A stretch of 64,000 nucleotides of DNA from NCBI RefSeq assembly GCF_900105625.1, contig NZ_FNSD01000001.1:310001-374000 (forward strand), read 5' to 3'. The notes below the pieces were generated by a model. The model did no database searches. It saw nothing but the letters and a program-made list of their open reading frames with translations, and had not been told where the DNA came from. The translations under genes and the position numbers were made by a program. The stretch is from Terriglobus roseus. GTDB taxonomy: Bacteria > Acidobacteriota > Terriglobia > Terriglobales > Acidobacteriaceae. Shown here piece by piece: positions 1 to 64,000 of this stretch (position 1 is its first letter; the number at the start of each line of letters is the position of its first letter).

Positions 1-462
1 CTCGCCCGCTGCTTCCGGCGTTGGGATGGCGGCGCTGTACTTCGTCACCGGCTTCATGATGGTGACGGAGTCCATGGTTTGATGGACTTGCTTAAGAGTG
101 TCCGTGAGCGGCACGACACCCCCGATGGCGACCATGGGATCGCCCTCGGACGTAGCCGTCGCGGCAGCCGTCACGAGGTTGGACGTGCCGGGGCCCGATG
201 TGACAAGACATACACCGGGCCGGCCAGTAAGACGACCGACCGCCGCCGACATGAATCCTGCGTTCTGTTCATGTCGGCAGACAATAAGCTTCGGCACATC
301 TGGAATATCCAACATCGCGTCGAAGACAGGCATGATCTTCCCGCCGGGGATCCCGAAGATGTGCGAGACACGCTGCTCGGTCAGGCCTTGGACAAGAAGG
401 TGTGCCGATCTCCTGGTCCATGCCGACGTCTTCCCCGTGTTGCCCTCCGATTCACTTTGCAA
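1..462 (-). CDS. alsS: Acetolactate synthase (catabolic AlsS type), N-terminal part, cut by window edge
   Basis: Thiamine-pyrophosphate enzyme that condenses two pyruvates to acetolactate and CO2. Only 154 codons are in the window; the rest lies before position 1. Seen: the Pyr-domain opening HIFGIPGGKIMPVFDAM, the RHEQNAGFMSAAVGRLTG block with the catalytic Glu, and VTSGPGTSNL, then EGDPMVAIGG; these match the AlsS/pH 6 acetolactate synthase family better than anabolic IlvB or oxalyl-CoA decarboxylase. No in-frame ATG fits; a TTG at 462 overlaps the end of the oxalate decarboxylase gene by 11 bases, which suggests translational coupling, though the start is uncertain. Last gene seen of the operon with oxdC and the YoaK-like gene. 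Confidence 0.85.
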   Translation of the reverse strand, partial: MQSESEGNTGKTSAWTRRSAHLLVQGLTEQRVSHIFGIPGGKIMPVFDAMLDIPDVPKLIVCRHEQNAGFMSAAVGRLTGRPGVCLVTSGPGTSNLVTAAATATSEGDPMVAIGGVVPLTDTLKQVHQTMDSVTIMKPVTKYSAAIPTPEAAGE

Positions 463-1603
463 TGGTTGCCTCGCGATCCTGCGGTGCGGAGCGAATCGTG
501 GACACATCGAGCTTCAGGTGCGCCTGCGCCATCTTGTCCGGCATGCTTGCGATCCACTGGTTGAGCGAGATGTCCGCATAGGTGTGGCTCTTGAACGCCT
601 CGAGAAAGACGATGTCTTCCGTGCCGGTGTTCTCAATGCAGTGACCTGCCATGCTGGGGACGAAGCCCACATCATTCGCATTGAAGTCCATGGTGCGAGC
701 GGTACCACCGGTCGTCACGACGGTCATGCGGCCCTTGCCCTGCAACCAGTACTGCCACTCCCCTGTGTTCGGGTGCCAGTGCATTTCACGCATGGCTCCG
801 GGCTTGATGATTACGATAGCCGCGGAGATCGTCGTTGACACCGGGAAATTCTTCGAGTCGATGATGTAGACACTGCCCGTGGACGTAAGCTGTGCCGGTT
901 CCATCTCAGACTTCTTGAACGTGTACCGATTCACGGTCTCCAGTCGATCTCCAAGAAATTCCTTATCGGACTCAAGGGAATCTGGAAGCGCGGCCGGGAA
1001 GATGTAGAGCTGCTTATCAGGAAGCTGCTTCCACTGCTCTTCTGTCCATCCGGTATTCTTCTGGACGAGTTCCGGCGATGTATGCGCAAGAAACTCCGAC
1101 AGCAGAAACGTGTCGTCCTCCGAGAAGTCTCCCTGATCGAAGACGAGCAGGAACTCGCAACCCTCACCGCCCAGGCCCTGGATCGAATGGGGCATGCCCG
1201 CAGGGAAATACCAGAGATCACCCGCCGCAAGATCATCGATGAACATTTTGCCGTTTGGCTGGAAGACGGTAACGCGTGCCTTCCCGGTAAGCATCAGTGC
1301 CCACTCATTCGCGTGGTGCCAATGCAGTTCACGAAATGAACCATCCGTCAGCCGCATGTTTACGCCGGCGATGTCCGTGGAGGAAGGCAGTTCTCTTTGC
1401 GTGACCTGGTGCGTCCAGCCGCCAGGCTGCACTCGCTTCGGGGCGAGGTCAAAGGAATACCATAAGGGGCCCGGATTGCCATGGTCCGTTGCGGGAGGCG
1501 TGTTGGAGTCCGGGTTTTCGATAAGAAGCACTTCGTTCTCAGGGCCGGGATCGTTCTGTGCGATGGCGTTTCGCTTCGCATCGGGGACAGTGTTGGAATT
1601 CAT
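452..1603 (-). CDS. oxdC: Oxalate decarboxylase, bicupin, cytoplasmic
   Basis: Mn-dependent bicupin enzyme turning oxalate plus a proton into formate and CO2. 383 aa, the usual family length without a signal peptide, so it should be cytoplasmic. First cupin: metal ligands in ELHWHHANE (His94, His96, Glu100) and His139 in PHSIQG. The lid reads SEDDTF with Glu162, the residue needed for decarboxylation rather than oxidation in the Bacillus enzyme. Second cupin: REMHWHPNTGEW (His275, His277, Glu282) and His321 in AGHCIENTG. Start ATG at 1603 has AGGAG upstream and sits directly after the stop of the YoaK-like gene. A second, Tat-exported paralogue lies at 25760-27028. Confidence 0.93.
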   Translation of the reverse strand: MNSNTVPDAKRNAIAQNDPGPENEVLLIENPDSNTPPATDHGNPGPLWYSFDLAPKRVQPGGWTHQVTQRELPSSTDIAGVNMRLTDGSFRELHWHHANEWALMLTGKARVTVFQPNGKMFIDDLAAGDLWYFPAGMPHSIQGLGGEGCEFLLVFDQGDFSEDDTFLLSEFLAHTSPELVQKNTGWTEEQWKQLPDKQLYIFPAALPDSLESDKEFLGDRLETVNRYTFKKSEMEPAQLTSTGSVYIIDSKNFPVSTTISAAIVIIKPGAMREMHWHPNTGEWQYWLQGKGRMTVVTTGGTARTMDFNANDVGFVPSMAGHCIENTGTEDIVFLEAFKSHTYADISLNQWIASMPDKMAQAHLKLDVSTIRSAPQDREATIAK

Positions 1604-2350
1604 TCATTTCTCCTGTCGAGCAGTTTGTGCTTGAGTAACGGGCAGGTTGGAGATGCGTGCGATGTTGGCCGGATGACTGGCAAGCGTTGCCAGGATCAAG
1701 GGGAGGCAAAGAAACAGTGGCGCGTATGTTGTCGACGCGCGTTGGGCTGCAACCGCAGAGAGTGCTCCTGTGACGAAGCCCACGAGGACAGAGCAGGAGA
1801 TGATGGCTGCGATCCCGGCCCCTGCTTGGTCAGTCCCCCTGCGACCACGGGTCAGGGTGATGACCGCCTTCGTGAGTCTTGTCACGGTGCCGGTCATATA
1901 ACTGACATGCACAACAACACCGTCGGCGACGCCTGTGTAGCCGTTCTGTACTCCGAGGCAGAGGGCGAGCACGACCAAGAGCGCCCATGTAAACCAATGC
2001 GAAAGGCGGACCCCGTCAAGCACTATCGTGCAGAGAAGCAGGCATTGGAATAGAAGCACGATCCAGTGGACCAGTCGCACACGGCTCTTCTGCGCGATGA
2101 TGCCAATTACAGTGGCCAACAGGAACGCTGCAAGGGCGACAAGCGGCTTGAGCATCGCGAGCGTATGTCCCGAAGCAGCGGAGGTGATGAGCAGGACCAG
2201 ATTGCCCGTAATGTGTCCCGTGAAGCTGCCCGCGACCATGAAGCCTGTTGCGTCCGCATAGCCTCCAGCGAAGCTGTAGCAGAAGGTCGAAACCATATCT
2301 CCATAAGCAGGCTGTGAGGCTAGAGCAGGCGGAGGCATAAAGGCATTCAC
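1604..2350 (-). CDS. YoaK/DUF1275 family membrane protein
   Basis: Inner-membrane protein of the YoaK (DUF1275) family, function unknown. Seen: about six hydrophobic segments, and the family opening GYADATGFMVAGSFTGHITGNLVLL. The GTG at 2350 is chosen because GGAGG lies five bases upstream; an ATG at 2410 would add 20 residues but has no ribosome-binding site. The stop abuts the ATG of oxdC, so the three genes form one transcription unit with alsS. A role in moving substrate or product for the oxalate/acetolactate enzymes is inference only. Confidence 0.82.
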   Translation of the reverse strand: MNAFMPPPALASQPAYGDMVSTFCYSFAGGYADATGFMVAGSFTGHITGNLVLLITSAASGHTLAMLKPLVALAAFLLATVIGIIAQKSRVRLVHWIVLLFQCLLLCTIVLDGVRLSHWFTWALLVVLALCLGVQNGYTGVADGVVVHVSYMTGTVTRLTKAVITLTRGRRGTDQAGAGIAAIISCSVLVGFVTGALSAVAAQRASTTYAPLFLCLPLILATLASHPANIARISNLPVTQAQTARQEK

Positions 2351-2493
2351 CTTCGCCTCCGGGCTTCTCGCGTGATTCACCTGCGGGCTAAATAAATGCT
2401 TCACACGCATGACCGATGCATTTGCGAAGCCAAACGTGACACCTGCAAACGACCCGTTAAAATGGGGCGTCTAGGGCGGCCTTTGGACGAAGC

Positions 2494-2531
2494 GTGTCGA
2501 CGCGCCGACACTGATGTCGATGGGTCGACAC
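2494..2531. promoter_or_regulatory. Perfect GTGTCGAC inverted repeat between divergent genes
   Basis: GTGTCGAC (2494-2501) and GTCGACAC (2524-2531) are perfect inverted copies with a 22-base spacer that itself contains GCCGACAC and GTCGAT half-like sites. It lies in the divergent promoter region between the YoaK-like gene and the first sensor kinase, so an operator is plausible. No protein can be assigned. Confidence 0.45.
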
Positions 2532-2622
2532 TCTTCAGGTAAACACGGAACATCCTGCATTCAGCCAGCGCCCAGTCACGAGACACCGCTGATAGAGTGA
2601 CGTTGACCTCCGAGGAATCACC

Positions 2623-5600
2623 TTGAAGCTGCATCAGCAACGCGCATGCTATCGCTTACTTATCGCCGTCCAGTGGCTGGGCATGCTCTTCCTTCTTGCA
2701 ACGCCAGAGTTGGCCGTGACGCAAGGGACTGCTCCACGCTTGACGCAATATGCGCACGAGGCGTGGAGGGTCCGTGATGGCCTGCTGGCGGACGCACCAA
2801 TTGCTTTGGCGCAAACGACGGATGGTTATCTTTGGATCGGCACAAGTGCCGGTCTGGTTCGTTTCGACGGCGTGCACTTTGTGCCATGGAAGACGACGGA
2901 CGCGAAGGACGACAAGTCCGTCGGTGTGCTCTCGCTGCAAGCGGCGAGGGATGGCAGTTTATGGTTTGGAACAGGAACTTCTCTTGCGCAACTGAAGAAC
3001 GGCCAAGTGAGAGTTCTGCCCGGACTCAAGGCGCGCGTCAACGATCTGTCAGAAGATGCAGAGGGGAATCTCTGGCTCTCGCTTACCCGCATGCGCCGTC
3101 CACTGGACGGTCCCTTGTGCAGGACCAATGGGAAAGACCTGAAGTGCTTCGGATCACACGATGGACTCCCCTGCACTTTTGGCAATGTCTTAGCGCACGG
3201 TAGCAATGGAGCAGTGTGGATGGGCTCGTATCCGGGCGCATGCTCATGGTCAAAGGGCACAGGCACTGCATACCTACCAAAGGGAATGAAGCAGGGCGAC
3301 GTCACGACTGCCGTGAACGGCATCCTTGATCAGGGTAAAGAAGGCGTCCTCCTGGGGTTCGAAGCTGCTGGAGGTGGCCTTGGTCTGCAGCGCGTTGTCG
3401 ATGGGCGCTGGCGTTCGTTCGACCTGCCCGGGGTGACCGGTTCGCAACTCAAAGTCACAGCGCTCTTCTCCAGTAAGAATGGGGATATATGGGTCGGTAC
3501 CGAAGACGATGGGGTCTACCACATCGCCAATGGAAGGGCCGATCACTTTGGCCTGGCCGATGGGCTTACGGATAATGAGGTGCGGCGCTTCTACCAGGAC
3601 CACGAAGACAACATCTGGATTGGGACGGCGGGCGGACTGGACAAATTTCATCCGCTGCCAGTTACGACCATGTCTGTTCGTGAAGGCCTTAACTCGAATA
3701 ACGTGCAGACAGCTTTGGCCTTGCCACGCAACACCATGGCCTTCAGCACACGCGCCGGGCTCAGCCTTTTGCACGATGGGAGCTTCACTTCCTTCGCGCC
3801 ACAAACCAATGCAGCCGGCATCTCCGGGGCTTCTACCTTTGTAGATCACGCGGGCACACTCTGGGTCGGCATGGGAACCCGGTTGACCATCTTCGTCAAC
3901 GGAAGTTTCCGAAGGATCGACCTGCCCGATGGTTCTGCGCCCGGCCAGGTCACGGGGATCTGTGAGGATTCACTCCATACGATATGGATCGTTACATCGG
4001 CGAAAACCCACAGGGTCTTCCGCGTTGTCGACGGAGTTCGTTTGAAAGAGATAGATATAGGTCAACCCTCCCCCGGTGCAGGCATCGTGGCTGATCCCGT
4101 GCATGGGGTGTGGATTGACTACTCGAGGAGCGGACTCCTCCACATGGACGCCGGCGGCCAGCTCGAAGACATCAAAAGCAGCGACGCTACTACCATTGAG
4201 CGCTTCGCATTCGACCCCGACGGCTCGATCTGGGCGTGGAGTTTGAGCGGCTTATTCCACTTGAAGGACCACCGATGGACAAAGCTTGATGCGACCAAGG
4301 GACTTCCCTGCAGCCAGGTGATGTCTATGCTGAAGGATGGGCGCGGATCGACCTGGGTCTACCTGTCGTGCGGGCTGGTTGTACTCAGTGATGCGGAGTT
4401 GCAACGATGGTCGCGCCAACCCGCATCGAGCGTTTCGCTGACTCATGTCTTCGATGGCACAGACGGCGCGCACATGACGCACTCGCCCTTTTCGCCACAT
4501 GCCGCCGTCGGCTCCGATGGACGCCTTTGGTTTGCAGGTGACGGCCTGCTGCAGACTGTCGACGCTACGCAACTGGCACTGAACACTGTCGCTCCACCCG
4601 TTCATATCGAAACCGTGATCGCAGATCGAGTGACCTATGCGGCGACTGATGTAATTCACCTACCCAAACTGACTCACGATCTCGCCATCGACTATTCGGC
4701 ACTCAGTCTTGTGACACCGCAGAAGGTACGCTTCCGATATCGACTCTCCGGCGTCGACAAGGATTGGCAGGATGTCGCGCAGAGACGACAGGCCTTTTAC
4801 ATGAACCTGCGGCCGGGCCGCTATGTCTTCCAGGTTATCGCCTGCAACAACGACGGTCTTTGGAACATGACAGGAGCGCACCTGGTCCTGGTGATCCCTC
4901 CCGCTTTCTACCAGACTTTCTGGTTCTATGCCCTAGTTGCTCTCGTCGTGATATGTCTGCTCTCGCTTACCCTTCGCATTCGCATCCACTCAGCGACACG
5001 CCATGCAGAGGCGCGACAGTACGAACGACTTGCGGAGCGGGACCGCATTGCGCGCGAACTCCACGACACGCTTATCCAGGGTTTGCAAGGCATTATCCTC
5101 AATGTTCATGGGGTGATTCTTGAAGTTACTGGTAACGAACGACCCAAAGAAAAGATGGAGAAGGTGCTCGATCAAGCGGAACGCCTCCTGGTGGAGGGAC
5201 GCAACCGCGTGCGTGATTTGAGGTCGCAGACAGTGGGCGGCGTCGATCTTGCCGAACCGTTGAAACAGGTGATCGAAGATTTACGACCAGTGAGTGGACC
5301 TGAGATCACACTCGAAGTGGTGGGAGATACCCGTCCCGTTCAAGTCCTGGTTCGAGATGAGATCGTGGCGTTTGCCAGAGAAGCACTTCTGAATGCAGTG
5401 AGGCACTCCCGTGGCGTAAGTATCGATTGTGTCCTCGTCTATGAACGATCTCTTCTGTCATTCCAGTGCAGTGATGACGGCATTGGTTTCGATGAAGATC
5501 TGCTTGCGTCGAGGCGAAGCGAGGGGCACGCCGGGCTTACCGGCATGCAGGAAAGGGCAGCTCAGATCGGTGCCACCATGAGCCTTTCAAATGAAGGCAA

Positions 5601-5724
5601 AGGTGTCTCTGTGAGACTGAGCGTGCCGGGTCGTGTTGCGTTCTCGCAGTGGCGAAACGCGTCACGCAGTGCGGGCAGAATTCGACGCACATGGAAACGT
5701 GCCGTCGACTTAGCAGGATTGTGA
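2623..5724 (+). CDS. Propeller/Y_Y_Y sensor histidine kinase 1
   Basis: Membrane histidine kinase with a large periplasmic sensor. 1033 aa: N-terminal signal/anchor segment (about 10-33), a series of reg_prop propeller blades from about 45 with repeats such as DGYLWIGTSAGLVRFDG and EDNIWIGTAGGLDKF, a Y_Y_Y domain (about 695-757, FRYRLSGVDKDWQDV), one membrane helix (about 766-788), HisKA_3 dimerisation helix RDRIARELHDTLIQG with phospho-acceptor His814, and HATPase with REALLNAVRHS and DDGIGF. No receiver domain, so it must signal to a separate regulator; the NarL-type proteins at 13115 and 20610 are the nearest. Start is TTG with GAGGA seven bases upstream. Its stop lies only two bases from the stop of the converging kinase 2. 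Confidence 0.93.
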   Translation: MKLHQQRACYRLLIAVQWLGMLFLLATPELAVTQGTAPRLTQYAHEAWRVRDGLLADAPIALAQTTDGYLWIGTSAGLVRFDGVHFVPWKTTDAKDDKSVGVLSLQAARDGSLWFGTGTSLAQLKNGQVRVLPGLKARVNDLSEDAEGNLWLSLTRMRRPLDGPLCRTNGKDLKCFGSHDGLPCTFGNVLAHGSNGAVWMGSYPGACSWSKGTGTAYLPKGMKQGDVTTAVNGILDQGKEGVLLGFEAAGGGLGLQRVVDGRWRSFDLPGVTGSQLKVTALFSSKNGDIWVGTEDDGVYHIANGRADHFGLADGLTDNEVRRFYQDHEDNIWIGTAGGLDKFHPLPVTTMSVREGLNSNNVQTALALPRNTMAFSTRAGLSLLHDGSFTSFAPQTNAAGISGASTFVDHAGTLWVGMGTRLTIFVNGSFRRIDLPDGSAPGQVTGICEDSLHTIWIVTSAKTHRVFRVVDGVRLKEIDIGQPSPGAGIVADPVHGVWIDYSRSGLLHMDAGGQLEDIKSSDATTIERFAFDPDGSIWAWSLSGLFHLKDHRWTKLDATKGLPCSQVMSMLKDGRGSTWVYLSCGLVVLSDAELQRWSRQPASSVSLTHVFDGTDGAHMTHSPFSPHAAVGSDGRLWFAGDGLLQTVDATQLALNTVAPPVHIETVIADRVTYAATDVIHLPKLTHDLAIDYSALSLVTPQKVRFRYRLSGVDKDWQDVAQRRQAFYMNLRPGRYVFQVIACNNDGLWNMTGAHLVLVIPPAFYQTFWFYALVALVVICLLSLTLRIRIHSATRHAEARQYERLAERDRIARELHDTLIQGLQGIILNVHGVILEVTGNERPKEKMEKVLDQAERLLVEGRNRVRDLRSQTVGGVDLAEPLKQVIEDLRPVSGPEITLEVVGDTRPVQVLVRDEIVAFAREALLNAVRHSRGVSIDCVLVYERSLLSFQCSDDGIGFDEDLLASRRSEGHAGLTGMQERAAQIGATMSLSNEGKGVSVRLSVPGRVAFSQWRNASRSAGRIRRTWKRAVDLAGL

Positions 5725-5726
5725 CC

Positions 5727-8700
5727 TCACTCAGCGGGAGGCGCTGTCAGTGAGGGTCGTAAGAACCTCGCCAGCCTTTCCTTGAAAGAGCGATTCGATG
5801 CGCGCCGGCTGGGGATCTCCAAGTCCAATACAGTTCCGCCGTGGAGGGGTTGGAGGTAGGTCAGCGTACCTCGCAGCCGCTGTGCGCGTTCCCGCATGCC
5901 ATGGATGCCCCAGTGTCCTGGCACTTCCCCACCGTTGAGGACCTTCGGCGGGAGCCCGATGCCGTCGTCCGTCACTGCGAGGCGGAAACCATTCTCGTTG
6001 CATGTAAGAACGACTTCGACCCTTGACGCGTTTGCATGCTGTAGCGCATTACGGATTGCCTCTCTCCCGATCTGAAAGATCTCGTGCACGTCGTAGTCAG
6101 TCTCTGATTCGAAGGTCGCCACAGTTTGCACCTGCAGTTCCGTACGCGACAATTGAACGTCACGCGCGAGTTCGCGGAAGGCTCCCGGCAGTTCCACCAG
6201 CCTCATGGGGGCTGTGCGCATCTGCTGAATCGAGTCGCGACCGCTGATTAAGGACAGTTGGGCGCGGTCCATCGCGGAGTCCAGTTGAGGACGAAGGCGA
6301 TCATCTTCCGGCATCTGTGCGGTGACGCTCGCCAAGCGCAGGATGAGCCCTTGAAAGTCCTGCAACAATGTGTCGTGCAACTCCCTGGCGAGGGCGGTTC
6401 TCTCACGAACACGCCCCTCAGTACGGGCGTTGAAGATGGCTGAGAGTCGTCTGATTCGGGCGCGATAGGCAAGCCTCGCGATCAGGAGCGTAAACGAGAT
6501 GTAAAGGGTGTACATCCACCAGGTCGCCCACCATGGTTTCGCGATCACAACAACCAGCGTGATGCCCGGATCTTGAGGGTTTCCTTCGGAGGAGACAGCC
6601 TGCAGATGCAATGTGTACGTCTTTCCTGCAAGATGCGCAAAGCTAAGGCTGTGCTGCCCTGCGGGAACCATGACCCAATTTTCATCAAGGCCATCGAGCC
6701 TGTAGCGGAATCGTGCGGTCGCAGGACTGCGGAATTCCAGCGCAGAGAACTCAAGGGAGAAATCATCTTGCGAGTAGGCAAGGTCCAGCCGAGCGGTCTG
6801 TGTGATGGAGCGCTTCAGTGGCGAACGCGGTCCGATGGAAATAACGCGATCTTCGATCAACAGGTCGGTCAGCAATACGTGCGGAATAACTGGATTCTTC
6901 GTAATGTCTTCCGGGATGAAGCTCGCAACTCCCGCGAATCCGCCGAAGAGGTATCTGGATTTCCCACTCTTGGCACAGGCTCCCCAGCCGGAGAGATCCA
7001 GCGACGAGACGCCGAAAGCACTGTTATAGAGCGCGAACTTGCGAGCGTCCGGGTCGAACCGGAGCAGTCCCTGGTTGCTACCCATCCAGAGCTTCCCCGA
7101 GCGGTCCTCCAGGATGCAACTGATGATCTGGCCACCCAGTTCATTCGGTTGCGCGAATCGCAAGAACCTCTGCGCCTGCGGATCAAAGAGATTCAGGCCA
7201 CTCTGCGTTCCCACCCAGAGACGCCCATGAGTATCGAAGCGCAGACTATTGATGCGTGAATCACCAGGACCTGCCTCACTCCCATTCAGGTATGGGTAGG
7301 AATGGGCGACGCCCGTGCGCGGGTCGATCCGCCGAATGCCCGAGGAACTGCCTATCCAAAGGGTGCCATCGGGCGATTGCGACACGGCTTGAAAGTCTTC
7401 GCCGCCAGCTGCGGTCGCCAGCGTAGTGAAGTCGTTGCTGGCATTACTGAAGTGCATCAACTTGTCCCGCAACAGGACCCAAAGGCCACCGCCAGGATCT
7501 TCAAGGAAGCGGTGGACGTCCTCCCCCTGCAGCAATCGTTCCGCAACTTGTGCTCCGGGGCGCAATCGGTAGATGCCCTGATCGCTGGCAAGCCAGGTTC
7601 TGCCTTCGTGATCGCGATAGATATCGAAGACATCACGCTTTACCAGGTAGTGAAAAGGCTCGCTGTATCGCCCCGTCCTCTCATCCAGAACCTGGGTCGC
7701 ACCACTTGTGGCAATCAGCAACTTCCCCGCTGTGAGTTCACCGATTGCGGTCACGAGTGAAGACCGTAATCCGTTGCTTCTGCCCGGCTGGAAGGACAGC
7801 GTCTCAGCGGTGGTGCTATTGCGTTGAATGACGATGGGCGCAACATCATGAAACCCAACCCAGATGTCACCAGATGAATCCTGTGCCAGCATCGTCACGC
7901 GGTCTGAAGGCAGCGAATTCGACGAACCGACCCGGGGCGAATAGCGCTCGGCAGCACCGGATCCATGCGGCAGATGAATGACACCCATATCAGTCCCAAA
8001 CCACATGTCCCCGTTTTCGTCTTCCATCATCGCGTTGACTGGTCCGGGACTTTCCAGGTTCAAACCCGGAATCTTGCGGATCTCGCGGACCAATCCACTG
8101 TCCAAGTCGACTCGATACAGACGGAAACTTGCGATCAGCCAAAGGTTTCCCCAGCGGTCCTGGTGAAACGATCCCGACGATACGCTTCGGCCGAGAGAGA
8201 CGCGACGCTCTGCGACTCCCGTCGTCCGATCGAATTGCACCAGAGCGTTTGGGGTTAAAGCCCACAGATGATGTGCGCGATCTTCTTCTATCCAGGAGAT
8301 CGCCTCGGTATCAGGCTCTCCGCTGACCGCGTCACGCAGCGGAAGAAGCAAAGAGCTACCGGTCTGCGGGTTGAAATGGATGCCGCCGCCCAGGGTCGCG
8401 AGCCACAGGGTACCGTCTCGATCTTCTGAGATTGACGAGACGACGGGCGTGGAGCGGGTCCCGTGGTCCAACAGTTGGAAGTGATGGAAGCTCTCTATGT
8501 CCGGGTCATAGCGATCCAATGATCCATCGCAACTAATCCAAAGACGGCCACCACGATCTTTGAAGAGATGCCGGATGTAGAAACATCCCACGGAGGAAGG
8601 GACTTTCGGATCGTGGAAGAACTGTTTCACACGGAAACCGTCATATCGGTTCAAACCAAACTGCGTGCCCACCCAGATAAAACCGCTGGCGTCCTGAACG

Positions 8701-8864
8701 ATGTCGCCGGCACGCGTCTGGGAGAATGAGATGCCGGCGGGCAGGGGTGTCATGTGGGATTGCACCAGATCGCCGCTCTGCCCGTGAAGGGGGAACGATG
8801 CTGCCAGGCAGAAATATGCAATGAGCAGCAATGCACGCTGCCGGGACTTTATTCCGAAGGTCAT
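5727..8864 (-). CDS. Propeller/Y_Y_Y sensor histidine kinase 2
   Basis: 1045 aa, same architecture as its neighbours: Sec signal peptide (ALLLIAYFCLAASFPLHGQ), propeller repeats (SGFIWVGTQFGLNRYDG, DGTLWIGSSSGIRRID), Y_Y_Y domain (FRYRLDGLDENWVMV), a membrane helix (WWMYTLYISFTLLIARLAY), HisKA_3 with ARELHDTLLQD (His830) and HATPase with GREAIRNALQHA and DDGIGL. Likely senses a periplasmic ligand and phosphorylates a NarL-family regulator. Divergent from kinase 3 across a 168-base region with several copies of the 7-2-7 motif. Immediately before the ATG is GAAAGGGGGCGG, which can serve as ribosome-binding site and also resembles half of the motif. Confidence 0.93.
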   Translation of the reverse strand: MTFGIKSRQRALLLIAYFCLAASFPLHGQSGDLVQSHMTPLPAGISFSQTRAGDIVQDASGFIWVGTQFGLNRYDGFRVKQFFHDPKVPSSVGCFYIRHLFKDRGGRLWISCDGSLDRYDPDIESFHHFQLLDHGTRSTPVVSSISEDRDGTLWLATLGGGIHFNPQTGSSLLLPLRDAVSGEPDTEAISWIEEDRAHHLWALTPNALVQFDRTTGVAERRVSLGRSVSSGSFHQDRWGNLWLIASFRLYRVDLDSGLVREIRKIPGLNLESPGPVNAMMEDENGDMWFGTDMGVIHLPHGSGAAERYSPRVGSSNSLPSDRVTMLAQDSSGDIWVGFHDVAPIVIQRNSTTAETLSFQPGRSNGLRSSLVTAIGELTAGKLLIATSGATQVLDERTGRYSEPFHYLVKRDVFDIYRDHEGRTWLASDQGIYRLRPGAQVAERLLQGEDVHRFLEDPGGGLWVLLRDKLMHFSNASNDFTTLATAAGGEDFQAVSQSPDGTLWIGSSSGIRRIDPRTGVAHSYPYLNGSEAGPGDSRINSLRFDTHGRLWVGTQSGLNLFDPQAQRFLRFAQPNELGGQIISCILEDRSGKLWMGSNQGLLRFDPDARKFALYNSAFGVSSLDLSGWGACAKSGKSRYLFGGFAGVASFIPEDITKNPVIPHVLLTDLLIEDRVISIGPRSPLKRSITQTARLDLAYSQDDFSLEFSALEFRSPATARFRYRLDGLDENWVMVPAGQHSLSFAHLAGKTYTLHLQAVSSEGNPQDPGITLVVVIAKPWWATWWMYTLYISFTLLIARLAYRARIRRLSAIFNARTEGRVRERTALARELHDTLLQDFQGLILRLASVTAQMPEDDRLRPQLDSAMDRAQLSLISGRDSIQQMRTAPMRLVELPGAFRELARDVQLSRTELQVQTVATFESETDYDVHEIFQIGREAIRNALQHANASRVEVVLTCNENGFRLAVTDDGIGLPPKVLNGGEVPGHWGIHGMRERAQRLRGTLTYLQPLHGGTVLDLEIPSRRASNRSFKERLARFLRPSLTAPPAE

Positions 8865-8867
8865 CCG

Positions 8868-8880
8868 CCCCCTTTCGGAA
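8868..8880 (-). promoter_or_regulatory. Partial copy of the CCGAAnnAGGGG motif at the kinase 2 start
   Basis: On the minus strand TTCCGAAAGGGGG, compared with TTCCCCGAAAGAGGGGGG at 20519. It overlaps the ribosome-binding region of kinase 2, so resemblance could be chance; if bound it would block translation initiation or elongation. Confidence 0.3.
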
Positions 8881-8958
8881 CGGTGTATCGCCGAGTAGGG
8901 TCTTCTGCTTGCGCGAGATCCACTGCAAGAATCGTTGAGAACGCGTTCCGGGTGGACC

Positions 8959-8974
8959 TACCCGAATTAGGGGG
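8959..8974 (+). promoter_or_regulatory. 7-2-7 motif copy A, candidate NarL-type operator
   Basis: TACCCGA-AT-TAGGGGG, preceded by GACC. The 19-base stretch GACCTACCCGAATNAGGGG is shared with the site at 21251, the only difference being T/G at one position. It lies 59 bases upstream of kinase 3 and 95 upstream of kinase 2. Confidence 0.6.
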
Positions 8975-8980
8975 AGAGAT

Positions 8981-8996
8981 TCTCCTCGTTCGGGCG
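8981..8996 (-). promoter_or_regulatory. 7-2-7 motif copy B, inverted next to copy A
   Basis: On the minus strand CGCCCGA-AC-GAGGAGA, agreeing with the best copies in the CCCGAAyGAGG core. It faces copy A with a six-base gap, giving a paired site in the divergent kinase 2/kinase 3 promoter region. Confidence 0.5.
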
Positions 8997-9032
8997 ATAC
9001 GAAGACATGATGTGTTTGAGCATGCTTAGAAT

Positions 9033-12000
9033 ATGCCCTTCTTCGGTGTTGATCGAGCCTGCCTACGAACCTGTTGTACTTTTTTCATCATCTGGCTGCT
9101 CTCCGGCTCGGTTTCCGCAGCAGCCGTTGGCCCGGCAGCAACCCCTGAGACGCCCTTGCAAGGGCTGCAGCATTCGCAGTGGACCAGCCGCGATGGCGCT
9201 CCTGCGAGCATCATGGCAATGGAGCAGACCTCCGACGGTGTGCTGTGGTTGGGATCACGACAGGGGCTCTACCTGTTTGATGGACTGCACTTCACGCGCG
9301 TGACGGTTGTAGACGAGAGCTCCTGGTCGCCCGCAGACATTTACGCGTTGAAGTCCATGCCGAACGGCGACATGTGGATCGGCCAGTTCTCAGGCGGAGC
9401 CATGTTGCTCCGCAACGGTAAGGTCACTCGGTTTCGCGAGGGATTGCCGAAGGCGGGGGTCACACAATTCTTCCTCGATCGCCACGGAAACTTCTGGGCG
9501 TCCACCACGCAGGGGCTCGCACGCTTCGATGGCAAGATGTTTCATCCGGCCGGATCAGACTTGGGCCTGCCTATCGGCACATCCGTCACGGCCGCACTCG
9601 ATGGCGCGGGAGACCTTGTCGTTCGAACCAATAACTTCGGTCTGTTCGCATGGAGTTCACGCAGCAAGCGCTTTGAGCCAGTCGCAGACGGACGACTCGG
9701 CTACATGCCACTTGCACTGGATGCGGGTGGCCGCCTCTGGGAGAGCACGAAGGATGGCCTGTTGCTGCTGGGCCCGGGAAACGTGCCGTCCGGCCCCCTT
9801 GTGCCATGGTCGTACTCCTTCTTCTCGCCGGACATTCGCTTCGATCACACGGGTGCGCTCTGGGTGACAGAACGCGGCTTTGGTGTACGCCGCGTGCTGC
9901 CGATGCTGAGAGGAGCACCTCTGAATGCTGCAGCCCGCATGCAGACCTTCCACGAGAAGGATGGCCTGACATCCGAGCAGACGATGTCGAACTTCGTAGA
10001 CAAGGACGGCGACATCTGGGTCGGCACCGAACGTGGACTGGACCGCTTTCATGCAGGCACTGTAGATCGAATTGATGGACCGATTGGTTCCGCCTACCTG
10101 GGCGTGCAGCCGGCCGGCGGCGGCTCCGCGTGGCTCGCTTCCTTCACAGGCGGTGCCTGGTTACGAGACGCCGCCGGCAAAATCACGCGCAGTTCTTCGC
10201 TACCAGCTGCTGTAACCCGAATCACTTCGCTCACTGCGGACGGCAAAGAGGGCCTGTGGATCGCATCCGACGCTGGCATCGGTCTGCTGACTGCCAGCAA
10301 ATGGACGGTGTTCCAGCTAGACCCGGTGATGGTCAAGCAGACCATTACCGCCATGGTTCCGGATGGAAGCGGTGGGTTTTGGGCCGCAGTCAACACAGTG
10401 GGGGCGATGCACTGGGACGGCCACGGCTGGTCCAGGCCTGAGGGCTTGTCTCACATGGCGATTACATCACTTGCTCACACCGGTCACAATCTCTACGTGG
10501 GCACACGGGACGGTGTCCTGCTGACCTATCAGGACGAGACACGAACCCAGGACAGGCAATCGCTCACTCTTGGTCCCGTGACGGTGATCACGCCCTCAGC
10601 CGAAGGTGTGTGGGTCGGTGGAGAAAAGGGCATCGGCTTGTGGAATGGCCAAGAGCTGCAGGTCGTCGCGACGCAGAGTGTGCCGCCGATCTATCGCATT
10701 TCGGGACTTCTCCTAGACGCGAATCGTGATCTTTGGCTGAATACTGCAGTGGGCGTCGCCCATCTGAGTCGCGGTGCCGTGCAGGCTGTACTCGACGGAA
10801 CTGCCATGACCGTTTCGGCGGAAGTCTACGACGCTTCCGATGGGGTCGAGGGATTGCCGTTGCGATCTTTTCTGACACCGACCGCAGCCGCACTCTCGTC
10901 GGGCGTCATGATCTTCACGACGCAACTAGGTGCATACGCCGTCGATCCCGCATCGCTAAGCATTCGCGCACCAGCACCGGCGCCCTACCTGACCAGCCTG
11001 CGTGCCGATGGTGAGGCGTTGGAGTTGCAGACGGAGTTGCGGCCGAAGATCCACACGTTAGAAGTCGATTACGGCGCCGCGGCCCTGCGGGACGTGCAAC
11101 GCCTGCGTTTCCGCTACCGTCTTCGCGGCTTCGATAAAACGTGGCAGGATGCCGGTAACCGGCGCGAGGCCGTCTTTACAGATCTTCCGCCGGGATCGTA
11201 CACCTTCGAAAGTGAAGCGTCCTACGACCAGAAGACCTGGAGCCCACCGTCTGCACCGCTGCCGGTGGTGATCCCACCCTCTGCGATGCAGCGGCGGTCG
11301 GTGCGTGCGGCGATTTTCGTTACTGCGCTTCTGCTCACATGGCTGCTGTTCCGCTGGCGAATCGCGCAGATCTACAAGGTGGCTCAGCTTCGCTTGCAGG
11401 AGCGTGTGCAGGAGCGCGAAAGAATCGCGCGGGATCTGCATGACACACTCCTGCAGGGTGTGCAGGGACTTATCCTGCGCTTCGGCGCCATCTCTCAAGG
11501 GCCGCAACTCGATGCCACGCTACGGCAGAAGATGCAGCAGGCCCTAACCCTCGCGGAGTCTGTTGCAACCGAAGGACGAGATCGCGTCCGAGATCTTCGC
11601 AGCACCAGCGCGGATCCGAACGAGTTGGAAGAGATTCTGGCGGAAGCAGGCACTTTGCTCGCGCTCTCTGGAACCGCCACCTTCGCGTGGAGCACTCGAG
11701 GACACAAGCTTCCGCTGCACCCGCTGATCCTGGATGAGGCTTTCTGCGTTGGGAGAGAGGCACTGCAGAACGCGTATCAGCATGCGGGAGCGACGAGGAT
11801 CTCCATCCTGCTGGAGTATTCCCCTGAACAACTGAAGTTGACCGTGAGTGATAACGGCAAAGGTCTGGGAGTTGCGGCTGAAGAGGCAAGCCGGCCCGGT
11901 CATTGGGGTATTGCCGGCATGCGCGAGAGAGCCACCCGTATCGGCGGTCAGCTTTCCATTCGCTCCGACCTCGGACGAGGCACGGACGTCAGCCTCTGCG

Positions 12001-12086
12001 TCCCGGGATCGATTGCTTATCCGAAGTCCACACCATCACGCTGGTGGGATATGTTCAGCACACTGAAGACCCAGGAGCTCCGTTGA
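9033..12086 (+). CDS. Propeller/Y_Y_Y sensor histidine kinase 3
   Basis: 1017 aa, third paralogue of the cluster. Signal peptide (CTFFIIWLLSGSVSAAAVG), propeller blades (DGVLWLGSRQGLYLFDG, DGDIWVGTERGLDRFH), Y_Y_Y domain (FRYRLRGFDKTWQDA), membrane helix (VRAAIFVTALLLTWLLF), HisKA_3 RERIARDLHDTLLQG with His803, and HATPase (REALQNAYQHA, SDNGKGLG). It lacks a receiver. Kinases 1-3 are clearly related but differ strongly in their propellers, which suggests three different periplasmic inputs into a common output. It ends just before a perfect palindromic terminator shared with the converging hydrolase gene. Confidence 0.93.
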   Translation: MPFFGVDRACLRTCCTFFIIWLLSGSVSAAAVGPAATPETPLQGLQHSQWTSRDGAPASIMAMEQTSDGVLWLGSRQGLYLFDGLHFTRVTVVDESSWSPADIYALKSMPNGDMWIGQFSGGAMLLRNGKVTRFREGLPKAGVTQFFLDRHGNFWASTTQGLARFDGKMFHPAGSDLGLPIGTSVTAALDGAGDLVVRTNNFGLFAWSSRSKRFEPVADGRLGYMPLALDAGGRLWESTKDGLLLLGPGNVPSGPLVPWSYSFFSPDIRFDHTGALWVTERGFGVRRVLPMLRGAPLNAAARMQTFHEKDGLTSEQTMSNFVDKDGDIWVGTERGLDRFHAGTVDRIDGPIGSAYLGVQPAGGGSAWLASFTGGAWLRDAAGKITRSSSLPAAVTRITSLTADGKEGLWIASDAGIGLLTASKWTVFQLDPVMVKQTITAMVPDGSGGFWAAVNTVGAMHWDGHGWSRPEGLSHMAITSLAHTGHNLYVGTRDGVLLTYQDETRTQDRQSLTLGPVTVITPSAEGVWVGGEKGIGLWNGQELQVVATQSVPPIYRISGLLLDANRDLWLNTAVGVAHLSRGAVQAVLDGTAMTVSAEVYDASDGVEGLPLRSFLTPTAAALSSGVMIFTTQLGAYAVDPASLSIRAPAPAPYLTSLRADGEALELQTELRPKIHTLEVDYGAAALRDVQRLRFRYRLRGFDKTWQDAGNRREAVFTDLPPGSYTFESEASYDQKTWSPPSAPLPVVIPPSAMQRRSVRAAIFVTALLLTWLLFRWRIAQIYKVAQLRLQERVQERERIARDLHDTLLQGVQGLILRFGAISQGPQLDATLRQKMQQALTLAESVATEGRDRVRDLRSTSADPNELEEILAEAGTLLALSGTATFAWSTRGHKLPLHPLILDEAFCVGREALQNAYQHAGATRISILLEYSPEQLKLTVSDNGKGLGVAAEEASRPGHWGIAGMRERATRIGGQLSIRSDLGRGTDVSLCVPGSIAYPKSTPSRWWDMFSTLKTQELR

Positions 12087-12095
12087 TCGTGAGGC

Positions 12096-12149
12096 AAATT
12101 GCAACACAGAACAGCGCAGCCATGGCTGCGCTGTTCTGTGTTGCAATTT
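12096..12149. terminator. Perfect 54-bp palindrome, bidirectional terminator
   Basis: Two 27-base arms centred on CCATGG at 12120-12125 are perfectly complementary with no spacer; the 3' side runs into TTTT on the plus strand and the mirror AAA serves the minus strand. It sits between convergent stops (kinase 3 and hydrolase), so bidirectional termination is the simple reading. Its length and perfection are unusual. Confidence 0.85.
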
Positions 12150-12157
12150 TCGATTGC

Positions 12158-12979
12158 TTAGCTCTGTATGAACGCCAGCAGATCCTTGTTGATGGTCTCC
12201 GCCTCGCTGACCGGCATGCCATGAGGAAATCCCTTGTAGACCTTTAACTGAGCGCCCTTCACGAGCTTTGCAGTCAACTCACCCGAAGCTGCGAAGGGAA
12301 CAATCTGGTCATCATCGCCCTGCATCACGAGCGTGGGGATATCCATCTTTGCCAGATCGGCGTGGAAGTCCGTCTCAGAGAACTGCTTGACGGTGTCGTA
12401 CTGGCTCTTGACGCTGCCCATCATGCCCTGCATCCAGAAGCTCTGGCGAATGCCGATCGAATCCTTCGCACCGGGGCGGTTGTAACCGAAAAAGGGTCCT
12501 GTAAGGTCGAGATAGAACTGGGAGCGATTGCCGGCAACGCCGCTGCGGATCCCGTCCAGCGCTTCGATCGGTGTGCCGTACGGATTGGATTCTGACTTCA
12601 GCATGATGGGAGGTACCGCGCTGACGAGCACAGCCTTCGCGACACGCTTTGAACCGTGGCGGCCGATGTAACGCGCAACCTCGCCGCCGCCGGTGGAGTG
12701 GCCAACCATGATCATGTCCCTTAGGTCCAGGTGCTCGATGAGTTCTGCAAGATCGTCGGCATACACGTCCATAGTGTTGCCATCCCACGTCTGCTCAGAA
12801 CGGCCATTTCCACGACGGTCATGCGCGATGACGCGGTAGCCGCGTTCGCCGAAGTACAACATCTGCGCGTCCCACGCGTCGGCCGACAGAGGCCAGCCGT
12901 GTGAAAAAACGATGGGCTGCCCTTCGCCCCAATCCTTGAAATACAACGAAACGCCGCTCTTCGTGACAAACGTGCTCAT
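12158..12979 (-). CDS. Alpha/beta hydrolase, non-haem chloroperoxidase/arylesterase type
   Basis: 273 aa serine hydrolase of the cofactor-free haloperoxidase/esterase family. Seen: [16 protein letters not shown] oxyanion region, nucleophile elbow GHSTGGGE, acid in GDDDQIVP and catalytic His in GFPHGMP near the end. No signal peptide. The ATG at 12979 has AAAGGAG six bases upstream; an upstream in-frame ATG at 13021 lacks one. A copy of the 7-2-7 motif lies 89 bases upstream, so it may belong to the regulon of the NarL-type protein encoded next to it. The natural substrate is unknown; chloroperoxidase activity in this family is usually a side reaction. Confidence 0.88.
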
Positions 12980-13067
12980 ATCCGCTCCTTTGATCTGGTG
13001 TTTTACAACCACCATGATCATGAGCCGTCGGAGAAGATGACCCCAGCCTCTTCAGGTGAGTCGGATA

Positions 13068-13083
13068 CACCCTCATTCGAGTG
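13068..13083 (-). promoter_or_regulatory. 7-2-7 motif copy C upstream of the alpha/beta hydrolase
   Basis: On the minus strand CACTCGA-AT-GAGGGTG, sharing the CGAATGAGGG core exactly with the 21251 site. The element is itself nearly palindromic (CTCAnTCGAnTGAG). It lies between the regulator gene and the hydrolase gene. Confidence 0.5.
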
Positions 13084-13114
13084 AGGCGGGACTTCTCTGC
13101 CCCATGCCTCTCGA

Positions 13115-13747
13115 CTAATGGAGATCTAGAAAGCCCCGGCGCATCGCAATGGTCACTGCATGTGTGCGATCGTTCGCGCCAAGTTTGGCCAGGATGCTCT
13201 TCATATGCGCCTTCACAGTGTCTTCGGTGATGGCGAGCTTGTCGGCCACAGCTTTGTTGGCATTGCCGGCGGCGACGTGCAATAGAACTTCAATCTCGCG
13301 AGCGGTCAGTGCATCGTCTGCGGCATGCTCCGCCATCTCCGCCGCGACCTCGGCCGGTACCCGCCGGTGCCCAGCGTGGACCGCACGGATGGTATCGAGC
13401 ATGTACATCCGCAGCATGCTTTTCAGGAGGTATCCCGACGCCCCGGCCTTCATCGCCCGCAGCGCCTGCACATCACCCTTGTAAGTCGTCAGGACAATCA
13501 TGCGTGCATTCGGCGAACGGTCACGAATGATCGCCATTGCTTCCAGTCCATTAATGTCCGGCAGACGAAGATCCATAAGAGTCACATCGGGCTTGTGAAT
13601 CTGAAAGAGCTCGACCGCCTCACGTCCCGTGGACGCTTCCGCAACCAGAATCATGTCGGGCTGCGTGGACAACATGGCGCGAACCCCCTGACGGAAGACT
13701 GGATGGTCATCCACTGCCATAACCCGGATTGGTTTCTTTTCCGTCAT
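13115..13747 (-). CDS. NarL/LuxR-family response regulator A
   Basis: 210 aa DNA-binding response regulator. Receiver domain 8-122: acidic pair in MAVDDHP, phospho-acceptor Asp59 in VTLMDLRLPD, Thr in VLTTYKG, Lys in YLLKS. C-terminal LuxR-type HTH (LTAREIEVLLHVAAGNANKAVADKLAITEDTVKAH in the family pattern). ATG at 13747 is preferred because AGGA is six bases upstream; the ATG two codons earlier touches it. Strongly similar along its whole length to the regulator at 20610, including the recognition helix, so both should bind the same site. Partners are probably the three receiver-less kinases at 2.6-12 kb. Confidence 0.92.
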   Translation of the reverse strand: MTEKKPIRVMAVDDHPVFRQGVRAMLSTQPDMILVAEASTGREAVELFQIHKPDVTLMDLRLPDINGLEAMAIIRDRSPNARMIVLTTYKGDVQALRAMKAGASGYLLKSMLRMYMLDTIRAVHAGHRRVPAEVAAEMAEHAADDALTAREIEVLLHVAAGNANKAVADKLAITEDTVKAHMKSILAKLGANDRTHAVTIAMRRGFLDLH

Positions 13748-13846
13748 CTTCATTCCTCATCACGTTTCTCGACACTTGAATCGTCAGGATAACGCTCGCT
13801 TTCGTCCGTTCAACCTTCGATCGTCTTCGACCACTCCAGGGCAAGG

Positions 13847-14233
13847 TCACGACACATGTAGTCCCAACCGCGGTTCGGTGCTTAGAGAAAGGCGGACCTG
13901 TTGCAGCAATCGGGCAGGGTGAAGCGGCTTACGCAAAAGTGTGCAGCGCGAATCGCGCTTCTGGAGCATCTGCCACTCCCGGTCGCACTCCTGAAGATCC
14001 GAAGAGAACAGGATCACGCTGCAGTCGATGCGACTATGAGCCTCCATCGCCAGGTCGATGCCGGACATACGGCCCATGCGGAAATCTGTAAGGAGCAGGC
14101 GTGGCGACTTTCCGATGCTGGCCAGAGCGTGCTCTGCGGAGAAGAAAGTCTCCGCACTGTAGCCATGGTTACGCAGGATAATCGCGAGTGTTTCTGCAAT
14201 GATGCGTTCGTCATCGACGACAAAGATATCCAT
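13847..14233 (-). CDS. Receiver-only response regulator
   Basis: 128 aa single receiver domain with no output domain. Seen: VVDDER acidic pair, Asp50 in LLLTDFRMG, Ser pair in ILFSSDL and Lys in LLRKPLHP. ATG at 14233 has GGAG five bases upstream; a longer frame reaching 14443 would overlap the FAD monooxygenase and encodes nothing like a domain, so it is rejected. It follows the monooxygenase in the same direction, 148 bases away. It may act as a phosphate sink or relay for the local kinases, or through protein contact; this is inference. Confidence 0.8.
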   Translation of the reverse strand: MDIFVVDDERIIAETLAIILRNHGYSAETFFSAEHALASIGKSPRLLLTDFRMGRMSGIDLAMEAHSRIDCSVILFSSDLQECDREWQMLQKRDSRCTLLRKPLHPARLLQQVRLSLSTEPRLGLHVS

Positions 14234-14381
14234 GCCAGCTCCAGTGGGAAGGTCTGCTCCCATCATGGCGGCTGGGTATTCCTTGCGCAGCCCCCGTAAG
14301 AGCGCAACCAACCCTGCTCTTTCGAGGTACGTCGAGACCACCGTATAGCGCAAACCGATACAGGCCAGCGCGACCTTGCAC

Positions 14382-15506
14382 TTACTCGCTTGCTGCAAAG
14401 CTTCGTCCAAGGCGTTGTCCATACGCGGCGATCGCAGTGCCAACAGGGTGGCGCTGCAGGTTGTAAAGGTTCAACGCCTCTTCGACAGTCTCGCTTTGTT
14501 CCAGCGCATCGCGCAGAGCCATTGCGTCGCCCGCAGCTTTGGATACTCCCATGGCGGTGTGAGGTCGAACAACGAAGGCCGCATCCCCTAGAAGAGCGAC
14601 CCGTCCGCGATTCATTTGCGGAGCTCCGTAATCGAAGATCGCCTGTAGAAAGGGACGTGGCTCGCTGCGTACTAGTTCAGCAAGAACAGGCGGCAGCAAC
14701 GATTGGGCTGCGTCTGCGAGCTCCCGCACGGTGGCATTCGATAACCCGCCGGGTGGCGCGGAGTACAGCCGGTCGTCCCCTGCCTCGGTTTGCAGCGCCG
14801 CCTGCAATTGTTCGCTGTCTAGAGCACGATACCAAACCCAGTTGTACCGCCTGCGTCCGGGCGCGATACTGCCATCCGGGCCTGCGACAAGATAGCCCAG
14901 ATATTGCGACCGAAAGGCATTGAGGAAGGCGAAACGTTCTGAGAGCAGGTCGGCCGCAGCCTTCGAGAGTCGTGTCTCGGGCGACAACCCACGGAACGCT
15001 GCATAACCGGCATAACGAAGTTCCGTTCCTGGAGCAACCATCTGCCGGACAACGGAGCCAATACCATCAGCGCCAATCACAACATCTGCAGTCCTTTGTG
15101 CACCGTCCTCGAAACGAACGGTAGCCTCGGAGGCGCTCGATGCAACGTGCACAATGACTTTCCCCGAGTGATACTCTGCGTCGGCTACGAGACTTCGGAA
15201 GGCCGAGAACAACAGGTCCCAGGACATCTGCGATTGGGGCGACGGGATTGTCTCGCTGATCGCCCCAGATCGATCAAGAAAGATACGCTCGTGCGCGATG
15301 ACTCCGGAACTCAGGACATCGCGCCGACCTACCTCTTCAAGGATCGCCGCAACTTCGCTCTGCGGCACAAGCCCTGCACCCTTGCCGGCCAAGCCGGAAA
15401 CTGACCGCTCATAGAGGACAACATCCCACCCGGCCCGCTGAAGCAGCACGCCCGCAAACAGCCCGCCCACCGAGCCGCCCGCGAGGATCGCCTTACCGGG
15501 CTTCAA
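14382..15506 (-). CDS. FAD-dependent aromatic monooxygenase
   Basis: 374 aa group A flavoprotein hydroxylase. Seen: FAD-binding AILAGGSVGGLFAGVLLQRAG at the N terminus with the trailing Glu in LYER, the middle DG motif GADGIGSVVRQ, and the GD motif LLGDAAFVVRPHTAMG. These place it with para-hydroxybenzoate hydroxylase-fold enzymes; overall it recalls hydroxypyridine or salicylate-type monooxygenases, but the substrate cannot be read from sequence. Starts with TTG overlapping the TGA of the amidohydrolase (TTGA), so the two are translationally coupled. Part of the Mo-hydroxylase operon. Confidence 0.88.
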   Translation of the reverse strand: MKPGKAILAGGSVGGLFAGVLLQRAGWDVVLYERSVSGLAGKGAGLVPQSEVAAILEEVGRRDVLSSGVIAHERIFLDRSGAISETIPSPQSQMSWDLLFSAFRSLVADAEYHSGKVIVHVASSASEATVRFEDGAQRTADVVIGADGIGSVVRQMVAPGTELRYAGYAAFRGLSPETRLSKAAADLLSERFAFLNAFRSQYLGYLVAGPDGSIAPGRRRYNWVWYRALDSEQLQAALQTEAGDDRLYSAPPGGLSNATVRELADAAQSLLPPVLAELVRSEPRPFLQAIFDYGAPQMNRGRVALLGDAAFVVRPHTAMGVSKAAGDAMALRDALEQSETVEEALNLYNLQRHPVGTAIAAYGQRLGRSFAASE

Positions 15507-16531
15507 CGCGACACCAGCTCAGACGGCAGCTTCAATATTCGTTCCGCGTTGCCGGACGCGATCTTTCGCAGGTCATCGGGAGTGATCTCCAGATGCTCAA
15601 GAAAATGAGCGCCTGCGACGTTTGATCGATACGGATAGTCGACGGAATACAGCAACCGATCTGCGCCGACCAGTTCCCTCGCACAACGAAAAGGAGCTTG
15701 AGTGAAGTAGCCACTTGTCGTCACCGAAAAGTGATCGAGGAAGTACTCGGAGACACTGCGTCGCAGATGAGTCACCGACGTCGGAAGTCCATCCTGCGCC
15801 CGCATCAGCGAATAAGGTAGATGCTCGCCCATGTGGCCGATGATGATCTTCAACCTCGGAAAACGGTCGAAGGTACCAGCGAGGATCAGCCGCAGACAAT
15901 GCATGCCGAGTTCCGCATGCCACCCCCAAGCCGCAGTCGAGAGGAAGTAAGCGCTCGCCTCCGGCAGGCCACGGAAGTACAAGTCCTGGATCGCCAAGGA
16001 GGGCGCGGTCGGGTGAATATAGAGTGGCACATCAAGCGCTTCGGCCGCTTCGAAGAGCGGCGCAAATCGTGGTGCGTCCAGAAAGTCACCGCCCTCTGTG
16101 CCGTTGAGAAAGCCGCCAACGCAGCCCAGCCGCTCCACGCCGCGTTCGAGTTCTTTTGCTGCCGCGGCAGGATCTTTCAGCGACAGGCTGGCGAACATGC
16201 GCAGACGCTTCGGGTGCCTCTGGGTCGCTGCATAAGCTTCGTTATTCGCATCGTGAACGAGGCTGGTGGCGTCCGCCGACGTAAGCTGCTCCTGGCCTGT
16301 TGCAGCAAGTGAAAGTACCTGAAGATCCACGCCGCCTTCGTCCATCGCAGCGAGGCGTCGCTCATCAAGATCAAGCAGCTTCTCCTCCAGCGCAGCGGAG
16401 GTTCCCAGAGCCGGTGTGAACGGAGCTGTCGCTCGCAGAAAGTCAGGTGTCGTAAAGTGCTCTTCGAGAGTGATTACCCGGTACAAGGTCGGATCCCCGA
16501 TGCCGGACACTGGCTGCTGCTGAATCGCCAT
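15503..16531 (-). CDS. Amidohydrolase-2 family (de)carboxylase, gamma-resorcylate decarboxylase-like
   Basis: 342 aa TIM-barrel metal enzyme of the ACMSD/amidohydrolase-2 family. Seen: ITLEEHF near the N terminus (metal-ligand Glu and His), DERRLAAMDEGGVDLQVLS, VPLYIHP, IIGHMGEHLPY and LLYSVDYPY (catalytic Asp). The block order and spacing match nonoxidative 2,6-dihydroxybenzoate (resorcylate) decarboxylases, which remove CO2 from hydroxylated aromatic acids. It lies eight bases after the Mo-hydroxylase FAD subunit gene and overlaps the monooxygenase gene, so decarboxylation between two ring hydroxylations is a reasonable model. A hydrolytic role is possible too. Confidence 0.85.
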   Translation of the reverse strand: MAIQQQPVSGIGDPTLYRVITLEEHFTTPDFLRATAPFTPALGTSAALEEKLLDLDERRLAAMDEGGVDLQVLSLAATGQEQLTSADATSLVHDANNEAYAATQRHPKRLRMFASLSLKDPAAAAKELERGVERLGCVGGFLNGTEGGDFLDAPRFAPLFEAAEALDVPLYIHPTAPSLAIQDLYFRGLPEASAYFLSTAAWGWHAELGMHCLRLILAGTFDRFPRLKIIIGHMGEHLPYSLMRAQDGLPTSVTHLRRSVSEYFLDHFSVTTSGYFTQAPFRCARELVGADRLLYSVDYPYRSNVAGAHFLEHLEITPDDLRKIASGNAERILKLPSELVSR

Positions 16532-16539
16532 GGTTCTCC

Positions 16540-17538
16540 TTACCGCGTCTGTGGTCCGCTGCTGGCGAGACGCAGCGTGCGGACCACGCTGTGCTTCCCA
16601 AGGTCAATCTTGAAATTGTTTTGGCTGAGCGGCACGGCGCCTTGAAGCGCGAGCTCCGCTGCTTCGTGGAAGGCCTCATCGTTCGCGGGCTTGCCCAGAA
16701 GGCTCAACTCCGCCTCACGCACTCGCCACGGCATGGGTGCGACACCGCCAAGAGCAAGCGCAGCGCGACGGATGGTTCCGTCTTCGCCCCGCTCGAGGCC
16801 AGCCGCTACGGAGACAAGCGCGAAGGCGTAGCTGTGACGATCCCGCACCTTCAAGTACCAGGAGTTGTTGCGCAACCGGGATGGTGGCAACTCGATGCCA
16901 AGGATGAGTTCATGCGGGTGCAGCGCGTTATCGAACTGCGGCGTATCGCCCGGAAGGCGAAAGAACTCCTGCAGCGGAATGTACCGCTTCCCATCGGGAC
17001 CCTGCACATGTACCACGGCATCCAGGATGGCGAGGGCGACGGCCATATCGGACGGATGGATCGCAACACACTGCTCGCTCGCTCCGAAGAGTGCATGTTC
17101 GCGATTGAAGCCATCTTTCGCGGCGCAACCGCTGCCAGGTATGCGCTTGTTGCAGGCTTGGAAGCCGGTCTCCATGAAGTACGGGCAGCGAGTGCGCTGC
17201 AACAGGTTGCCACCCGCAGTGGCCATGTTGCGCAGCTGCGTTGTGGCACCACTCAGGATGGCCTGGGAGACGACTGGGTATTGCGAACGAATGAGATGGT
17301 GGTTGGCGATTGCGCTGTTGCTGATGCCGGCCTCTACGAACACACCGCCCTGCGGCGTGGCTACAATCTTCGAAAGGCCGAGCCGGCGAAGGTCGACCAA
17401 CGCTGGCGGTTGCTCGACCGTTCCCTTCATCAGATCGACAAGATTGGTGCCGCCAGCAAGATACTTCCCACCGGTTGCGACAACCTTCCGGATCGCGTCT
17501 TCAACAGATGTCGCATGGTGAAACTGAAAGGTGTTCAT
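16540..17538 (-). CDS. Molybdenum hydroxylase FAD/[4Fe-4S] subunit (PaoB/YagS-like)
   Basis: 332 aa medium subunit carrying FAD and passing electrons from the Fe-S subunit. Seen: N-terminal FAD-binding GGKYLAGGTNLVDLMKG and ATAGGNLLQRTRCPYF; four cysteines between RTRCPYF, QACNKR, GSGCAAKDG and SEQCVAIHPSD match the extra [4Fe-4S] loop of PaoB and 4-hydroxybenzoyl-CoA reductase type subunits. ATG at 17538 with GGGGAG upstream overlaps the stop of the 2Fe-2S gene by four bases; the frame upstream of this ATG lies within that gene. Confidence 0.92.
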   Translation of the reverse strand: MNTFQFHHATSVEDAIRKVVATGGKYLAGGTNLVDLMKGTVEQPPALVDLRRLGLSKIVATPQGGVFVEAGISNSAIANHHLIRSQYPVVSQAILSGATTQLRNMATAGGNLLQRTRCPYFMETGFQACNKRIPGSGCAAKDGFNREHALFGASEQCVAIHPSDMAVALAILDAVVHVQGPDGKRYIPLQEFFRLPGDTPQFDNALHPHELILGIELPPSRLRNNSWYLKVRDRHSYAFALVSVAAGLERGEDGTIRRAALALGGVAPMPWRVREAELSLLGKPANDEAFHEAAELALQGAVPLSQNNFKIDLGKHSVVRTLRLASSGPQTR

Positions 17539-18104
17539 CGTCTTGCTCCCCGCTCGACCGCTTGAATCGCGGCGACGATGTTGGCATAGGCACCACATCG
17601 GCAAATATTTCCCGCCATGCGTTCACGCGCTTCCTGATCGCTCAACCCCATGCGCCCGGTGGTCACTTGGTCGCGCGTGCCCTCGAACGACACCATGCTC
17701 AGGTCACCGCGCGCATGCTCGTGCAACATGGCGTGCGCGGAAGAAATTTGTCCCGGCGTGCAATAACCGCACTGAAAACCATCGTGGTCCAGAAACGCCT
17801 GCTGCAGGTCACCTAAGGTTCCATCGTGCGCGAGACCTTCCACGGTGAGCACTTCACAGCCATCGATGGAGGCTGCAAGCGTCAGGCAACTGACAACGCG
17901 TTCCCCATCGACAGAGAGTGTGCAGGCTCCGCACAATCCGTGATCGCATCCCTTCTTGGTTCCAGTAAGGCGCAGACGCTCGCGCAGAAGATCGAGCAGC
18001 GTGGTCCTGGGGTCGATCGTGAGGGTGACGAGTTCCCCGTTGATACGAAGGCGCGTCTCAATCTCACGCAGACGAGTGCTTCCGCGCAGTTCAGTGTTGT
18101 TCAT
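17535..18104 (-). CDS. Molybdenum hydroxylase 2Fe-2S subunit (PaoA/YagT-like)
   Basis: 189 aa small subunit with two [2Fe-2S] clusters. Seen: plant-ferredoxin-type ligands in KKGCDHGLCGACTL followed by the single Cys in VVSCLTL, and the second cluster in FQCGYCTPGQ and NICRCGAY. Unlike E. coli PaoA it has no twin-arginine leader (starts MNNTELRGSTRLREIE), so the complex is probably cytoplasmic. It overlaps its neighbours by four bases on both sides. Confidence 0.94.
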   Translation of the reverse strand: MNNTELRGSTRLREIETRLRINGELVTLTIDPRTTLLDLLRERLRLTGTKKGCDHGLCGACTLSVDGERVVSCLTLAASIDGCEVLTVEGLAHDGTLGDLQQAFLDHDGFQCGYCTPGQISSAHAMLHEHARGDLSMVSFEGTRDQVTTGRMGLSDQEARERMAGNICRCGAYANIVAAIQAVERGARR

Positions 18105-20395
18105 GGCTTCACTCCTGCCGGTCCGTAGGGAGCCATGAGCTGCTCCAGTGTGATGGGAAGGTTACGCAGGCGCTTGCCAGTTGCGTGGAAGATTGCGTTC
18201 GCGATCGCCGCAGGCACGCCGCAGGTGCCGATCTCACCAATGCCTCGCACCCCGATGGGATCGAGCGCGTAATCCGGCGATTCGATGAAGTGAATATCGA
18301 ACTCGGGACGGTCCGCATGCGTTGGCAGGTAGTACTCGCCGATGAGCTGTGCTGTCATCGTGTCGTATGGGACCTGCTCCAACAGCGCCATGCCAAGGCC
18401 GAAGGTGATGCCGCCCATGATCTGGCTGCGTGCAAGCTTGGGATTCAACACACGCCCACAGTCGAAGACTCCCACCCAGCGAGTGACGGTCGCGCGACCT
18501 ATCTCCTCGTCCACTTCCACCTCGCAGAACTGTGCACCGAAAGACTGGAAGGCAAACTCGTCCTGGTCACCCGCAGTCGCCTGCACATCGAAGCTGAGCT
18601 TCTCCGTCACCGCATTGCCGGGCAGCAACTGCAAGAGCTCCCGAACAGTGAGTGCAGTCGCGTCTATTGTTGAACTCACGAGACCGTTGTCCAGCTTCAG
18701 AGCGGCTGGATCATGCTGGTAGAAAGGAGACGCCGGGATCGCCGTCAACAGTTGAAGGAGATGCATCTGCCACCTTTGCGCTGCGAGGTGCACGGCAGAG
18801 CCAACCGTCGCGGTGGTCTGCGATGCACCGCTATACGGCGCACCGGGGAAGCCGGAGTCTCCAGACAAGAATTTAACCTGCTCCAGGGGCAGCCCCGCCG
18901 CATCTGCCGCAACCTGCGTCATCACAGTGCGGACGCCGTTCCCCACTTCGTGTGTGGCAGAAGCGAAAGTGACATTGCCCAATGAATCTGTGGTGACACG
19001 GCACCCTGCAGCCATGCGCCGACCGGGATAGGTTGCCGTTGCAACACCCCAGCCGACTTTGACACCGTCACGTTCCATCGAACGCGGCTCAACCGATCGG
19101 CGCTCCCAACCAAACTGAGCAGCTCCCTGTGTGTAGCATTCCAGCAGATGCTTGGTGGACCACGGCTTTCCGCTGGCCTGGTCCATGGGGGCGTGGTTGC
19201 GGACGCGTAACTCAATCGGATCCAGGTTGGCAGCGTATGCAAGCTCATCCATCGCGACCTCCAGCGCAAAAAGCCCTGGTGCCTCGCCGGGTCCACGCAT
19301 GAAGCAGGGCGTGGGGCCATTGATGCGCGCGGTGCGATGCGACACCACCAGGCGCGGCGACTGATATAGGAAGCGCGTCGAGAGTCCTGCCGGTTCGCAG
19401 AAGTGCGCGACCGTTGAGGTTTCGGTCAATGTGTGATGCTCGGTGCTTGCGATCCTCCCTTCCGTATCTGCGTGGATGTCAAGCGTTTGCGCCGTGCGCG
19501 GGCGATGGCCCGTAGAAGAAAACATCTGATCGCGCGTAAGCACCAACTTGACGGGGCGACTGACTTCGCGGGAGGCCAGCGCAGTCAAGACAACATGCAT
19601 CCACAGGAAGCTCTTCGAGCCAAAGGCACCGCCCACAAGCGGCGAAAGAACACGAATCTTCTCCTCCGGCATCTTCAGGTACGCAGCAAGAGCGGCGCGT
19701 TCGCCGATGATCCAGCGTGTGCTGTCGTGCACAGTCAAAGAGTCCCCGTCCCAATGCGCGATGCAAGCAGATAGCTCAATGGGATAGTGGGCATTGATCG
19801 GCGTGGTGTACCGCGAATGCACGTGCACCGGCGCGCTCGAAGCTTCGGCGGGCCCACGTGCGTCCTGGAGCTTCTCCTCCACCAGCTTCACGAAGTGATC
19901 CGGCAGATAGCTGCCGTGCCGTACTGCCCCGTCGTGTTCATCCGGCGCAACCGGCGCCTCGAGCACTGCCTTTGCAGACAGCAACGCAGGCGAGGTCTCG
20001 TAGTCCACATCGAATTGCGCTGCGGCGAAGGTGGCGTTCTCAAAACTATCAGCCACAACCAGCGCCAGATGTTGACCGACATGCTGCACCGTCAGGTCAG
20101 AGAGAGGTGGTCTGCGTTCCAGCGGCAGGTCGAACGTTAGTTCGCGAGGCAGCACCTGCAGCGCGGGGCAGTTCAAGGGCGTAAGAACGAACGACACCCC
20201 AGGCGCGGCAAGAGTGCGCTGGGTCGCCGTCTCCAGAGAAGCCGCCGTCACTCGTCCGCTCGGTATCTCCGATTGGACCAATACCGCGTGAAGCAGATCC
20301 GCAAGATGGTAGTCGGCAGTATAGAGTGCCGTCCCACTCACCTTCCCGTGCCCCTCGACCCGGTTCAAGTCGGTTCCAACTAGTTTCGTTGCCAT
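18101..20395 (-). CDS. Molybdenum hydroxylase Moco-binding large subunit (PaoC/YagR-like)
   Basis: 764 aa large subunit of the xanthine oxidase family, the site of substrate hydroxylation. Seen: GHGKVSGTALYTADY opening, GGAFGSKSFLWMH, CFMRGPGEAPGLFALE, GASQTTATVGSAV and the C-terminal RGIGEIGTCG that holds the catalytic Glu. The closest architecture is the aldehyde-oxidising PaoC type with a cytosine-dinucleotide cofactor, but a heterocycle substrate is equally possible. ATG at 20395 gives the family N terminus (MATKLVGTDLNRVEG). Gene order here is large-small-medium, the reverse entry of E. coli paoABC. First gene of a coupled operon running to 14382 and perhaps to 13847. Confidence 0.93.
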   Translation of the reverse strand: MATKLVGTDLNRVEGHGKVSGTALYTADYHLADLLHAVLVQSEIPSGRVTAASLETATQRTLAAPGVSFVLTPLNCPALQVLPRELTFDLPLERRPPLSDLTVQHVGQHLALVVADSFENATFAAAQFDVDYETSPALLSAKAVLEAPVAPDEHDGAVRHGSYLPDHFVKLVEEKLQDARGPAEASSAPVHVHSRYTTPINAHYPIELSACIAHWDGDSLTVHDSTRWIIGERAALAAYLKMPEEKIRVLSPLVGGAFGSKSFLWMHVVLTALASREVSRPVKLVLTRDQMFSSTGHRPRTAQTLDIHADTEGRIASTEHHTLTETSTVAHFCEPAGLSTRFLYQSPRLVVSHRTARINGPTPCFMRGPGEAPGLFALEVAMDELAYAANLDPIELRVRNHAPMDQASGKPWSTKHLLECYTQGAAQFGWERRSVEPRSMERDGVKVGWGVATATYPGRRMAAGCRVTTDSLGNVTFASATHEVGNGVRTVMTQVAADAAGLPLEQVKFLSGDSGFPGAPYSGASQTTATVGSAVHLAAQRWQMHLLQLLTAIPASPFYQHDPAALKLDNGLVSSTIDATALTVRELLQLLPGNAVTEKLSFDVQATAGDQDEFAFQSFGAQFCEVEVDEEIGRATVTRWVGVFDCGRVLNPKLARSQIMGGITFGLGMALLEQVPYDTMTAQLIGEYYLPTHADRPEFDIHFIESPDYALDPIGVRGIGEIGTCGVPAAIANAIFHATGKRLRNLPITLEQLMAPYGPAGVKP

Positions 20396-20520
20396 AGCAT
20401 CTTCGCCTATCCTTGGTTGCAAAGCTATCCGTGCTGGCAATCAGTGACCACCCCCGGAAGAGCATCACCCTTGTTACTCATTTGAGGGGATAGCCTACAG
20501 CGACTTGCAAGCTTGCGCAT

Positions 20521-20536
20521 TCCCCGAAAGAGGGGG
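20521..20536 (+). promoter_or_regulatory. 7-2-7 motif copy D upstream of response regulator B
   Basis: TCCCCGA-AA-GAGGGGG, the most symmetric copy (TCCCC/GGGGG arms). It lies 74 bases before the regulator start and between it and the divergent Mo-hydroxylase operon, so it could govern either or both. Confidence 0.55.
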
Positions 20537-20609
20537 GCGGTACCAGCGGTCGCATGGCACACTGACGGTACATCCCGCGGGCACCGCGACATCGATTGAG
20601 AGAGCTGCA

Positions 20610-21248
20610 ATGATCAGAGATCCGCTTCATCCCATCCGGATCATGACCGTGGATGATCATCCCGTCTTTCGTGGTGGCGTGGGCGCCATGCTGGATACCC
20701 AGGGTGATATGCAATTGGTGGCCGAAGCCTCTACCGGACGCGAGGCAGTAGATCTGTTCAAGGTTCACCGGCCACAGATCACCCTGATGGACCTGCGTCT
20801 GCCGGACATCAGCGGGTTACATGCCCTGGAGCTGATTCGGCAGGATTTTCCCGATGCACGCGTTATCGTGCTGACGACTTACAAAGGAGACGCCCAGGCA
20901 CTTGGCGCGCTGAAGGCAGGCGCATGCGGCTACCTGCTGAAAAGCATGCTCTGCACACACATGCTCGACACCATCCGCGCAGTCCATGCCGGTCAGAGGC
21001 GCATCCCTCCAGAGATCGCATCGGAGATCGCCGAGCACGCCGGGTACGACGCACTTACGCTGCGCGAAATCGAGGTGCTGCGATGCGTTGCTGCCGGAAA
21101 TGCGAACAAGATGATCGCGGATCAGCTCTCCATCAAGGAAGAGACAGTAAAAGGACACGTCAAGAATGTTCTGTCGAAGCTGGGCGCCAACGACCGGACG
21201 CATGCCGTAACGATCGCCATACGACGTGGCTTCCTGGAGCTGCACTGA
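20610..21248 (+). CDS. NarL/LuxR-family response regulator B
   Basis: 212 aa, close paralogue of the regulator at 13115. Receiver with MTVDDHP, phospho-acceptor Asp61 in ITLMDLRLPD, VLTTYKG and YLLKS; LuxR-type HTH with LTLREIEVLRCVAAGNANK and KEETVKGHVK. ATG at 20610 with GAGAG upstream gives the same N-terminal length as its paralogue; the 35 residues upstream in frame have no family match. Divergent from the Mo-hydroxylase operon. Motif copies lie on both sides of the gene, which suggests autoregulation. Confidence 0.92.
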   Translation: MIRDPLHPIRIMTVDDHPVFRGGVGAMLDTQGDMQLVAEASTGREAVDLFKVHRPQITLMDLRLPDISGLHALELIRQDFPDARVIVLTTYKGDAQALGALKAGACGYLLKSMLCTHMLDTIRAVHAGQRRIPPEIASEIAEHAGYDALTLREIEVLRCVAAGNANKMIADQLSIKEETVKGHVKNVLSKLGANDRTHAVTIAIRRGFLELH

Positions 21249-21250
21249 CC

Positions 21251-21266
21251 TACCCGAATGAGGGGA
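21251..21266 (+). promoter_or_regulatory. 7-2-7 motif copy E upstream of the Old Yellow Enzyme
   Basis: TACCCGA-AT-GAGGGGA, preceded by GACC, starting three bases after the stop of regulator B and 96 bases before the oxidoreductase start. It is the best match to the consensus and nearly identical over 19 bases to copy A, 12.3 kb away. Confidence 0.62.
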
Positions 21267-21361
21267 ACGAAGTATCTCCAAGTGGGGCTGCGGCAGTCCG
21301 AATGCGGAGCGCATGATGGCAGTGCTGGTCCCAATCTCTGCTTAAACCCACGAGGAAGTCT

Positions 21362-22507
21362 ATGAGCCACCCCTCCCATCTGTTCGCACCCTTCGCCATG
21401 CGCAGCGTAGTGCTGCCTAACCGAATTGCGCTCTCGCCCATGTGCCAGTACTCTGCCGTGGACGGCATGGTGAATGACTGGCATTTGGTTCACCTTGGAA
21501 GCAGAGCAGTAGGCGGCGCGGGACTGATCCTCACGGAGGCGACTGCCGTCTCACCGGAAGGCAGGCTCTCGCCGGGTGACCTTGGACTCTGGTCTGACGA
21601 TCACATCTCCGGGCTGGAACGATGTGTGAACTTCATCCACCAGCAGGGAGCCGCTGCCGGCATCCAGCTTGGTCATGCCGGCCGCAAGAGCAGTATTGCA
21701 CCTCCGTGGGAACAGACGCGCGTTGTGCCCGCGGCTGAGGGCGGTTGGGAAGAGATTCTCGCTCCTTCCGCATTCGCCTTCAGTGAACGCCATGCTGTGC
21801 CGCGGAGCCTTTCGGTCAGCGAGATTGGCCGCATCCAAGATGACTTCCGCACCGCTACAGAACGAGCCTACCGGTCCGGCTTTGACGTGATTGAGTTGCA
21901 CGCTGCACACGGCTATCTCTTTCACCAGTTCCTCTCTCCTCTCAGCAATACACGTGGCGACGAGTATGGTGGAACGTTCGACAACCGTGTACGGATGCTC
22001 CTTGAAACCGTTCGACTCATTCGGGCCGTATGGCCCGAGCACCTGCCGTTAATCGTCCGCATCTCCGCAACCGACTGGCTGGAATATGACGGTCACGCGC
22101 ACCCCGAAGGCCTTGGCTGGATGATGCAGGACAGCCTGCGCCTGGTGCCGCTGCTGCGTGATGCGGGCGTCGATCTTGTGGATGTGAGTTCGGGTGGCAA
22201 CGTAGCGCAGCCTGCAATTCCGGTGGGCGCTGGCTATCAGACGGCCTTCTCTGCGCAGATTCGCGAGCAGACAGGTGTGGCGACGGGGACCGTCGGGATG
22301 ATCACCTCCCCACAACAGGCAGATCATGCCATCCGGACCGGACAGGCTGACCTGGTGCTGCTTGCACGCGAGCTACTCAGGAATCCTTATTGGCCGATCG
22401 AGGCTGCTCGACAGCTCAAAGTAGAGGTTCCCTGGCCGGTGCAGTACGTCCGCGCGGCCGATGGACGCAAGCCTGCAAGGCTCCCCTGGGCGCTAGGCCC
22501 GCGATAG
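21362..22507 (+). CDS. NADH:flavin oxidoreductase, Old Yellow Enzyme family (YqjM/thermophilic-like class)
   Basis: 381 aa FMN enzyme that reduces activated C=C bonds using NAD(P)H. Seen: LFAPFAMRSVVLPNRIALSPMCQYS with the class-specific Cys28, QLGHAGRKSS substrate-binding His, GFDVIELHAAHGYL and NTRGDEYGG, all typical of the YqjM class. RBS GAGGAAG precedes ATG. The upstream motif copy suggests control by the NarL-type regulators. A role in detoxifying electrophiles or in reducing intermediates of the neighbouring aromatic pathway is inference. Confidence 0.92.
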   Translation: MSHPSHLFAPFAMRSVVLPNRIALSPMCQYSAVDGMVNDWHLVHLGSRAVGGAGLILTEATAVSPEGRLSPGDLGLWSDDHISGLERCVNFIHQQGAAAGIQLGHAGRKSSIAPPWEQTRVVPAAEGGWEEILAPSAFAFSERHAVPRSLSVSEIGRIQDDFRTATERAYRSGFDVIELHAAHGYLFHQFLSPLSNTRGDEYGGTFDNRVRMLLETVRLIRAVWPEHLPLIVRISATDWLEYDGHAHPEGLGWMMQDSLRLVPLLRDAGVDLVDVSSGGNVAQPAIPVGAGYQTAFSAQIREQTGVATGTVGMITSPQQADHAIRTGQADLVLLARELLRNPYWPIEAARQLKVEVPWPVQYVRAADGRKPARLPWALGPR

Positions 22508-22597
22508 AAGCAAGCCTGCGCGACACGCACTCCGCCACCGCCAACTCTGCGGAGGCAAACACCCACGACTTACAAAGCTGCAAAAAAGGAGAAAAAT

Positions 22598-23113
22598 ATG
22601 TCGAGCGTCGTTCAACGGAAAGAAGAGAGAATGGCTCCCCTCAAACTTGCATCGGACATCGCACCAGATGCCGTGAAGGATATCAGCGGTGGACTGAATG
22701 CCCTGCTGGCAGATACCTTCGTGTTGTATCTGAAGACGAAGAACTTCCATTGGCACATGAGCGGTCCGCACTTCCGTGACTATCATCTGCTGCTGGACGA
22801 CCACGGCGACCAGCTCTTCGCCATGACCGACGATATCGCTGAGCGCGTGCGAAAGATCGGCGGCACCACACTGCGGTCCATCGGACACATCGCCCGGCTC
22901 CAGCGCATTCACGACAATGATGCCGATTACGTAACGGCCACCGATATGCTGAGCGAGCTGCATGAAAACGAAAAAGCCCTCACGCTGAGCATGCGCGCCG
23001 TTCACACGTTGTGCGATGACGCAGCCGACGTTGCCACTGCGAGCCTTATCGAGAACTGGATCGATCAGTCGCAACGTCGCAGCTGGTTTCTCTTCGAGGC
23101 AACACGCCCTTAG
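22598..23113 (+). CDS. dps: Dps-family DNA-protection ferritin
   Basis: 171 aa Dps protein that oxidises and stores Fe(II) and protects DNA. Seen: the ferroxidase signature NFHWHMSGPHFRDYHLLLDDHGDQLF with His and Asp/Glu ligands, and the N-terminal helix ALLADTFVLYLKTKNFHW. ATG is preceded by AAAAGGAGAAAAAT, a strong ribosome-binding site; a downstream ATG (MAPLKL) would remove a 12-residue tail. Own terminator follows at 23138. Confidence 0.93.
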   Translation: MSSVVQRKEERMAPLKLASDIAPDAVKDISGGLNALLADTFVLYLKTKNFHWHMSGPHFRDYHLLLDDHGDQLFAMTDDIAERVRKIGGTTLRSIGHIARLQRIHDNDADYVTATDMLSELHENEKALTLSMRAVHTLCDDAADVATASLIENWIDQSQRRSWFLFEATRP

Positions 23114-23137
23114 TCCGGTCTATCCCTGCATCCACCT

Positions 23138-23177
23138 CGCTGGCTGGCGTGCCTCGCACCAGCCAGCGCTATTTTTT
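23138..23177 (+). terminator. Rho-independent terminator after dps
   Basis: Perfect 10-base stem CGCTGGCTGG / CCAGCCAGCG with an 11-base loop, followed by CTATTTTTTACTTT. Confidence 0.88.
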
Positions 23178-23232
23178 ACTTTGAAGACCACGCCTCTTAT
23201 CGTAGCGACGAAATGGTGTCCGCGACGCGTGT

Positions 23233-23670
23233 CTACTGCGTCGATCGGTGGGCTGGTACTTCCACAGTGTCGCCATCCGTACGATACGCCCCGAGCTTCA
23301 CGGCGTAGCCAACACTCACGACCGTTCGACCGTAGGGTTCGCCGCTGGCGAAGATATTCGCAAGAAAGTGATGGCCATTGGATTCCGTGAAGACAAGACG
23401 GGACTTCGCCACTGGAACGTCCGCCTTTACATTCCGGATTTCCATCAATGCCATGTACAAACCGTCTTCACTGCGGGCCTCCATGGTGCTTGTGCCGGCG
23501 ACTTCCGTGACTTGAAAGCCATACTTGCCAGCGGGAAACGTGACCATGCCTGCGTGGAAAGGAAAGGGAATGTCCGCTTCGATCTGGTCTACAGACTGTG
23601 CGTGGGCGCTTAGTACTCCTCCGCAAGAGACCAGAACCGCAACAGCGAGTGACGCAAGATAGGCCTTCAT
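23233..23670 (-). CDS. Small secreted protein, acidobacterial type, unknown function
   Basis: 145 aa with a clear Sec signal (AVAVLVSCGGVLSAHAQ) and a compact beta-rich domain starting IEADIPFPFHAGMVTFPAGKYGFQV. The pattern 'D-F/PF-F-aG-..mPAG.Y' recurs in the secreted protein at 25251-25682, so the two are remote paralogues. Such proteins are common and often multicopy in Acidobacteriota; no function is known to me. Last gene of the minus-strand run behind the porin. Confidence 0.75.
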   Translation of the reverse strand: MKAYLASLAVAVLVSCGGVLSAHAQSVDQIEADIPFPFHAGMVTFPAGKYGFQVTEVAGTSTMEARSEDGLYMALMEIRNVKADVPVAKSRLVFTESNGHHFLANIFASGEPYGRTVVSVGYAVKLGAYRTDGDTVEVPAHRSTQ

Positions 23671-23765
23671 AAAACCTCCGGGTGAAACGGTTTCGAAAAT
23701 TCTTCTCGACCGGCTAAAAACGAGTCCGCGGCCTGGCTACGTCCCTCGACGTGTAAGAAGTGCAG

Positions 23766-25166
23766 CTATTCGTCATCGCTCTCCTTGTTATGCACCAGGT
23801 AGTCGGCGTGGCTGCGAGTTGCGGCCGATGCATCACGCTTCTGCACCTTGAAGCGATACGTGAACGATAGGTAGACGATGGTCAGCGGAGTTCCCTTGCC
23901 TGCCTCAGACAAGACGCCGCCCGGAAACAAGTGCCCCACACCAACGTTCGTAACGAAGTCGTGCTTAAAGTATTTAGCGGAGAGATCCAACTCCGTTCCC
24001 AAATGACTTATGTGAAAACCATCCGATGGTGCTAGCAGTAGCGCTGCGCCGCCCGCCCCGTACGCAGCGTCACTCACGCTGGCAAGATGCAGGTCCTCCG
24101 CCTGGAAGCTCACCGTGAGGCCCTTCGCCGGTATCAAAGTTGTGCCAAGTCGAAATTGCTGAATGTTTTGCCATCCAAATAGATCCACCAGCCCGAAGAC
24201 ATTGTGATCGCTGGGATAGAGCTGATCGAAGGTCAACCGTCGATCCGGTCGGCGCGGGTCTCCACCCGTCGCGAAGTCATACTCCACGCTCGCCTCCGGA
24301 GCTAAGGGCAATTTCCGGGCGGTGTAGCCTACCCGCGCAATGACACCGCCAGAATGGATGGACTGTCCCGCATAACTTCCACGCTGTAGCGCCGCGGTAC
24401 CGGAATAGAAGAAGCCGTTTGGCAAATCGCCCGCCGCGAACGCACCAAACGTGAACTGTGTTTCGTGGCCCCGGGTCTGCAAAGGGCTACTGACGTTTGC
24501 GACTGTCTGGACAAAGAGGAACGGCTCAATGGACGTCCGCGGCACTACCGAGTCGAGTGCCAGCACAGCCCCATGCAAATGCAGTCCACCGTTCGCGCGG
24601 TCCGGCCTACCTGGGTACACGTTCACTACGGAAGAACTAAAGACCGAAATGCGATTCTTGCCTTCCGTTTCAAATAGAACAGCATCGAAGGTGCGACTCA
24701 CATTCGTCCAGTCACTGATCCCAATCAGCCGCTCATCCCCAAAGCGCAATGGCTGCCGCCCAACGACGATCTGACTTGACCTCTTCCGAAAGGAGATGAC
24801 AGCTTGACGCAGATCGAAAGTGTCGCGCATGGTGGGCGAAGCGTCCTGAGAAGAAAGCCCCAACGCATGAGAATCCTGTGCCTGCACATATGCGTTGAAC
24901 CAGGGAGTCGGCTGGAAGCGCAGTCCGACCCGAGCCCGTGTCAGTGCGTAGACAGGCCCCTTGCCGCGATCCAGATTGACGGCCGACTGCGACTCCACAC
25001 GCGCCCGGAGCGAAGTATCGAACGTCAACCATTCTGGTATTTCTTTGAGGCGGAGTGCCTGCACATCGCCGGAGATTTTCGGATAGCGTGCATACTGCGC
25101 TACGCCGTATGTGGACGACAACAGAAGCATCACCATCAAGCGGTATGTAGATCGAAACGTGTTCAT
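23766..25166 (-). CDS. Outer-membrane beta-barrel, alginate-export family porin
   Basis: 466 aa, signal peptide (LMVMLLLSSTYGVAQ), then alternating beta-strand sequence throughout with the alginate-export (AlgE-like) pattern: LRARVESQ, ALTRARVGLRFQPTPWFNAYVQAQDS, DLRQAVISFR, IVVGRQPLRFGDERLIG and LPLAPEASVEYDFATGGDPR, DRRLTFDQLYPS. Predicted outer-membrane channel. In this family substrates range from alginate to small organic acids, so the nearby exported oxalate decarboxylase makes an oxalate/carboxylate channel conceivable, though unproven. Confidence 0.85.
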   Translation of the reverse strand: MNTFRSTYRLMVMLLLSSTYGVAQYARYPKISGDVQALRLKEIPEWLTFDTSLRARVESQSAVNLDRGKGPVYALTRARVGLRFQPTPWFNAYVQAQDSHALGLSSQDASPTMRDTFDLRQAVISFRKRSSQIVVGRQPLRFGDERLIGISDWTNVSRTFDAVLFETEGKNRISVFSSSVVNVYPGRPDRANGGLHLHGAVLALDSVVPRTSIEPFLFVQTVANVSSPLQTRGHETQFTFGAFAAGDLPNGFFYSGTAALQRGSYAGQSIHSGGVIARVGYTARKLPLAPEASVEYDFATGGDPRRPDRRLTFDQLYPSDHNVFGLVDLFGWQNIQQFRLGTTLIPAKGLTVSFQAEDLHLASVSDAAYGAGGAALLLAPSDGFHISHLGTELDLSAKYFKHDFVTNVGVGHLFPGGVLSEAGKGTPLTIVYLSFTYRFKVQKRDASAATRSHADYLVHNKESDDE

Positions 25167-25190
25167 TGCGTATCCATGAGAGCTCTTGAA

Positions 25191-25227
25191 ATCAAAAAAA
25201 TGCGGGGCACGATTTCATGTGCCCCGC
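25191..25227 (-). terminator. Rho-independent terminator after the small secreted protein
   Basis: Minus strand: GCGGGGCAC, 8-base loop, GTGCCCCGC, then ATTTTTTTGAT. Nine-base perfect GC-rich stem; separates the oxdC2/secreted-protein unit from the porin. Confidence 0.9.
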
Positions 25228-25250
25228 GTTGAGAGAGATCGATCGAGGGG

Positions 25251-25682
25251 TTAGAACTTGTGCTTCCGGCCAATCACACTATGCTCTTTCACGCTCTTGG
25301 ACCTCGCATAAGATTTTTCAGCCTTGGTGGGCTCAAACTGCATCCCGAAGCGCTGCCCCTCAATCCACACTTTGCTGAGATAGTCACGATCGCCATAACG
25401 CTGGAAGACGACGTCTGACTGACGGTGCTCCGTGCTCGCATGCATCGGAACATACTCCGCTAGAGCACTGTGCGTCGGTGACTTATCGCCTTCGATCAAG
25501 AGGATCGGATCGCTATCCGTCTCCTTGCGAATGGTGTAAGCGCCGGCGGGCATCAGCGCATTGCCGGCATAGAAGGCGAAGTCTGTCGTGAAATCGATTG
25601 TGCCCATCATCTGTGCGTGCGCACTACGACCCGTCGCCACAGTACCAAGCAAGATCACGAACAACATGCATAGATTTTTCAT
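25251..25682 (-). CDS. Small secreted protein, unknown function
   Basis: 143 aa; Sec signal MKNLCMLFVILLGTVATG..AHAQ, then IDFTTDFAFYAGNALMPAGAYTIRKE, recalling the 23233 protein. The C terminus is very basic (SYARSKSVKEHSVIGRKHKF). ATG at 25682 has AGGAG seven bases upstream; an in-frame ATG at 25727 adds charged residues before the signal and is disfavoured. It follows the Tat-exported oxalate decarboxylase by 77 bases and is probably co-transcribed with it. Confidence 0.75.
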   Translation of the reverse strand: MKNLCMLFVILLGTVATGRSAHAQMMGTIDFTTDFAFYAGNALMPAGAYTIRKETDSDPILLIEGDKSPTHSALAEYVPMHASTEHRQSDVVFQRYGDRDYLSKVWIEGQRFGMQFEPTKAEKSYARSKSVKEHSVIGRKHKF

Positions 25683-25759
25683 TATCTTTCTCCTGTTTCG
25701 GTTTTCGTCTTTTACGGTCTTCCACACAAGTGCAAGGAAGAAGGTCTTTGCGGAACGGT

Positions 25760-27028
25760 CTACTTCAGGACTTCCTGTTTCTCGGCCGGAATCTTCGAAA
25801 GCGTCTTGGCATCTAGATTCAGGTGAGCACTGGCAATGGACGCCGGCAGACGACGGATCCAGTTGTTGAGCGTCACGTCCATGAATTGGTCCGTCGCAAA
25901 CATCTCAAGGAAGATCAAGTCGGTATCGCCGGTGTTTTCGATGTAGTGACCAGCCACCGCTGGTACGAAGCCAACATCATTCGCGTTGTAGTCCATGGTG
26001 CGAGCATTGCCCACCGGCATGAACACGGTCATACGGGCTTTCCCCTGCAGATAGAACTGCCACTCAGTGGCATTGGGATGCCAGTGCATCTCGCGCATGG
26101 CTCCCGGCTTCACAATGACCAAGGCAGCCGCAATGTGTTTGGACACTGGGAAGTTTCGCGAATCAACAATGCGAACCTCACCGCCCGCTGTCTTTACTGT
26201 CGGCTCCATAGAGCGCATACGGAAGGTGTACTGCGGTATCGATGCGACCTTTGCACCACCGATCTCCGCCTTATCCTGCGCGACCGAATTCTTTGGCACT
26301 TCGCCGGGAAAGATGTAGAGCGAGCTAATGGGCAGCTTTTCCAGTTGCCCTTCCTGTAGACCGAAGTTCTTGGTCAGCACCTCCGTCGGCGTATGTGCGA
26401 CCCACTCCGATATGAGGAATGTGTTGTCTTCCGAAAAGAGTCCCTGGTTGAACACAAGCAGAAATTCACAACCGTCCGGCCCAAGGCCTTGGATCGAATG
26501 TGGATAGCCCGCGGGAAAGACCCACAGATCGCCTTCGCTCACATCGCCCACAAACATGGTTCCATCAGGATTCAGAACCGTGACGCGGGCGTTGCCATAA
26601 AGCATGTAGGCCCACTCATCCGCGGTATGCCAGTGCAGTTCGCGATAAGCTCCAGCCGTCAGGCGCATGTTCACACCGGCAATGTCAGTCGAGCTCGGGA
26701 ACTCGCGAGCCGTCACCTGGTGCGTCCAGCCACCTTCCTGGATGCGCTTGTGCACAAGATCGAAGGAGTACCAGATAGGACCGACATCGCCGCTATCGCT
26801 GGGAGGTGGATTGTTGGAATTTGGATTCTCTCCAAGCAGGATCTTGTTCTCCTGCGCAGGGTTATTCGCAGAGTGATCGTGCTCTGCATTCCTCGTTCCC
26901 TGCCTCGTCTGTGCTCCAGACGGTAGAGCGACAAGTGCTGCTGCTGCCAGCGCCGCAGAACTTGATCCCAGAAATTTCCTGCGAGATGGATTGATGCTGC
27001 TGCTCTTCTCGTCTTCGATACCGCTCAT
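25760..27028 (-). CDS. oxdC: Oxalate decarboxylase, Tat-exported bicupin
   Basis: 422 aa from the ATG at 27028 (GAGGAG upstream). Residues 15-40 form a twin-arginine leader, SRRKFLGSSSAALAAAALVAL, ending before the mature enzyme. Both cupins are intact: ELHWHTADEW with PHSIQGLG, and REMHWHPNATEW with AGHYIENTG. The lid SEDNTF keeps the decarboxylase Glu. So the enzyme is expected to fold with Mn in the cytoplasm and work in the periplasm, unlike its cytosolic paralogue at 452-1603. A 37-residue in-frame extension back to 27139 has no RBS and is left out. Confidence 0.92.
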   Translation of the reverse strand: MSGIEDEKSSSINPSRRKFLGSSSAALAAAALVALPSGAQTRQGTRNAEHDHSANNPAQENKILLGENPNSNNPPPSDSGDVGPIWYSFDLVHKRIQEGGWTHQVTAREFPSSTDIAGVNMRLTAGAYRELHWHTADEWAYMLYGNARVTVLNPDGTMFVGDVSEGDLWVFPAGYPHSIQGLGPDGCEFLLVFNQGLFSEDNTFLISEWVAHTPTEVLTKNFGLQEGQLEKLPISSLYIFPGEVPKNSVAQDKAEIGGAKVASIPQYTFRMRSMEPTVKTAGGEVRIVDSRNFPVSKHIAAALVIVKPGAMREMHWHPNATEWQFYLQGKARMTVFMPVGNARTMDYNANDVGFVPAVAGHYIENTGDTDLIFLEMFATDQFMDVTLNNWIRRLPASIASAHLNLDAKTLSKIPAEKQEVLK

Positions 27029-27270
27029 GCGCTTTCTCCTCGTGGACTCCGTAGTGTCTTTTGGCGGTGAAGCCATACGGGTAAGTGCAGACGAAGTGCC
27101 AAAAGCCAATACCCTCTCGCATTTCCAATTGCTCCGCAAAAACCACTGTCACTATTGGTGTTTCCGTGTTCTGCGAATATTCGCTGTCTGAGAATTGCAA
27201 GCTCACGGAGTCGTCCTATCGACACATAAGCGTCAGCTTCGACACTCCTTCGCGGACATCCGCCAAACTA

Positions 27271-27294
27271 GGAAGGGAGCGCCTCAGCGCTCCC
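27271..27294 (-). terminator. Candidate terminator after the RND efflux operon
   Basis: Minus-strand hairpin GGGAGCGC-TGAG-GCGCTCCC (perfect eight-base stem), followed by TTCCTAGTTT. It lies 26 bases after the stop of the outer-membrane factor gene. The T-run is weak. Confidence 0.6.
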
Positions 27295-27319
27295 ATGTGG
27301 TGTGAAGTCTTCGACTAGG

Positions 27320-28756
27320 TCAGGGCAACGGGATCTCTTCCCAACCGCCACCAAGCTCTTTGATCAAAGCAACGGAGGCGACCATCGCGTGACCGGAAAG
27401 AACGCAGATGTTCTGTTCGGACAATTCCAGCGCTGCCTGGGCAGTCGTGACATCTAAATAGCTCACAAGCCCGGCGGTATAACTCTGTTGAGCGAGCCTC
27501 AAGACGTCCCTGTCCGCCTCTGCCACTTCACGCTGATACCGCAGCTGTTGCTTCAAGGACTCCAGTGCGGCCAACTGATCTTCGACACCCCCATAGGCTT
27601 GCAGGACAGTCTTCTTGTATTGCTCTAGAGATTCTCGATAGGCGGCCCTCGCCTGATCTTCCGCCGCGTGCCGGCGCCCACCCGTAAAGATTGGAGCGAC
27701 GGCCGATATTGCGAGTGATTCGACCGTGCTCTGCCAGTCGACGAGAGACGCAGCGTTGGTGCTCTGATATCCGGCAAGCCCTGTCAATGTAAGCGTCGGA
27801 AGGAAATTTGCCTTTGCAAGACCGATACCCGCACTCGCCGATGACATCTGACGTTCTGCTTCTGCGATATCCGGCCTTCGAAGCAGAAGTTGTGCGGGCA
27901 CGCCTGCGGGTATCAGTGGCGAGATGAGCGGCCGCGTGCGCACCGCGATCGTGAAGCGCTCCGGGGGCTGCCCAGTCAGGATCGCGATTGCCGTCACAAA
28001 CTGTGTGCGGCGCAGGCTGACCACCTGCCGATCCGCTTGTAGTTGATCGGCCAGAGCGACTGTCCGTTGAAGATCCTGTGCAGTGCTCAGGCCGCGATGA
28101 AGACGTGTACCAACGAGCCTCGCAGCATGGGAAGCATTCGCGATCTGCTCGTCAAGGATTGTGAGTTCCTCATCCGCTTCCCGTACGTCACAAAGGTCTG
28201 CAGCGATCTCCGCTTGCACGGTTAATCGAACGAAGCTCACTTCTGCGCTTGCCGCCTGACGCAGCGCGGAGGACTTCTGGATAGAGCGCCGAACGCGTCC
28301 CCACGCATCCAGCTCATAGCTCGCAGTAAGTTCCGTGGCGAAGTCGTTGTAGGTGATCGCACGCCCGGTCGTAGCATTATTCGGTCTGAACTTCGGCTCG
28401 CGGTTGCGCTCCGCCCCAACAACCGCGCCGACCTGGGGCAAACGACCGGCACGCATGGTGCGCGTCGTGGCGGCTGCTTTGTCATAGCGAGCCACCGCGA
28501 TTGCAATGTCTTCATTCGCGATTGCCGCTACAGACTCAAGATGATCGAGTTCGTCATCCTGAAAGATGTGCCACCACGCCACCTGCCCAATGTCCTGACC
28601 GCCCTCTGCAACAGGCGCGGTATATGCCGGTGGCGTTTGCACTGCAGGCCGAATATACTTCGGCCCGACCATGCAACCTGTCAACAGGTACACGCTTGTC
28701 TGGGCAGCCGCAGTTACCAGACCGAGGAAACCCCTACGTGAAAGCTGTAACTTCAT
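27320..28756 (-). CDS. RND efflux outer-membrane factor, NodT/OprM-like lipoprotein
   Basis: 478 aa TolC-type channel of the efflux complex encoded upstream. Seen: lipobox LLTGC near residue 28, MVGPKYIRPAVQTPPAY, WWHIFQDDELDHL, two coiled-coil repeats of the OEP domain (LTASYELDAWGRVRRSIQ, LRRPDIAEAERQMSSASAGIGLAKANFLPTLTLTG). The leader reads SRRGFLGLVTAAAQ, which fits a Tat signal followed by a lipobox. ATG preceded by AGGAG. It follows the membrane-fusion gene by eight bases. Confidence 0.92.
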   Translation of the reverse strand: MKLQLSRRGFLGLVTAAAQTSVYLLTGCMVGPKYIRPAVQTPPAYTAPVAEGGQDIGQVAWWHIFQDDELDHLESVAAIANEDIAIAVARYDKAAATTRTMRAGRLPQVGAVVGAERNREPKFRPNNATTGRAITYNDFATELTASYELDAWGRVRRSIQKSSALRQAASAEVSFVRLTVQAEIAADLCDVREADEELTILDEQIANASHAARLVGTRLHRGLSTAQDLQRTVALADQLQADRQVVSLRRTQFVTAIAILTGQPPERFTIAVRTRPLISPLIPAGVPAQLLLRRPDIAEAERQMSSASAGIGLAKANFLPTLTLTGLAGYQSTNAASLVDWQSTVESLAISAVAPIFTGGRRHAAEDQARAAYRESLEQYKKTVLQAYGGVEDQLAALESLKQQLRYQREVAEADRDVLRLAQQSYTAGLVSYLDVTTAQAALELSEQNICVLSGHAMVASVALIKELGGGWEEIPLP

Positions 28757-28764
28757 GTTGGCTC

Positions 28765-29925
28765 CTAGTGCGCTTTCGCGACGACTGCCACCGGCGTTCC
28801 ATTCAGGACATAATCCGGAGGAGAAGAAACCACCGCGTCGCCGCTTCCGACACCGTCAAGAACTTCAATCGTCTCTCCAAAGTCAGTGCCAAGGCGCACC
28901 TTGCGAAGCGCAATTCGGCCATTAGTCACCACAGCAACCTGTGGTCCCGCAGCCTGATATAGGACAGCCTCTGAAGGCACAATCAATACGGGCCGAACGT
29001 CGCCGACGTGAAGAGTGACGTTCGCAAAGGTGCCAGGCAGCATGCGTCCTGCGGGATTCGGCACGTCCACTTCCACCCGCAGCGTATGAGACGCCGGATC
29101 GATCGCGCGGCTGCTCCGCACGACTCGACCCGTAAATTTCTCTCCAGGCAGCGTGAGAGGCTCCACGACAGCCTCCATGCCAGTCGAGACATTCGCACTG
29201 TTCGTCTCCGGAACATTCAGGAAGACGCGCACTACGCTCACCTGCGCCAAATGAAACAGCTCCGTTCCAGTCGCACCACGCCCGGCGTTCACCAGATCAC
29301 CAATGTCAATACCTCTTCGCGTGATGACACCGTCGAAGGGCGCCACAACCTGTTCGAACCCCTGCAGCTTCTTCAGCCGCACAGATTCCGCAGCGGCAAC
29401 CTGAACGAATGCCTGTTGCGCCCGCAGACCCTGCCGGGTTTGATCCACGTCCTGCTGCGAGACCGCTTCCGATCCCTCGAGCCCTTCATAGCGAGCAGCC
29501 GTCGTGTGCGCGAGATGAAGATTCGCACTCGCCTGCTCCAGGGAAGCAGCTGCCCCGCGGACCTGTTGATCGAGTTCCGGCGTGTCCACTACTGCGAGCG
29601 TCTCGCCCTTGCGCACGCGAGAGCCAATGTCCGCGGACCAGCTTCGCATGTAACCATTGCTGCGAGCGAAGACAGAGGCCTCTGTGTAAGCTTCAATCGC
29701 CGCAGGCAGAACCAGCAGTTCTGTGGAGTTGCCGTGACTCGGAAAGACCACAGACACAGGCTGTATCGCCAGCTTGCGCGAATCGTTAGCCAGTGACTGG
29801 GAATCATGATGACGAATGACGGCAACCGCAACGCCCGCAATGCACAGCAGCAGCGGAACAAGAAGGAATCGCGACACCCTGGCGCTGGTGCCTGCAGGTA
29901 AGTCTGCTGGAAGAGCATTGTTCAT
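28765..29925 (-). CDS. RND efflux membrane-fusion (periplasmic adaptor) protein
   Basis: 386 aa HlyD/AcrA-type adaptor bridging pump and channel. Seen: N-terminal membrane anchor (FLLVPLLLCIAGVAVAVI), lipoyl half-motif VFARSNGYMRSWSADIGSRVRKGETLAVVDTPELDQQ, helical hairpin about 95-160, second lipoyl half (VVAPFDGVITRRGIDIGDLVNAG) and beta-barrel. The ATG overlaps the pump stop codon (TGATG), so the genes are translationally coupled. Confidence 0.93.
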   Translation of the reverse strand: MNNALPADLPAGTSARVSRFLLVPLLLCIAGVAVAVIRHHDSQSLANDSRKLAIQPVSVVFPSHGNSTELLVLPAAIEAYTEASVFARSNGYMRSWSADIGSRVRKGETLAVVDTPELDQQVRGAAASLEQASANLHLAHTTAARYEGLEGSEAVSQQDVDQTRQGLRAQQAFVQVAAAESVRLKKLQGFEQVVAPFDGVITRRGIDIGDLVNAGRGATGTELFHLAQVSVVRVFLNVPETNSANVSTGMEAVVEPLTLPGEKFTGRVVRSSRAIDPASHTLRVEVDVPNPAGRMLPGTFANVTLHVGDVRPVLIVPSEAVLYQAAGPQVAVVTNGRIALRKVRLGTDFGETIEVLDGVGSGDAVVSSPPDYVLNGTPVAVVAKAH

Positions 29926-32900
29926 CAAAATCCTCCGTTCTGCGTGAGGCCGGTTGGGGGCGCGCCGGGGACTGGGCGCGGCCGCTGTATTGCAGAAAAC
30001 ACGGTGGGAACGAAAAATAGCGTGCCGGCCGTTGCAAACAACAGACCACCAATGACGGCCCGTCCCAGCGGTGCGTTCTGTTCGCCTCCATCGCCCAAGC
30101 CAAGCGCCATGGGGATCATGCCCATGACCATTGCAAGTGCCGTCATGATCACCGGACGTAGACGCGTCTGCCCCGCTTCAATCGCCGCGGACACGCTGTC
30201 GCCCGTGGCGACGAAGCGCTCATTCGCGAACGTGATGACAAGGACACTGTTGGATGTTGCGACACCCACGCTCATGATCGTGCCCATTAAAGCCGGCACG
30301 CTCAGAGAGGTGCGCGACAACAGCAGCATCCAGCAGATGCCCGCAAGCGCTGCCGGCAGCGCCGCGATGATGATCAACCCCTGGGCCCAGGATTGGAAGT
30401 TCACGACCAGCAGGCAGTAGACCAACACTACAGAGAATGCGAGGCCAAGAAACAGGTCATGCAGCGAGCTCTGCATCGTGACCACTTGGCCTCGGGTTAC
30501 CAGCTTGCTGCCGCGCGGCAGGCTTCCGGAGATCTGCTTCGTGATGCGGGCAATATCTGTGGCCACAGCGCCAAGATCGCGTCCCTGCGTGCTCGCAAAC
30601 ACTTCCATAACCGGTTGCACATCGTAATGACTGACGACAGCCGCCTCACTAAAGCGAGACATTGTCGACAGGTTGCTGAGCAATTGCGACGTCGACGTCC
30701 CCACCGCAGCCACGGGGATGGAATGAAGTGAATCAAGCGAGTGGACTGTGTACTGCGGCGCTTGCACCGCAATGCTGTACGCGACACCATTCTTCGGACT
30801 CAGCCAGAAGTTGGGTGCCGTCTGAAAGCTCGAGCTCAATGCCACAAGAACATCCCCGGCTACGTCCCGCTCAGTGAGCCCCATGCGTTGCAGACGATTG
30901 CGGTCGAGGGTCAACTGGAGTCTCGGCTGATCGACCGCCTGCTGCACGCGAACATCCACGGCACCAGGCACATTACGCACCTGCGCTGCAATACGCGAGG
31001 CAACGGCGAAATTGCTCAGCTGGTCCGGGCCCACGATCTGAATATCGATCGGGGCAGGAACGCCAAAGTTGAGTGTCTGCGCAACAATGTCCGCCGGTTC
31101 AAAGGAGAAGTCCGTGCCCGGGAACCTCAATGGCAGGCGTTCCCGTAACACCTTCACATAATGTCGTGTGGGATGGTGCTTGGCGGTCAGCGAAATCAAG
31201 AGTTCTGCGTCTGCATTCCCGATGAAACCGTTATTGCTGTAAGCCAGATTGATGCCGCTCGTTGGAAGGCCAATGTTATCCAATGTTCCGCTTAGCTCAG
31301 TCGGAGGAATCACGGAGCTGATCTCCCGTTCCACCTGGTCGACGAGGCGAGCTGTCTCCTCGAGGCGCGTGCCTGTCTTCGCCCGAAGGTGCAGTCGAAT
31401 CTGTCCCGCATCGGCAGCTGGAAAGAAGTCCTCACCCAGGAACGGAACGATGGACAGGCTCGCCAGAAAGAAAAAGAGTGCGCCAGCCAGGAAGATCGTT
31501 CGTCGGGCGATGCAGGCACCGAGGAGGCGGGCGTAGTTACTCTTGAGCCCTTCGAAACCACGGTCAATAGCGCGATGTGTCTTTGCAAACCAACCCGGCC
31601 CCTGCCCTCCCTGCTTCTGCTTGACCTCGGCAGGCAAAAGAAAGCTGACCAGTGTCGGAATGATCGTCCGCGAGTAGAAGTAGGAAGCGCAAAGTGCGAA
31701 GACCACAGCCTCAGCAAGAGGGAGGAACAAGTAACCCGCCACGCCAGACAGAAAGAACATGGGAACGAAGACAATGCTGATGCACAGCGTGGAGACGAAC
31801 GCGGGCATCGCAATCTCCTGCGCACCGTCCAGAATTGCCTGACGAAGCGGCTTCGACAACGCGAGGTTGCGCTGCGTGTTCTCAATCTCCACCGTCGCAT
31901 CGTCAACAAGCACGCCCACCGCAAGCGCCAATCCGCCGAGCGTCATCACGTTGATGGTCTGGCCAAGCGCGCTAAGCAACAAAAGAGACGTGACGATCGC
32001 CAATGGTATCGAGACAGCGATGATCAGCGTGCTTCGCCAGCTTCCAATAAAGAGCAGAATCATCACCGACGTGAGCACGCCTGCGATCACTCCCTCACGA
32101 ACCACGCCCATCAGCGATGCCTTCACAAACATCGATTGGTCAGACATCGGCTTGATCACCAGCGACTTCGGCAGCGTTGCTGCGATGGACGGAAGCGCCG
32201 CTTTAACACCCGCAACTACGGCGAGGGTCGACGTTCTGCCCGATCGCTCGATGGTGAGCAGTGCCCCTCGTTGACCATCCTGCTTCACAATGTTCTGTTG
32301 CACCGCAAAGCCGTCGCGGACGTGTGCGACATCATTGATGAAGATGGTGCCGCCATCTGGTGCGGTGCGAATCGGAAATCTTCCGATAGCGTCCACCGTA
32401 TCCGGTGATCCATTCAACCCAACGTTGTATTCCGTCGTACCAATCTTCGCCGTGCCTGAGGGCAGGATCACGTTCTGAGCCTGGATCGCGTTAACCACAT
32501 CGACCGCAGAGAGTCCTTTCGACTGAAGTCTGTGCAGGTCAATGTCGACCATCACCTGCCGCACCTTACCGCCGAAAGGATTGGGGACCGCCGCCCCCGG
32601 CACCGTTGCAAGTTGAGGACGAATAAAGTTATTGCCGAAGTCATTCAACTGCTGCTCCGAGAAGCCGTTGCCCGCCAGACCCAGCTGCAAAATTGGCACC
32701 GTCGATGCACTGTAACGCAGGATGAACGGAGGCGTAACACCGGGCGGCAATTGCTTCAGTACCGTCTGTCCACTTGCAGTGAGCTGTGCAATGGCGGCAT
32801 CGACGCTGCCACCGGGTTGAAGAAATACTTTGATGACCGACACGCCATTGAGAGACTGCGACTCCACGTGCTCAATGTCGCCAACCGTCGTTGTAAGCAC

Positions 32901-33107
32901 TCGCTCGTAAACGGATGTGATGCGATCCGCCATCTCCTGCGGTGGCAGTCCGGTGTAAGTCCAGATGACACTTACAACGGGGATGTCAATGGAAGGAAAG
33001 ATGTCCACGGGCGTCTGCAACATCGCGACGGGTGTAATGAGAAAAAGAAGCAAGGCAAGCACAACGAAGGTGTAGGGACGATTCAGCGCGAGACGTACAA
33101 GCCACAT
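29925..33107 (-). CDS. RND efflux permease
   Basis: 1060 aa proton-driven inner-membrane pump of the AcrB/MdtB superfamily. Seen: LVRLALNRPYTFVVLALLLFLI first helix, PVDIFPSIDIPVVSVIWTYTGLPPQEM, the proton-relay pair in GVLVDDATVEIENTQRN, and FLGEDFFPAADAGQIRLHLRAKTGTRLEET opening the second half. Substrates cannot be read from sequence; the closely spaced permease-adaptor-channel order suggests a drug/organic-compound pump rather than a heavy-metal one. The gene lies 94 bases after the frameshifted DUF4136 gene on the same strand. Confidence 0.93.
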   Translation of the reverse strand: MWLVRLALNRPYTFVVLALLLFLITPVAMLQTPVDIFPSIDIPVVSVIWTYTGLPPQEMADRITSVYERVLTTTVGDIEHVESQSLNGVSVIKVFLQPGGSVDAAIAQLTASGQTVLKQLPPGVTPPFILRYSASTVPILQLGLAGNGFSEQQLNDFGNNFIRPQLATVPGAAVPNPFGGKVRQVMVDIDLHRLQSKGLSAVDVVNAIQAQNVILPSGTAKIGTTEYNVGLNGSPDTVDAIGRFPIRTAPDGGTIFINDVAHVRDGFAVQQNIVKQDGQRGALLTIERSGRTSTLAVVAGVKAALPSIAATLPKSLVIKPMSDQSMFVKASLMGVVREGVIAGVLTSVMILLFIGSWRSTLIIAVSIPLAIVTSLLLLSALGQTINVMTLGGLALAVGVLVDDATVEIENTQRNLALSKPLRQAILDGAQEIAMPAFVSTLCISIVFVPMFFLSGVAGYLFLPLAEAVVFALCASYFYSRTIIPTLVSFLLPAEVKQKQGGQGPGWFAKTHRAIDRGFEGLKSNYARLLGACIARRTIFLAGALFFFLASLSIVPFLGEDFFPAADAGQIRLHLRAKTGTRLEETARLVDQVEREISSVIPPTELSGTLDNIGLPTSGINLAYSNNGFIGNADAELLISLTAKHHPTRHYVKVLRERLPLRFPGTDFSFEPADIVAQTLNFGVPAPIDIQIVGPDQLSNFAVASRIAAQVRNVPGAVDVRVQQAVDQPRLQLTLDRNRLQRMGLTERDVAGDVLVALSSSFQTAPNFWLSPKNGVAYSIAVQAPQYTVHSLDSLHSIPVAAVGTSTSQLLSNLSTMSRFSEAAVVSHYDVQPVMEVFASTQGRDLGAVATDIARITKQISGSLPRGSKLVTRGQVVTMQSSLHDLFLGLAFSVVLVYCLLVVNFQSWAQGLIIIAALPAALAGICWMLLLSRTSLSVPALMGTIMSVGVATSNSVLVITFANERFVATGDSVSAAIEAGQTRLRPVIMTALAMVMGMIPMALGLGDGGEQNAPLGRAVIGGLLFATAGTLFFVPTVFSAIQRPRPVPGAPPTGLTQNGGF

Positions 33108-33201
33108 GGAGTCATCCCTCCTTCGTGGGAAATGGCTCTGGGTAGAGGGTTAGCCGTGCCACTCTCTTCGAGCGCGACTAACCCGGATTCGACGGGCAGA
33201 T

Positions 33202-33748
33202 TTAGGAGGGTGGGAATTTCCGGAACATCTTCGCCAGATTCTGGGTCAGGTGCTTCTCGTTATGCGAAGCATTGTTAGACAAGTCGTTGCTCTCTCTACC
33301 GCGCCAGACCAACTTATGCGACTTGCTGTCGAAGACATCCACGACGAGTGTGCCGACCTTTGTGTCCTCGGTCGTCGTGGTCGCCGTGCCAAAGCCGCCC
33401 GCACCGCCGCCAAAGCCGCCCCAGCCCCAGCCGCCAAAACCGCCTCCACCGAAGCTGTTATAGAAAGTCTGCGTGGTGGGTTGGTCCTTTGTCGTTTCGA
33501 ATGCGATCAGGGTCGTGTCGCCGTCGGTATCCACGCGCTCCCACCCCTTCGCAGCCAGCTGTGCATCAATGCCCCGTCTGATGCGATCGGTCCAAAGGCC
33601 ATCGCGTCCCTTCACCTTGCCCCAGGCATAGGTCTTGTACTGCGAAAAACTGCGCGGAGTGGTCATAGTCGACTGAAACCTGCGCAAACGCCGGCGCGAC
33701 GCTGAGGAGCGTGGCAAGCATCGTGAACGAGACAAACTGTTTTTTCAT
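33202..33748 (-). pseudogene. DUF4136 secreted protein with a +1 frameshift in a T5 run
   Basis: The start at 33748 has AGGAGG upstream and a signal peptide (MKKQFVSFTMLATLLSVAPAFAQ), then VSVDYDHSAQF. After this the frame is lost; removing one base from the five-A run at 33645-33649 (TTTTT on the coding strand) restores FSQYKTYAWGKVKGRDGLWTD and an intact DUF4136 domain to the stop at 33202, including a glycine-rich loop (GGGGFGGWGWGGFGGGAGG) and VGTLVVDVFDSKSHKLVWRG. Either an assembly/sequencing error, a recent mutation or phase-variable slippage. The family is periplasmic/outer-membrane associated, function unknown. Confidence 0.85.
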
Positions 33749-33809
33749 TGGAATTTCCTCCTGTATTTCTGGGCTACGAGTGCTGACAACTTCGTGCTGG
33801 CTTCGCGGG

Positions 33810-34805
33810 TTACGCGAAGCTTGAATTGAGTCGCGCTCCGCCGGACAACGCCATGCGACCGATGTCGATATCTCCCGAGCGTTCAATCCCCAGCCGCTGC
33901 ATCTTTGAGATCAGCGTCGTTCGTGGCAGACCCAGCCGTGCCGCTGCGCCGCGCGGGCCTCCGATAATCCAGGAAGTCTTGTCCAGAATCTGCAGAATGT
34001 GATCGCGCTCCACGCCAAGCAGCGTATGCCTGGTGCCAGCGCCGCTGGTTTCCACAAGCTTCCGCATCTCAGCCGCACGGGGAGTCAAGACAGAACCGCT
34101 ACTAACGATCACAGCGCGCTCAATAAAGTTCTGCAGTTCGCGAATGTTGCCGGGCCAGTGATAACGCTCCAAGGCGTCCAACAACTCCTTGGGAATGACC
34201 AGATGCTGCTTTCCGGCCTTGGCTACGACACGCTTCAGGAAGTGATTGCAAAGTGCTTCAATGTCCTCCGCGCGATCGCGCAGCGCGGGCAGTTGGATCG
34301 GAAATACGCTCAGCCTGTAGAAGAGATCGGCGCGGAAGCGTCCGTCCTCGACCATCTGCGCCAAGTCTTGGTTCGTTGCCGCAACGATGCGCACATCCGC
34401 ATGGATAGATCTTGTACTGCCCAGGCGTTCGAACGTCTGCTCCTGCAGCACGCGTAACAGCTTCGGCTGCAGTTCCAGAGGCATGTCGCCCAACTCGTCC
34501 AGAAAAAGAGTGCCACCGTTCGCCGACAGGAAGCGGCCCACGGTCTGCGTGACGGCACCAGTAAATGCGCCGCGCTCATGACCGAATAGTTCGCTTTCAA
34601 GCAAGGCAGCGGGTAATGCGGCGCAGTTCAACGCAACAAACGGCCCATTCCGACGCGGGCTGAAGTCGTGCACACACCGGGCGATGACTTCCTTACCGGT
34701 GCCGGTCTCCCCTTGGATCAGTACCGCGCACTGCGCATCCGCAACGGCATAGACGTCCTGGAGCACTTCCTGAAAGCGTGAACTATTCCCCACAGGTGTA
34801 TTCAT
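33810..34805 (-). CDS. Sigma-54 activator lacking a sensor domain (PspF-like architecture)
   Basis: 331 aa AAA+ enhancer-binding protein. Seen: Walker A GETGTGKE, the sigma-54 contact loop GERGAFTGA (as [10 protein letters not shown]), Walker [13 protein letters not shown], sensor and arginine finger region FRADLFYRL, and a C-terminal Fis-type HTH ([25 protein letters not shown]). The AAA+ domain begins almost at residue 1, so there is no receiver, GAF or PAS domain and activity must be controlled by expression or a partner, as with PspF. ATG at 34805 is used; the in-frame ATG at 34853 adds 16 unmatched residues. Confidence 0.9.
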
Positions 34806-34951
34806 CTTGGCTGTCCTTTTCTCGCTTGCTGTCCACAAGATCTGCCGCACCACACGGAACGCAACGCTTGCTCCGTCAGGTCATCCGTCCGATTGCCTGA
34901 AGCATAGGGACCACCAAGCATCACCAACACCCTTGAATGGAGAGCGAAGGT

Positions 34952-34967
34952 TCACCTCGTTCCGGTA
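34952..34967 (-). promoter_or_regulatory. 7-2-7 motif copy F upstream of the sigma-54 activator
   Basis: Minus strand TACCGGA-AC-GAGGTGA, 13 of 16 positions as in copy E, same orientation as the sigma-54 activator gene and 147 bases before it. Confidence 0.5.
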
Positions 34968-34977
34968 GCGGCCTCCC

Positions 34978-34991
34978 TACCCATAAGGGGG
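34978..34991 (+). promoter_or_regulatory. Shortened motif copy G, paired with copy F
   Basis: TACCCATAAGGGGG: the same CCC/GGGG arms but two bases less between them. It lies ten bases from copy F in the opposite orientation, like the A/B pair at 8959-8996, between the sigma-54 activator and the marC remnant. Confidence 0.35.
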
Positions 34992-35030
34992 TCGACTCAG
35001 ACACACTCGCGAGGCTTCTAACGGTCGCTG

Positions 35031-35051
35031 TTTGCAGATACCTTTGCAGAT
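35031..35051 (+). repeat. Two direct TTTGCAGAT copies, 12-base period
   Basis: TTTGCAGAT at 35031-35039 and 35043-35051 separated by ACC, just upstream of the marC remnant. Helical-phase spacing is near one turn, so a regulatory site is possible; may also be simple duplication. Confidence 0.4.
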
Positions 35052-35103
35052 GCCTCACGACGCAAGTCGATGGTTGTGACCAAAGGCGTGCAAAAGGAGG
35101 CTC

Positions 35104-35745
35104 ATGAAGACTATTTGGACTGCCTTCCTGATCACTTCTGAGCGCGCTGCAGCCGGCCCCGCACAGATCCGCACTTTTATTCCTTGCCCTGGTAGGAACG
35201 GCCTCTCCAGAGGTCTACCGAGAGCCGGCTCGCCGCATCGCCATCAACAACACGATCTTGATGCTGACTATGGAGGTGATCGGAGCCATCCTGAGCTTCT
35301 TCGGGATATCTCTTCCCATCGTCAAGGTCTCTGGCAGCCTGATCATCGCGTTCATGGGTCGGTCTGCATTAACCGATGCCTCATCCGAAAGCCTGCATGT
35401 ATGCGGAGGAGTCCGAGGTCAGTACGACGACACCGTCGCAACCCGGCGTCATGGAAAAGACCTTCTGTCCGCTCACCTTCCCCGTCACCTCTGGACCGGG
35501 GACACTCGTTTCGCTATTGATCCTTACGGCATACCTCGCAAGCCGGAACCTCACGGAGAACATCCTCGACACACGGGAATCTTCCTCGCGGTGGTCGTGT
35601 CCAACGTCATCGTCTACGTCTGCTCCGCGCTGCGGCTCACATCCATCGTTTCTGAGTCGACGGCTACCGGCATCCCCGGGTCATCAGCTTTATCCTGCTC
35701 TGCATCGGCATTCAGTCGCCTCGAATGGCTTCTCCATACTCTCGA
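35104..35745 (+). pseudogene. marC: marC-family membrane protein, multiply frameshifted
   Basis: A strong RBS (AAAGGAGG) and ATG open the frame, but the MarC (NAAT/UPF0056) sequence is spread over three frames in the order 1-2-3-2-1. Fragments: MKTIWTAFLIT; then SALLFLALVGTASPEVYREP, ARRIAINNTILMLTMEVIGA and FFGISLPIVKVSGSLIIAFMG; then EKTFCPLTFPVTSGPGTLVS; then GIFLAVVVSNVIVYVCSALR; then RVISFILLCIGIQ. At least four frameshifts in about 640 bases make error unlikely to explain all; this is a decayed gene. Recognition rests on the family patterns of MarC/YhgN proteins. Confidence 0.82.
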
Positions 35746-35793
35746 AGGCGACCTTCCCAAGGCACACAACGGCATAACGAAAGAGGACTCTCA

Positions 35794-36135
35794 GTGAAAG
35801 GCATCAAGCCATCCGCACTCCCAAGTGGAACTGGTTGCGTCGAATGCGAAGCCACCGGGGCATGGTGGCTCCATCTTCGTCGGTGCGCCGAGTGTGGACA
35901 TATCGGCTGTTGCGACAGCTCTCCGGGTCAGCACGCCACAAAGCACTTTCACGCCACACAGCATCCGATCATTCGGAGCTTTGAACCAGAGGAAGACTGG
36001 TTCTGGAACTTCGTAACAGAGTCTGAAGTGGCCGGTCCTCCACTCGCTCCGCCTCAGCACCATCCGCTGGCCCAACCCACACCAGGGCCGGAAGGACGCG
36101 TGCCGAGCAATTGGCAGGACCTGCTGCGTTCCTGA
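35794..36135 (+). CDS. UBP-type zinc-finger protein
   Basis: 113 aa, essentially one Zf-UBP domain: CVECEATGAWWLHLRRCAEC followed by GHIGCCDSSPGQHATKHFHATQHPIIRSFEPEEDWFWNF, with the Cys and His zinc ligands in the family order. In eukaryotes this fold binds ubiquitin C termini; the small bacterial versions have no established role. GTG at 35794 has GAGGA six bases upstream; the frame is open further upstream only because the marC remnant reads through without a stop. Proline-rich C-terminal tail. Confidence 0.85.
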   Translation: MKGIKPSALPSGTGCVECEATGAWWLHLRRCAECGHIGCCDSSPGQHATKHFHATQHPIIRSFEPEEDWFWNFVTESEVAGPPLAPPQHHPLAQPTPGPEGRVPSNWQDLLRS

Positions 36136-36769
36136 TTGCCTGTGGGGGACTTCCAGGACGGTACGATTGATTTGCCCGCGGGCCTTCCTGCAAAAAACGT
36201 CGAAATCTACTCTTTCGGGTGGTCCGTTCTTCGCTCGTGAACAGGTGTGAAAGCCCAACGGCACAGCCGTGCGTCTACCTGCATACCACCTGGTCATGTT
36301 GCAGGAACCCGAGAAGATTGCCGAGTGGTGGAGGACGCTGCGCTTCGCGCGCTGGCGAAGTAGTCGAGGTCAGGCAGGGTCGCGACGCTCTGCCGTCCTC
36401 TACGAAGCCGTGCATATACGTGATCCTGCTGGGCTTTGTAGTGTTCGATGGAGTCGCGGGAGCAACAGCGGTTCTACTTCTCCCGGGCTGGGTCCATCCG
36501 AAACGGTCCGCGAATCACGATGAACTGGATCTTTTCAACCGCCACTAGAGCGCCTGAAGCCCCGCGGTTCGACTCTTGCCGGGACTGCTGAGGTATGGAT
36601 GAGCCGAAGAAGACCTGGCTGTTCACGCAGTGCGATCCCTGCCCTGCGGCTTAGTCTTTCATGGGGAATGCTGGTCCAAAGGCTGGATCTGGCAATCCAG
36701 CGCCGCCGGTCTCGATAAGACCTACATATACTGAGGCTTACCGTCGGATCCTGCGACAGAAATAAGGTA
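36136..36769. other. 634 bases with no supported gene
   Basis: Short frames on both strands (for example 36219-36548 plus) show no family pattern, no good RBS and uneven composition. One hydrophobic stretch (KPCIYVILLGFVVFDGVAGA, about 36400-36460) may be a relic of a membrane gene. Together with the marC pseudogene this looks like a decaying island at the 3' side of the tRNA. Confidence 0.6.
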
Positions 36770-36861
36770 TGGCGGAGAGTGAGGGATTCGAACCCCCGAT
36801 AGACTTACGCCTATGTCTGATTTCGAGTCAGGTGCATTCAACCGGGCTCTGCCAACTCTCC
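36770..36861 (-). tRNA. tRNA-Ser (anticodon CGA)
   Basis: Minus strand starts GGAGAGTTGGCAGAGCCCGG; seven-base acceptor stem GGAGAGT/ACTCTCC, anticodon arm CTGA-CTCGAAA-TCAG giving anticodon CGA (reads UCG), a long class II variable arm (about 36802-36822) and the T arm with GGTTCGAATCC. Discriminator G at 36773 and an encoded CCA at 36772-36770. Confidence 0.95.
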
Positions 36862-37312
36862 TACCTGGATGAGTATAGAGGTTTGCCTCGGTCCCGGCAA
36901 ACGTTACCAGTAGTTCAAGCACGAAGGTCCCGGGCTGGGCCGCTCTCGGCGTCATTCACTATCGAAGCATTTTCTCGAGCTTCGGGACCACATTTCCACG
37001 GGAACTCTTCGTACAGTTGGAGTTGCGGGTGCGCGGCCATTAGAGCACCACAAGAGCGGTCGAAGTTTTGCACCGATGCCCCACATCTTGTGCTTGCGTG
37101 CACACCCGGCCCGAGCTACAGTACATCTACTTCAGATGCAGTGCTCCGGACCGCTCCCCGGCGGACGCCACGCAAGCGAAGTAAAAGCGAAACAAGCAAC
37201 AGTCAGACGATGGTTGAACGCAAGGCGGTCTTGCCGGAAAACACATCGCCCGAAACGAAGTCATCCACACCCATTTCGGCCGCGCCGTCCTACGGCGCAT
37301 GCAAGGAGCATC
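36862..37312. other. 451-base leader region upstream of nrdA
   Basis: No gene is supported; the nrdA frame is open back to 37076 but without family sequence or RBS. The region should hold the tRNA promoter (minus) and nrdA promoter (plus). I looked for NrdR boxes (ACNCTATATNTNGNGT-like) and saw no convincing pair. Confidence 0.5.
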
Positions 37313-39790
37313 ATGGCGAGCACGACCGTCCAGACCAGCCTTTCCGACATTCTTCCCGGCTTCCCCGCCCGCGAAGAGACACCTGTCATGCACGTCAAGA
37401 AGCGCAACGGCGCCCTTGAACCCGTGGACGTGAACAAGATCGTCCGCGCCGTGCAGCGCTCTGGCTACGGTCTGCAGCACGTGGACGCGATCCGGATCGC
37501 ATCGAAGACCATCGGCGGCCTGTATGACGGCGCCACCACCCGCGAACTGGACGCCATCTCCATCGATACTGCGGCGTCGCTCATCGCGGAAGAACCGCAG
37601 TACTCCAAGCTGGCGGCTCGCCTGCTGCTGGCGACGATCCTCAAGGAAGTCGCTGGTCAGAACCTGCACTCCTTCTCGCAGTCGGTCGAGTACGGCGCGC
37701 AGGTTGGCATCGTCTCGCCCGCCGTGGCAGAGTTCGTGCGCATCCATATGCGCAAGCTGAACCAGGCCATCAAGGAAGATAACGACGATCGCTTCGAGTA
37801 CTTCGGCCTGCGCACCGTCTATGACCGTTACCTGCTGCGCGATCCCCTCTCGCGGAAGGTCATCGAGACGCCTCAGCACTTCTTCCTGCGCGTCGCCTGC
37901 GGCCTCGCGGGTACCGCGCATGAAGCGATTGAGTTCTACAACCTGATCTCGTCGCACGACTACATGCCGTCATCGCCGACGCTCTTCAACAGCGGCACGA
38001 AGCATCCGCAGATGTCGAGCTGCTACCTGCATGACAGCCCGCAGGACTCGCTCGAGAGCATCTACGACTCCTATAAGGACGTTGCGCTGCTCAGCAAGTT
38101 CTCCGGCGGCATCGGCCTTGCGTTTCACCGTGTGCGTAGCGAGGGATCGCTGATCCGCGCGACGAATGGTCTGTCGAACGGCATCATCCCGTGGCTGCGC
38201 ACGCTGGATTCCTCCGTCGCCGCTGTCAACCAGGGCGGCAAGCGTAAGGGCGCATGCTGCGTCTACCTGGAGCCGTGGCACGCGGACATCGAAAGCTTCC
38301 TCGAACTGCGTGAGAACACCGGCGACGTCTCCCGCCGCACTTACAACCTCAACACCGCCAACTGGATTCCGGACCTGTTCATGAAGCGCGTGGATGAGGA
38401 CGGCATGTGGTCGCTCTTCGACCCCAAGCTTGTGCCCCAGTTCCCCGACCTGTTCGGCGAGGAGTTCGAGAAGGCCTACATCCAGGCTGAGGAAGACAAG
38501 ATCTATTATCGCCAGATCAAGGCGCGTGATCTGTACGCCCGCATGATGCGTTCGCTGGCCGAGACCGGCAACGGCTGGATGACGTTCAAGGACGCCTGCA
38601 ACACCAAGAACAATCAGACCGGCAAGCCGGGCAATGTCATCCACCTCTCGAACCTGTGCACGGAGATCACCGAGGTCACCAGCAAGGACGAGACAGCTGT
38701 CTGCAACCTGGGCTCCGTGAACCTTGGCCGCCACATGAAGGTGGATGAGAACGGCAAGACCGTATTCGACTTCGAGAAGCTGGCGAACACCGTTCGCGTT
38801 GCCGTACCCATGCTCGATCGCGTCATCGATATCAACTTCTACCCGGTGCAGCAGGCGCTGAAGGCGAACAATCGCTGGCGGCCGGTGGGCCTTGGCGTCA
38901 TGGGCCTGCAGGACGTCTTTTTCCAAATGCGTCTGCCCTTCGACTCGCCGGAAGCACAGGCACTCTCGACGAAGATCCAGGAAGAGATCTACTACTACGC
39001 CATGCTCGCGACGACGGAGCTTGCGGAGAAGAACGGACCGCATCCCTCCTTCGACGAGACGCGCCTGGCCCAGGGGCAGTTCCAGTTCGACCTCTGGAAG
39101 ATCACGCCGAGCGAGCCGGAGCGCTGGGATGCGCTGCGTGCGCGCATCAAGAAGTCCGGCGTACGTAACTCGCTGCTGATTGCGATTGCCCCCACAGCAA
39201 CCATTGCCTCCATCGTCGGCTGCTATGAGTGCATTGAGCCGCAGATCTCTAACCTGTTCAAGCGCGAGACGCTCTCCGGCGAGTTCCTGCAGGTGAACCG
39301 CTACCTCATCAACGAGCTGAAGGCGCTTGGCATGTGGAATGAAGAGATGCGTATGAAGCTGAAGATGAGCGAAGGTTCCGTGCAGAACATCGAGGACCTC
39401 ACCGACGAGCTGAAGGCGATCTACCGCACGGTGTGGGAGGTTCCCATGCGCAGCCTGATCGACATGGGCGCGGCTCGTAACGCGTACATCGACCAGGCGC
39501 AGTCGTTGAACCTGTTCAGCGAGTCGCCCAACATCGGCCGCCTGTCGTCCATGTATATGTACGCATGGAAGCAGGGCCTGAAGACGACCTATTACCTGCG
39601 CTCGCGTCCTGCGACGAAGATCGCAAAGGCCACCGTGCAAAAGGCCGCCATGTCGTCCAGCCTGCCGCAAACCGCACAGGCGCAACTGCAGAACGTCTCC
39701 GTACCAGAGCCGGAGCAGAAGCCCATTGACGCCTCAGCAGCCATTGCGTGCTCCCTTGAGAACCCTGAGAGCTGCGAGGCCTGCCAGTAG
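37313..39790 (+). CDS. nrdA: Ribonucleoside-diphosphate reductase class I alpha subunit
   Basis: 825 aa large subunit that reduces ribonucleotides to deoxyribonucleotides with NrdB. Seen: one ATP-cone (about 22-110, MHVKKRNGALEPVDVNKIVRAV), substrate-site SCYLHDS with the first active Cys, NLCTEITEVTS, CNLGSVNL, GLGVMGLQDVF, PTATIASIVGCYECIEP, and the shuttle cysteine pair in the C-terminal SCEACQ. ATG at 37313 has AGGAG five bases upstream. A GC hairpin follows and nrdB comes 193 bases later. Confidence 0.96.
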   Translation: MASTTVQTSLSDILPGFPAREETPVMHVKKRNGALEPVDVNKIVRAVQRSGYGLQHVDAIRIASKTIGGLYDGATTRELDAISIDTAASLIAEEPQYSKLAARLLLATILKEVAGQNLHSFSQSVEYGAQVGIVSPAVAEFVRIHMRKLNQAIKEDNDDRFEYFGLRTVYDRYLLRDPLSRKVIETPQHFFLRVACGLAGTAHEAIEFYNLISSHDYMPSSPTLFNSGTKHPQMSSCYLHDSPQDSLESIYDSYKDVALLSKFSGGIGLAFHRVRSEGSLIRATNGLSNGIIPWLRTLDSSVAAVNQGGKRKGACCVYLEPWHADIESFLELRENTGDVSRRTYNLNTANWIPDLFMKRVDEDGMWSLFDPKLVPQFPDLFGEEFEKAYIQAEEDKIYYRQIKARDLYARMMRSLAETGNGWMTFKDACNTKNNQTGKPGNVIHLSNLCTEITEVTSKDETAVCNLGSVNLGRHMKVDENGKTVFDFEKLANTVRVAVPMLDRVIDINFYPVQQALKANNRWRPVGLGVMGLQDVFFQMRLPFDSPEAQALSTKIQEEIYYYAMLATTELAEKNGPHPSFDETRLAQGQFQFDLWKITPSEPERWDALRARIKKSGVRNSLLIAIAPTATIASIVGCYECIEPQISNLFKRETLSGEFLQVNRYLINELKALGMWNEEMRMKLKMSEGSVQNIEDLTDELKAIYRTVWEVPMRSLIDMGAARNAYIDQAQSLNLFSESPNIGRLSSMYMYAWKQGLKTTYYLRSRPATKIAKATVQKAAMSSSLPQTAQAQLQNVSVPEPEQKPIDASAAIACSLENPESCEACQ

Positions 39791-39799
39791 CTTTGAGAA

Positions 39800-39823
39800 C
39801 CGGCGGCCGCTGATGGCCGCCGG
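39800..39823 (+). terminator. Hairpin between nrdA and nrdB
   Basis: Perfect nine-base stem CCGGCGGCC-GCTGAT-GGCCGCCGG, extended by flanking GAGA/TCTC with small bulges, but no T-run. It may lower nrdB relative to nrdA, stabilise the upstream message, or terminate with Rho. Confidence 0.5.
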
Positions 39824-39983
39824 CCTCTCAACCAGGTTCCAAATCAATAGAGCACGTAACGTCTCGTGGCGAAGGGATCTGCTCTGTTGTCGTCCGGGCG
39901 GGACGTGATATCGACCTCCCCGCGCAAAGAAATCGTTGTCCGCCGACGAACCACATTCGATAACAGTTCAGGAGAAATCCAAC

Positions 39984-41036
39984 ATGTCCACGATTGCAAC
40001 ACCCGTCACTACGGCTAACTCCGTCGCAGCACCCACATCCATTCTCGATCCCGGTATGTGCCTCACGCTCCGGCCCATGAAGTACCCGGTCTACTACGAC
40101 ATGTTCCGCGACGGCATCAAGAACACGTGGACCGTAGAGGAAGTCGACTTCTCCACCGATCTTGTCGATCTGCGCGCGAAGATGAGTCCGGCTGAGATTC
40201 ATACCATCAAGCGCCTCGTGGCCTTCTTCGCCACGGGTGACTCGATCGTGTCGAACAACCTTGTACTCAACCTGTACAAGCACATCAACTCTCCAGAAGC
40301 ACGCCTCTACCTCTCGCGCCAGCTCTATGAAGAGGCCGTGCACGTGCAGTTCTACCTGACGCTGCTCGACAACTACGTGCCGGACCAGAAAGAGCGCGAG
40401 GAGGCCTTCGCCGCCGTGGAGAACATTCCCTCCATCCAGAAAAAGGCCGAGTTCTGCATGAAGTGGATGGACAGCATCCAGGCGCTTGACACGCTGGTGA
40501 CGCGCGATCATCGCCGCCAGTTCCTTCTGAACCTCATCTGCTTCGCGTCGTCTATTGAAGGCCTCTTCTTTTTTGCGGCGTTTGCCTACGTTTACTTTTT
40601 CCGTTCGAAGGGCCTGCTGCACGGCCTGGCGTCGGGTACCAACTGGGTCTTCCGTGATGAGAGCTGCCACCTTGAGTTTGCCTTCGAGGTCGTGAACACC
40701 GTCCGTCAGCAGGAGCCCGACCTTTGGGACGCCGACCTGGAGCGCCAGATCATCGAGATGCTGGAGGAAGCCGTCGATTGCGAGGCTCAGTTCGCGGACG
40801 ATCTGCTCTCCGGTGGCGTTGCCGGCCTGTCCGTGCGTGACATGCGCGCGTACCTTGGCTATGTCGCCGATAGCCGACTGCAGCGCCTCGGCATCGCGCC
40901 GCACTTCAAGACCAAGAATCCCTTCAGCTTCATGGAACTGCAGGATGTTCAGGAATTGACCAACTTCTTCGAGCGCCGCGTATCGGCTTACCAGACTGCG
41001 GTCGAGGGTGAAGTTGGCTTTGGCGAGGATTTCTAA
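39984..41036 (+). CDS. nrdB: Ribonucleoside-diphosphate reductase class I beta subunit
   Basis: 350 aa ferritin-fold radical subunit. Diiron ligands are visible as Asp in ATGDSIVSNN, Glu and His in YEEAVHVQFY, Glu in SSIEGLFF and Glu/His in RDESCHLEF. The residue four after the first ligand His is Tyr (HVQFY), the position of E. coli Tyr122, so a tyrosyl radical is expected rather than the Phe type of class Ic. ATG at 39984 with AGGAG. C-terminal EVGFGEDF is the tail that docks on NrdA. Followed by a good terminator. Confidence 0.95.
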   Translation: MSTIATPVTTANSVAAPTSILDPGMCLTLRPMKYPVYYDMFRDGIKNTWTVEEVDFSTDLVDLRAKMSPAEIHTIKRLVAFFATGDSIVSNNLVLNLYKHINSPEARLYLSRQLYEEAVHVQFYLTLLDNYVPDQKEREEAFAAVENIPSIQKKAEFCMKWMDSIQALDTLVTRDHRRQFLLNLICFASSIEGLFFFAAFAYVYFFRSKGLLHGLASGTNWVFRDESCHLEFAFEVVNTVRQQEPDLWDADLERQIIEMLEEAVDCEAQFADDLLSGGVAGLSVRDMRAYLGYVADSRLQRLGIAPHFKTKNPFSFMELQDVQELTNFFERRVSAYQTAVEGEVGFGEDF

Positions 41037-41064
41037 ACTTCGACCCTTTCCTGTTCACCAAATC

Positions 41065-41098
41065 AAGAAGCTGCCCAGACATCCCGGGCAGCTTCTTT
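41065..41098 (+). terminator. Rho-independent terminator after nrdB
   Basis: Perfect 12-base stem AAGAAGCTGCCC / GGGCAGCTTCTT with a nine-base loop, then TTTGGG. Confidence 0.85.
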
Positions 41099-41122
41099 GG
41101 GTTGTTCATCATCTCAAAATGC

Positions 41123-41761
41123 ATGCGAGTGGAAGAAGAAGTCCGCATCCCCGACGCGGTGGATGTGGTGGAACCCGATCAGGTCGAATCCACGATCGAA
41201 GCAAAGCAGATTGGCGATCGCATCCGGCGTCTCCGGATGAAGCGCTCCATGGGCCTGGTCGAGCTCGGAAAGAAGACGGGCCTTTCGGCCAGCTTTCTCT
41301 CCCAGCTCGAAACGGGGCGCGTGGTCCCTACCGTGCGCAACCTGGCGCGCATCGCCATTACGTTCGGCAAAGACCTCTCCTATTTCTTCCGGGATGAGCA
41401 GCCCATCACCTTCCGCATTCTTCGTCAGTCAGAGCGCGTGCGCCTGCAAAAGAACGCCGGGGCAGTGCCGACCTTCCTGTCCGAGAATCTCAGCGGCCTG
41501 ATCGCCGACAGCAGCATGGTGCCCTGCATCGCGGAGTTTCGCGGTACGGAAGAGGAAGTCTGCTTCCGCCCGCGCATCTTTGAAGGCATTGAGTTCACCA
41601 TGGTCGTCGAAGGCAGTCTGACGCTCGTTTCCGAGATGGAGACACGCACACTCGAGTCCGGTGACGTCGCCTGGCTGGACGCCATGCGCAAGCGGCAGTA
41701 CACCTGCGAGCCTGGTGAGCGAGCCCGCGCCATCATCATCACCCGCCCTAACCGCAATTAG
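41123..41761 (+). CDS. XRE-family regulator with C-terminal cupin
   Basis: 212 aa. HTH_3 domain about 32-88 (IGDRIRRLRMKRSMGLVELGKK, LSASFLSQLETGRVVPTVRNL) followed by a cupin sensor about 135-205 (FEGIEFTMVVEGSLTLVSEMETRTLESGDVAWLDA). This layout belongs to the SutR/PuuR-type regulators that bind a small ligand in the cupin. The ATG at 41123 has no clear RBS and a TTG at 41102 is possible. Own terminator follows; targets unknown. Confidence 0.88.
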   Translation: MRVEEEVRIPDAVDVVEPDQVESTIEAKQIGDRIRRLRMKRSMGLVELGKKTGLSASFLSQLETGRVVPTVRNLARIAITFGKDLSYFFRDEQPITFRILRQSERVRLQKNAGAVPTFLSENLSGLIADSSMVPCIAEFRGTEEEVCFRPRIFEGIEFTMVVEGSLTLVSEMETRTLESGDVAWLDAMRKRQYTCEPGERARAIIITRPNRN

Positions 41762-41786
41762 TCTTACCGACCGTCCCCAAACGGGT

Positions 41787-41818
41787 GCCCACGTCTCGCG
41801 ATGAGATGTGGGCTTTTC
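41787..41818 (+). terminator. Rho-independent terminator after the XRE-cupin gene
   Basis: GCCCACGTCTC-GCGAT-GAGATGTGGGC (11-base stem with one G-T pair) followed by TTTTCGTTGTT. Confidence 0.85.
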
Positions 41819-41861
41819 GTTGTTGTGACCGTAGTCGACGGAGACGCGAGACACTAGAACA

Positions 41862-43922
41862 ATGCTGCCCGTTCCAACAGACCAGCCACAGCGGTGGACG
41901 CCTCTCCCAACCTCTTGGCGCGACACAGCCCTGAAGCATCAAGGCACGGTCCTGCTCGAGTCTTCTCTGCCGAGCCCCTCGCAACGCCATTCCTATCTCT
42001 TCACCGATGCACAGCGCATACTCACCGCAGACGCACCCGGCGATCTGGCACCGCTCTTCAACGAAATTGAGCAGGCACTCGCAGGCGGCCATTGGGTCGC
42101 TGGCTACCTGACCTATGAAGCCGGTTCTCACTTTGTTGATCTTCCTTCGCAAGCCACGCAAGAGCCGCTCGCAGTCTTCGGCATCTACGACGCACCACGC
42201 ATCTTCAACCACGTCCGTGAAGCGTCGGCCGAGCCGACAGTTCCACCTTCTGCGCCCCTCCCCATCGCCCCCATGCTGCGCATCCGGCGGGACGACTATA
42301 CCTCTGCGATTGCCCGCATCCAGGGGTGGATCGCCGCGGGTGCAACCTACCAGCTCAACTTCACGACCCACGCCGCCAGCCCCTACGAAGGCGGAGCTGA
42401 GACGATCTACGATGCGCTGAAGGCGCAACAGCCGTGCAGCTACGGTGGCATCCTACAGCTCTTGCCGGGTCGAACGATCCTGAGCTTTTCGCCGGAACTC
42501 TTCTTCCGCGCAGCACCCGACGGCACACTGACCACAAAGCCGATGAAGGGCACAGCCGTGCGCGGAGTGGGCGCCGAAGAGGACGATCTTCTTGCCGACG
42601 CGCTGCGCGCCGATGAAAAGAACCGCGCAGAGCACGTGATGATCGTCGACCTGCTACGCAACGACCTGGGCCGCGTCTGCGAAGCAGGCAGCGTGGATGT
42701 CGATCGACTCTTCGACGTAGAGCGTTACCCCACACTGCTGCAAATGACATCGACGATCACCGGCCGCATGCCACCGCACAAGCCCTGGTACCAGGTTTTC
42801 CAAGCGCTCTTTCCGTCGGGCTCCATCACGGGCGCACCCAAGCGACACACGATGGAATTGATCACACAGGTTGAAGCGGGCCCACGCGGCGTCTACACCG
42901 GAGCGATCGGCTACTTCGCACCGGACCGCAGCGCCTGCTTCAACGTCGCAATCCGCACGGTCGTGCTCGATGGCCACACGATGGAATTAGGCGTTGGCGG
43001 CGGTATCGTTGCGGACTCCACCGCGGAAGGCGAATACGACGAATGCCTGCTGAAGACGTCCTTTCTGCACCGCGCAGCGCAGCCCATAGACCTGATTGAG
43101 ACCATGCGCTGGAGCAGCACCGATCCGGATGCCCCACGGACAGCCACTGCTCTGGATGTTCCACCCACCGCCACGGAACCGGGTGACCCATTCTTACGGA
43201 GCAAGGATGGGCTATTCGCTCAAAACGCGAACCAGCATAAACCACCGGCCCCTGGTGCCGACTCACAAAGGATTTCTCAGAACATCCCACTACTTCTATC
43301 CCACCTGCAGCGCCTGGAAAGCTCCGCGGCATCACTTGGCTTCCGCTTCAATACCCAATCCATACTCGAAGCCATCACCAAAGCCGCCGCCACATGGAAC
43401 GGCCAGCCAAAGCGCATCCGGCTGCTACTCCACTGTGACGGGACCACCGAGATACAACACGCCGAAGCCCCATGCTGGCCGAGTCAAATGAACGTGACAC
43501 TCTCATCACGAAGCGTCTTGGGTGAAGCTCCGCATCTGCGTCATAAGACCACCTTCCGTCCCGAGTATGAACCGGCATTCCGCGAAGCCGTTGCAGCGGG
43601 TTACGACGAAGCACTGTTCCAAAATGATCAGGGAGAGATCACCGAGGGGTGCATCTCGTCGCTGCTCGTCTGCAAGCATGGCCGCTGGTACACGCCCCCA
43701 CTCCGGAGCGGTTGTCTTCCCGGTATCTACCGAGCAGAACTCCTCAGAGCAGGCCTGCTGCAGGAGCGAGTCATCACTCTGGACGATCTTCGAGAAGCCG
43801 AGCACGTATGTCTCTGCAACGCCGTCCGCGGAGCTGGCTGCGTCGCCTCCCTGCAACTCCCCCGTGGTGAGCGCATCCGTTACAAGATCGCCACCAAACC
43901 ACCGCAACTACCGGCGTGGTAG
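41862..43922 (+). CDS. pabBC: Fused aminodeoxychorismate synthase component I / aminodeoxychorismate lyase
   Basis: 686 aa bifunctional enzyme for p-aminobenzoate in folate synthesis. N-terminal chorismate-binding domain (to about 400): TKPMKGTAVRG, HVMIVDLLRNDLGRVC, SGSITGAPKRHTMELI, TGAIGYFAPDR. C-terminal PLP fold-type IV lyase (about 455-686): HKTTFR with the PLP Lys, YDEALFQNDQGEITEGCISSL and LPGIYRAELL. The domains are joined by a 60-residue Pro/Ala-rich linker. The glutaminase PabA is not fused here and must come from elsewhere. Predicted cytoplasmic. Confidence 0.92.
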   Translation: MLPVPTDQPQRWTPLPTSWRDTALKHQGTVLLESSLPSPSQRHSYLFTDAQRILTADAPGDLAPLFNEIEQALAGGHWVAGYLTYEAGSHFVDLPSQATQEPLAVFGIYDAPRIFNHVREASAEPTVPPSAPLPIAPMLRIRRDDYTSAIARIQGWIAAGATYQLNFTTHAASPYEGGAETIYDALKAQQPCSYGGILQLLPGRTILSFSPELFFRAAPDGTLTTKPMKGTAVRGVGAEEDDLLADALRADEKNRAEHVMIVDLLRNDLGRVCEAGSVDVDRLFDVERYPTLLQMTSTITGRMPPHKPWYQVFQALFPSGSITGAPKRHTMELITQVEAGPRGVYTGAIGYFAPDRSACFNVAIRTVVLDGHTMELGVGGGIVADSTAEGEYDECLLKTSFLHRAAQPIDLIETMRWSSTDPDAPRTATALDVPPTATEPGDPFLRSKDGLFAQNANQHKPPAPGADSQRISQNIPLLLSHLQRLESSAASLGFRFNTQSILEAITKAAATWNGQPKRIRLLLHCDGTTEIQHAEAPCWPSQMNVTLSSRSVLGEAPHLRHKTTFRPEYEPAFREAVAAGYDEALFQNDQGEITEGCISSLLVCKHGRWYTPPLRSGCLPGIYRAELLRAGLLQERVITLDDLREAEHVCLCNAVRGAGCVASLQLPRGERIRYKIATKPPQLPAW

Positions 43923-44106
43923 AACCGGAAGGTAGACATCCAGAGTCTTGGCGGCCGGAGCGCCTTCACGGTATTGGCGATCAGGACAGCTTCAATCTCG
44001 GATTGGCATGGCTTCAGCCCTGCCAATCGGCAAACCAAACGGGATCGGCTTCAGCCGCTGAGGGAAACCTTGGCGATCCAACGCACAGCAGGAACGAGGA
44101 AGAGTT

Positions 44107-44886
44107 TTGGAAGCAAGCATTGCCGTAGCGGCAATCCAGGTGGTGGCCATGGCGGCAGCGCTTTGGCTGAGCGCGCGGCATCGCCTGTTAGAGCGCGGCA
44201 TGGGATACCTGGTGAGCCTGGCAGTCGGTGTTCTGCTGGCGACGGCGCTCCTCCACATCCTGCCGGAGGCGATTGTCGCCGTCGGCAACCGTCCGGCGCT
44301 CTGGTTCACCTTTCTCGCCACCATCTTCGCTCTCTTCTGTTTTGAGCGGATCTTCGCCACGCTGACCGGTCACCCAGTCGAGACACCCGCCCAAGGCGAG
44401 CCTGACTGCGGCCCGCACCATCATCACCATCATGAGCACGGTTCGCGGCCTGTTTCGTTGATCTTCGGCGGCATGCTGCATAGCTTTGTCGATGGTGTCT
44501 CGGTCGCGGCCGCCTTCGCAGCCGGGAGGCGCATCGGCTGGCTCACTGCCGTCGCCATCACCCTGCACGAAGTTCCGCATCGCATGGGCGACTATGCCCT
44601 GCTGCGCCACCTGGAGGTCTCGCCCGCGCGAGCGCAACGCTTCCTGCTGTTGATCGCTGCCGCCGCCATGGCCGGCGTTGCGGTCGTCGGCTTTGCGGGG
44701 CATACCTTCGCCGCGACGAACTGGCTCCTGCCGGTCAGTGCCGCAAGCTTCGTCTACATCGCGCTGGTAAACCTGATGCCGGAACTGCCGGGAGAAAGCA
44801 CCATCCGGAGTGTCTGTCTCCAACTCGCCTGCATGATCGCCGGAGCCGTTCTGGTCGCCATGATCCTGCGAGTGCCCGGCAGCTAG
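44107..44886 (+). CDS. ZIP-family divalent metal transporter
   Basis: 259 aa, about eight membrane helices. Seen: the metal-path motifs HSFVDGVSVAAAF and HEVPHRMGDY (compare HEIPH-type centre) and a cytosolic His-rich loop CGPHHHHHHEHG between helices 3 and 4 that should bind Zn or Fe. TTG start with GAGGAAGAG upstream. Likely imports Zn(II), possibly Fe(II) or Mn(II). Confidence 0.9.
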   Translation: MEASIAVAAIQVVAMAAALWLSARHRLLERGMGYLVSLAVGVLLATALLHILPEAIVAVGNRPALWFTFLATIFALFCFERIFATLTGHPVETPAQGEPDCGPHHHHHHEHGSRPVSLIFGGMLHSFVDGVSVAAAFAAGRRIGWLTAVAITLHEVPHRMGDYALLRHLEVSPARAQRFLLLIAAAAMAGVAVVGFAGHTFAATNWLLPVSAASFVYIALVNLMPELPGESTIRSVCLQLACMIAGAVLVAMILRVPGS

Positions 44887-45228
44887 AAGCCAGACAGCGG
44901 ACGGCGCGACGGAGCGGGCCTCGTTTTCTATCAAATTTCGCATCGAACCCGAAGCCCGTTCGATACAATAAAGACCAGCGTAAGGCTTCGATGGAAGAGC
45001 AACTCCAGCGGAATGATGGCTTTGCATCGGTTGCAGCCGACCGCGCGAGTTCTGCGAGACGTTCGCGGCCCCGTTCGCTAACCGGAGCGGGATAGCATAA
45101 CGCGAACCAGTTGTGATTCCCCCTCGGTAGGAGTCGAAACACAAGAAAAGCTTGGAAGATTCTGCGAAAATCGTGACATAATCGTAGGGTTGGTCTGAAA
45201 CATCAGGCCCGGCATCAGGAGATTTGGT
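44887..45228. other. 342-base region upstream of rpmB
   Basis: No gene is supported. Promoter-like AT-richer patches occur, for example TACAAT near 44964 and GACATAATCG near 45175, the second about 50 bases before rpmB; neither has a perfect -35 box. No riboswitch-like structure recognised. Confidence 0.4.
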
Positions 45229-45450
45229 ATGGCGAAGGTATGTCCCATCACCGGCAAACGGCCGATGGCTGGTAACAAGGTGTCGCACGCGAACAATAAA
45301 ACGCGTCGCCGCTGGGAGCCGAACCTGCAGTGGAAGCGCATCTGGGTTCCTAGCGAAAAGAAGTTTGTGCGTATGCGCGTGTCCACACGCGGCCTTCGCA
45401 CCATTAACAAGATGGGCGTCGAAGCCGCTCTGCTCCAGGCGAAGGGATAA
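45229..45450 (+). CDS. rpmB: 50S ribosomal protein L28
   Basis: 73 aa, full length: [22 protein letters not shown], then [15 protein letters not shown] and [13 protein letters not shown], the standard L28 pattern; only the Cys of CPITGK is left of the zinc-binding set, so a zinc-free form. AGGAG lies upstream. Six bases before rpmG, in one unit. Confidence 0.97.
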
Positions 45451-45455
45451 CGGAC

Positions 45456-45608
45456 ATGCGCACAATCATTAAGCTCGTCTCCAGCGCCGGAACCGGCCAC
45501 TTTTACACCACGACCAAGAACCCCAAGACCACCAGCGCAAAGCTGGAGTTCAAGAAGTACGATCCGGTCGTGCGTAAGCATGTCTCGTATCGCGAAGCGA
45601 AGATCTAA
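45456..45608 (+). CDS. rpmG: 50S ribosomal protein L33
   Basis: 50 aa, read directly from the sequence: [20 protein letters not shown], then [20 protein letters not shown] and [10 protein letters not shown]. The CxxC pairs of zinc-binding L33 are absent (LVSSAGTG), so this is the zinc-independent form. RBS weak (GATAACGG); probably coupled to rpmB. Terminator follows. Confidence 0.96.
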
Positions 45609-45632
45609 CTCTTCCTTCAATACATCTCTCGC

Positions 45633-45666
45633 AACGCCGCGATCTTCGGATCGCGGCGTTTGTGTT
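45633..45666 (+). terminator. Rho-independent terminator after rpmG
   Basis: Perfect 12-base stem AACGCCGCGATC / GATCGCGGCGTT closed by a TTCG tetraloop, followed by TGTGTTT. Confidence 0.9.
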
Positions 45667-45797
45667 TCTGATAGACGTGAATTCCTGAGGCCGACAGGCG
45701 ACTTAGGCGAGTCGGTTGCATCTACCAAAATGACGCATGCCTTCCCTGTTGTCCGGAAACAGTTTGGCGGCCAAGTCTCACATAGGAGATTACCAAT

Positions 45798-46655
45798 ATG
45801 TATCACTCCGTCCGTTCGCTCGCGCTTTGCGCAACACTTTCCGTCGCCATGCTCGCAGGCTGCCATAGCAACAACTCTGCCACCGCCGGTTCCACCACCG
45901 TTCGCATGCCGGATGGCAGCACGCAGGTTATCGCTGCAGGCCAGCCACTCCCGGTGGGTTCAACCGTAATCGCTGTGGGCAATGGATCGAACGCGATCTC
46001 GCCCGCCACCGGCACACCGGTCGCCGTTGCGCCGGGCGGCACGGTCACCCCCGCTCCGGCAGCACCGCCGGCAGCCGCACCGGGCTATGCGCCGACAACG
46101 GCCGCTGCACCGGCGCCCGCCGCAGCCCCGATCGCACCGGCTCCCGCGCCCGCACCGTCGCTGGTTGTCCCCGCCGGAACTCGCGTAACCATCCGCACCA
46201 CGGAATCACTCTCGGCCGAGCATAGCGGTGGTCCCGGCACCGGCTTCACCGGTGTCCTGAATAACGCCATCGTGGTGCATGGGGTTACCGCCTTCCAGCG
46301 CGGCACCTCCGTCCGCGGTGAGATCGTCAGCGCCAATGGCCGTGGCCACTTCACGGGTGCCGGCGCCATCGGCATCGAGCTTACGAACATCGGCGGCTAC
46401 CGCGTGCAGACCAGTGAGTACGTCGCTCGCACCAAGGGCCGTGGCAAACGGACTGCGGGGTTCATCGGCGGAGGCGCAGGACTTGGCGCGCTGATTGGTG
46501 GCCTCGCAGGCGGAGGCAAGGGAGCACTGATTGGCGGCATGTCCGGCGCCGGAGCAGGCACAGTTGCAGGTGCCTACACTGGCAGCCGCGACACTATCAT
46601 CCCGTCCGAGAGCGCGATCACCTTCCGGCTACGCAACGCCATCGAACTCAAGTAA
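45798..46655 (+). CDS. Glycine-zipper lipoprotein, unknown function
   Basis: 285 aa. Lipobox LAGC (Cys about 22) gives a lipidated outer-membrane or periplasmic protein. Then a low-complexity Ala/Pro linker (about 75-120), a beta domain (LVVPAGTRVTIRTTESLSAE, FQRGTSVRGEIVSANGRG) resembling conjugation TrbI/VirB10-like 'LSxELDTxxxKPGDxF' folds, and a glycine zipper (GFIGGGAGLGALIGGLAGGG and a second repeat) likely to insert in a membrane. RBS AGGAG. Secreted glycine-zipper proteins of this form are frequent in Acidobacteriota; function not established. Confidence 0.8.
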   Translation: MYHSVRSLALCATLSVAMLAGCHSNNSATAGSTTVRMPDGSTQVIAAGQPLPVGSTVIAVGNGSNAISPATGTPVAVAPGGTVTPAPAAPPAAAPGYAPTTAAAPAPAAAPIAPAPAPAPSLVVPAGTRVTIRTTESLSAEHSGGPGTGFTGVLNNAIVVHGVTAFQRGTSVRGEIVSANGRGHFTGAGAIGIELTNIGGYRVQTSEYVARTKGRGKRTAGFIGGGAGLGALIGGLAGGGKGALIGGMSGAGAGTVAGAYTGSRDTIIPSESAITFRLRNAIELK

Positions 46656-46678
46656 CAGGCAGCACCCGTACCGACAGC

Positions 46679-46705
46679 AAAGGGGCCACGAAACGGCCCC
46701 TTTTC
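46679..46705. terminator. Bidirectional terminator between convergent genes
   Basis: AAAGGGGCC-ACGAAAC-GGCCCCTTTTC: nine-base stem with T-run on plus and A-run giving T-run on minus; lies between the lipoprotein gene and the converging aminopeptidase gene. Confidence 0.88.
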
Positions 46706-46735
46706 TAGTTCACCAGTCGTCAAAACTGTGGACCA

Positions 46736-47788
46736 TTACGGCTCGATGAGAAAGACGCCGTCGCGCATGATCTGCGACTCACCCTCAGCATCACCAAGCC
46801 AGATGTTGAAACCCAGACCGACGACGTCGATGTGTGTCGACGACTTCCATGGAGCACCCGTGTGCGCTCCATATGGATCGCCGAAAGCGATGTGGATACC
46901 CGGAAACTTCTCGTCCTGCAGGATGTTGCCGATGACTTCATGGACACCGATGTTGGTGCCGATCGCGAACTCGCCGACGCGGTCGCTGTTCTCATCGGTG
47001 TGTGTGTAAGCCCAGAAGTCGCGTTCGAGTTCCTTGTTCTCGCAGGAGATCCGCACAATGCGGTTGTTCTCGATCGCGATCGACAATGGCGTGTCCCGCA
47101 GGATGCCGTAGCGCGCGCAGAGGAAGTCACCGACAACCCCATCGACCACGAAGACACCATTGACCTCACCGGGAGCGGTGAAGCACTCGCCCCCGGGCAG
47201 GTTTCCCCACTTTTCGGTGGAGATGATGCCCGAAGTCTTAAACCACTTGTAGCTGGGATTCAGCTGCGCGTGAATGTCGGTCCCGGCGGGCGTCGTTGCG
47301 CGCACGTAGGTGGCTTCGCGGACACGATCCAACACGGCCTGCGACAACGCGTCGACTGCGTTGAAGTCGGCGCGCATTCCCTGAACCATGATCTCTGGCG
47401 TGACGTTCACCATGTGCGCATGACGCATCCGCCGCCGGTTCACGACGTCCGTCATCTCCATGCGGCTGCGGAGTTCGTTTGGCTGAACTTCCACGGCGAA
47501 GATGCTGACCTGGCTTGACTCCATATCTTCAAGTACCGCCGCAGGCATGCCTACGAGCGGCCGCGGAGCAAGTTCTTCCAGCACGAAGCCGTTCCAATGG
47601 CAGCCGATCCGGTCGAGTTCAACGGCGATGGACGCGGCGATATGCATCGTCTTCTCGTCCGTGATCACCGTGACCTTTTCGCCGGGCTGAATGCGCAGGC
47701 AGGTCGTGACTGCGTTGCGAGCGCCCTGGCCAAACGACGGCGGAAAAGGCACTGAGGAAAGACGCGTCGAGGTGTAGGCAGCTGGCAT
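46736..47788 (-). CDS. Aminopeptidase, M29/leucyl aminopeptidase T-like
   Basis: 350 aa of the COG2309 aminopeptidase family. Seen: VTTCLRIQPGEKVTVITDEKT, ATTPAGTDIHAQLNP, WGNLPGGECFTAPGE, and a C-terminal metal region with EFAIGTNIGVHEVIGNILQDEK, HIAFGDPYGAHTG and STHIDVVG giving Glu, His and Asp ligands as in M29 enzymes. No signal peptide, so cytoplasmic peptide turnover is likely. RBS GGAG. Stands alone between terminators. Confidence 0.85.
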   Translation of the reverse strand: MPAAYTSTRLSSVPFPPSFGQGARNAVTTCLRIQPGEKVTVITDEKTMHIAASIAVELDRIGCHWNGFVLEELAPRPLVGMPAAVLEDMESSQVSIFAVEVQPNELRSRMEMTDVVNRRRMRHAHMVNVTPEIMVQGMRADFNAVDALSQAVLDRVREATYVRATTPAGTDIHAQLNPSYKWFKTSGIISTEKWGNLPGGECFTAPGEVNGVFVVDGVVGDFLCARYGILRDTPLSIAIENNRIVRISCENKELERDFWAYTHTDENSDRVGEFAIGTNIGVHEVIGNILQDEKFPGIHIAFGDPYGAHTGAPWKSSTHIDVVGLGFNIWLGDAEGESQIMRDGVFLIEP

Positions 47789-47838
47789 CGTTCTCCTTCA
47801 GATGCTCTAAGGGTACTCCGCGGGCGCGTCAATCGCTG

Positions 47839-47880
47839 AAAATGGAAAACCCCGGCGTAAATCGCCGGGGTTCTCCATTT
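47839..47880 (-). terminator. Terminator after the exported aminotransferase
   Basis: Stem AATGGAGAACCCCGGCG / CGCCGGGGTTTTCCATT (minus strand, one mismatch), five-base loop, with T-rich 3' side. Begins 17 bases after the stop. Confidence 0.85.
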
Positions 47881-47897
47881 CGCCTGTGAAGGCAGGG

Positions 47898-49163
47898 TTA
47901 GCTGCGGTACAGCTCGTGCGGGATGTCGTTGATGTCCAGGTGAGCAGCCACCGGAGCGGTAGGCGTGTTCATGACCTTGGTGAAGGCCGTCTGGAACTTC
48001 TTCATCTCGTCCGGCGTACCCACGGTGACGCGGACCATGGTCGGGTAGATCGGCCAGACACGGCCGATAGCAACCTTCTCACCCAGCATCGCGCGCTGCA
48101 CTTCAGCACCAGGACGCTTCACATCGACCATGAACATGTTGGCCTGGGCGCCCGGGATGAAGGCATAGTTGTTCTTCTGGAGGTACTCAAGCGTGGCGTC
48201 GAGCGTGTCCTTGTTGATCTTGCGACGCAGCGGAACCAGCTGCGGGTCGTTCAGGCTGGCGGCTGCGGCTGCGGCCGAGGTCAGCGAGATCGAACCGATC
48301 TGACGGTTGTTCGAGGTAACGGTCTCGAACTTTGCCAGCAGGTCAGGGCGTCCGAAGGCGAAGCCGGCGCGAACGCCTGCCATGCCGTAGATCTTCGAGA
48401 ACGTGCGCAGAACGATGACGTCCTTATCGGCAGCGACCATGTCGATGACGGAATCTTCGGTCGAGAAGTGGTGGTAAGCCTCATCGACGATGACAACCGA
48501 ACCAGCCGGCTTGTTCTTCACGAGCCACTCGATATCCGACTTCGGCGTGATGGTGCCGGTCGGGTTGTTCGGGTTCACGATGTAGTACGCACCGGGATTC
48601 GGATGAGCAGCGAGCATGGCCTTCACGTCATACGCGTAGGTCTTCTTGTCCAGCGGCACCTGGATGTACTTCGCCTTACAGGTCTGTGCAGCGCGGAAAC
48701 CCTGCTCGTAGGACGGATCGCCCAGGATGAGCGCCTTGTCCGGTCCAATGTTTGAGTACAGGGCGAGATCCAACGGTCCGCCCGAACCCGGGTAGATGCG
48801 GACGTAGCCCGGCTTCAGCTGGAACTGGTCGCTGATGGCCTTCGTCATCGCAGTCGAGTACTCGCGGTCGTAACGTCCGCCCTTCTTGGCGGCGGAATTG
48901 ATCGCCTCAAGAGCGACCGGAGCCGGTCCAAGCGGGTTCTCGTTCGAAGAGATGATGACCGTATTGGGATCGCGCGGTGCGCGTCCGCCGCCCATGTCAT
49001 CGCCCATACCGCCACCACGGCGGCCGGTCTGCGGCGCTGCCGGTGCAGCCTGCATCGCGAATGCGGGCATGGATGCCACTGCTGCCGAAGCAATGCCAGC
49101 GGTGCGCATAAAGGAACGGCGTGAGAAATACTGTTGGGCGGAAGCGAAGTTCTTCAAATCCAT
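47898..49163 (-). CDS. Tat-exported PLP aminotransferase, histidinol-phosphate aminotransferase-like
   Basis: 421 aa fold-type I aminotransferase. Seen: VIISSNENPLGPAPVALEAI, YPGSGGPLDLA, YYIVNPNNPTGT, VIVDEAYHHF and the PLP-binding Lys in RTFSKIYGMAGVRAGF. The N terminus (SRRSFMRTAGIASAAVASMPAFA) is a clear twin-arginine leader followed by a Gly/Arg-rich linker (RRGGGMGDDMGGG). A periplasmic PLP aminotransferase is uncommon; it would need PLP loaded before export. ATG at 49163 with GAGGAGAG. Not in a his operon, so a histidine biosynthetic role is unlikely. Confidence 0.88.
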   Translation of the reverse strand: MDLKNFASAQQYFSRRSFMRTAGIASAAVASMPAFAMQAAPAAPQTGRRGGGMGDDMGGGRAPRDPNTVIISSNENPLGPAPVALEAINSAAKKGGRYDREYSTAMTKAISDQFQLKPGYVRIYPGSGGPLDLALYSNIGPDKALILGDPSYEQGFRAAQTCKAKYIQVPLDKKTYAYDVKAMLAAHPNPGAYYIVNPNNPTGTITPKSDIEWLVKNKPAGSVVIVDEAYHHFSTEDSVIDMVAADKDVIVLRTFSKIYGMAGVRAGFAFGRPDLLAKFETVTSNNRQIGSISLTSAAAAAASLNDPQLVPLRRKINKDTLDATLEYLQKNNYAFIPGAQANMFMVDVKRPGAEVQRAMLGEKVAIGRVWPIYPTMVRVTVGTPDEMKKFQTAFTKVMNTPTAPVAAHLDINDIPHELYRS

Positions 49164-49380
49164 ACGACTCTCCTCAGTGAGACTGCGGTGAACGAATCGA
49201 GGTACACGTCGGCGACACGACGCGACTTTGCGTTTGCAAGAAAACGTGGAACTGAAGCTTGGAATCGCCATGCAGGACGGCAATTTTGCATGGGGATTTC
49301 CTTCACAATAGCGTGAATTCTTCGCGAATGCGCAACCGCAGACAACTTTTTTTCGCAGCCGTCTGGAAACGTTAGGTTTC

Positions 49381-50484
49381 CTACAGTCCCGCGCGAGTCT
49401 CGGACGCCATGTAGTCCACCACTGCGCGCAGATCGTTCGTCTCGCGCCAGACTTTCAACTGCCTGTCCGCGCCGCTGCCGTTCTGCAGCATCGAGCGAAT
49501 GTAGTTGATTTCGTTGCGTGATCCGAGCTCGTCGACCACATCGTCGATGAAGTGCAGGTACTCCTCGATCAGCTCGCGCTCGGGAACTTCCGTTTCTTTT
49601 CCAAAGTCGATTAGTTTACCGTCCAAACCATATCGAACTGCCCGAAACTTGTTTTCCATCAGCAGCGCTCGCGAATACTGGCGGAAATCGACATTATTCG
49701 CGTGCAGGCAGTGCAGCTTCATCGCGGTCGCCTGGATCAGAGCGGCGATCGCCACGGACTCCTCCGCGCGCATGGGAATGTCGCAGATGCGCACCTCCAC
49801 CGTGTTGAAGAACGGATGCGGCCGAACATCCCACCAAAGCTTCTTGGCGTTGTCGATGCTGTTGGTCTTAATCAGCAGGTTTACGTAGTTCTCAAACTCC
49901 GAGTAGGAGGCAAAGCTGTCCGGGAGATTCGTCCGCGGGAAATTCTCGAATACCTTCGCGCGATAGCTCTTGTAACCTGTGTCCATCCCCAGCCAGAACG
50001 GCGAATTGGTTGAAAGCGCAAGGATGTGCGGCAGGAAGTACCGCAGAGAGTTCATGATGCGGATCGCCGCCTCGCGGTCCTCGATGCCCACATGCACATG
50101 GAGGCCAAAGATCAGGTTTGCGCGCGCGACCAACTGCAGATCCTCAACAACCTTGTCGTATCGCGGATCCGGATAGATCTCCTGGTTGCGCCAGTCGGCA
50201 AAAGGATGAGTCGCGCCGGCCACCAGCACCAGGCCGTTCTCTTCGGCCAGGCGGATCATGTTGCGACGCAGGTCGTAAAGATCCTCGCGAGCCTCGTGAA
50301 TGTTCTGGCAGACGCGCGTTCCGACCTCGATGACGGACTGATGCATCTCGGCCTTCACACGCTCTTCCAGCCGCAGCTTGCCGTTTTCCAGCATCTCCGT
50401 CGCCACGTGTGAGCGCAGGTCGCGAGTCACCGGGTCAATGGTCTGGTACTCCTCTTCAATGCCCAGCGTGAACGAGGGTCGCAT
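49381..50484 (-). CDS. Carboxylate-amine ligase, GCS2/YbdK family
   Basis: 367 aa glutamine-synthetase-fold ligase that joins a carboxylate (classically Glu) to an amine (classically Cys) using ATP. Seen: FTLGIEEEYQTIDP with the metal Glu triad, VAGATHPFADW, LIFGLHVHVGIEDREAAI, NTVEVRICDIPMRAEE. YbdK enzymes have weak gamma-glutamylcysteine activity and probably other natural substrates. It heads the same direction as the ATP-grasp and secreted-protein genes upstream, suggesting a common pathway. Confidence 0.9.
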   Translation of the reverse strand: MRPSFTLGIEEEYQTIDPVTRDLRSHVATEMLENGKLRLEERVKAEMHQSVIEVGTRVCQNIHEAREDLYDLRRNMIRLAEENGLVLVAGATHPFADWRNQEIYPDPRYDKVVEDLQLVARANLIFGLHVHVGIEDREAAIRIMNSLRYFLPHILALSTNSPFWLGMDTGYKSYRAKVFENFPRTNLPDSFASYSEFENYVNLLIKTNSIDNAKKLWWDVRPHPFFNTVEVRICDIPMRAEESVAIAALIQATAMKLHCLHANNVDFRQYSRALLMENKFRAVRYGLDGKLIDFGKETEVPERELIEEYLHFIDDVVDELGSRNEINYIRSMLQNGSGADRQLKVWRETNDLRAVVDYMASETRAGL

Positions 50485-50596
50485 AGCAAACTCCGATGCC
50501 GCGGACGGTACCTTGAGTGGCTTTGGGGCTTGCCAGTCAAACGGGTCGCGGGTGAAAACGAGAGTAGCATCGCAAACCGCGCCGACGCCCCGCGCC

Positions 50597-51229
50597 TTAG
50601 TTCCCGGAGTTGCGGTTCAGGTTCTCGTACCAGCGCGTGGGCCGGACAAACACGATCAGTTCGCCGGGCTGTGGGCGGACGGCGACCGTGCCGCAACCGT
50701 TCTCTGCTGCAAGGCCCGACTTTGCAATCTCGGCCATGTTGTAGCCCTGCGGTGGGGCATAGCGCGCCGGCCTACGGCAGTCGTTGTAGTCAAGCGTGGT
50801 GACAATCACTCGCAGCGGGTCGCCGACAGGCGCCGGCATCAGCCCGACTCCCCGCGCCCCCGTAGCCAGCTCGTAGCCTGCGCCCGATGGCTCGTCATAC
50901 CAGAGCTTCACGTGACCGTTCGCAATGGGCTGCCCGTTCCGTCCGTCCATCAGTCGAACGCGAAAAACGCGAGTGTCCGGGGCCACGTCCACCGACGGTG
51001 AAGTCACGGCGGGCTCGGGGGGCGGCGGCACCGCGATCCCCGCTGGAGCTCCGGTCTGTTGCTGCGCAGAAGCGATCCCACCCAGCAGCAGTAACGACAG
51101 CAACCTCCACCGCGGCCGGGTGCCCCATTCTTTGCGAAGCAAAGGCTGGGGTATCACGCGATACCCCGTTCTTTCGCGATGAAGCCACGAAAAAATGGGG
51201 CACCCGGTCTTGTTCGTATCCTTAGACAT
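50597..51229 (-). CDS. Exported protein with carboxypeptidase-regulatory-like beta domain, N terminus rewritten by a repeat element
   Basis: 210 aa from the ATG overlapping the ATP-grasp stop (TGATG). Residues about 36-52 are a Sec-type segment (WRLLSLLLLGGIASAQ); the following domain (TRVFRVRLMDGRNGQPIANG, GVGLMPAPVGDPLRVIV) looks like a transthyretin/carboxypeptidase-regulatory-like beta sandwich. Residues about 8-37 are translated from a 92-base REP-like hairpin, so the native start may instead be a TTG/CTG just before LLSLLL. Function unknown. Confidence 0.65.
   Translation of the reverse strand: MSKDTNKTGCPIFSWLHRERTGYRVIPQPLLRKEWGTRPRWRLLSLLLLGGIASAQQQTGAPAGIAVPPPPEPAVTSPSVDVAPDTRVFRVRLMDGRNGQPIANGHVKLWYDEPSGAGYELATGARGVGLMPAPVGDPLRVIVTTLDYNDCRRPARYAPPQGYNMAEIAKSGLAAENGCGTVAVRPQPGELIVFVRPTRWYENLNRNSGN
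51116..51207. repeat. REP-like nested hairpin inside a coding start
   Basis: Outer perfect 14-base arms CCGGGTGCCCCATT (51116-51129) and AATGGGGCACCCGG (51194-51207); an inner hairpin GGGGTATC-ACGC-GATACCCC at 51148-51167. The GGGTGCCCCATTCTT..AAGG.TGGGG.TATC sequence recurs at 53950-53991, showing a dispersed family. Confidence 0.8.
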
Positions 51230-52251
51230 CACTTGATCGGTTTCTTCTGCCGGACAGCCTTTGTCGCGGCGGCCTTCGGCTCAGCTTTCTCTGAAGGTGT
51301 TGATGCTGTTGACGGAGACTGGTAGCCGAGGAACGACGACCAGCGCAATTCCGGCGGAGCTCCTTCGTTCGCCAGCGCCCGCTCAACAGCAAGCTCTGCG
51401 ACCTTCTCTACAATCCAGTTGAAGTTCTCTTCGCCAACTGAGACTCGATCCGCATCCGGAGCGGGATTCATGAAGTCGATGGCATAGGGAATGCCGTCTT
51501 CTACTGCAAACTCGACCGTGTTCAGGTCATACCCGAGCGCCTTGCACAGAGTCAGTGCATCCTTCTCGACGCGTGCAAGCAGCGCAGGATCGTAGGTCGG
51601 CGGGTTCATCACGTACCGCTCCGCATGCGGACGCGATGGGTCGTAAGGCATGATGCGCACATCTTTCTGTCCGACGACGTAGCAGCGGAAGTACTCGCGG
51701 AACTTGACCGCGGCCTGCAGGGTCATACAGAGAGTGCGCGTCTGGTCATAGGCTTCAAAGAACTCGCGCTCATCATGAACGTGGAAGACATCTTTCCAAC
51801 CGCCACCGTCATGCGGCTTCAGGAAGGCCGGGAAGCCAACGTACTCGAAGACGCTCTTCCAGTCGTACGGGTACGGCAGGTTCCGAAAGGAGATGTCGTT
51901 CGTGTCGGGCGGCATCTGCTTGCTGGGCAGGATCACCGTCTTGGGCACAGCCACGCCCAGTTTCGCGGCGAGCGCGTAGTTGAAGAACTTGTCGTCGGCA
52001 GACCACCAGAAGGGATTGTTGATAACGTGCGTGCCCGTCAGCACAGCGTTCTTCAGGTAGGCGCGATAGAACGGAACATCATGCGAGATGCGATCCACAA
52101 TCACGGAGTAGCCGCAGGAGACGGCTTCCTTCACCGGTCCAATCGCAACGAACTCTGCCGTGATCCCGTTCACGTTCATGGAGTTCACCTTGTCCACGAA
52201 TGCCTGGGGGAAGGTATTCTCCATGCCAAACAGGATGCCGATCTTCTTCAT
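51229..52251 (-). CDS. ATP-grasp ligase-like protein
   Basis: 340 aa. N-terminal IGILFGMENTFPQAFVDKVN pre-ATP-grasp region, then KFFNYALAAKLGVAVPKTVILP, FPAFLKPHDGGGWKDVFHV (Lys and Gly-rich nucleotide loop) and AVEDGIPYAIDFMNPAPD with the Mg-binding Asp/Asn, matching the ATP-grasp fold used by glutathione synthetase and amino-acid ligases. Basic Ala/Lys-rich C-terminal tail. RBS GGAG six bases upstream. Adjacent to the esterase and GCS2 ligase, so peptide-bond-type ligation of a small metabolite is plausible; substrates unknown. Confidence 0.85.
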   Translation of the reverse strand: MKKIGILFGMENTFPQAFVDKVNSMNVNGITAEFVAIGPVKEAVSCGYSVIVDRISHDVPFYRAYLKNAVLTGTHVINNPFWWSADDKFFNYALAAKLGVAVPKTVILPSKQMPPDTNDISFRNLPYPYDWKSVFEYVGFPAFLKPHDGGGWKDVFHVHDEREFFEAYDQTRTLCMTLQAAVKFREYFRCYVVGQKDVRIMPYDPSRPHAERYVMNPPTYDPALLARVEKDALTLCKALGYDLNTVEFAVEDGIPYAIDFMNPAPDADRVSVGEENFNWIVEKVAELAVERALANEGAPPELRWSSFLGYQSPSTASTPSEKAEPKAAATKAVRQKKPIK

Positions 52252-52293
52252 GCTGATCTCCTACGTTGTGGATGCAGAAATGGTGTCACGCGG

Positions 52294-53004
52294 TCACAGA
52301 TAGGTTTGCAGCATGCGTCGCCAATACGGCCAGTCGTGCCCGGTGTTGTCGCCCCACACGTCCAGCCGAACGGGAATGCCTTTACTTCGCAGGATCGCGG
52401 CAAGGCGCTCATTGTCGTTCCAGCACTGATCGTGCTGCCCGGTAGCCAGGACGTAGGTGTTGTGCCGGAACTTATCCAGATACCAGTGATCATTGAGGTT
52501 TGGCAGGAAGTCCATGGGCAGCGTGTAATACACGTCATCGTCATAGTGCCCGTTCAGAAAGCGGGCCAGGTCGAAGGCACCGCCCATCGACAGCATGGCG
52601 TTGATCTTATCCGGGTGGCGCAGCGCCATACTGGCCGCGTGAAAGCCACCGAAGGAACATCCCGCCATGGCGATCATCTGGTTCCAGTTCTTGTAACGAA
52701 TGTGCGGCAGCAGTTCATGCATGATGTACTGCTCATATTGCAGATGCCGTGCAATCTGCCACCGTCCGCTTACGTTCGTGTTGTACCAACTCTCCGCGTC
52801 CACGGAATCCACGCACCACAACTGGATATGGCCGCGATTGATCTCACCCTCAATGGCCGCGACCATGCCCTGGTCTTCAAACTCGTAGAAGCGCCCGCAG
52901 GACGTGGGAAAGACAATCACAGGTAAACCGTCATGGCCAAAGACGAGCCGCTCCATGGGACGGCCAAGCGCAGCAGACTGGTCGACGTGGTATTCACGGT
53001 GCAT
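52294..53004 (-). CDS. Putative esterase (alpha/beta fold) next to the ATP-grasp gene
   Basis: 236 aa. Seen: LPVIVFPTSCGRFYEFEDQGM, nucleophile elbow MAGCSFGGFHA with Ser, HDQCWNDNERLA and the C-terminal NTGHDWPYWRRML His. No signal peptide; start ATG at 53004 (GGAGG ten bases upstream) rather than the longer frame to 53106, which would overlap the divergent gene. Belongs to the esterase-D/tributyrin esterase-like group found beside ATP-grasp genes. May trim or activate the ligase product. Confidence 0.83.
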   Translation of the reverse strand: MHREYHVDQSAALGRPMERLVFGHDGLPVIVFPTSCGRFYEFEDQGMVAAIEGEINRGHIQLWCVDSVDAESWYNTNVSGRWQIARHLQYEQYIMHELLPHIRYKNWNQMIAMAGCSFGGFHAASMALRHPDKINAMLSMGGAFDLARFLNGHYDDDVYYTLPMDFLPNLNDHWYLDKFRHNTYVLATGQHDQCWNDNERLAAILRSKGIPVRLDVWGDNTGHDWPYWRRMLQTYL

Positions 53005-53067
53005 GGTGGGGTGGCCTCCGGTAAAACCGTGCTCGCGCTCTGCTACTCTTCGAAGGAATCTTAGTTC

Positions 53068-53913
53068 ATGGAATTCGTTGCCTCCCAGCCCGACACTGAC
53101 ACACATCTGACCGTGCCAGGACCCATGTTGGCGGACGCTGAGGCGCAGGGCCGCTACGTCCGCATCCGTGACTGGGAATCGAAATTCCTTCCGAACTCAC
53201 GCGACATCTTTCTCTACCTGCCCGAGGCGTACCTGCAAGAGCCGCAGCGAAGCTTTCCCCTGCTGGTCATGCACGACGGACAAAACCTGTTCGACGGCGA
53301 CCTGTCCTATGTGAAAGGTAGTACCTGGCGAGCCGGCAGCACGGCAGACGAAGAGATCGCAGCGGGCCGGGTCGAACCGTTGATCCTGGTAGGCGTGGCG
53401 AATACCGGCGCGGACCGCATGGCGGAGTACACGCCAACGGCGGACGCCAGGCTCGGCGGCGGTCGCGGCCCTTTCTACGCACGCATGCTGACCGAGGAAC
53501 TGCTGCCGATGCTGCGCGAAGAGTATCGCGTGCTCGCCGGGCCGGAACATACAGGCATCGCAGGTTCGTCACTGGGCGGACTGATCTCGCTTGCCATCGG
53601 TCTGCGCTTCCCGGAAGTCTTCGGCCGCATTGGTGTTCTGTCGCCTTCCATCTGGTGGGATAACCGTACGATCCTGCGCGATGTTCGTTCCCTGAGGACC
53701 ACGCTGCCGCTGAACATCTGGCTGGACATGGGCACGGCTGAGGGCCTGCGACACGTTCGCGACGCTGACCTGCTGTCGCAACTGCTGCAGACCAGGGGCT
53801 GGCAGCAGGGTCGTGACCTTCGATACCAGAAATTTCCCGGTGCTCTCCATAACGAGACGGCCTGGGCCGACCGCTTCGGCGAAGTCCTGCGCTTCCTGTT
53901 CCCCGCGCTTTAG
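53068..53913 (+). CDS. Alpha/beta hydrolase, Fes/IroE-like esterase
   Basis: 281 aa. Seen: RDIFLYLPEAYLQEPQRSFPLLVMHDGQNLFD, nucleophile elbow AGSSLGGLIS and FPGALHNETAWADRF with the catalytic His, the pattern of enterochelin-esterase/YbbA-type hydrolases. No signal peptide. RBS AAGGAAT before ATG. Divergent from the esterase at 52294 across 63 bases, so the two probably share control. No siderophore genes are in the window, so the Fes function should not be assumed. Confidence 0.87.
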   Translation: MEFVASQPDTDTHLTVPGPMLADAEAQGRYVRIRDWESKFLPNSRDIFLYLPEAYLQEPQRSFPLLVMHDGQNLFDGDLSYVKGSTWRAGSTADEEIAAGRVEPLILVGVANTGADRMAEYTPTADARLGGGRGPFYARMLTEELLPMLREEYRVLAGPEHTGIAGSSLGGLISLAIGLRFPEVFGRIGVLSPSIWWDNRTILRDVRSLRTTLPLNIWLDMGTAEGLRHVRDADLLSQLLQTRGWQQGRDLRYQKFPGALHNETAWADRFGEVLRFLFPAL

Positions 53914-53921
53914 AACCGCAC

Positions 53922-53955
53922 AACCCATCACGCCGGGTAACCCATCAGGCCGGGT
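53922..53955 (+). repeat. Tandem 17-base direct repeat
   Basis: AACCCATCACGCCGGGT (53922-53938) is followed at once by AACCCATCAGGCCGGGT (53939-53955), 16 of 17 identical. The second unit leads straight into the REP-like element. Confidence 0.75.
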
Positions 53956-54106
53956 GCCCCATTCTTGCGGAAAAGGGTGGGGGTATCGCGCATCAGCGGG
54001 ACAGCTTCCACGCTGCCAGACGTTCTCCTCCAACTCAGCTGACCCGGCCTGAGCTAAGAACCGCCACAGATATTGCGCTCGGCGCGATGCCCCACCCTTT
54101 TCCGCA
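53950..54106. repeat. Inverted pair of REP-like elements
   Basis: TGCGGAAAAGGGTGGGGGTA plus TCGCGC at 53966-53991 is mirrored by GCGCGATGCCCCACCC plus TTTTCCGCA at 54082-54106 with one extra base and one change. Preceded by CGGGTGCCCCATTC as in the element at 51116. The rest of the 436-base gap between esterase and rpsP (53914-54349) holds no gene; the rpsP promoter should lie near 54200-54330. Confidence 0.75.
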
Positions 54107-54349
54107 ATGGAGCCGGACAGAGTGGGCGGCCGGCACCCTTCCTGCGGCAGCGATCGTAGGTCGAATTACAGCCTGACCCTCCGCAGGTACATCAGCAGCC
54201 TTGTGTTCCGGCCGGAAATGGCCCACAATAGATAGGTTGGAAAGAGCTGCGCGCCGTTGCTTCACCCGGCCGGCAGAATCTCTGCCGCGGCAGTTGGCCC
54301 CGTTGGACGGGGTAACCGAGACATCTTTTAAGAGTGAGGAAGTAAACCA

Positions 54350-54607
54350 GTGGTCATGATTCGTCTGGCGCGCGTAGGCGCCACCAAGCAGCCGTACTAT
54401 CGCATCGTTGTCATCGAGAAGGATCGCGCCCGCAACGGCCGTTCCATCGAAGTGGTTGGTACCTACAATCCCCGCACGGAGCCTGCAACGGTCGACCTGA
54501 AGCATGATCGCATCGCTTACTGGACCAGCGTCGGAGCACAGATGTCGGACATCGTTGCCAAGCTGGTGAAGAACGCACCTGCGGCAGCTGAGCCCGTCGC
54601 AGCGTAA
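54350..54607 (+). CDS. rpsP: 30S ribosomal protein S16
   Basis: 85 aa, standard S16: IRLARVGATKQPYYRIVVIEKDRARNGRSIEVVGTYNP and RIAYWTSVGAQMSDIVAKL. GTG at 54350 (GAGGAA nine bases upstream) preferred to ATG at 54356. First gene of the classic rpsP-khpA-rimM-trmD-rplS group; ffh is not directly upstream here. Confidence 0.97.
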   Translation: MVMIRLARVGATKQPYYRIVVIEKDRARNGRSIEVVGTYNPRTEPATVDLKHDRIAYWTSVGAQMSDIVAKLVKNAPAAAEPVAA

Positions 54608-54623
54608 CTCTCCTTTCCCGTTT

Positions 54624-54668
54624 AAAGCCACGTTTCGATCGCATGGCGCGATTGCAGCGTGGCTTTTT
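54624..54668 (+). terminator. Terminator/attenuator after rpsP
   Basis: AAAGCCACG / CGTGGCTTT outer stem with an inner ATCGC / GCGAT hairpin, followed by TTTTT. It separates rpsP from the rest of the operon, suggesting partial read-through. Confidence 0.8.
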
Positions 54669-54777
54669 GCTATCTGGATACTTCGTCGTGGAAGAGATCG
54701 TTTATGCTCTAGAAACGATTTTTCTCCAAAGGTACGTTCTTCCTGAAGAGCAGTTCTAAGTTCACCCCAAGGTACGT

Positions 54778-55047
54778 ATGACGGACACTCCCCCACCCAG
54801 CTCTGTGCAGCAAATGTGTGACTTGATCTCCGGGATGGCCACCGCACTGGTGGACCAGCCCGAAAAGGTCCGAGTGGAAGCCGAAAGCTTCGATTCTGAG
54901 ACCGTTATCCGCCTGTACGTGGCAGAAGACGATTTGGGCAAGCTGATCGGAAAGCAGGGCCGCACCGCTCGATCGTTGCGAACTATCCTTGGCGCTGCCG
55001 GTAGCAAGCTGCAGCACCGCTTCAGCCTCGACGTGAAATCGGAATAG
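54778..55047 (+). CDS. khpA: KH-domain RNA-binding protein KhpA
   Basis: 89 aa single KH domain with the GxxG loop in LIGKQGRTARSLRTIL. In other bacteria it pairs with KhpB (Jag) and binds many RNAs. Position between rpsP and rimM is the conserved one. Stop adjoins the rimM ATG with no gap. Confidence 0.92.
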   Translation: MTDTPPPSSVQQMCDLISGMATALVDQPEKVRVEAESFDSETVIRLYVAEDDLGKLIGKQGRTARSLRTILGAAGSKLQHRFSLDVKSE

Positions 55048-55617
55048 ATGACACAGAACTCCAAAGAGTGGGTGACGCTGGCACGCGTGGTCCGGCCCCA
55101 GGGCCGCCGAGGCGAAGTGTTGTGTGATCTGTTCACGGACTTTCCGGATCAATTCAAAGATCGCCCAGAGGTCTCGCTGCTTACCCCCGGGGGCCTCCGG
55201 ACGGACGGTTTCGTCGAAGACCACTGGATGCCGGTCGGTCGCAGTGCCGGTCGAATTGTTCTCAAACTCCGCGGATCTGAATCGATTCAAGAGGCAGAGG
55301 ATCTGGGCAAGTCAGAAGTTCAAATCGCGGCTGATGAACGAGTTGCGCTTGACGATCAAACCTATTACGTGAACGATCTGATTGGCTGCGTTTTAACCGA
55401 TGGCGAAACGGAAATCGGCACGGTCGACGACATGCACTTTCCCCAGGATCCGCAGGGTAAGCGAATCGAAACGGCCGCGGCCATCTTCGTCGTAACGCGG
55501 GCCAACGGCGATGAAGTGATGATCCCCTTCGCGAACGACTTCGTGGCGAAGATCGACATCACCGCGAAGCGCATCGAGATGCAGCTCCCCCACGGGCTCG
55601 TCGACATGAACGGCTAA
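55048..55617 (+). CDS. rimM: 16S rRNA processing/30S maturation factor RimM
   Basis: 189 aa with N-terminal RimM barrel (LARVVRPQGRRGEVLCDLFTDFP) and C-terminal PRC-like barrel (YYVNDLIGCVLTDGETEIG, VMIPFANDFVAKIDI). Assists 30S head assembly with S19. Immediately follows khpA. Confidence 0.94.
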   Translation: MTQNSKEWVTLARVVRPQGRRGEVLCDLFTDFPDQFKDRPEVSLLTPGGLRTDGFVEDHWMPVGRSAGRIVLKLRGSESIQEAEDLGKSEVQIAADERVALDDQTYYVNDLIGCVLTDGETEIGTVDDMHFPQDPQGKRIETAAAIFVVTRANGDEVMIPFANDFVAKIDITAKRIEMQLPHGLVDMNG

Positions 55618-55652
55618 GGTTGGGGCAATGCCAGCGATGAAACAATAGCCAT

Positions 55653-56522
55653 ATGCCGTCCGTGCCCGATATCACGATCGAACCCGAACCGAAGCAGCCT
55701 TTGCGCTTCGATATCGTGACCATCTTTCCTGACTTCTTCGAGAGCACGCTCCGCAACGGCGTCGTGGCGCGCGCCTTGATCACGGGCATCGCGCAAATCG
55801 GAACGGTCGATCTGCGCAGCTTCACCCATGATCGTCACCGCACGGTGGATGACCGTCCGTTCGGTGGCGGCGAAGGCATGGTCCTCAAGCCTGAGCCCCT
55901 CTCCGAAGCGATCGAGTCCCTCGGAATCTCTCCCAAACCCGTTCGCGACACTACTCGCGAGACCGTGATCCTCCTCTCCGCACAGGGCTCACGCTTCACG
56001 CAGGCGGTGGCCCATGAACTGAAGTCGATGCAACGGATCGTCCTGATCTGCGGACGGTACGAGGGTGTGGACGAGCGCGTGAATGAAATGCATTGTGACC
56101 GCGAACTTTCGATTGGAGACTATGTGCTCTCAGGCGGAGAGCTCGGGGCCGCCATTATCGTCGATGCGGTGACACGCCTTCTTCCCGGTGTTCTGGGCAA
56201 TCCTGACTCGGCGCACTACGAGAGCTTCGGCCACGCGCATGACTCTGCCCGCGATGAGAATGCCCCGCCCCAGGCTGTAGCAGCTTCTGCTGGTCTGCTT
56301 GATTACCCACACTACACTCGGCCCGCGGAGTTTCGCGGCGTCGGTATTCCAGAGGTCCTTTCGGGCGGTGACCATCTTGCCATTCGCCGCTGGCGAAGGC
56401 AGCAGGCGCTTCAGAAGACGCTGCAGAATCGACCAGACCTGCTTGCAGAAGCACCTCTAACCAAGGAAGAACGCCGCTACCTGGAAAGCCTTCGAAAAGC
56501 AGCTAAGTTGAACCAAGACTGA
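55653..56522 (+). CDS. trmD: tRNA (guanine37-N1)-methyltransferase TrmD
   Basis: 289 aa SPOUT-knot enzyme methylating G37 of tRNAs. Seen: [51 protein letters not shown] and the AdoMet-knot [15 protein letters not shown] 12-residue leader precedes the usual start. Conserved operon position. Confidence 0.96.
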
Positions 56523-56619
56523 TTCCCTCAAACGGAAATGCGATTTCGCCCGTCCAATATGGTTTTTTGGCGTCAGTTGGGATAAACTGAACAACGACTC
56601 TAAGTAAGGAAACAGCATC

Positions 56620-56976
56620 ATGTCGATTCACCCCATCATGCAGAAGCTCGCGGCTAAGCTCGAGCGCACCGACCTTCCGGAATTTGCTCCCGGCGACACC
56701 GTCCGCGTGCAGGTAAAGATCAAGGAAGGCGACAAAGAGCGTCTTCAGGCATTTGAGGGCATGTGCATCGCCCGCAAGAACGGACCCCAGGGTTCCTTTA
56801 CGGTTCGCAAGATGAGCTTCGGCCAGGGCGTGGAGCGTATCTTCCCGTTCAACTCGAAGGTTGTCGACAAGGTCGAGAAGGTTCGCTCGTACGAAGTACG
56901 CCGCGCCAAGCTGTTCTACCTCCGCGGTCTGCGCGGCAAGGCTGCTCGTCTGCGCGAAGTGGGCCGTACCGCCTAA
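56620..56976 (+). CDS. rplS: 50S ribosomal protein L19
   Basis: 118 aa, full length: [48 protein letters not shown] and [32 protein letters not shown]. Followed by a terminator. Confidence 0.97.
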
Positions 56977-56999
56977 GCTTCTTTTCCGCCTCAAACTGG

Positions 57000-57026
57000 A
57001 ACGAGCGCCTTCGGGCGCTCGTTTCC
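57000..57026 (+). terminator. Terminator after rplS
   Basis: Perfect ten-base stem AACGAGCGCC / GGCGCTCGTT with a TTCG tetraloop, then TCCCTTT. Confidence 0.85.
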
Positions 57027-57109
57027 CTTTGTGCCGGAGATTCATCAAGAGCCATTTGGGCCGGTACATTTCAAGATCGCCCTGCGCTTTGTACACTGGC
57101 ATAATAAGC

Positions 57110-57892
57110 ATGCAAATTCCCCTCCCCATGCGCCGCAAGCGCCCGATGATCCCGGAAGGGCAGACCAAGCAGCAGATGTTGCGCGACCTTGTTTGCTCCG
57201 ACGCACCCGAGCAGGCACTGCGTTACCACGGCTTTTGCTGCATCGCCGGTGTGGACGAAGTTGGACGAGGAGCTCTTTTCGGTTCCGTGGTCGCCGCGGC
57301 GGTTGTGTTGCCGGAGCGCACCACAAGGCTGCAACGCCTGGGTTTACGCGACAGCAAGCAGTTGACTCGCGAAGAACGTGAGCAGCTTGATCACGAAATC
57401 CGTAAGTGCGCGATTGCGTTTGCAGTCGGCGAGGTCGACGCTGAGACCATCGATCGGATCAACATCTATCAGGCATCGCGGCTGGCGATGCGCCTGGCGG
57501 TGGAGCAGCTCGGCTGCGTCCCGGATCACCTTCTGATTGACGCGATGCGCATCGATCATTCCTGCGCGCAGACGAAGCTGATCTACGGTGATTCCCTCTC
57601 GGTCTCCATTGCCGCTGCGTCCGTGCTGGCAAAGGTGCACCGGGATGCGCAAATGCGTGAATGGGATCTGACGCACCCACAGTATGGTCTTGCGTCACAC
57701 AAGGGCTATGCCACGCCGGAACATCGCCGCGCACTAGAAGAGCACGGACCTACGCCGTTGCATCGTAAGTCTTTCGCGCCCGTTGCCAGGTTCTTCGGTG
57801 ATGAAGCGCTGGAGCAGGCCGTGGCTATGACGGAACTGCTCTTCGACGAAGCAGAGTTACAGGAGGAGTTCGAACCTTGCCAAAGCGCCTGA
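57110..57892 (+). CDS. rnhB: Ribonuclease HII
   Basis: 260 aa RNase HII, cutting RNA in RNA-DNA hybrids including single misinserted ribonucleotides. Seen: GVDEVGRGALFGSVVAAAV with the Asp-Glu pair, LLIDAMRID and SVLAKVHRDAQM with further catalytic Asp residues. The start is uncertain: ATG at 57110 lacks an RBS and later ATGs (MRRKRP, MIPEGQ) are possible; the open frame upstream is the rplS terminator region. The 3' end overlaps the PIG-L gene by 16 bases. Confidence 0.92.
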   Translation: MQIPLPMRRKRPMIPEGQTKQQMLRDLVCSDAPEQALRYHGFCCIAGVDEVGRGALFGSVVAAAVVLPERTTRLQRLGLRDSKQLTREEREQLDHEIRKCAIAFAVGEVDAETIDRINIYQASRLAMRLAVEQLGCVPDHLLIDAMRIDHSCAQTKLIYGDSLSVSIAAASVLAKVHRDAQMREWDLTHPQYGLASHKGYATPEHRRALEEHGPTPLHRKSFAPVARFFGDEALEQAVAMTELLFDEAELQEEFEPCQSA

Positions 57893-58614
57893 TGTGCGTC
57901 GTAGCCCACCCGGATGATGAGTGTTTTGCCTTTGGCGGGGCCCTGGCTCTGGCAACGAAAGCTGGTTACGAGACCTACGTGGTTTGCCTCACCGACGGAC
58001 AGGCTGCGACCAATCGCGGCGATTCCGCAGATGGGCAGGATCTGGGCCGCATGCGTCGTGACGAGTTCGCACGGAGTTGCGAGGTACTCGGCGTAACCAA
58101 GCACGAGACACTGGACTACCAGGACGGCCGGCTCGAATTCGAAGAGTTGAATGGCGTAGCGAAAAAGCTCGTCGAGCGCATGCGCACGTGGAAGCCGCAG
58201 ATCGTACTGACCTTCGGTCTGGACGGATCGCTGAATGTGCACGCCGACCACACCATGGTCAGCTGCTTCACAAGCGCTGCGTTCCACTGGTCGGCACGCA
58301 CCAAGCGCTTCCCTGATCTTGGACTGCCACCGCACGCGCCCCAGCGCCTCTTCCACCAGAGCACTGAGTTCACCTTGGCAGACCGCGAGCCGCAGCTCCC
58401 GGCGCCGTGGACAGTGGAACTGGATGTATCAACGGTGAAAGAGGTCAAGTTTGCTGCCTTCCGTGAGCACACCTCGCAACTGGCCGTCATGGAAAAGGTC
58501 CGCCCCTATTGGGAGAAATTCGGCGACCGGGAGCACTACACGCTTGCTGGAACCTTGACTCCCCAGGCCGCTGTGCTCGCACAGAGCATGTTCGACGGTA
58601 TCGTCGAAGATTAG
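57877..58614 (+). CDS. PIG-L/LmbE-family deacetylase
   Basis: 245 aa Zn-dependent N-acetylglucosaminyl deacetylase fold. Seen: zinc motif VVAHPDDECFAFGG, RRDEFARSCEVLGV, YQDGRLEF and LDGSLNVHADHTMVS. Family members include BshB (bacillithiol) and MshB (mycothiol) but no other thiol-synthesis gene is beside it. TTG start with AGGAGG ten bases upstream, overlapping rnhB. Converges with msrQ, overlapping by four bases. Confidence 0.9.
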   Translation: MPKRLMCVVAHPDDECFAFGGALALATKAGYETYVVCLTDGQAATNRGDSADGQDLGRMRRDEFARSCEVLGVTKHETLDYQDGRLEFEELNGVAKKLVERMRTWKPQIVLTFGLDGSLNVHADHTMVSCFTSAAFHWSARTKRFPDLGLPPHAPQRLFHQSTEFTLADREPQLPAPWTVELDVSTVKEVKFAAFREHTSQLAVMEKVRPYWEKFGDREHYTLAGTLTPQAAVLAQSMFDGIVED

Positions 58615-59297
58615 GCAGCGACACGCACTGCAGGCTTCTTCTTCATCCAGGTATAGGCGGGCCGCGCCAGCAGGAGTACCAGAAGAACAGCCGTGTCCTT
58701 CCATGGCGCCAGTACGCCTTTCTTGACCAGCCACCAGTAGTGAATCGCGCCGAAAATCGCGGCGATATAGACCATGCGATGAAGCGTCTGCCACGGCCTG
58801 CCACCCATGCTGCGCATCACTCGCTGCGGCGACGTCAGTGCGAGTGCCAGCAGAATGACGTACGACAGAAGACCCACCTGAATGAAGCGGCGCTTCTCCA
58901 CGTCCTCGACCATCGTTGGCCAGACAGCAACCCAATCCTCACGCAGCACATGGAACTGTCCTTGGCGCGCAGCATCCAGCGCACCCGTCAGATCGAAGCC
59001 GCTGAAAAGCAGAACATAGGTCAGCAGGTGCAGCGTTGCGTAAAAGAACGCGAACAGGCCCAGCATCCGGCGGAAGCGAATAAGCCACGCAAGCTTCGGC
59101 GACAGACGGCGGATCGGCGTGACTGCCAGAGAAATCAGCAGCATCCAGATGGTCCAGTCACCGGTCCAGTGGGTAATGCTCTGCACAGGATCGGCACCGA
59201 GTTGGTCGGTATGGAAGCTCCACAGAATGCCGAAGAAAGGTGCCAGGGCAAGCAGAAAGACAAAGGGCTTCAGGATCTTGATCGTGCGATTGGACAT
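58611..59297 (-). CDS. msrQ: MsrQ, haem-binding membrane subunit of the methionine sulfoxide reductase system
   Basis: 228 aa, six membrane helices, passes electrons from the quinone pool to periplasmic MsrP. Seen: LISLAVTPIRRLSPKLAWLIRFRRMLGLFAFFYATLHLLTY with haem His, TSPQRVMRSMGGRPWQTLHRMVY and AIHYWW. Follows msrP in the same direction after 130 bases with a hairpin between. Confidence 0.93.
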   Translation of the reverse strand: MSNRTIKILKPFVFLLALAPFFGILWSFHTDQLGADPVQSITHWTGDWTIWMLLISLAVTPIRRLSPKLAWLIRFRRMLGLFAFFYATLHLLTYVLLFSGFDLTGALDAARQGQFHVLREDWVAVWPTMVEDVEKRRFIQVGLLSYVILLALALTSPQRVMRSMGGRPWQTLHRMVYIAAIFGAIHYWWLVKKGVLAPWKDTAVLLVLLLARPAYTWMKKKPAVRVAA

Positions 59298-59376
59298 GGG
59301 CTCGCTATGGAAAGGATTCTCGGACAGGGCCGCCGAATTTGAGTGAATCGGGCGAGAGAGTTCGACTTAGATCGTA

Positions 59377-59418
59377 TGGGCCGCCACACAGACTCTGAAG
59401 CGAGCCCATGGCGGCCCA
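59377..59418 (-). terminator. Hairpin between msrP and msrQ
   Basis: Perfect ten-base inverted repeat TGGGCCGCCA / TGGCGGCCCA with a 22-base loop, ten bases after msrP. No clear T-run, so attenuation or mRNA protection is as likely as full termination. Confidence 0.5.
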
Positions 59419-59427
59419 CGCGCCGTG

Positions 59428-60390
59428 TTAATAGTTCTTGTTCAGATCCATGCCCTTGTACAGCGAGGCCACTTCGTTGCCGTAACCATTGAACGGCAGT
59501 GTAGCGACCGTGCGCGGGAAGACACTGGCATCGATGCGGCGCTCGTGTGCCTGGCTCCAACGCGGATGATCGTGGCTGGGATTTACGTTCGAGTAAAAGC
59601 CGTACTCCGACGAGGAGATGTCATTCCAGGTCGTCACCGGCTGCTTGTCCGTAAAGCGGATACGGACGATTGACTTGGCGGACTTGAAGCCATACTTCCA
59701 AGGAACAATCACGCGGACTGGTGCGCCCTGCTGGTTCTCGAGCGTCTGCCCATAGGCACCGAAGGTCAGCAGCGTCAGTGGATGCATCGCCTCGTCCATG
59801 CGAAGGCCCTCGGTGTAGGGCCAGTTGAAGCCACCGGGCAAATCCATCTGGCTGCGATCAGCCAACGAGAAGAATTCGACATACTTCGCCTCAGGTTTCG
59901 GCTGCGCAAAGTTGATGAGGTCCGCCAGCGGGTAACCTACCCATGGGATGATCATGCTCCAGGCCTCAACGCAGCGGAAGCGATAGGTACGGTCCTGCAG
60001 CGGCTTGTATTTCAGCAGCGTGTCGATGTCGACCGTCTTAGGGTTGTTGCAGAGACCTTCGATCTTGACGGTCCAAGGCCGCTGCTTCAGCTTGCCCGCA
60101 TTTGCCTTGGGGTCCGCTTTGTCCGTGCCGAACTCATAAAAATTGTTGTAGCTGGTTGCCTTTCCCTGTGGCGTGATGGCGTCGCTTATGGCGGGCGCCT
60201 GACCGGGGACCGTCGGAAGCTTGGAGGCGGCGTGGACTGTGGGGGTAAACAGAGGTGGCATCTTCTGGTGCCACTCGTATGCGAGGCCCGCTGCTGCCAG
60301 TCCACCGAAGATCAGGTTTCGCCGATTCAAAAAGCTTTCGCGCGGCGTAATCTCAGACGACTTGAACTCCGGTGCTTTGCCAATCAGCAT
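59428..60390 (-). CDS. msrP: MsrP, periplasmic methionine sulfoxide reductase catalytic subunit
   Basis: 320 aa molybdopterin enzyme of the sulfite-oxidase fold that repairs oxidised Met in periplasmic proteins. Seen: Tat leader with FLNRRNLIFGGLAAAGLAY after the family's ITPRE opening, the Mo-ligand Cys in YRFRCVEAWSMIIPWVGYPL, NFYEFGTDKADP, APVRVIVPWKYGFKSAKSIVRI. Start ATG 60390 with GGAAGAGG upstream; the longer frame to 60486 has no signal features. Confidence 0.95.
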   Translation of the reverse strand: MLIGKAPEFKSSEITPRESFLNRRNLIFGGLAAAGLAYEWHQKMPPLFTPTVHAASKLPTVPGQAPAISDAITPQGKATSYNNFYEFGTDKADPKANAGKLKQRPWTVKIEGLCNNPKTVDIDTLLKYKPLQDRTYRFRCVEAWSMIIPWVGYPLADLINFAQPKPEAKYVEFFSLADRSQMDLPGGFNWPYTEGLRMDEAMHPLTLLTFGAYGQTLENQQGAPVRVIVPWKYGFKSAKSIVRIRFTDKQPVTTWNDISSSEYGFYSNVNPSHDHPRWSQAHERRIDASVFPRTVATLPFNGYGNEVASLYKGMDLNKNY

Positions 60391-60554
60391 GTGCCCTACC
60401 TCTTCCTTCTCACGCAGCTTTCGCTGACATCCCCAGTTCGCAACAGAACATTGCGCCGTCTTAGTATGACGTGCGGGCGCGACCACCGGTTTGCGTCCAG
60501 CCTCACATTGCGAAAGACTTGTGCGTGGGTATTCGCACCACGAAAGGTAGATTC

Positions 60555-61343
60555 ATGACGATTCCGGCAGCACGCGAGGCAGTTTTACGGCAGACCGCGG
60601 ACATACTTCTCACAGCGCGGCGCACCGCCTCACCGATCCCGGACCTCCCCGCAGATCTGCACCCCGCCAACGAAGCCGAGGCGTTTGCCGTACAGGACGC
60701 CATCGTGGAAGCCTACCGCCCCATTGGCGGATACAAGGTTGGAGCACGCGGCCCAGAACACCAGCCCTTCTTCGCTCCTATGCCTGCAGCATGGATGGGC
60801 GAGAACGGCGCACTCTTCCGTGGCGATAACCATCGGCTGCGCGGCGTTGAGGCGGAAATCTGCTTCCGCATCGGCACTGCCTTACCGCCCCGCGATGTCC
60901 CCTACACGCGTGACGAAGTTTTCGGAGCGATCGAGAGTTGCCATCCAGCGCTTGAGATCCTGGAGTCGGCTTTCACTGATCCCACCGTTGTCTCGCGCGA
61001 GTGCATGCTGGCCGACCTGCAGATGCACGGTGGCTTCGTCGCCGGCCCTGCGGTACGGGACTGGCAGACGATCGACTGGTCCCAGGAGCAGGTCACGCTT
61101 TCTGCAGACGGCGCGATCCGCGTGGAGAATACCGGCTCCAACCCTGGCGGCCACGACCTCATCCGCTTACTGGTTTACATGGCGAATGAAGGATCGAAGC
61201 GCACCGGCGGCCTCAAGCGCGGCGACTGGATCACCACTGGCAGTTGGACCGGCGTCACCTGGACGTCGCATGGCACAGAAGTTGTCGCGAACTTCAGCCA
61301 TGCTGGGCGCGTCAGTCTGCAATTCGCGACGGAGAAGTTGTAA
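60555..61343 (+). CDS. 2-keto-4-pentenoate hydratase / FAH-superfamily enzyme
   Basis: 262 aa of the MhpD/DmpE hydratase family, adding water to 2-oxopent-4-enoate-type products of aromatic meta-cleavage, or a related decarboxylase. Seen: IGGYKVGARGPEHQPFFAPM, metal triad in GVEAEICFRIG and CHPALEILESAF, MLADLQMHGGFVAGPAV and the GSWTGVTW end. ATG 60555 with AAAGGTAG. Three bases before malate synthase, hence co-transcribed. No ring-cleavage gene is in the window. Confidence 0.87.
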   Translation: MTIPAAREAVLRQTADILLTARRTASPIPDLPADLHPANEAEAFAVQDAIVEAYRPIGGYKVGARGPEHQPFFAPMPAAWMGENGALFRGDNHRLRGVEAEICFRIGTALPPRDVPYTRDEVFGAIESCHPALEILESAFTDPTVVSRECMLADLQMHGGFVAGPAVRDWQTIDWSQEQVTLSADGAIRVENTGSNPGGHDLIRLLVYMANEGSKRTGGLKRGDWITTGSWTGVTWTSHGTEVVANFSHAGRVSLQFATEKL

Positions 61344-61346
61344 GCC

Positions 61347-62936
61347 ATGCCGAACATTGCGTTTAAAACACCGCTCACCGCAGCGGACGAGCAGATCCTT
61401 ACGCCAGAGGCAATTGCCTTCCTCGGCGAACTCCATCACAACTTCAACGAGCGACGCCTTGCACTACTGCAAGCGCGCATCGAGCGCCAGGCACGGCTGG
61501 ATGCGGGCGAGCGACCGAACTTCCTGCCGGAGACGGCCCGAATTCGAGAGGCTGCATGGCGCTGCGCCCCGATCCCAGCCGACCTGCAGGATCGTCGCGT
61601 CGAAATCACCGGGCCCGTTGAGCGCAAGATGGTTATCAACGCCCTGAACAGCGGTGCGAAAGTCTTCATGGCGGACTTTGAAGATTCCACGACGCCAACG
61701 TGGACGAACCTGCTGGAGGGCCAGGCGAACCTGCGTGACGCCGTCCGCCGCAACATTACCTTCGAAGACCCGAAAAGCGGTAAGAGCTACAAGCTGAACG
61801 AGAAAACCGCAGTCCTGTTCGTACGGCCACGCGGCTGGCACCTGCCAGAGCAGCACATGACTGTCGACGGCCAGCCGATGAGCGGTTCCCTCTTCGACTT
61901 CGGTCTGTATCTCTTCCACAACGCGGCAGAGTTGCTGGCACGCGGCTCCGGGCCGTACTTCTACCTGCCCAAGATGGAGTCGCACCTGGAAGCGCGGCTC
62001 TGGAATGACGTGATCGTCTTCGCGCAGAATCACCTCGGCATCCCGCAAAGTTCGGTACGTGCGACCGTGTTGATCGAGACAATCCTTGCAACCTTCGAGA
62101 TGGACGAGATCCTCTACGAACTTCGAGATCATTCTGCGGGCTTGAATTGCGGCCGCTGGGACTACATCTTCTCGTTCATCAAGAAGCTCGCGGCAGACAA
62201 GAGCATTTTGCTGCCTGACCGCGGACAAGTAACGATGGCGACGCACTTCATGCGTTCGTACTCGAAGCTTGCCATCAAAACCTGCCACCACCGCGAGATC
62301 AGCGCTATGGGCGGCATGAGCGCGTTCATCCCGATCAAGAGCGATCCTGAGGCGAATGAGCGTGCGCTGGCGCAAGTTCGCGCGGACAAGGAGCGCGAAG
62401 CCGGCGACGGTCACGACGGCACATGGGTTGCTCACCCGGGGCTCGTCCCAATCGCCATGGAGGTCTTCGACCGCCTGATGCCGGGACCGAACCAGATTGA
62501 GAAGAAGCTTGAGGACTACACGGTCACCGCAGATGACCTGCTGCAGATCCCGAGCGGCCAGATTACGGAAGCCGGTCTGCGGCAGAACGTCGCCGTGGGT
62601 CTAGGCTACGTGGAGGCATGGCTGCGCGGCATCGGCTGTGTGCCGCTCTTTAACCTGATGGAGGATGCGGCCACTGCGGAGATCAGCCGTGCGCAGCTTT
62701 GGCAGTGGGTTCATCACAATGCGACGCTCGCCGATGGCCGGGCCGTTACGGCTGACCTTGTCGACACCATCATTGACGAGGAGCTGGGCAAGACCAAGCC
62801 GACCGTGGATGCGAAGCGGTTTGCAGCCTACGAGCGCGCGGCGACGATGATGCGCGACCTCGTCCGCAGCGACCGCTTCGCGGACTTCCTGACGCTGCCC
62901 GCCTACGCTTCGGTCCTCAAAGAAGGCCTGGCATAG
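61347..62936 (+). CDS. aceB: Malate synthase A
   Basis: 529 aa enzyme condensing glyoxylate and acetyl-CoA to malate. Seen: [20 protein letters not shown], the catalytic Arg in [14 protein letters not shown], Mg-ligand region [33 protein letters not shown], and [17 protein letters not shown]. Length matches the A form. Isocitrate lyase is not in the window; glyoxylate could also come from other sources. Preceded by the hydratase with only three bases between. Confidence 0.96.
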
Positions 62937-63142
62937 GGGAAGAGATGGCTGCCCTGCGTCTCGATTCTGAGACGTGGGTTCCACACAACGCCGTGAAGAA
63001 CCTAACCCACAGGGCGCCAGCCTTTGTTGACCAGTCGGGTATTCACCAGTCAGTAACGGCATTGACATCGCTGTGCCTGCGATACATCCTGCCATTGCCC
63101 CGTAAGAATCACACAACGGTACACAGGGAGCAGGTAATCGCA

Positions 63143-64000
63143 ATGGCTCGTCCATATTGGTCAGGCACCATCCAGATTTCGCTCGTCTCATTCGCGGTGA
63201 AGTTCTTCGTCGCCACCGAAGCAAAGAGCCAGATACGCTTCCACCAGATCAGCCGCTCCACCGGCGAGCGCGTTCGGCACCAGAAGGTGCTGGCGTCTTC
63301 GCTTGAGGAGAACGATGGTGGCAGCGGTGAGGACGAGTCCCAGGCATCGTCGACCGTCGGTAAAGACGATATCGTCAAGGGCTACGAATACGCCAAGGGC
63401 CAGTACGTGATGATCGAGCCCAGCGAAATTGCCAATCTCCGCGTGCCGTCGAAGCATGCCATCTCCATTGAGCAGTTTGTCGACGAGAGCGAGATCGATC
63501 CCGCGTACTTTGAGAAGCCCTACTTCGTCGCTCCCGATGGGGATGCGCAGGCGGAGGCCTTCGCCGTGGTCCGGGAAGCAATGGGCAAGGCCGGCAAGGT
63601 TGGCATCGGCAAGATTGCCTTTGCCGGACGCGAGCACGTCGTTGCCATCATGGCCAGCAAAGACGACGAGGGCCGCGGCCTGATGGCGTACACCATGCGC
63701 TACCAGGAAGAGTTACGCAATCCCAACGTGTACTTCGCCAGCATTCCCAAGGTGGAGATCGAAGAGGATCAGCTGGAACTCGCGCAGCAGCTCATCAAAA
63801 AGAAGACTGCGAAGTTCGATCCGAAGCGTTACAAGGATGGCTACGAGGTTGCACTCAAGGAACTCGTCGATGCAAAGGTCCACAACGAACCGATCCCTGT
63901 GGAAGAGCCAGCACCGAAGCGCGCGAAGGTCGTCAACCTGATGGATGCGCTGCGTAGTAGCCTCGCTGGCAAAGCCGATGCGGATGACGAGACTGACGCG
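63143..64000 (+). CDS. ku: Ku DNA-end-binding protein, 3' end cut by window edge
   Basis: 286 codons seen, reading open to the last base. Bacterial Ku: MARPYWSGTIQISLVSFAVKF, RFHQISRSTGERVRHQKV, KGYEYAKGQYVMIEPSEI, YFEKPYFVAPD and LELAQQLIKKKTAKFDPKRYKDGYE. The ring-forming core is complete; only the C-terminal tail runs off. RBS AGGGAGCAGG. Functions in two-component non-homologous end joining with LigD, which is not in the window. The 206 bases before it hold no other gene. Confidence 0.95.
   Translation, partial: MARPYWSGTIQISLVSFAVKFFVATEAKSQIRFHQISRSTGERVRHQKVLASSLEENDGGSGEDESQASSTVGKDDIVKGYEYAKGQYVMIEPSEIANLRVPSKHAISIEQFVDESEIDPAYFEKPYFVAPDGDAQAEAFAVVREAMGKAGKVGIGKIAFAGREHVVAIMASKDDEGRGLMAYTMRYQEELRNPNVYFASIPKVEIEEDQLELAQQLIKKKTAKFDPKRYKDGYEVALKELVDAKVHNEPIPVEEPAPKRAKVVNLMDALRSSLAGKADADDETDA

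What the first reader, a model, noticed from the sequence alone, without database searches (positions are those of the whole stretch)
8868..34991. A recurring 16-bp 7-2-7 element that may define a NarL-type regulon
TACCCGA-AT-TAGGGGG (8959), CACTCGA-AT-GAGGGTG (13083, minus), TCCCCGA-AA-GAGGGGG (20521), TACCCGA-AT-GAGGGGA (21251) and TACCGGA-AC-GAGGTGA (34967, minus), with weaker copies at 8996, 8880 and 34978, all lie in intergenic DNA before kinases, regulator B, the OYE, the hydrolase and the sigma-54 activator. By eye I saw no copy inside genes. Two inverted heptamers separated by two bases is the known NarL-dimer geometry. Two almost identical NarL-type regulators are encoded among the sites. 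I infer that this is their operator.
Basis: partly seen in the sequence, partly recalled or inferred. Interest (0 to 1): 0.72.

Follow-up and report, generated by a model that had tools for sequence, protein, structure and literature searches.

The report
Probable NarL-type operators in a gene cluster
A short inverted-repeat DNA element recurs before several genes of one soil-bacterium gene cluster and most likely is the binding site of the cluster's own two-component regulators, an expected kind of switch that has not been tested by experiment.

Summary
The five claimed 16-bp elements are at the stated places. Copies at >=12/16: 7 in 2.5 kb intergenic, 3 in 32.6 kb genic DNA. There is no genome-wide excess over reversed controls, so any regulon is local. 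In three relatives, 3 of 10 corresponding promoter regions carry a full-score dyad, against 0.8% of other promoters; over the wider regulator family the upstream enrichment is not significant. Both regulators are NarL-family and keep the two helix lysines that I recall as base contacts in E. coli NarL. Most likely these are operators of the cluster's own NarL-type regulators; binding is inferred. Strict 7-2-7 geometry is not shown: the sites are imperfect palindromes with a conserved asymmetric core, and relatives show 14-16 bp dyads. The regulators are about 73% identical, not almost identical. New member of a known kind.

The parts
8959..8974 (+). site 1 TACCCGAATTAGGGGG, divergent intergenic region between two sensor kinases
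8981..8996 (-). site 2 CGCCCGAACGAGGAGA, same divergent kinase region
13068..13083 (-). site 3 CACTCGAATGAGGGTG, before the alpha/beta hydrolase gene (start 13021) and after regulator A
20521..20536 (+). site 5 TCCCCGAAAGAGGGGG, before regulator B
21251..21266 (+). site 6 TACCCGAATGAGGGGA (the seed), between regulator B and the OYE gene
34952..34967 (-). site 7 TACCGGAACGAGGTGA, before the sigma-54 activator gene (start 34853)
34978..34991 (.). shorter dyad TACCCATAAGGGGG beside site 7 (4-bp spacer); weak
13115..13753 (-). regulator A, NarL-family response regulator (Response_reg + GerE), 212 aa
20610..21248 (+). regulator B, NarL-family response regulator, 212 aa, about 73% identical to A
2623..5724 (+). 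sensor kinase (Reg_prop, Y_Y_Y, HisKA_3, HATPase_c)
5727..8864 (-). sensor kinase (Reg_prop, HisKA_3, HATPase_c; Y_Y_Y just below its cut-off)
9033..12086 (+). sensor kinase (Reg_prop, Y_Y_Y, HisKA_3, HATPase_c)
12158..13021 (-). alpha/beta hydrolase, putative target gene
18101..20440 (-). molybdopterin-binding subunit (PaoC/XdhA-like, below the curated cut-offs), first gene of the leftward run 20440-14382, putative target
21362..22507 (+). Old Yellow Enzyme family oxidoreductase, putative target
33810..34853 (-). sigma-54 activator, no receiver domain matched, putative target

Best explanation
The elements are operators for NarL-type response-regulator dimers made by the cluster itself (regulator A, regulator B or both). 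Phosphorylation by one or more of the three neighbouring Reg_prop/HisKA_3 kinases would free the helix-turn-helix domain to bind TACYC-N4-GAGGKGA-like inverted repeats. Binding would tune transcription of the kinase pair, regulator B, the Mo-hydroxylase run, the hydrolase, the OYE and the sigma-54 activator: a local, partly autoregulatory regulon. Shown here: the repeat family, its intergenic placement, dyads of the same kind at some corresponding promoters of relatives, and the NarL-type DNA-binding domain. Inferred: binding, which regulator binds, which kinase signals, and the sign of regulation.
For: De novo family of 7 sites, at most 5 in 100 shuffles. 7 intergenic vs 3 genic copies in 2.5 vs 32.6 kb. 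In three other genomes (G163, G140, Bryocella) 3 of 10 corresponding promoter regions hold a full-score dyad against 0.8% of other promoters; binomial p 6e-5, Fisher combined p 1.2e-4. Arm-pair counts at spacers 4-6 against other spacers, intergenic vs genic, Fisher p: window 0.003; G163+G140 stretches 0.010; other Terriglobia regulator loci 0.0014. The Bryocella regulator promoter holds four dyads with >=9 of 10 arm letters, three of them overlapping. The window matrix gave 17.9 to sites beside regulator relatives in two genus mates (L035, L036) and 18.4 to one before the Bryocella regulator, loci not used to build it. Of 20 exact strict-pattern matches in relatives, 18 fall in called genes and the 2 intergenic ones lie beside a regulator relative. 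TACC-Nk-GGTA in intergenic DNA of the Terriglobia loci: 18 at k=6-9, 13 at the other fifteen spacings, window included, range chosen after seeing the profile; no such peak in genes. Six of 27 Burkholderiales-type loci show TACC-type or TACCCGAAAGAGTA dyads before the regulator relative (L076 and L091 seen by eye in the alignment). Both regulators match the NarL model best and keep lysines aligned with NarL K188/K192 (contact role recalled). E. coli NarL recognises TACYYMT and prefers inverted heptamers two bases apart (passages of PMC4886647 and PMC4549865).
Against: No genome-wide excess over the reversed-pattern control; 21 vs 25 exact matches over the family sample. Dyads just upstream of the regulator: Terriglobia 10 vs 5.9 expected, p 0.08; without the window 8 vs 5.3, p 0.17; Proteobacteria 6 vs 5.3, p 0.44; and the control spacers 11-13 gave 8 in the same Terriglobia DNA (near-duplicate loci and L130 left out). 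Over L032-L098 the window matrix beats the reversed matrix (13 vs 6 hits over 14) but not the mean of 40 column-permuted ones (11.7). Spacer counts are not significant for Proteobacteria (p 0.33), Bryocella alone (0.085) or the own genome's other regulator locus L130 (0.40); in Proteobacteria TACC-N8-GGTA also peaks inside genes. Of 14 hydrolase promoters scored, only that of G163 reaches full score; the window's own is at the 13% level. Regulator A's own promoter has no good site. The pattern was written after the G128 and G148 sites had been seen, and the dyad definition after looking at these loci, so both results lean favourable.
Confidence: 0.7

Rival explanations
1. The sites are operators of another dimeric regulator (the sigma-54 activator at 33810-34853, or a regulator encoded elsewhere) that controls the same cluster.
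For: Site 7 stands before the sigma-54 activator. Relatives of it (50% or more) also lie in regulator loci L169, L127, L132, L152, L156, L163 and L168, so the two kinds of gene keep company. No call tests binding.
Against: No sigma-54 activator relative was matched in the fetched L125, L061, L123 or L124 stretches, which do hold like sites and a regulator A/B relative; it could lie outside the stretch. Promoters of its relatives carry no full-score dyad. The arms resemble NarL heptamers.
Confidence: 0.15
2. Only some copies (such as 21251, 8959, 20521) are functional; the weaker ones are chance resemblance picked up by a permissive consensus.
For: Sites 2, 3 and 4 match the seed at only 12 of 16, the level that three genic copies also reach.
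Against: The whole family of seven exceeds all 100 shuffles, and so does the 5-member family at >=13/16.
Confidence: 0.12
3. The repeats act as RNA hairpins or terminators, not as DNA sites.
For: Short GC-rich inverted repeats with GAAA-like loops are common in terminators (general knowledge); the L090 copy lies between convergent genes.
Against: No terminator-like match overlaps a site within 8500-22000, which holds sites 1-6 (site 7 not scanned). Six site regions folded as RNA gave z from -0.98 to +1.04, no better than shuffles. The sites stand before genes.
Confidence: 0.03

Closest known systems
E. coli NarL/NarP operators (TACYYMT heptamers, 7-2-7 sites)
   Same: TACYY-type arm, inverted repeat about 16 bp wide, NarL-family regulator with lysines at the positions of K188 and K192
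   Different: Right arm mostly GAGGKGA; conserved asymmetric GAAnGA core; 14-16 bp variants in relatives; kinases are Reg_prop type and the putative targets are redox and catabolic genes
MadR and MctR response regulators (NCBIfam NF047785, NF052445)
   Same: Next best full-length models after NarL
   Different: Scores far below the curated cut-offs; their operators were not compared here

Membership tests
NarL-family (LuxR/GerE) response regulators | Receiver domain followed by a GerE helix-turn-helix | tested here: met
   PF00072 and PF00196 above cut-off in both regulators
NarL-family (LuxR/GerE) response regulators | Conserved phospho-acceptor Asp and switch Lys | tested here: met
   D61 and K111 invariant in nine aligned proteins including E. 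coli NarL; the roles are recalled
NarL sensu stricto (NF007935) | Score over the curated cut-off of 250 bits | tested here: not met
   155.9 and 151.5 bits
NarL sensu stricto (NF007935) | Base-contacting K188 and K192 (recalled) | tested here: met
   Lysines at both aligned positions in both regulators; V189 is G or A
NarL 7-2-7 operator | Two inverted TACYYMT heptamers two bases apart | tested here: inconclusive
   Best copy matches the heptamer at 5 of 7 (left arm) and 4 of 7 (right arm), read by eye against the consensus; relatives vary in spacing
Operator of regulators A/B | Binding by the regulator | not testable with these tools
   needs footprint, EMSA or DAP-seq

The most novel reading that the evidence does not exclude
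A NarL-type regulator family shared by Acidobacteriaceae and Burkholderiales-type genomes reads a flexible TACC..GGTA dyad of 14-16 bp, and in Acidobacteriaceae it links Reg_prop kinases to a compact redox/aromatic-type gene cluster through a tandem-site, partly self-controlled local regulon.
Probability: 0.3. Interest if true: 0.5.

Novelty: new member of a known kind. Interest (0 to 1): 0.36.

Why it matters
If true it gives a testable operator and target list for a group of Acidobacteriaceae regulators and kinases whose signal is unknown to me, and a way to look for other regulons of this family. Three paper searches pairing Acidobacteria or Terriglobus with response-regulator or motif terms (listings and starts of abstracts seen) listed no paper whose title or abstract start describes such an operator; that is a narrow search.

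Tried and rejected
Whole-genome enrichment: none. Unbiased dyad over-representation over the fetched loci: heterogeneous, with A/T runs and repeats shared by related Duganella loci among the top entries. Column-permuted matrices on loci L032-L098: no clear excess. Terminator or RNA-hairpin reading: not favoured. Regulator-upstream enrichment in Terriglobia and Proteobacteria loci: not significant. Alignment of 27 regulator upstream regions of Burkholderiales-type loci showed no single block shared by all; six had TACC-type or TACCCGAAAGAGTA dyads (start codons chosen by script, and two sites that one search listed, in L071 and L073, fall outside its regions). A plasmid search with 20 kb of the second contig to name the organism found nothing; 16S placed it near Bryocella instead. 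Paper searches: searches found no paper; nothing on this; (Lys188/Lys192 of NarL) nothing useful, so the contact role stays recalled; led to the two papers read in passages. Gene calls in relatives are greedy ORF calls by my script, with uncertain starts; some 'genic' sites lie in doubtful short or overlapping ORFs (L072, L131, L172, L266). In one search two pairs of genes that share one intergenic region (G163 regulator/FAD3; G140 OYE/regulator) were counted once each, and kinase promoters were not scored. Near-duplicate loci were dropped before some counts (L200 and L207; also L199, L204, L206; L130 was scored apart, left out of 54 and 71, included in 55).

Full report
Where it is. The window lies in a 4.8 Mb, two-contig genome. 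Its 16S gene is 94% identical to that of Bryocella elongata and 77-78% to two gammaproteobacteria, so it is an acidobacterium of or near Acidobacteriaceae. The cluster holds three Reg_prop/HisKA_3 kinases, two NarL-type regulators, an alpha/beta hydrolase, a receiver-only protein, a flavin monooxygenase-like protein, an amidohydrolase, a three-subunit Mo-hydroxylase, an OYE, an alginate-export-type porin, an oxalate-decarboxylase-family bicupin, an RND efflux system and a sigma-54 activator.

The observation. In 100 dinucleotide shuffles the largest family averaged 4.1 and never exceeded 5; at >=13/16 a seed shifted by 2 bp had 5 members and shuffles at most 3; at >=11/16, 13 against at most 12. 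Genic DNA of the same stretch (32.6 kb) has 3 copies at >=12/16 of the seed and none at >=13/16, against 7 and 4 in 2.5 kb of intergenic DNA. The sites lie between the divergent kinases (two sites), before the hydrolase, between the Mo-hydroxylase run and regulator B (two sites), before the OYE, and before the sigma-54 activator.

Genome. In the whole genome the element is no commoner than its reversed control: 176 vs 286 for TACCCGAATNAGGGGN with up to 3 mismatches, 46 vs 45 for TAYYCGAAWGAGGTR with up to 2, 649 vs 750 for TACYCNNNNGAGGKGA with up to 2, 28 vs 27 for its complement with up to 1. The exact pattern TACYCNNNNGAGGKGA occurs four times: 330475 and 331251, both in the window, and 673844 and 3214118, both in called genes. 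So the regulon, if real, is local.

Relatives. A genus mate (G163: L169, L170) and another genus of the family (G140: L125) carry rearranged versions of the cluster. Their promoters hold like dyads: TACCCGAAGGAGTA before the G163 hydrolase, TACCCACTTAGGGTA in the shared OYE/regulator region of G140, and four dyads before the Bryocella regulator (L061). Scored against other promoters of the fetched loci, 3 of 10 corresponding promoter regions in these three genomes carry a full-score dyad, a level reached by 0.8% of other promoters of like length (binomial p 6e-5); the ten fractions combine to p 1.2e-4. The other seven are ordinary: G163 OYE 0.146, regulator/FAD3 0.09, sigma-54 0.076, cupin 0.25; G140 regulator A 0.43, hydrolase 0.19; Bryocella FAD3 0.53. 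Regions shared by two genes were counted once and kinase promoters were not scored. The dyad definition was settled after looking at these loci, so these p-values are optimistic. Counting arm pairs by spacer, intergenic against genic, gives Fisher p 0.003 for the window, 0.010 for the G163 and G140 stretches, 0.0014 for other Terriglobia regulator loci, but 0.085 for Bryocella alone, 0.40 for the own genome's other regulator locus and 0.33 for Proteobacteria.

Specificity. Over 150 family genomes the strict pattern TAYYCGAAWGAGGKR has 21 exact matches, 25 for the reversed control. Of the 20 outside the own genome, 18 lie in called genes; the 2 intergenic ones (G128, G148) lie beside a regulator relative of 62-63% identity. 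That pattern was written after those two sites had been seen. TACC-Nk-GGTA in the intergenic DNA of the Terriglobia regulator loci has 18 copies at k=6-9 and 13 at the fifteen other spacings, with no such peak in genes; the window is included and the range was chosen after seeing the profile. In the Proteobacteria loci the count at k=8 is raised in genes too. Results against: enrichment just upstream of the regulators is not significant, the window matrix over loci L032-L098 does not clearly beat permuted matrices, and hydrolase promoters next to more distant regulators lack a full-score site. The signal therefore sits with the closest relatives of regulators A and B rather than with the wider family.

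The regulators. A and B are about 73% identical, Response_reg plus GerE, best matched by the NarL model but below its cut-off. Aligned with E. coli NarL they keep the receiver Asp and Lys and the two recognition-helix lysines at NarL 188 and 192, with G or A at 189 (that these contact bases is recalled). Two papers read in passages give the E. coli consensus TACYYMT, the 7-2-7 preference and an engineered site TACCCCTAAAGGGGTA. The window sites share the TACCC arm, but the right arm and core differ and the copies are not exact inverted heptamers. NarL-like describes them; the exact 7-2-7 rule does not.

Verdict. The element is real and is most likely a NarL-type operator of the cluster's own regulators (0.7). 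It is an ordinary kind of thing in a little-studied phylum, useful because it names targets and sites for a direct test.

Noticed in passing
L125 5044-6708, L169 13769-15448, L061 10621-12297, L208 7694-9499: In four loci a regulator relative has, next to it or nearby, a fusion of a cyclic-nucleotide-binding domain and a pyridine-nucleotide-disulphide oxidoreductase; none of the 29 window proteins scanned with Pfam carried it.
   Followed up: partly
window 37076-39790: Ribonucleotide reductase is 68% identical to that of Rhodanobacter but only 44% to Bryocella, a closer relative by 16S; possible horizontal transfer.
   Followed up: no
window 12099-12146: Long inverted repeat (20 pairs counted), terminator-like, between kinase 3 and the hydrolase.
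   Followed up: no
L065, L069, L074, L076, L091, L094, upstream of the regulator relative: Six of 27 Burkholderiales-type loci carry TACCTCGATCGAGGTA-like or TACCCGAAAGAGTA dyads before the regulator (L076 and L091 by eye in the alignment).
   Followed up: partly
L123 10923, L124 10687, L172 about 8703: Genus mates carry TATCCGAAAGAGGTG near a regulator relative; in L123 and L124 it stands before a 301 aa gene, which in L123 has sigma-70 region 2 and 4 domains; in L172 it falls in a doubtful called ORF.
   Followed up: partly
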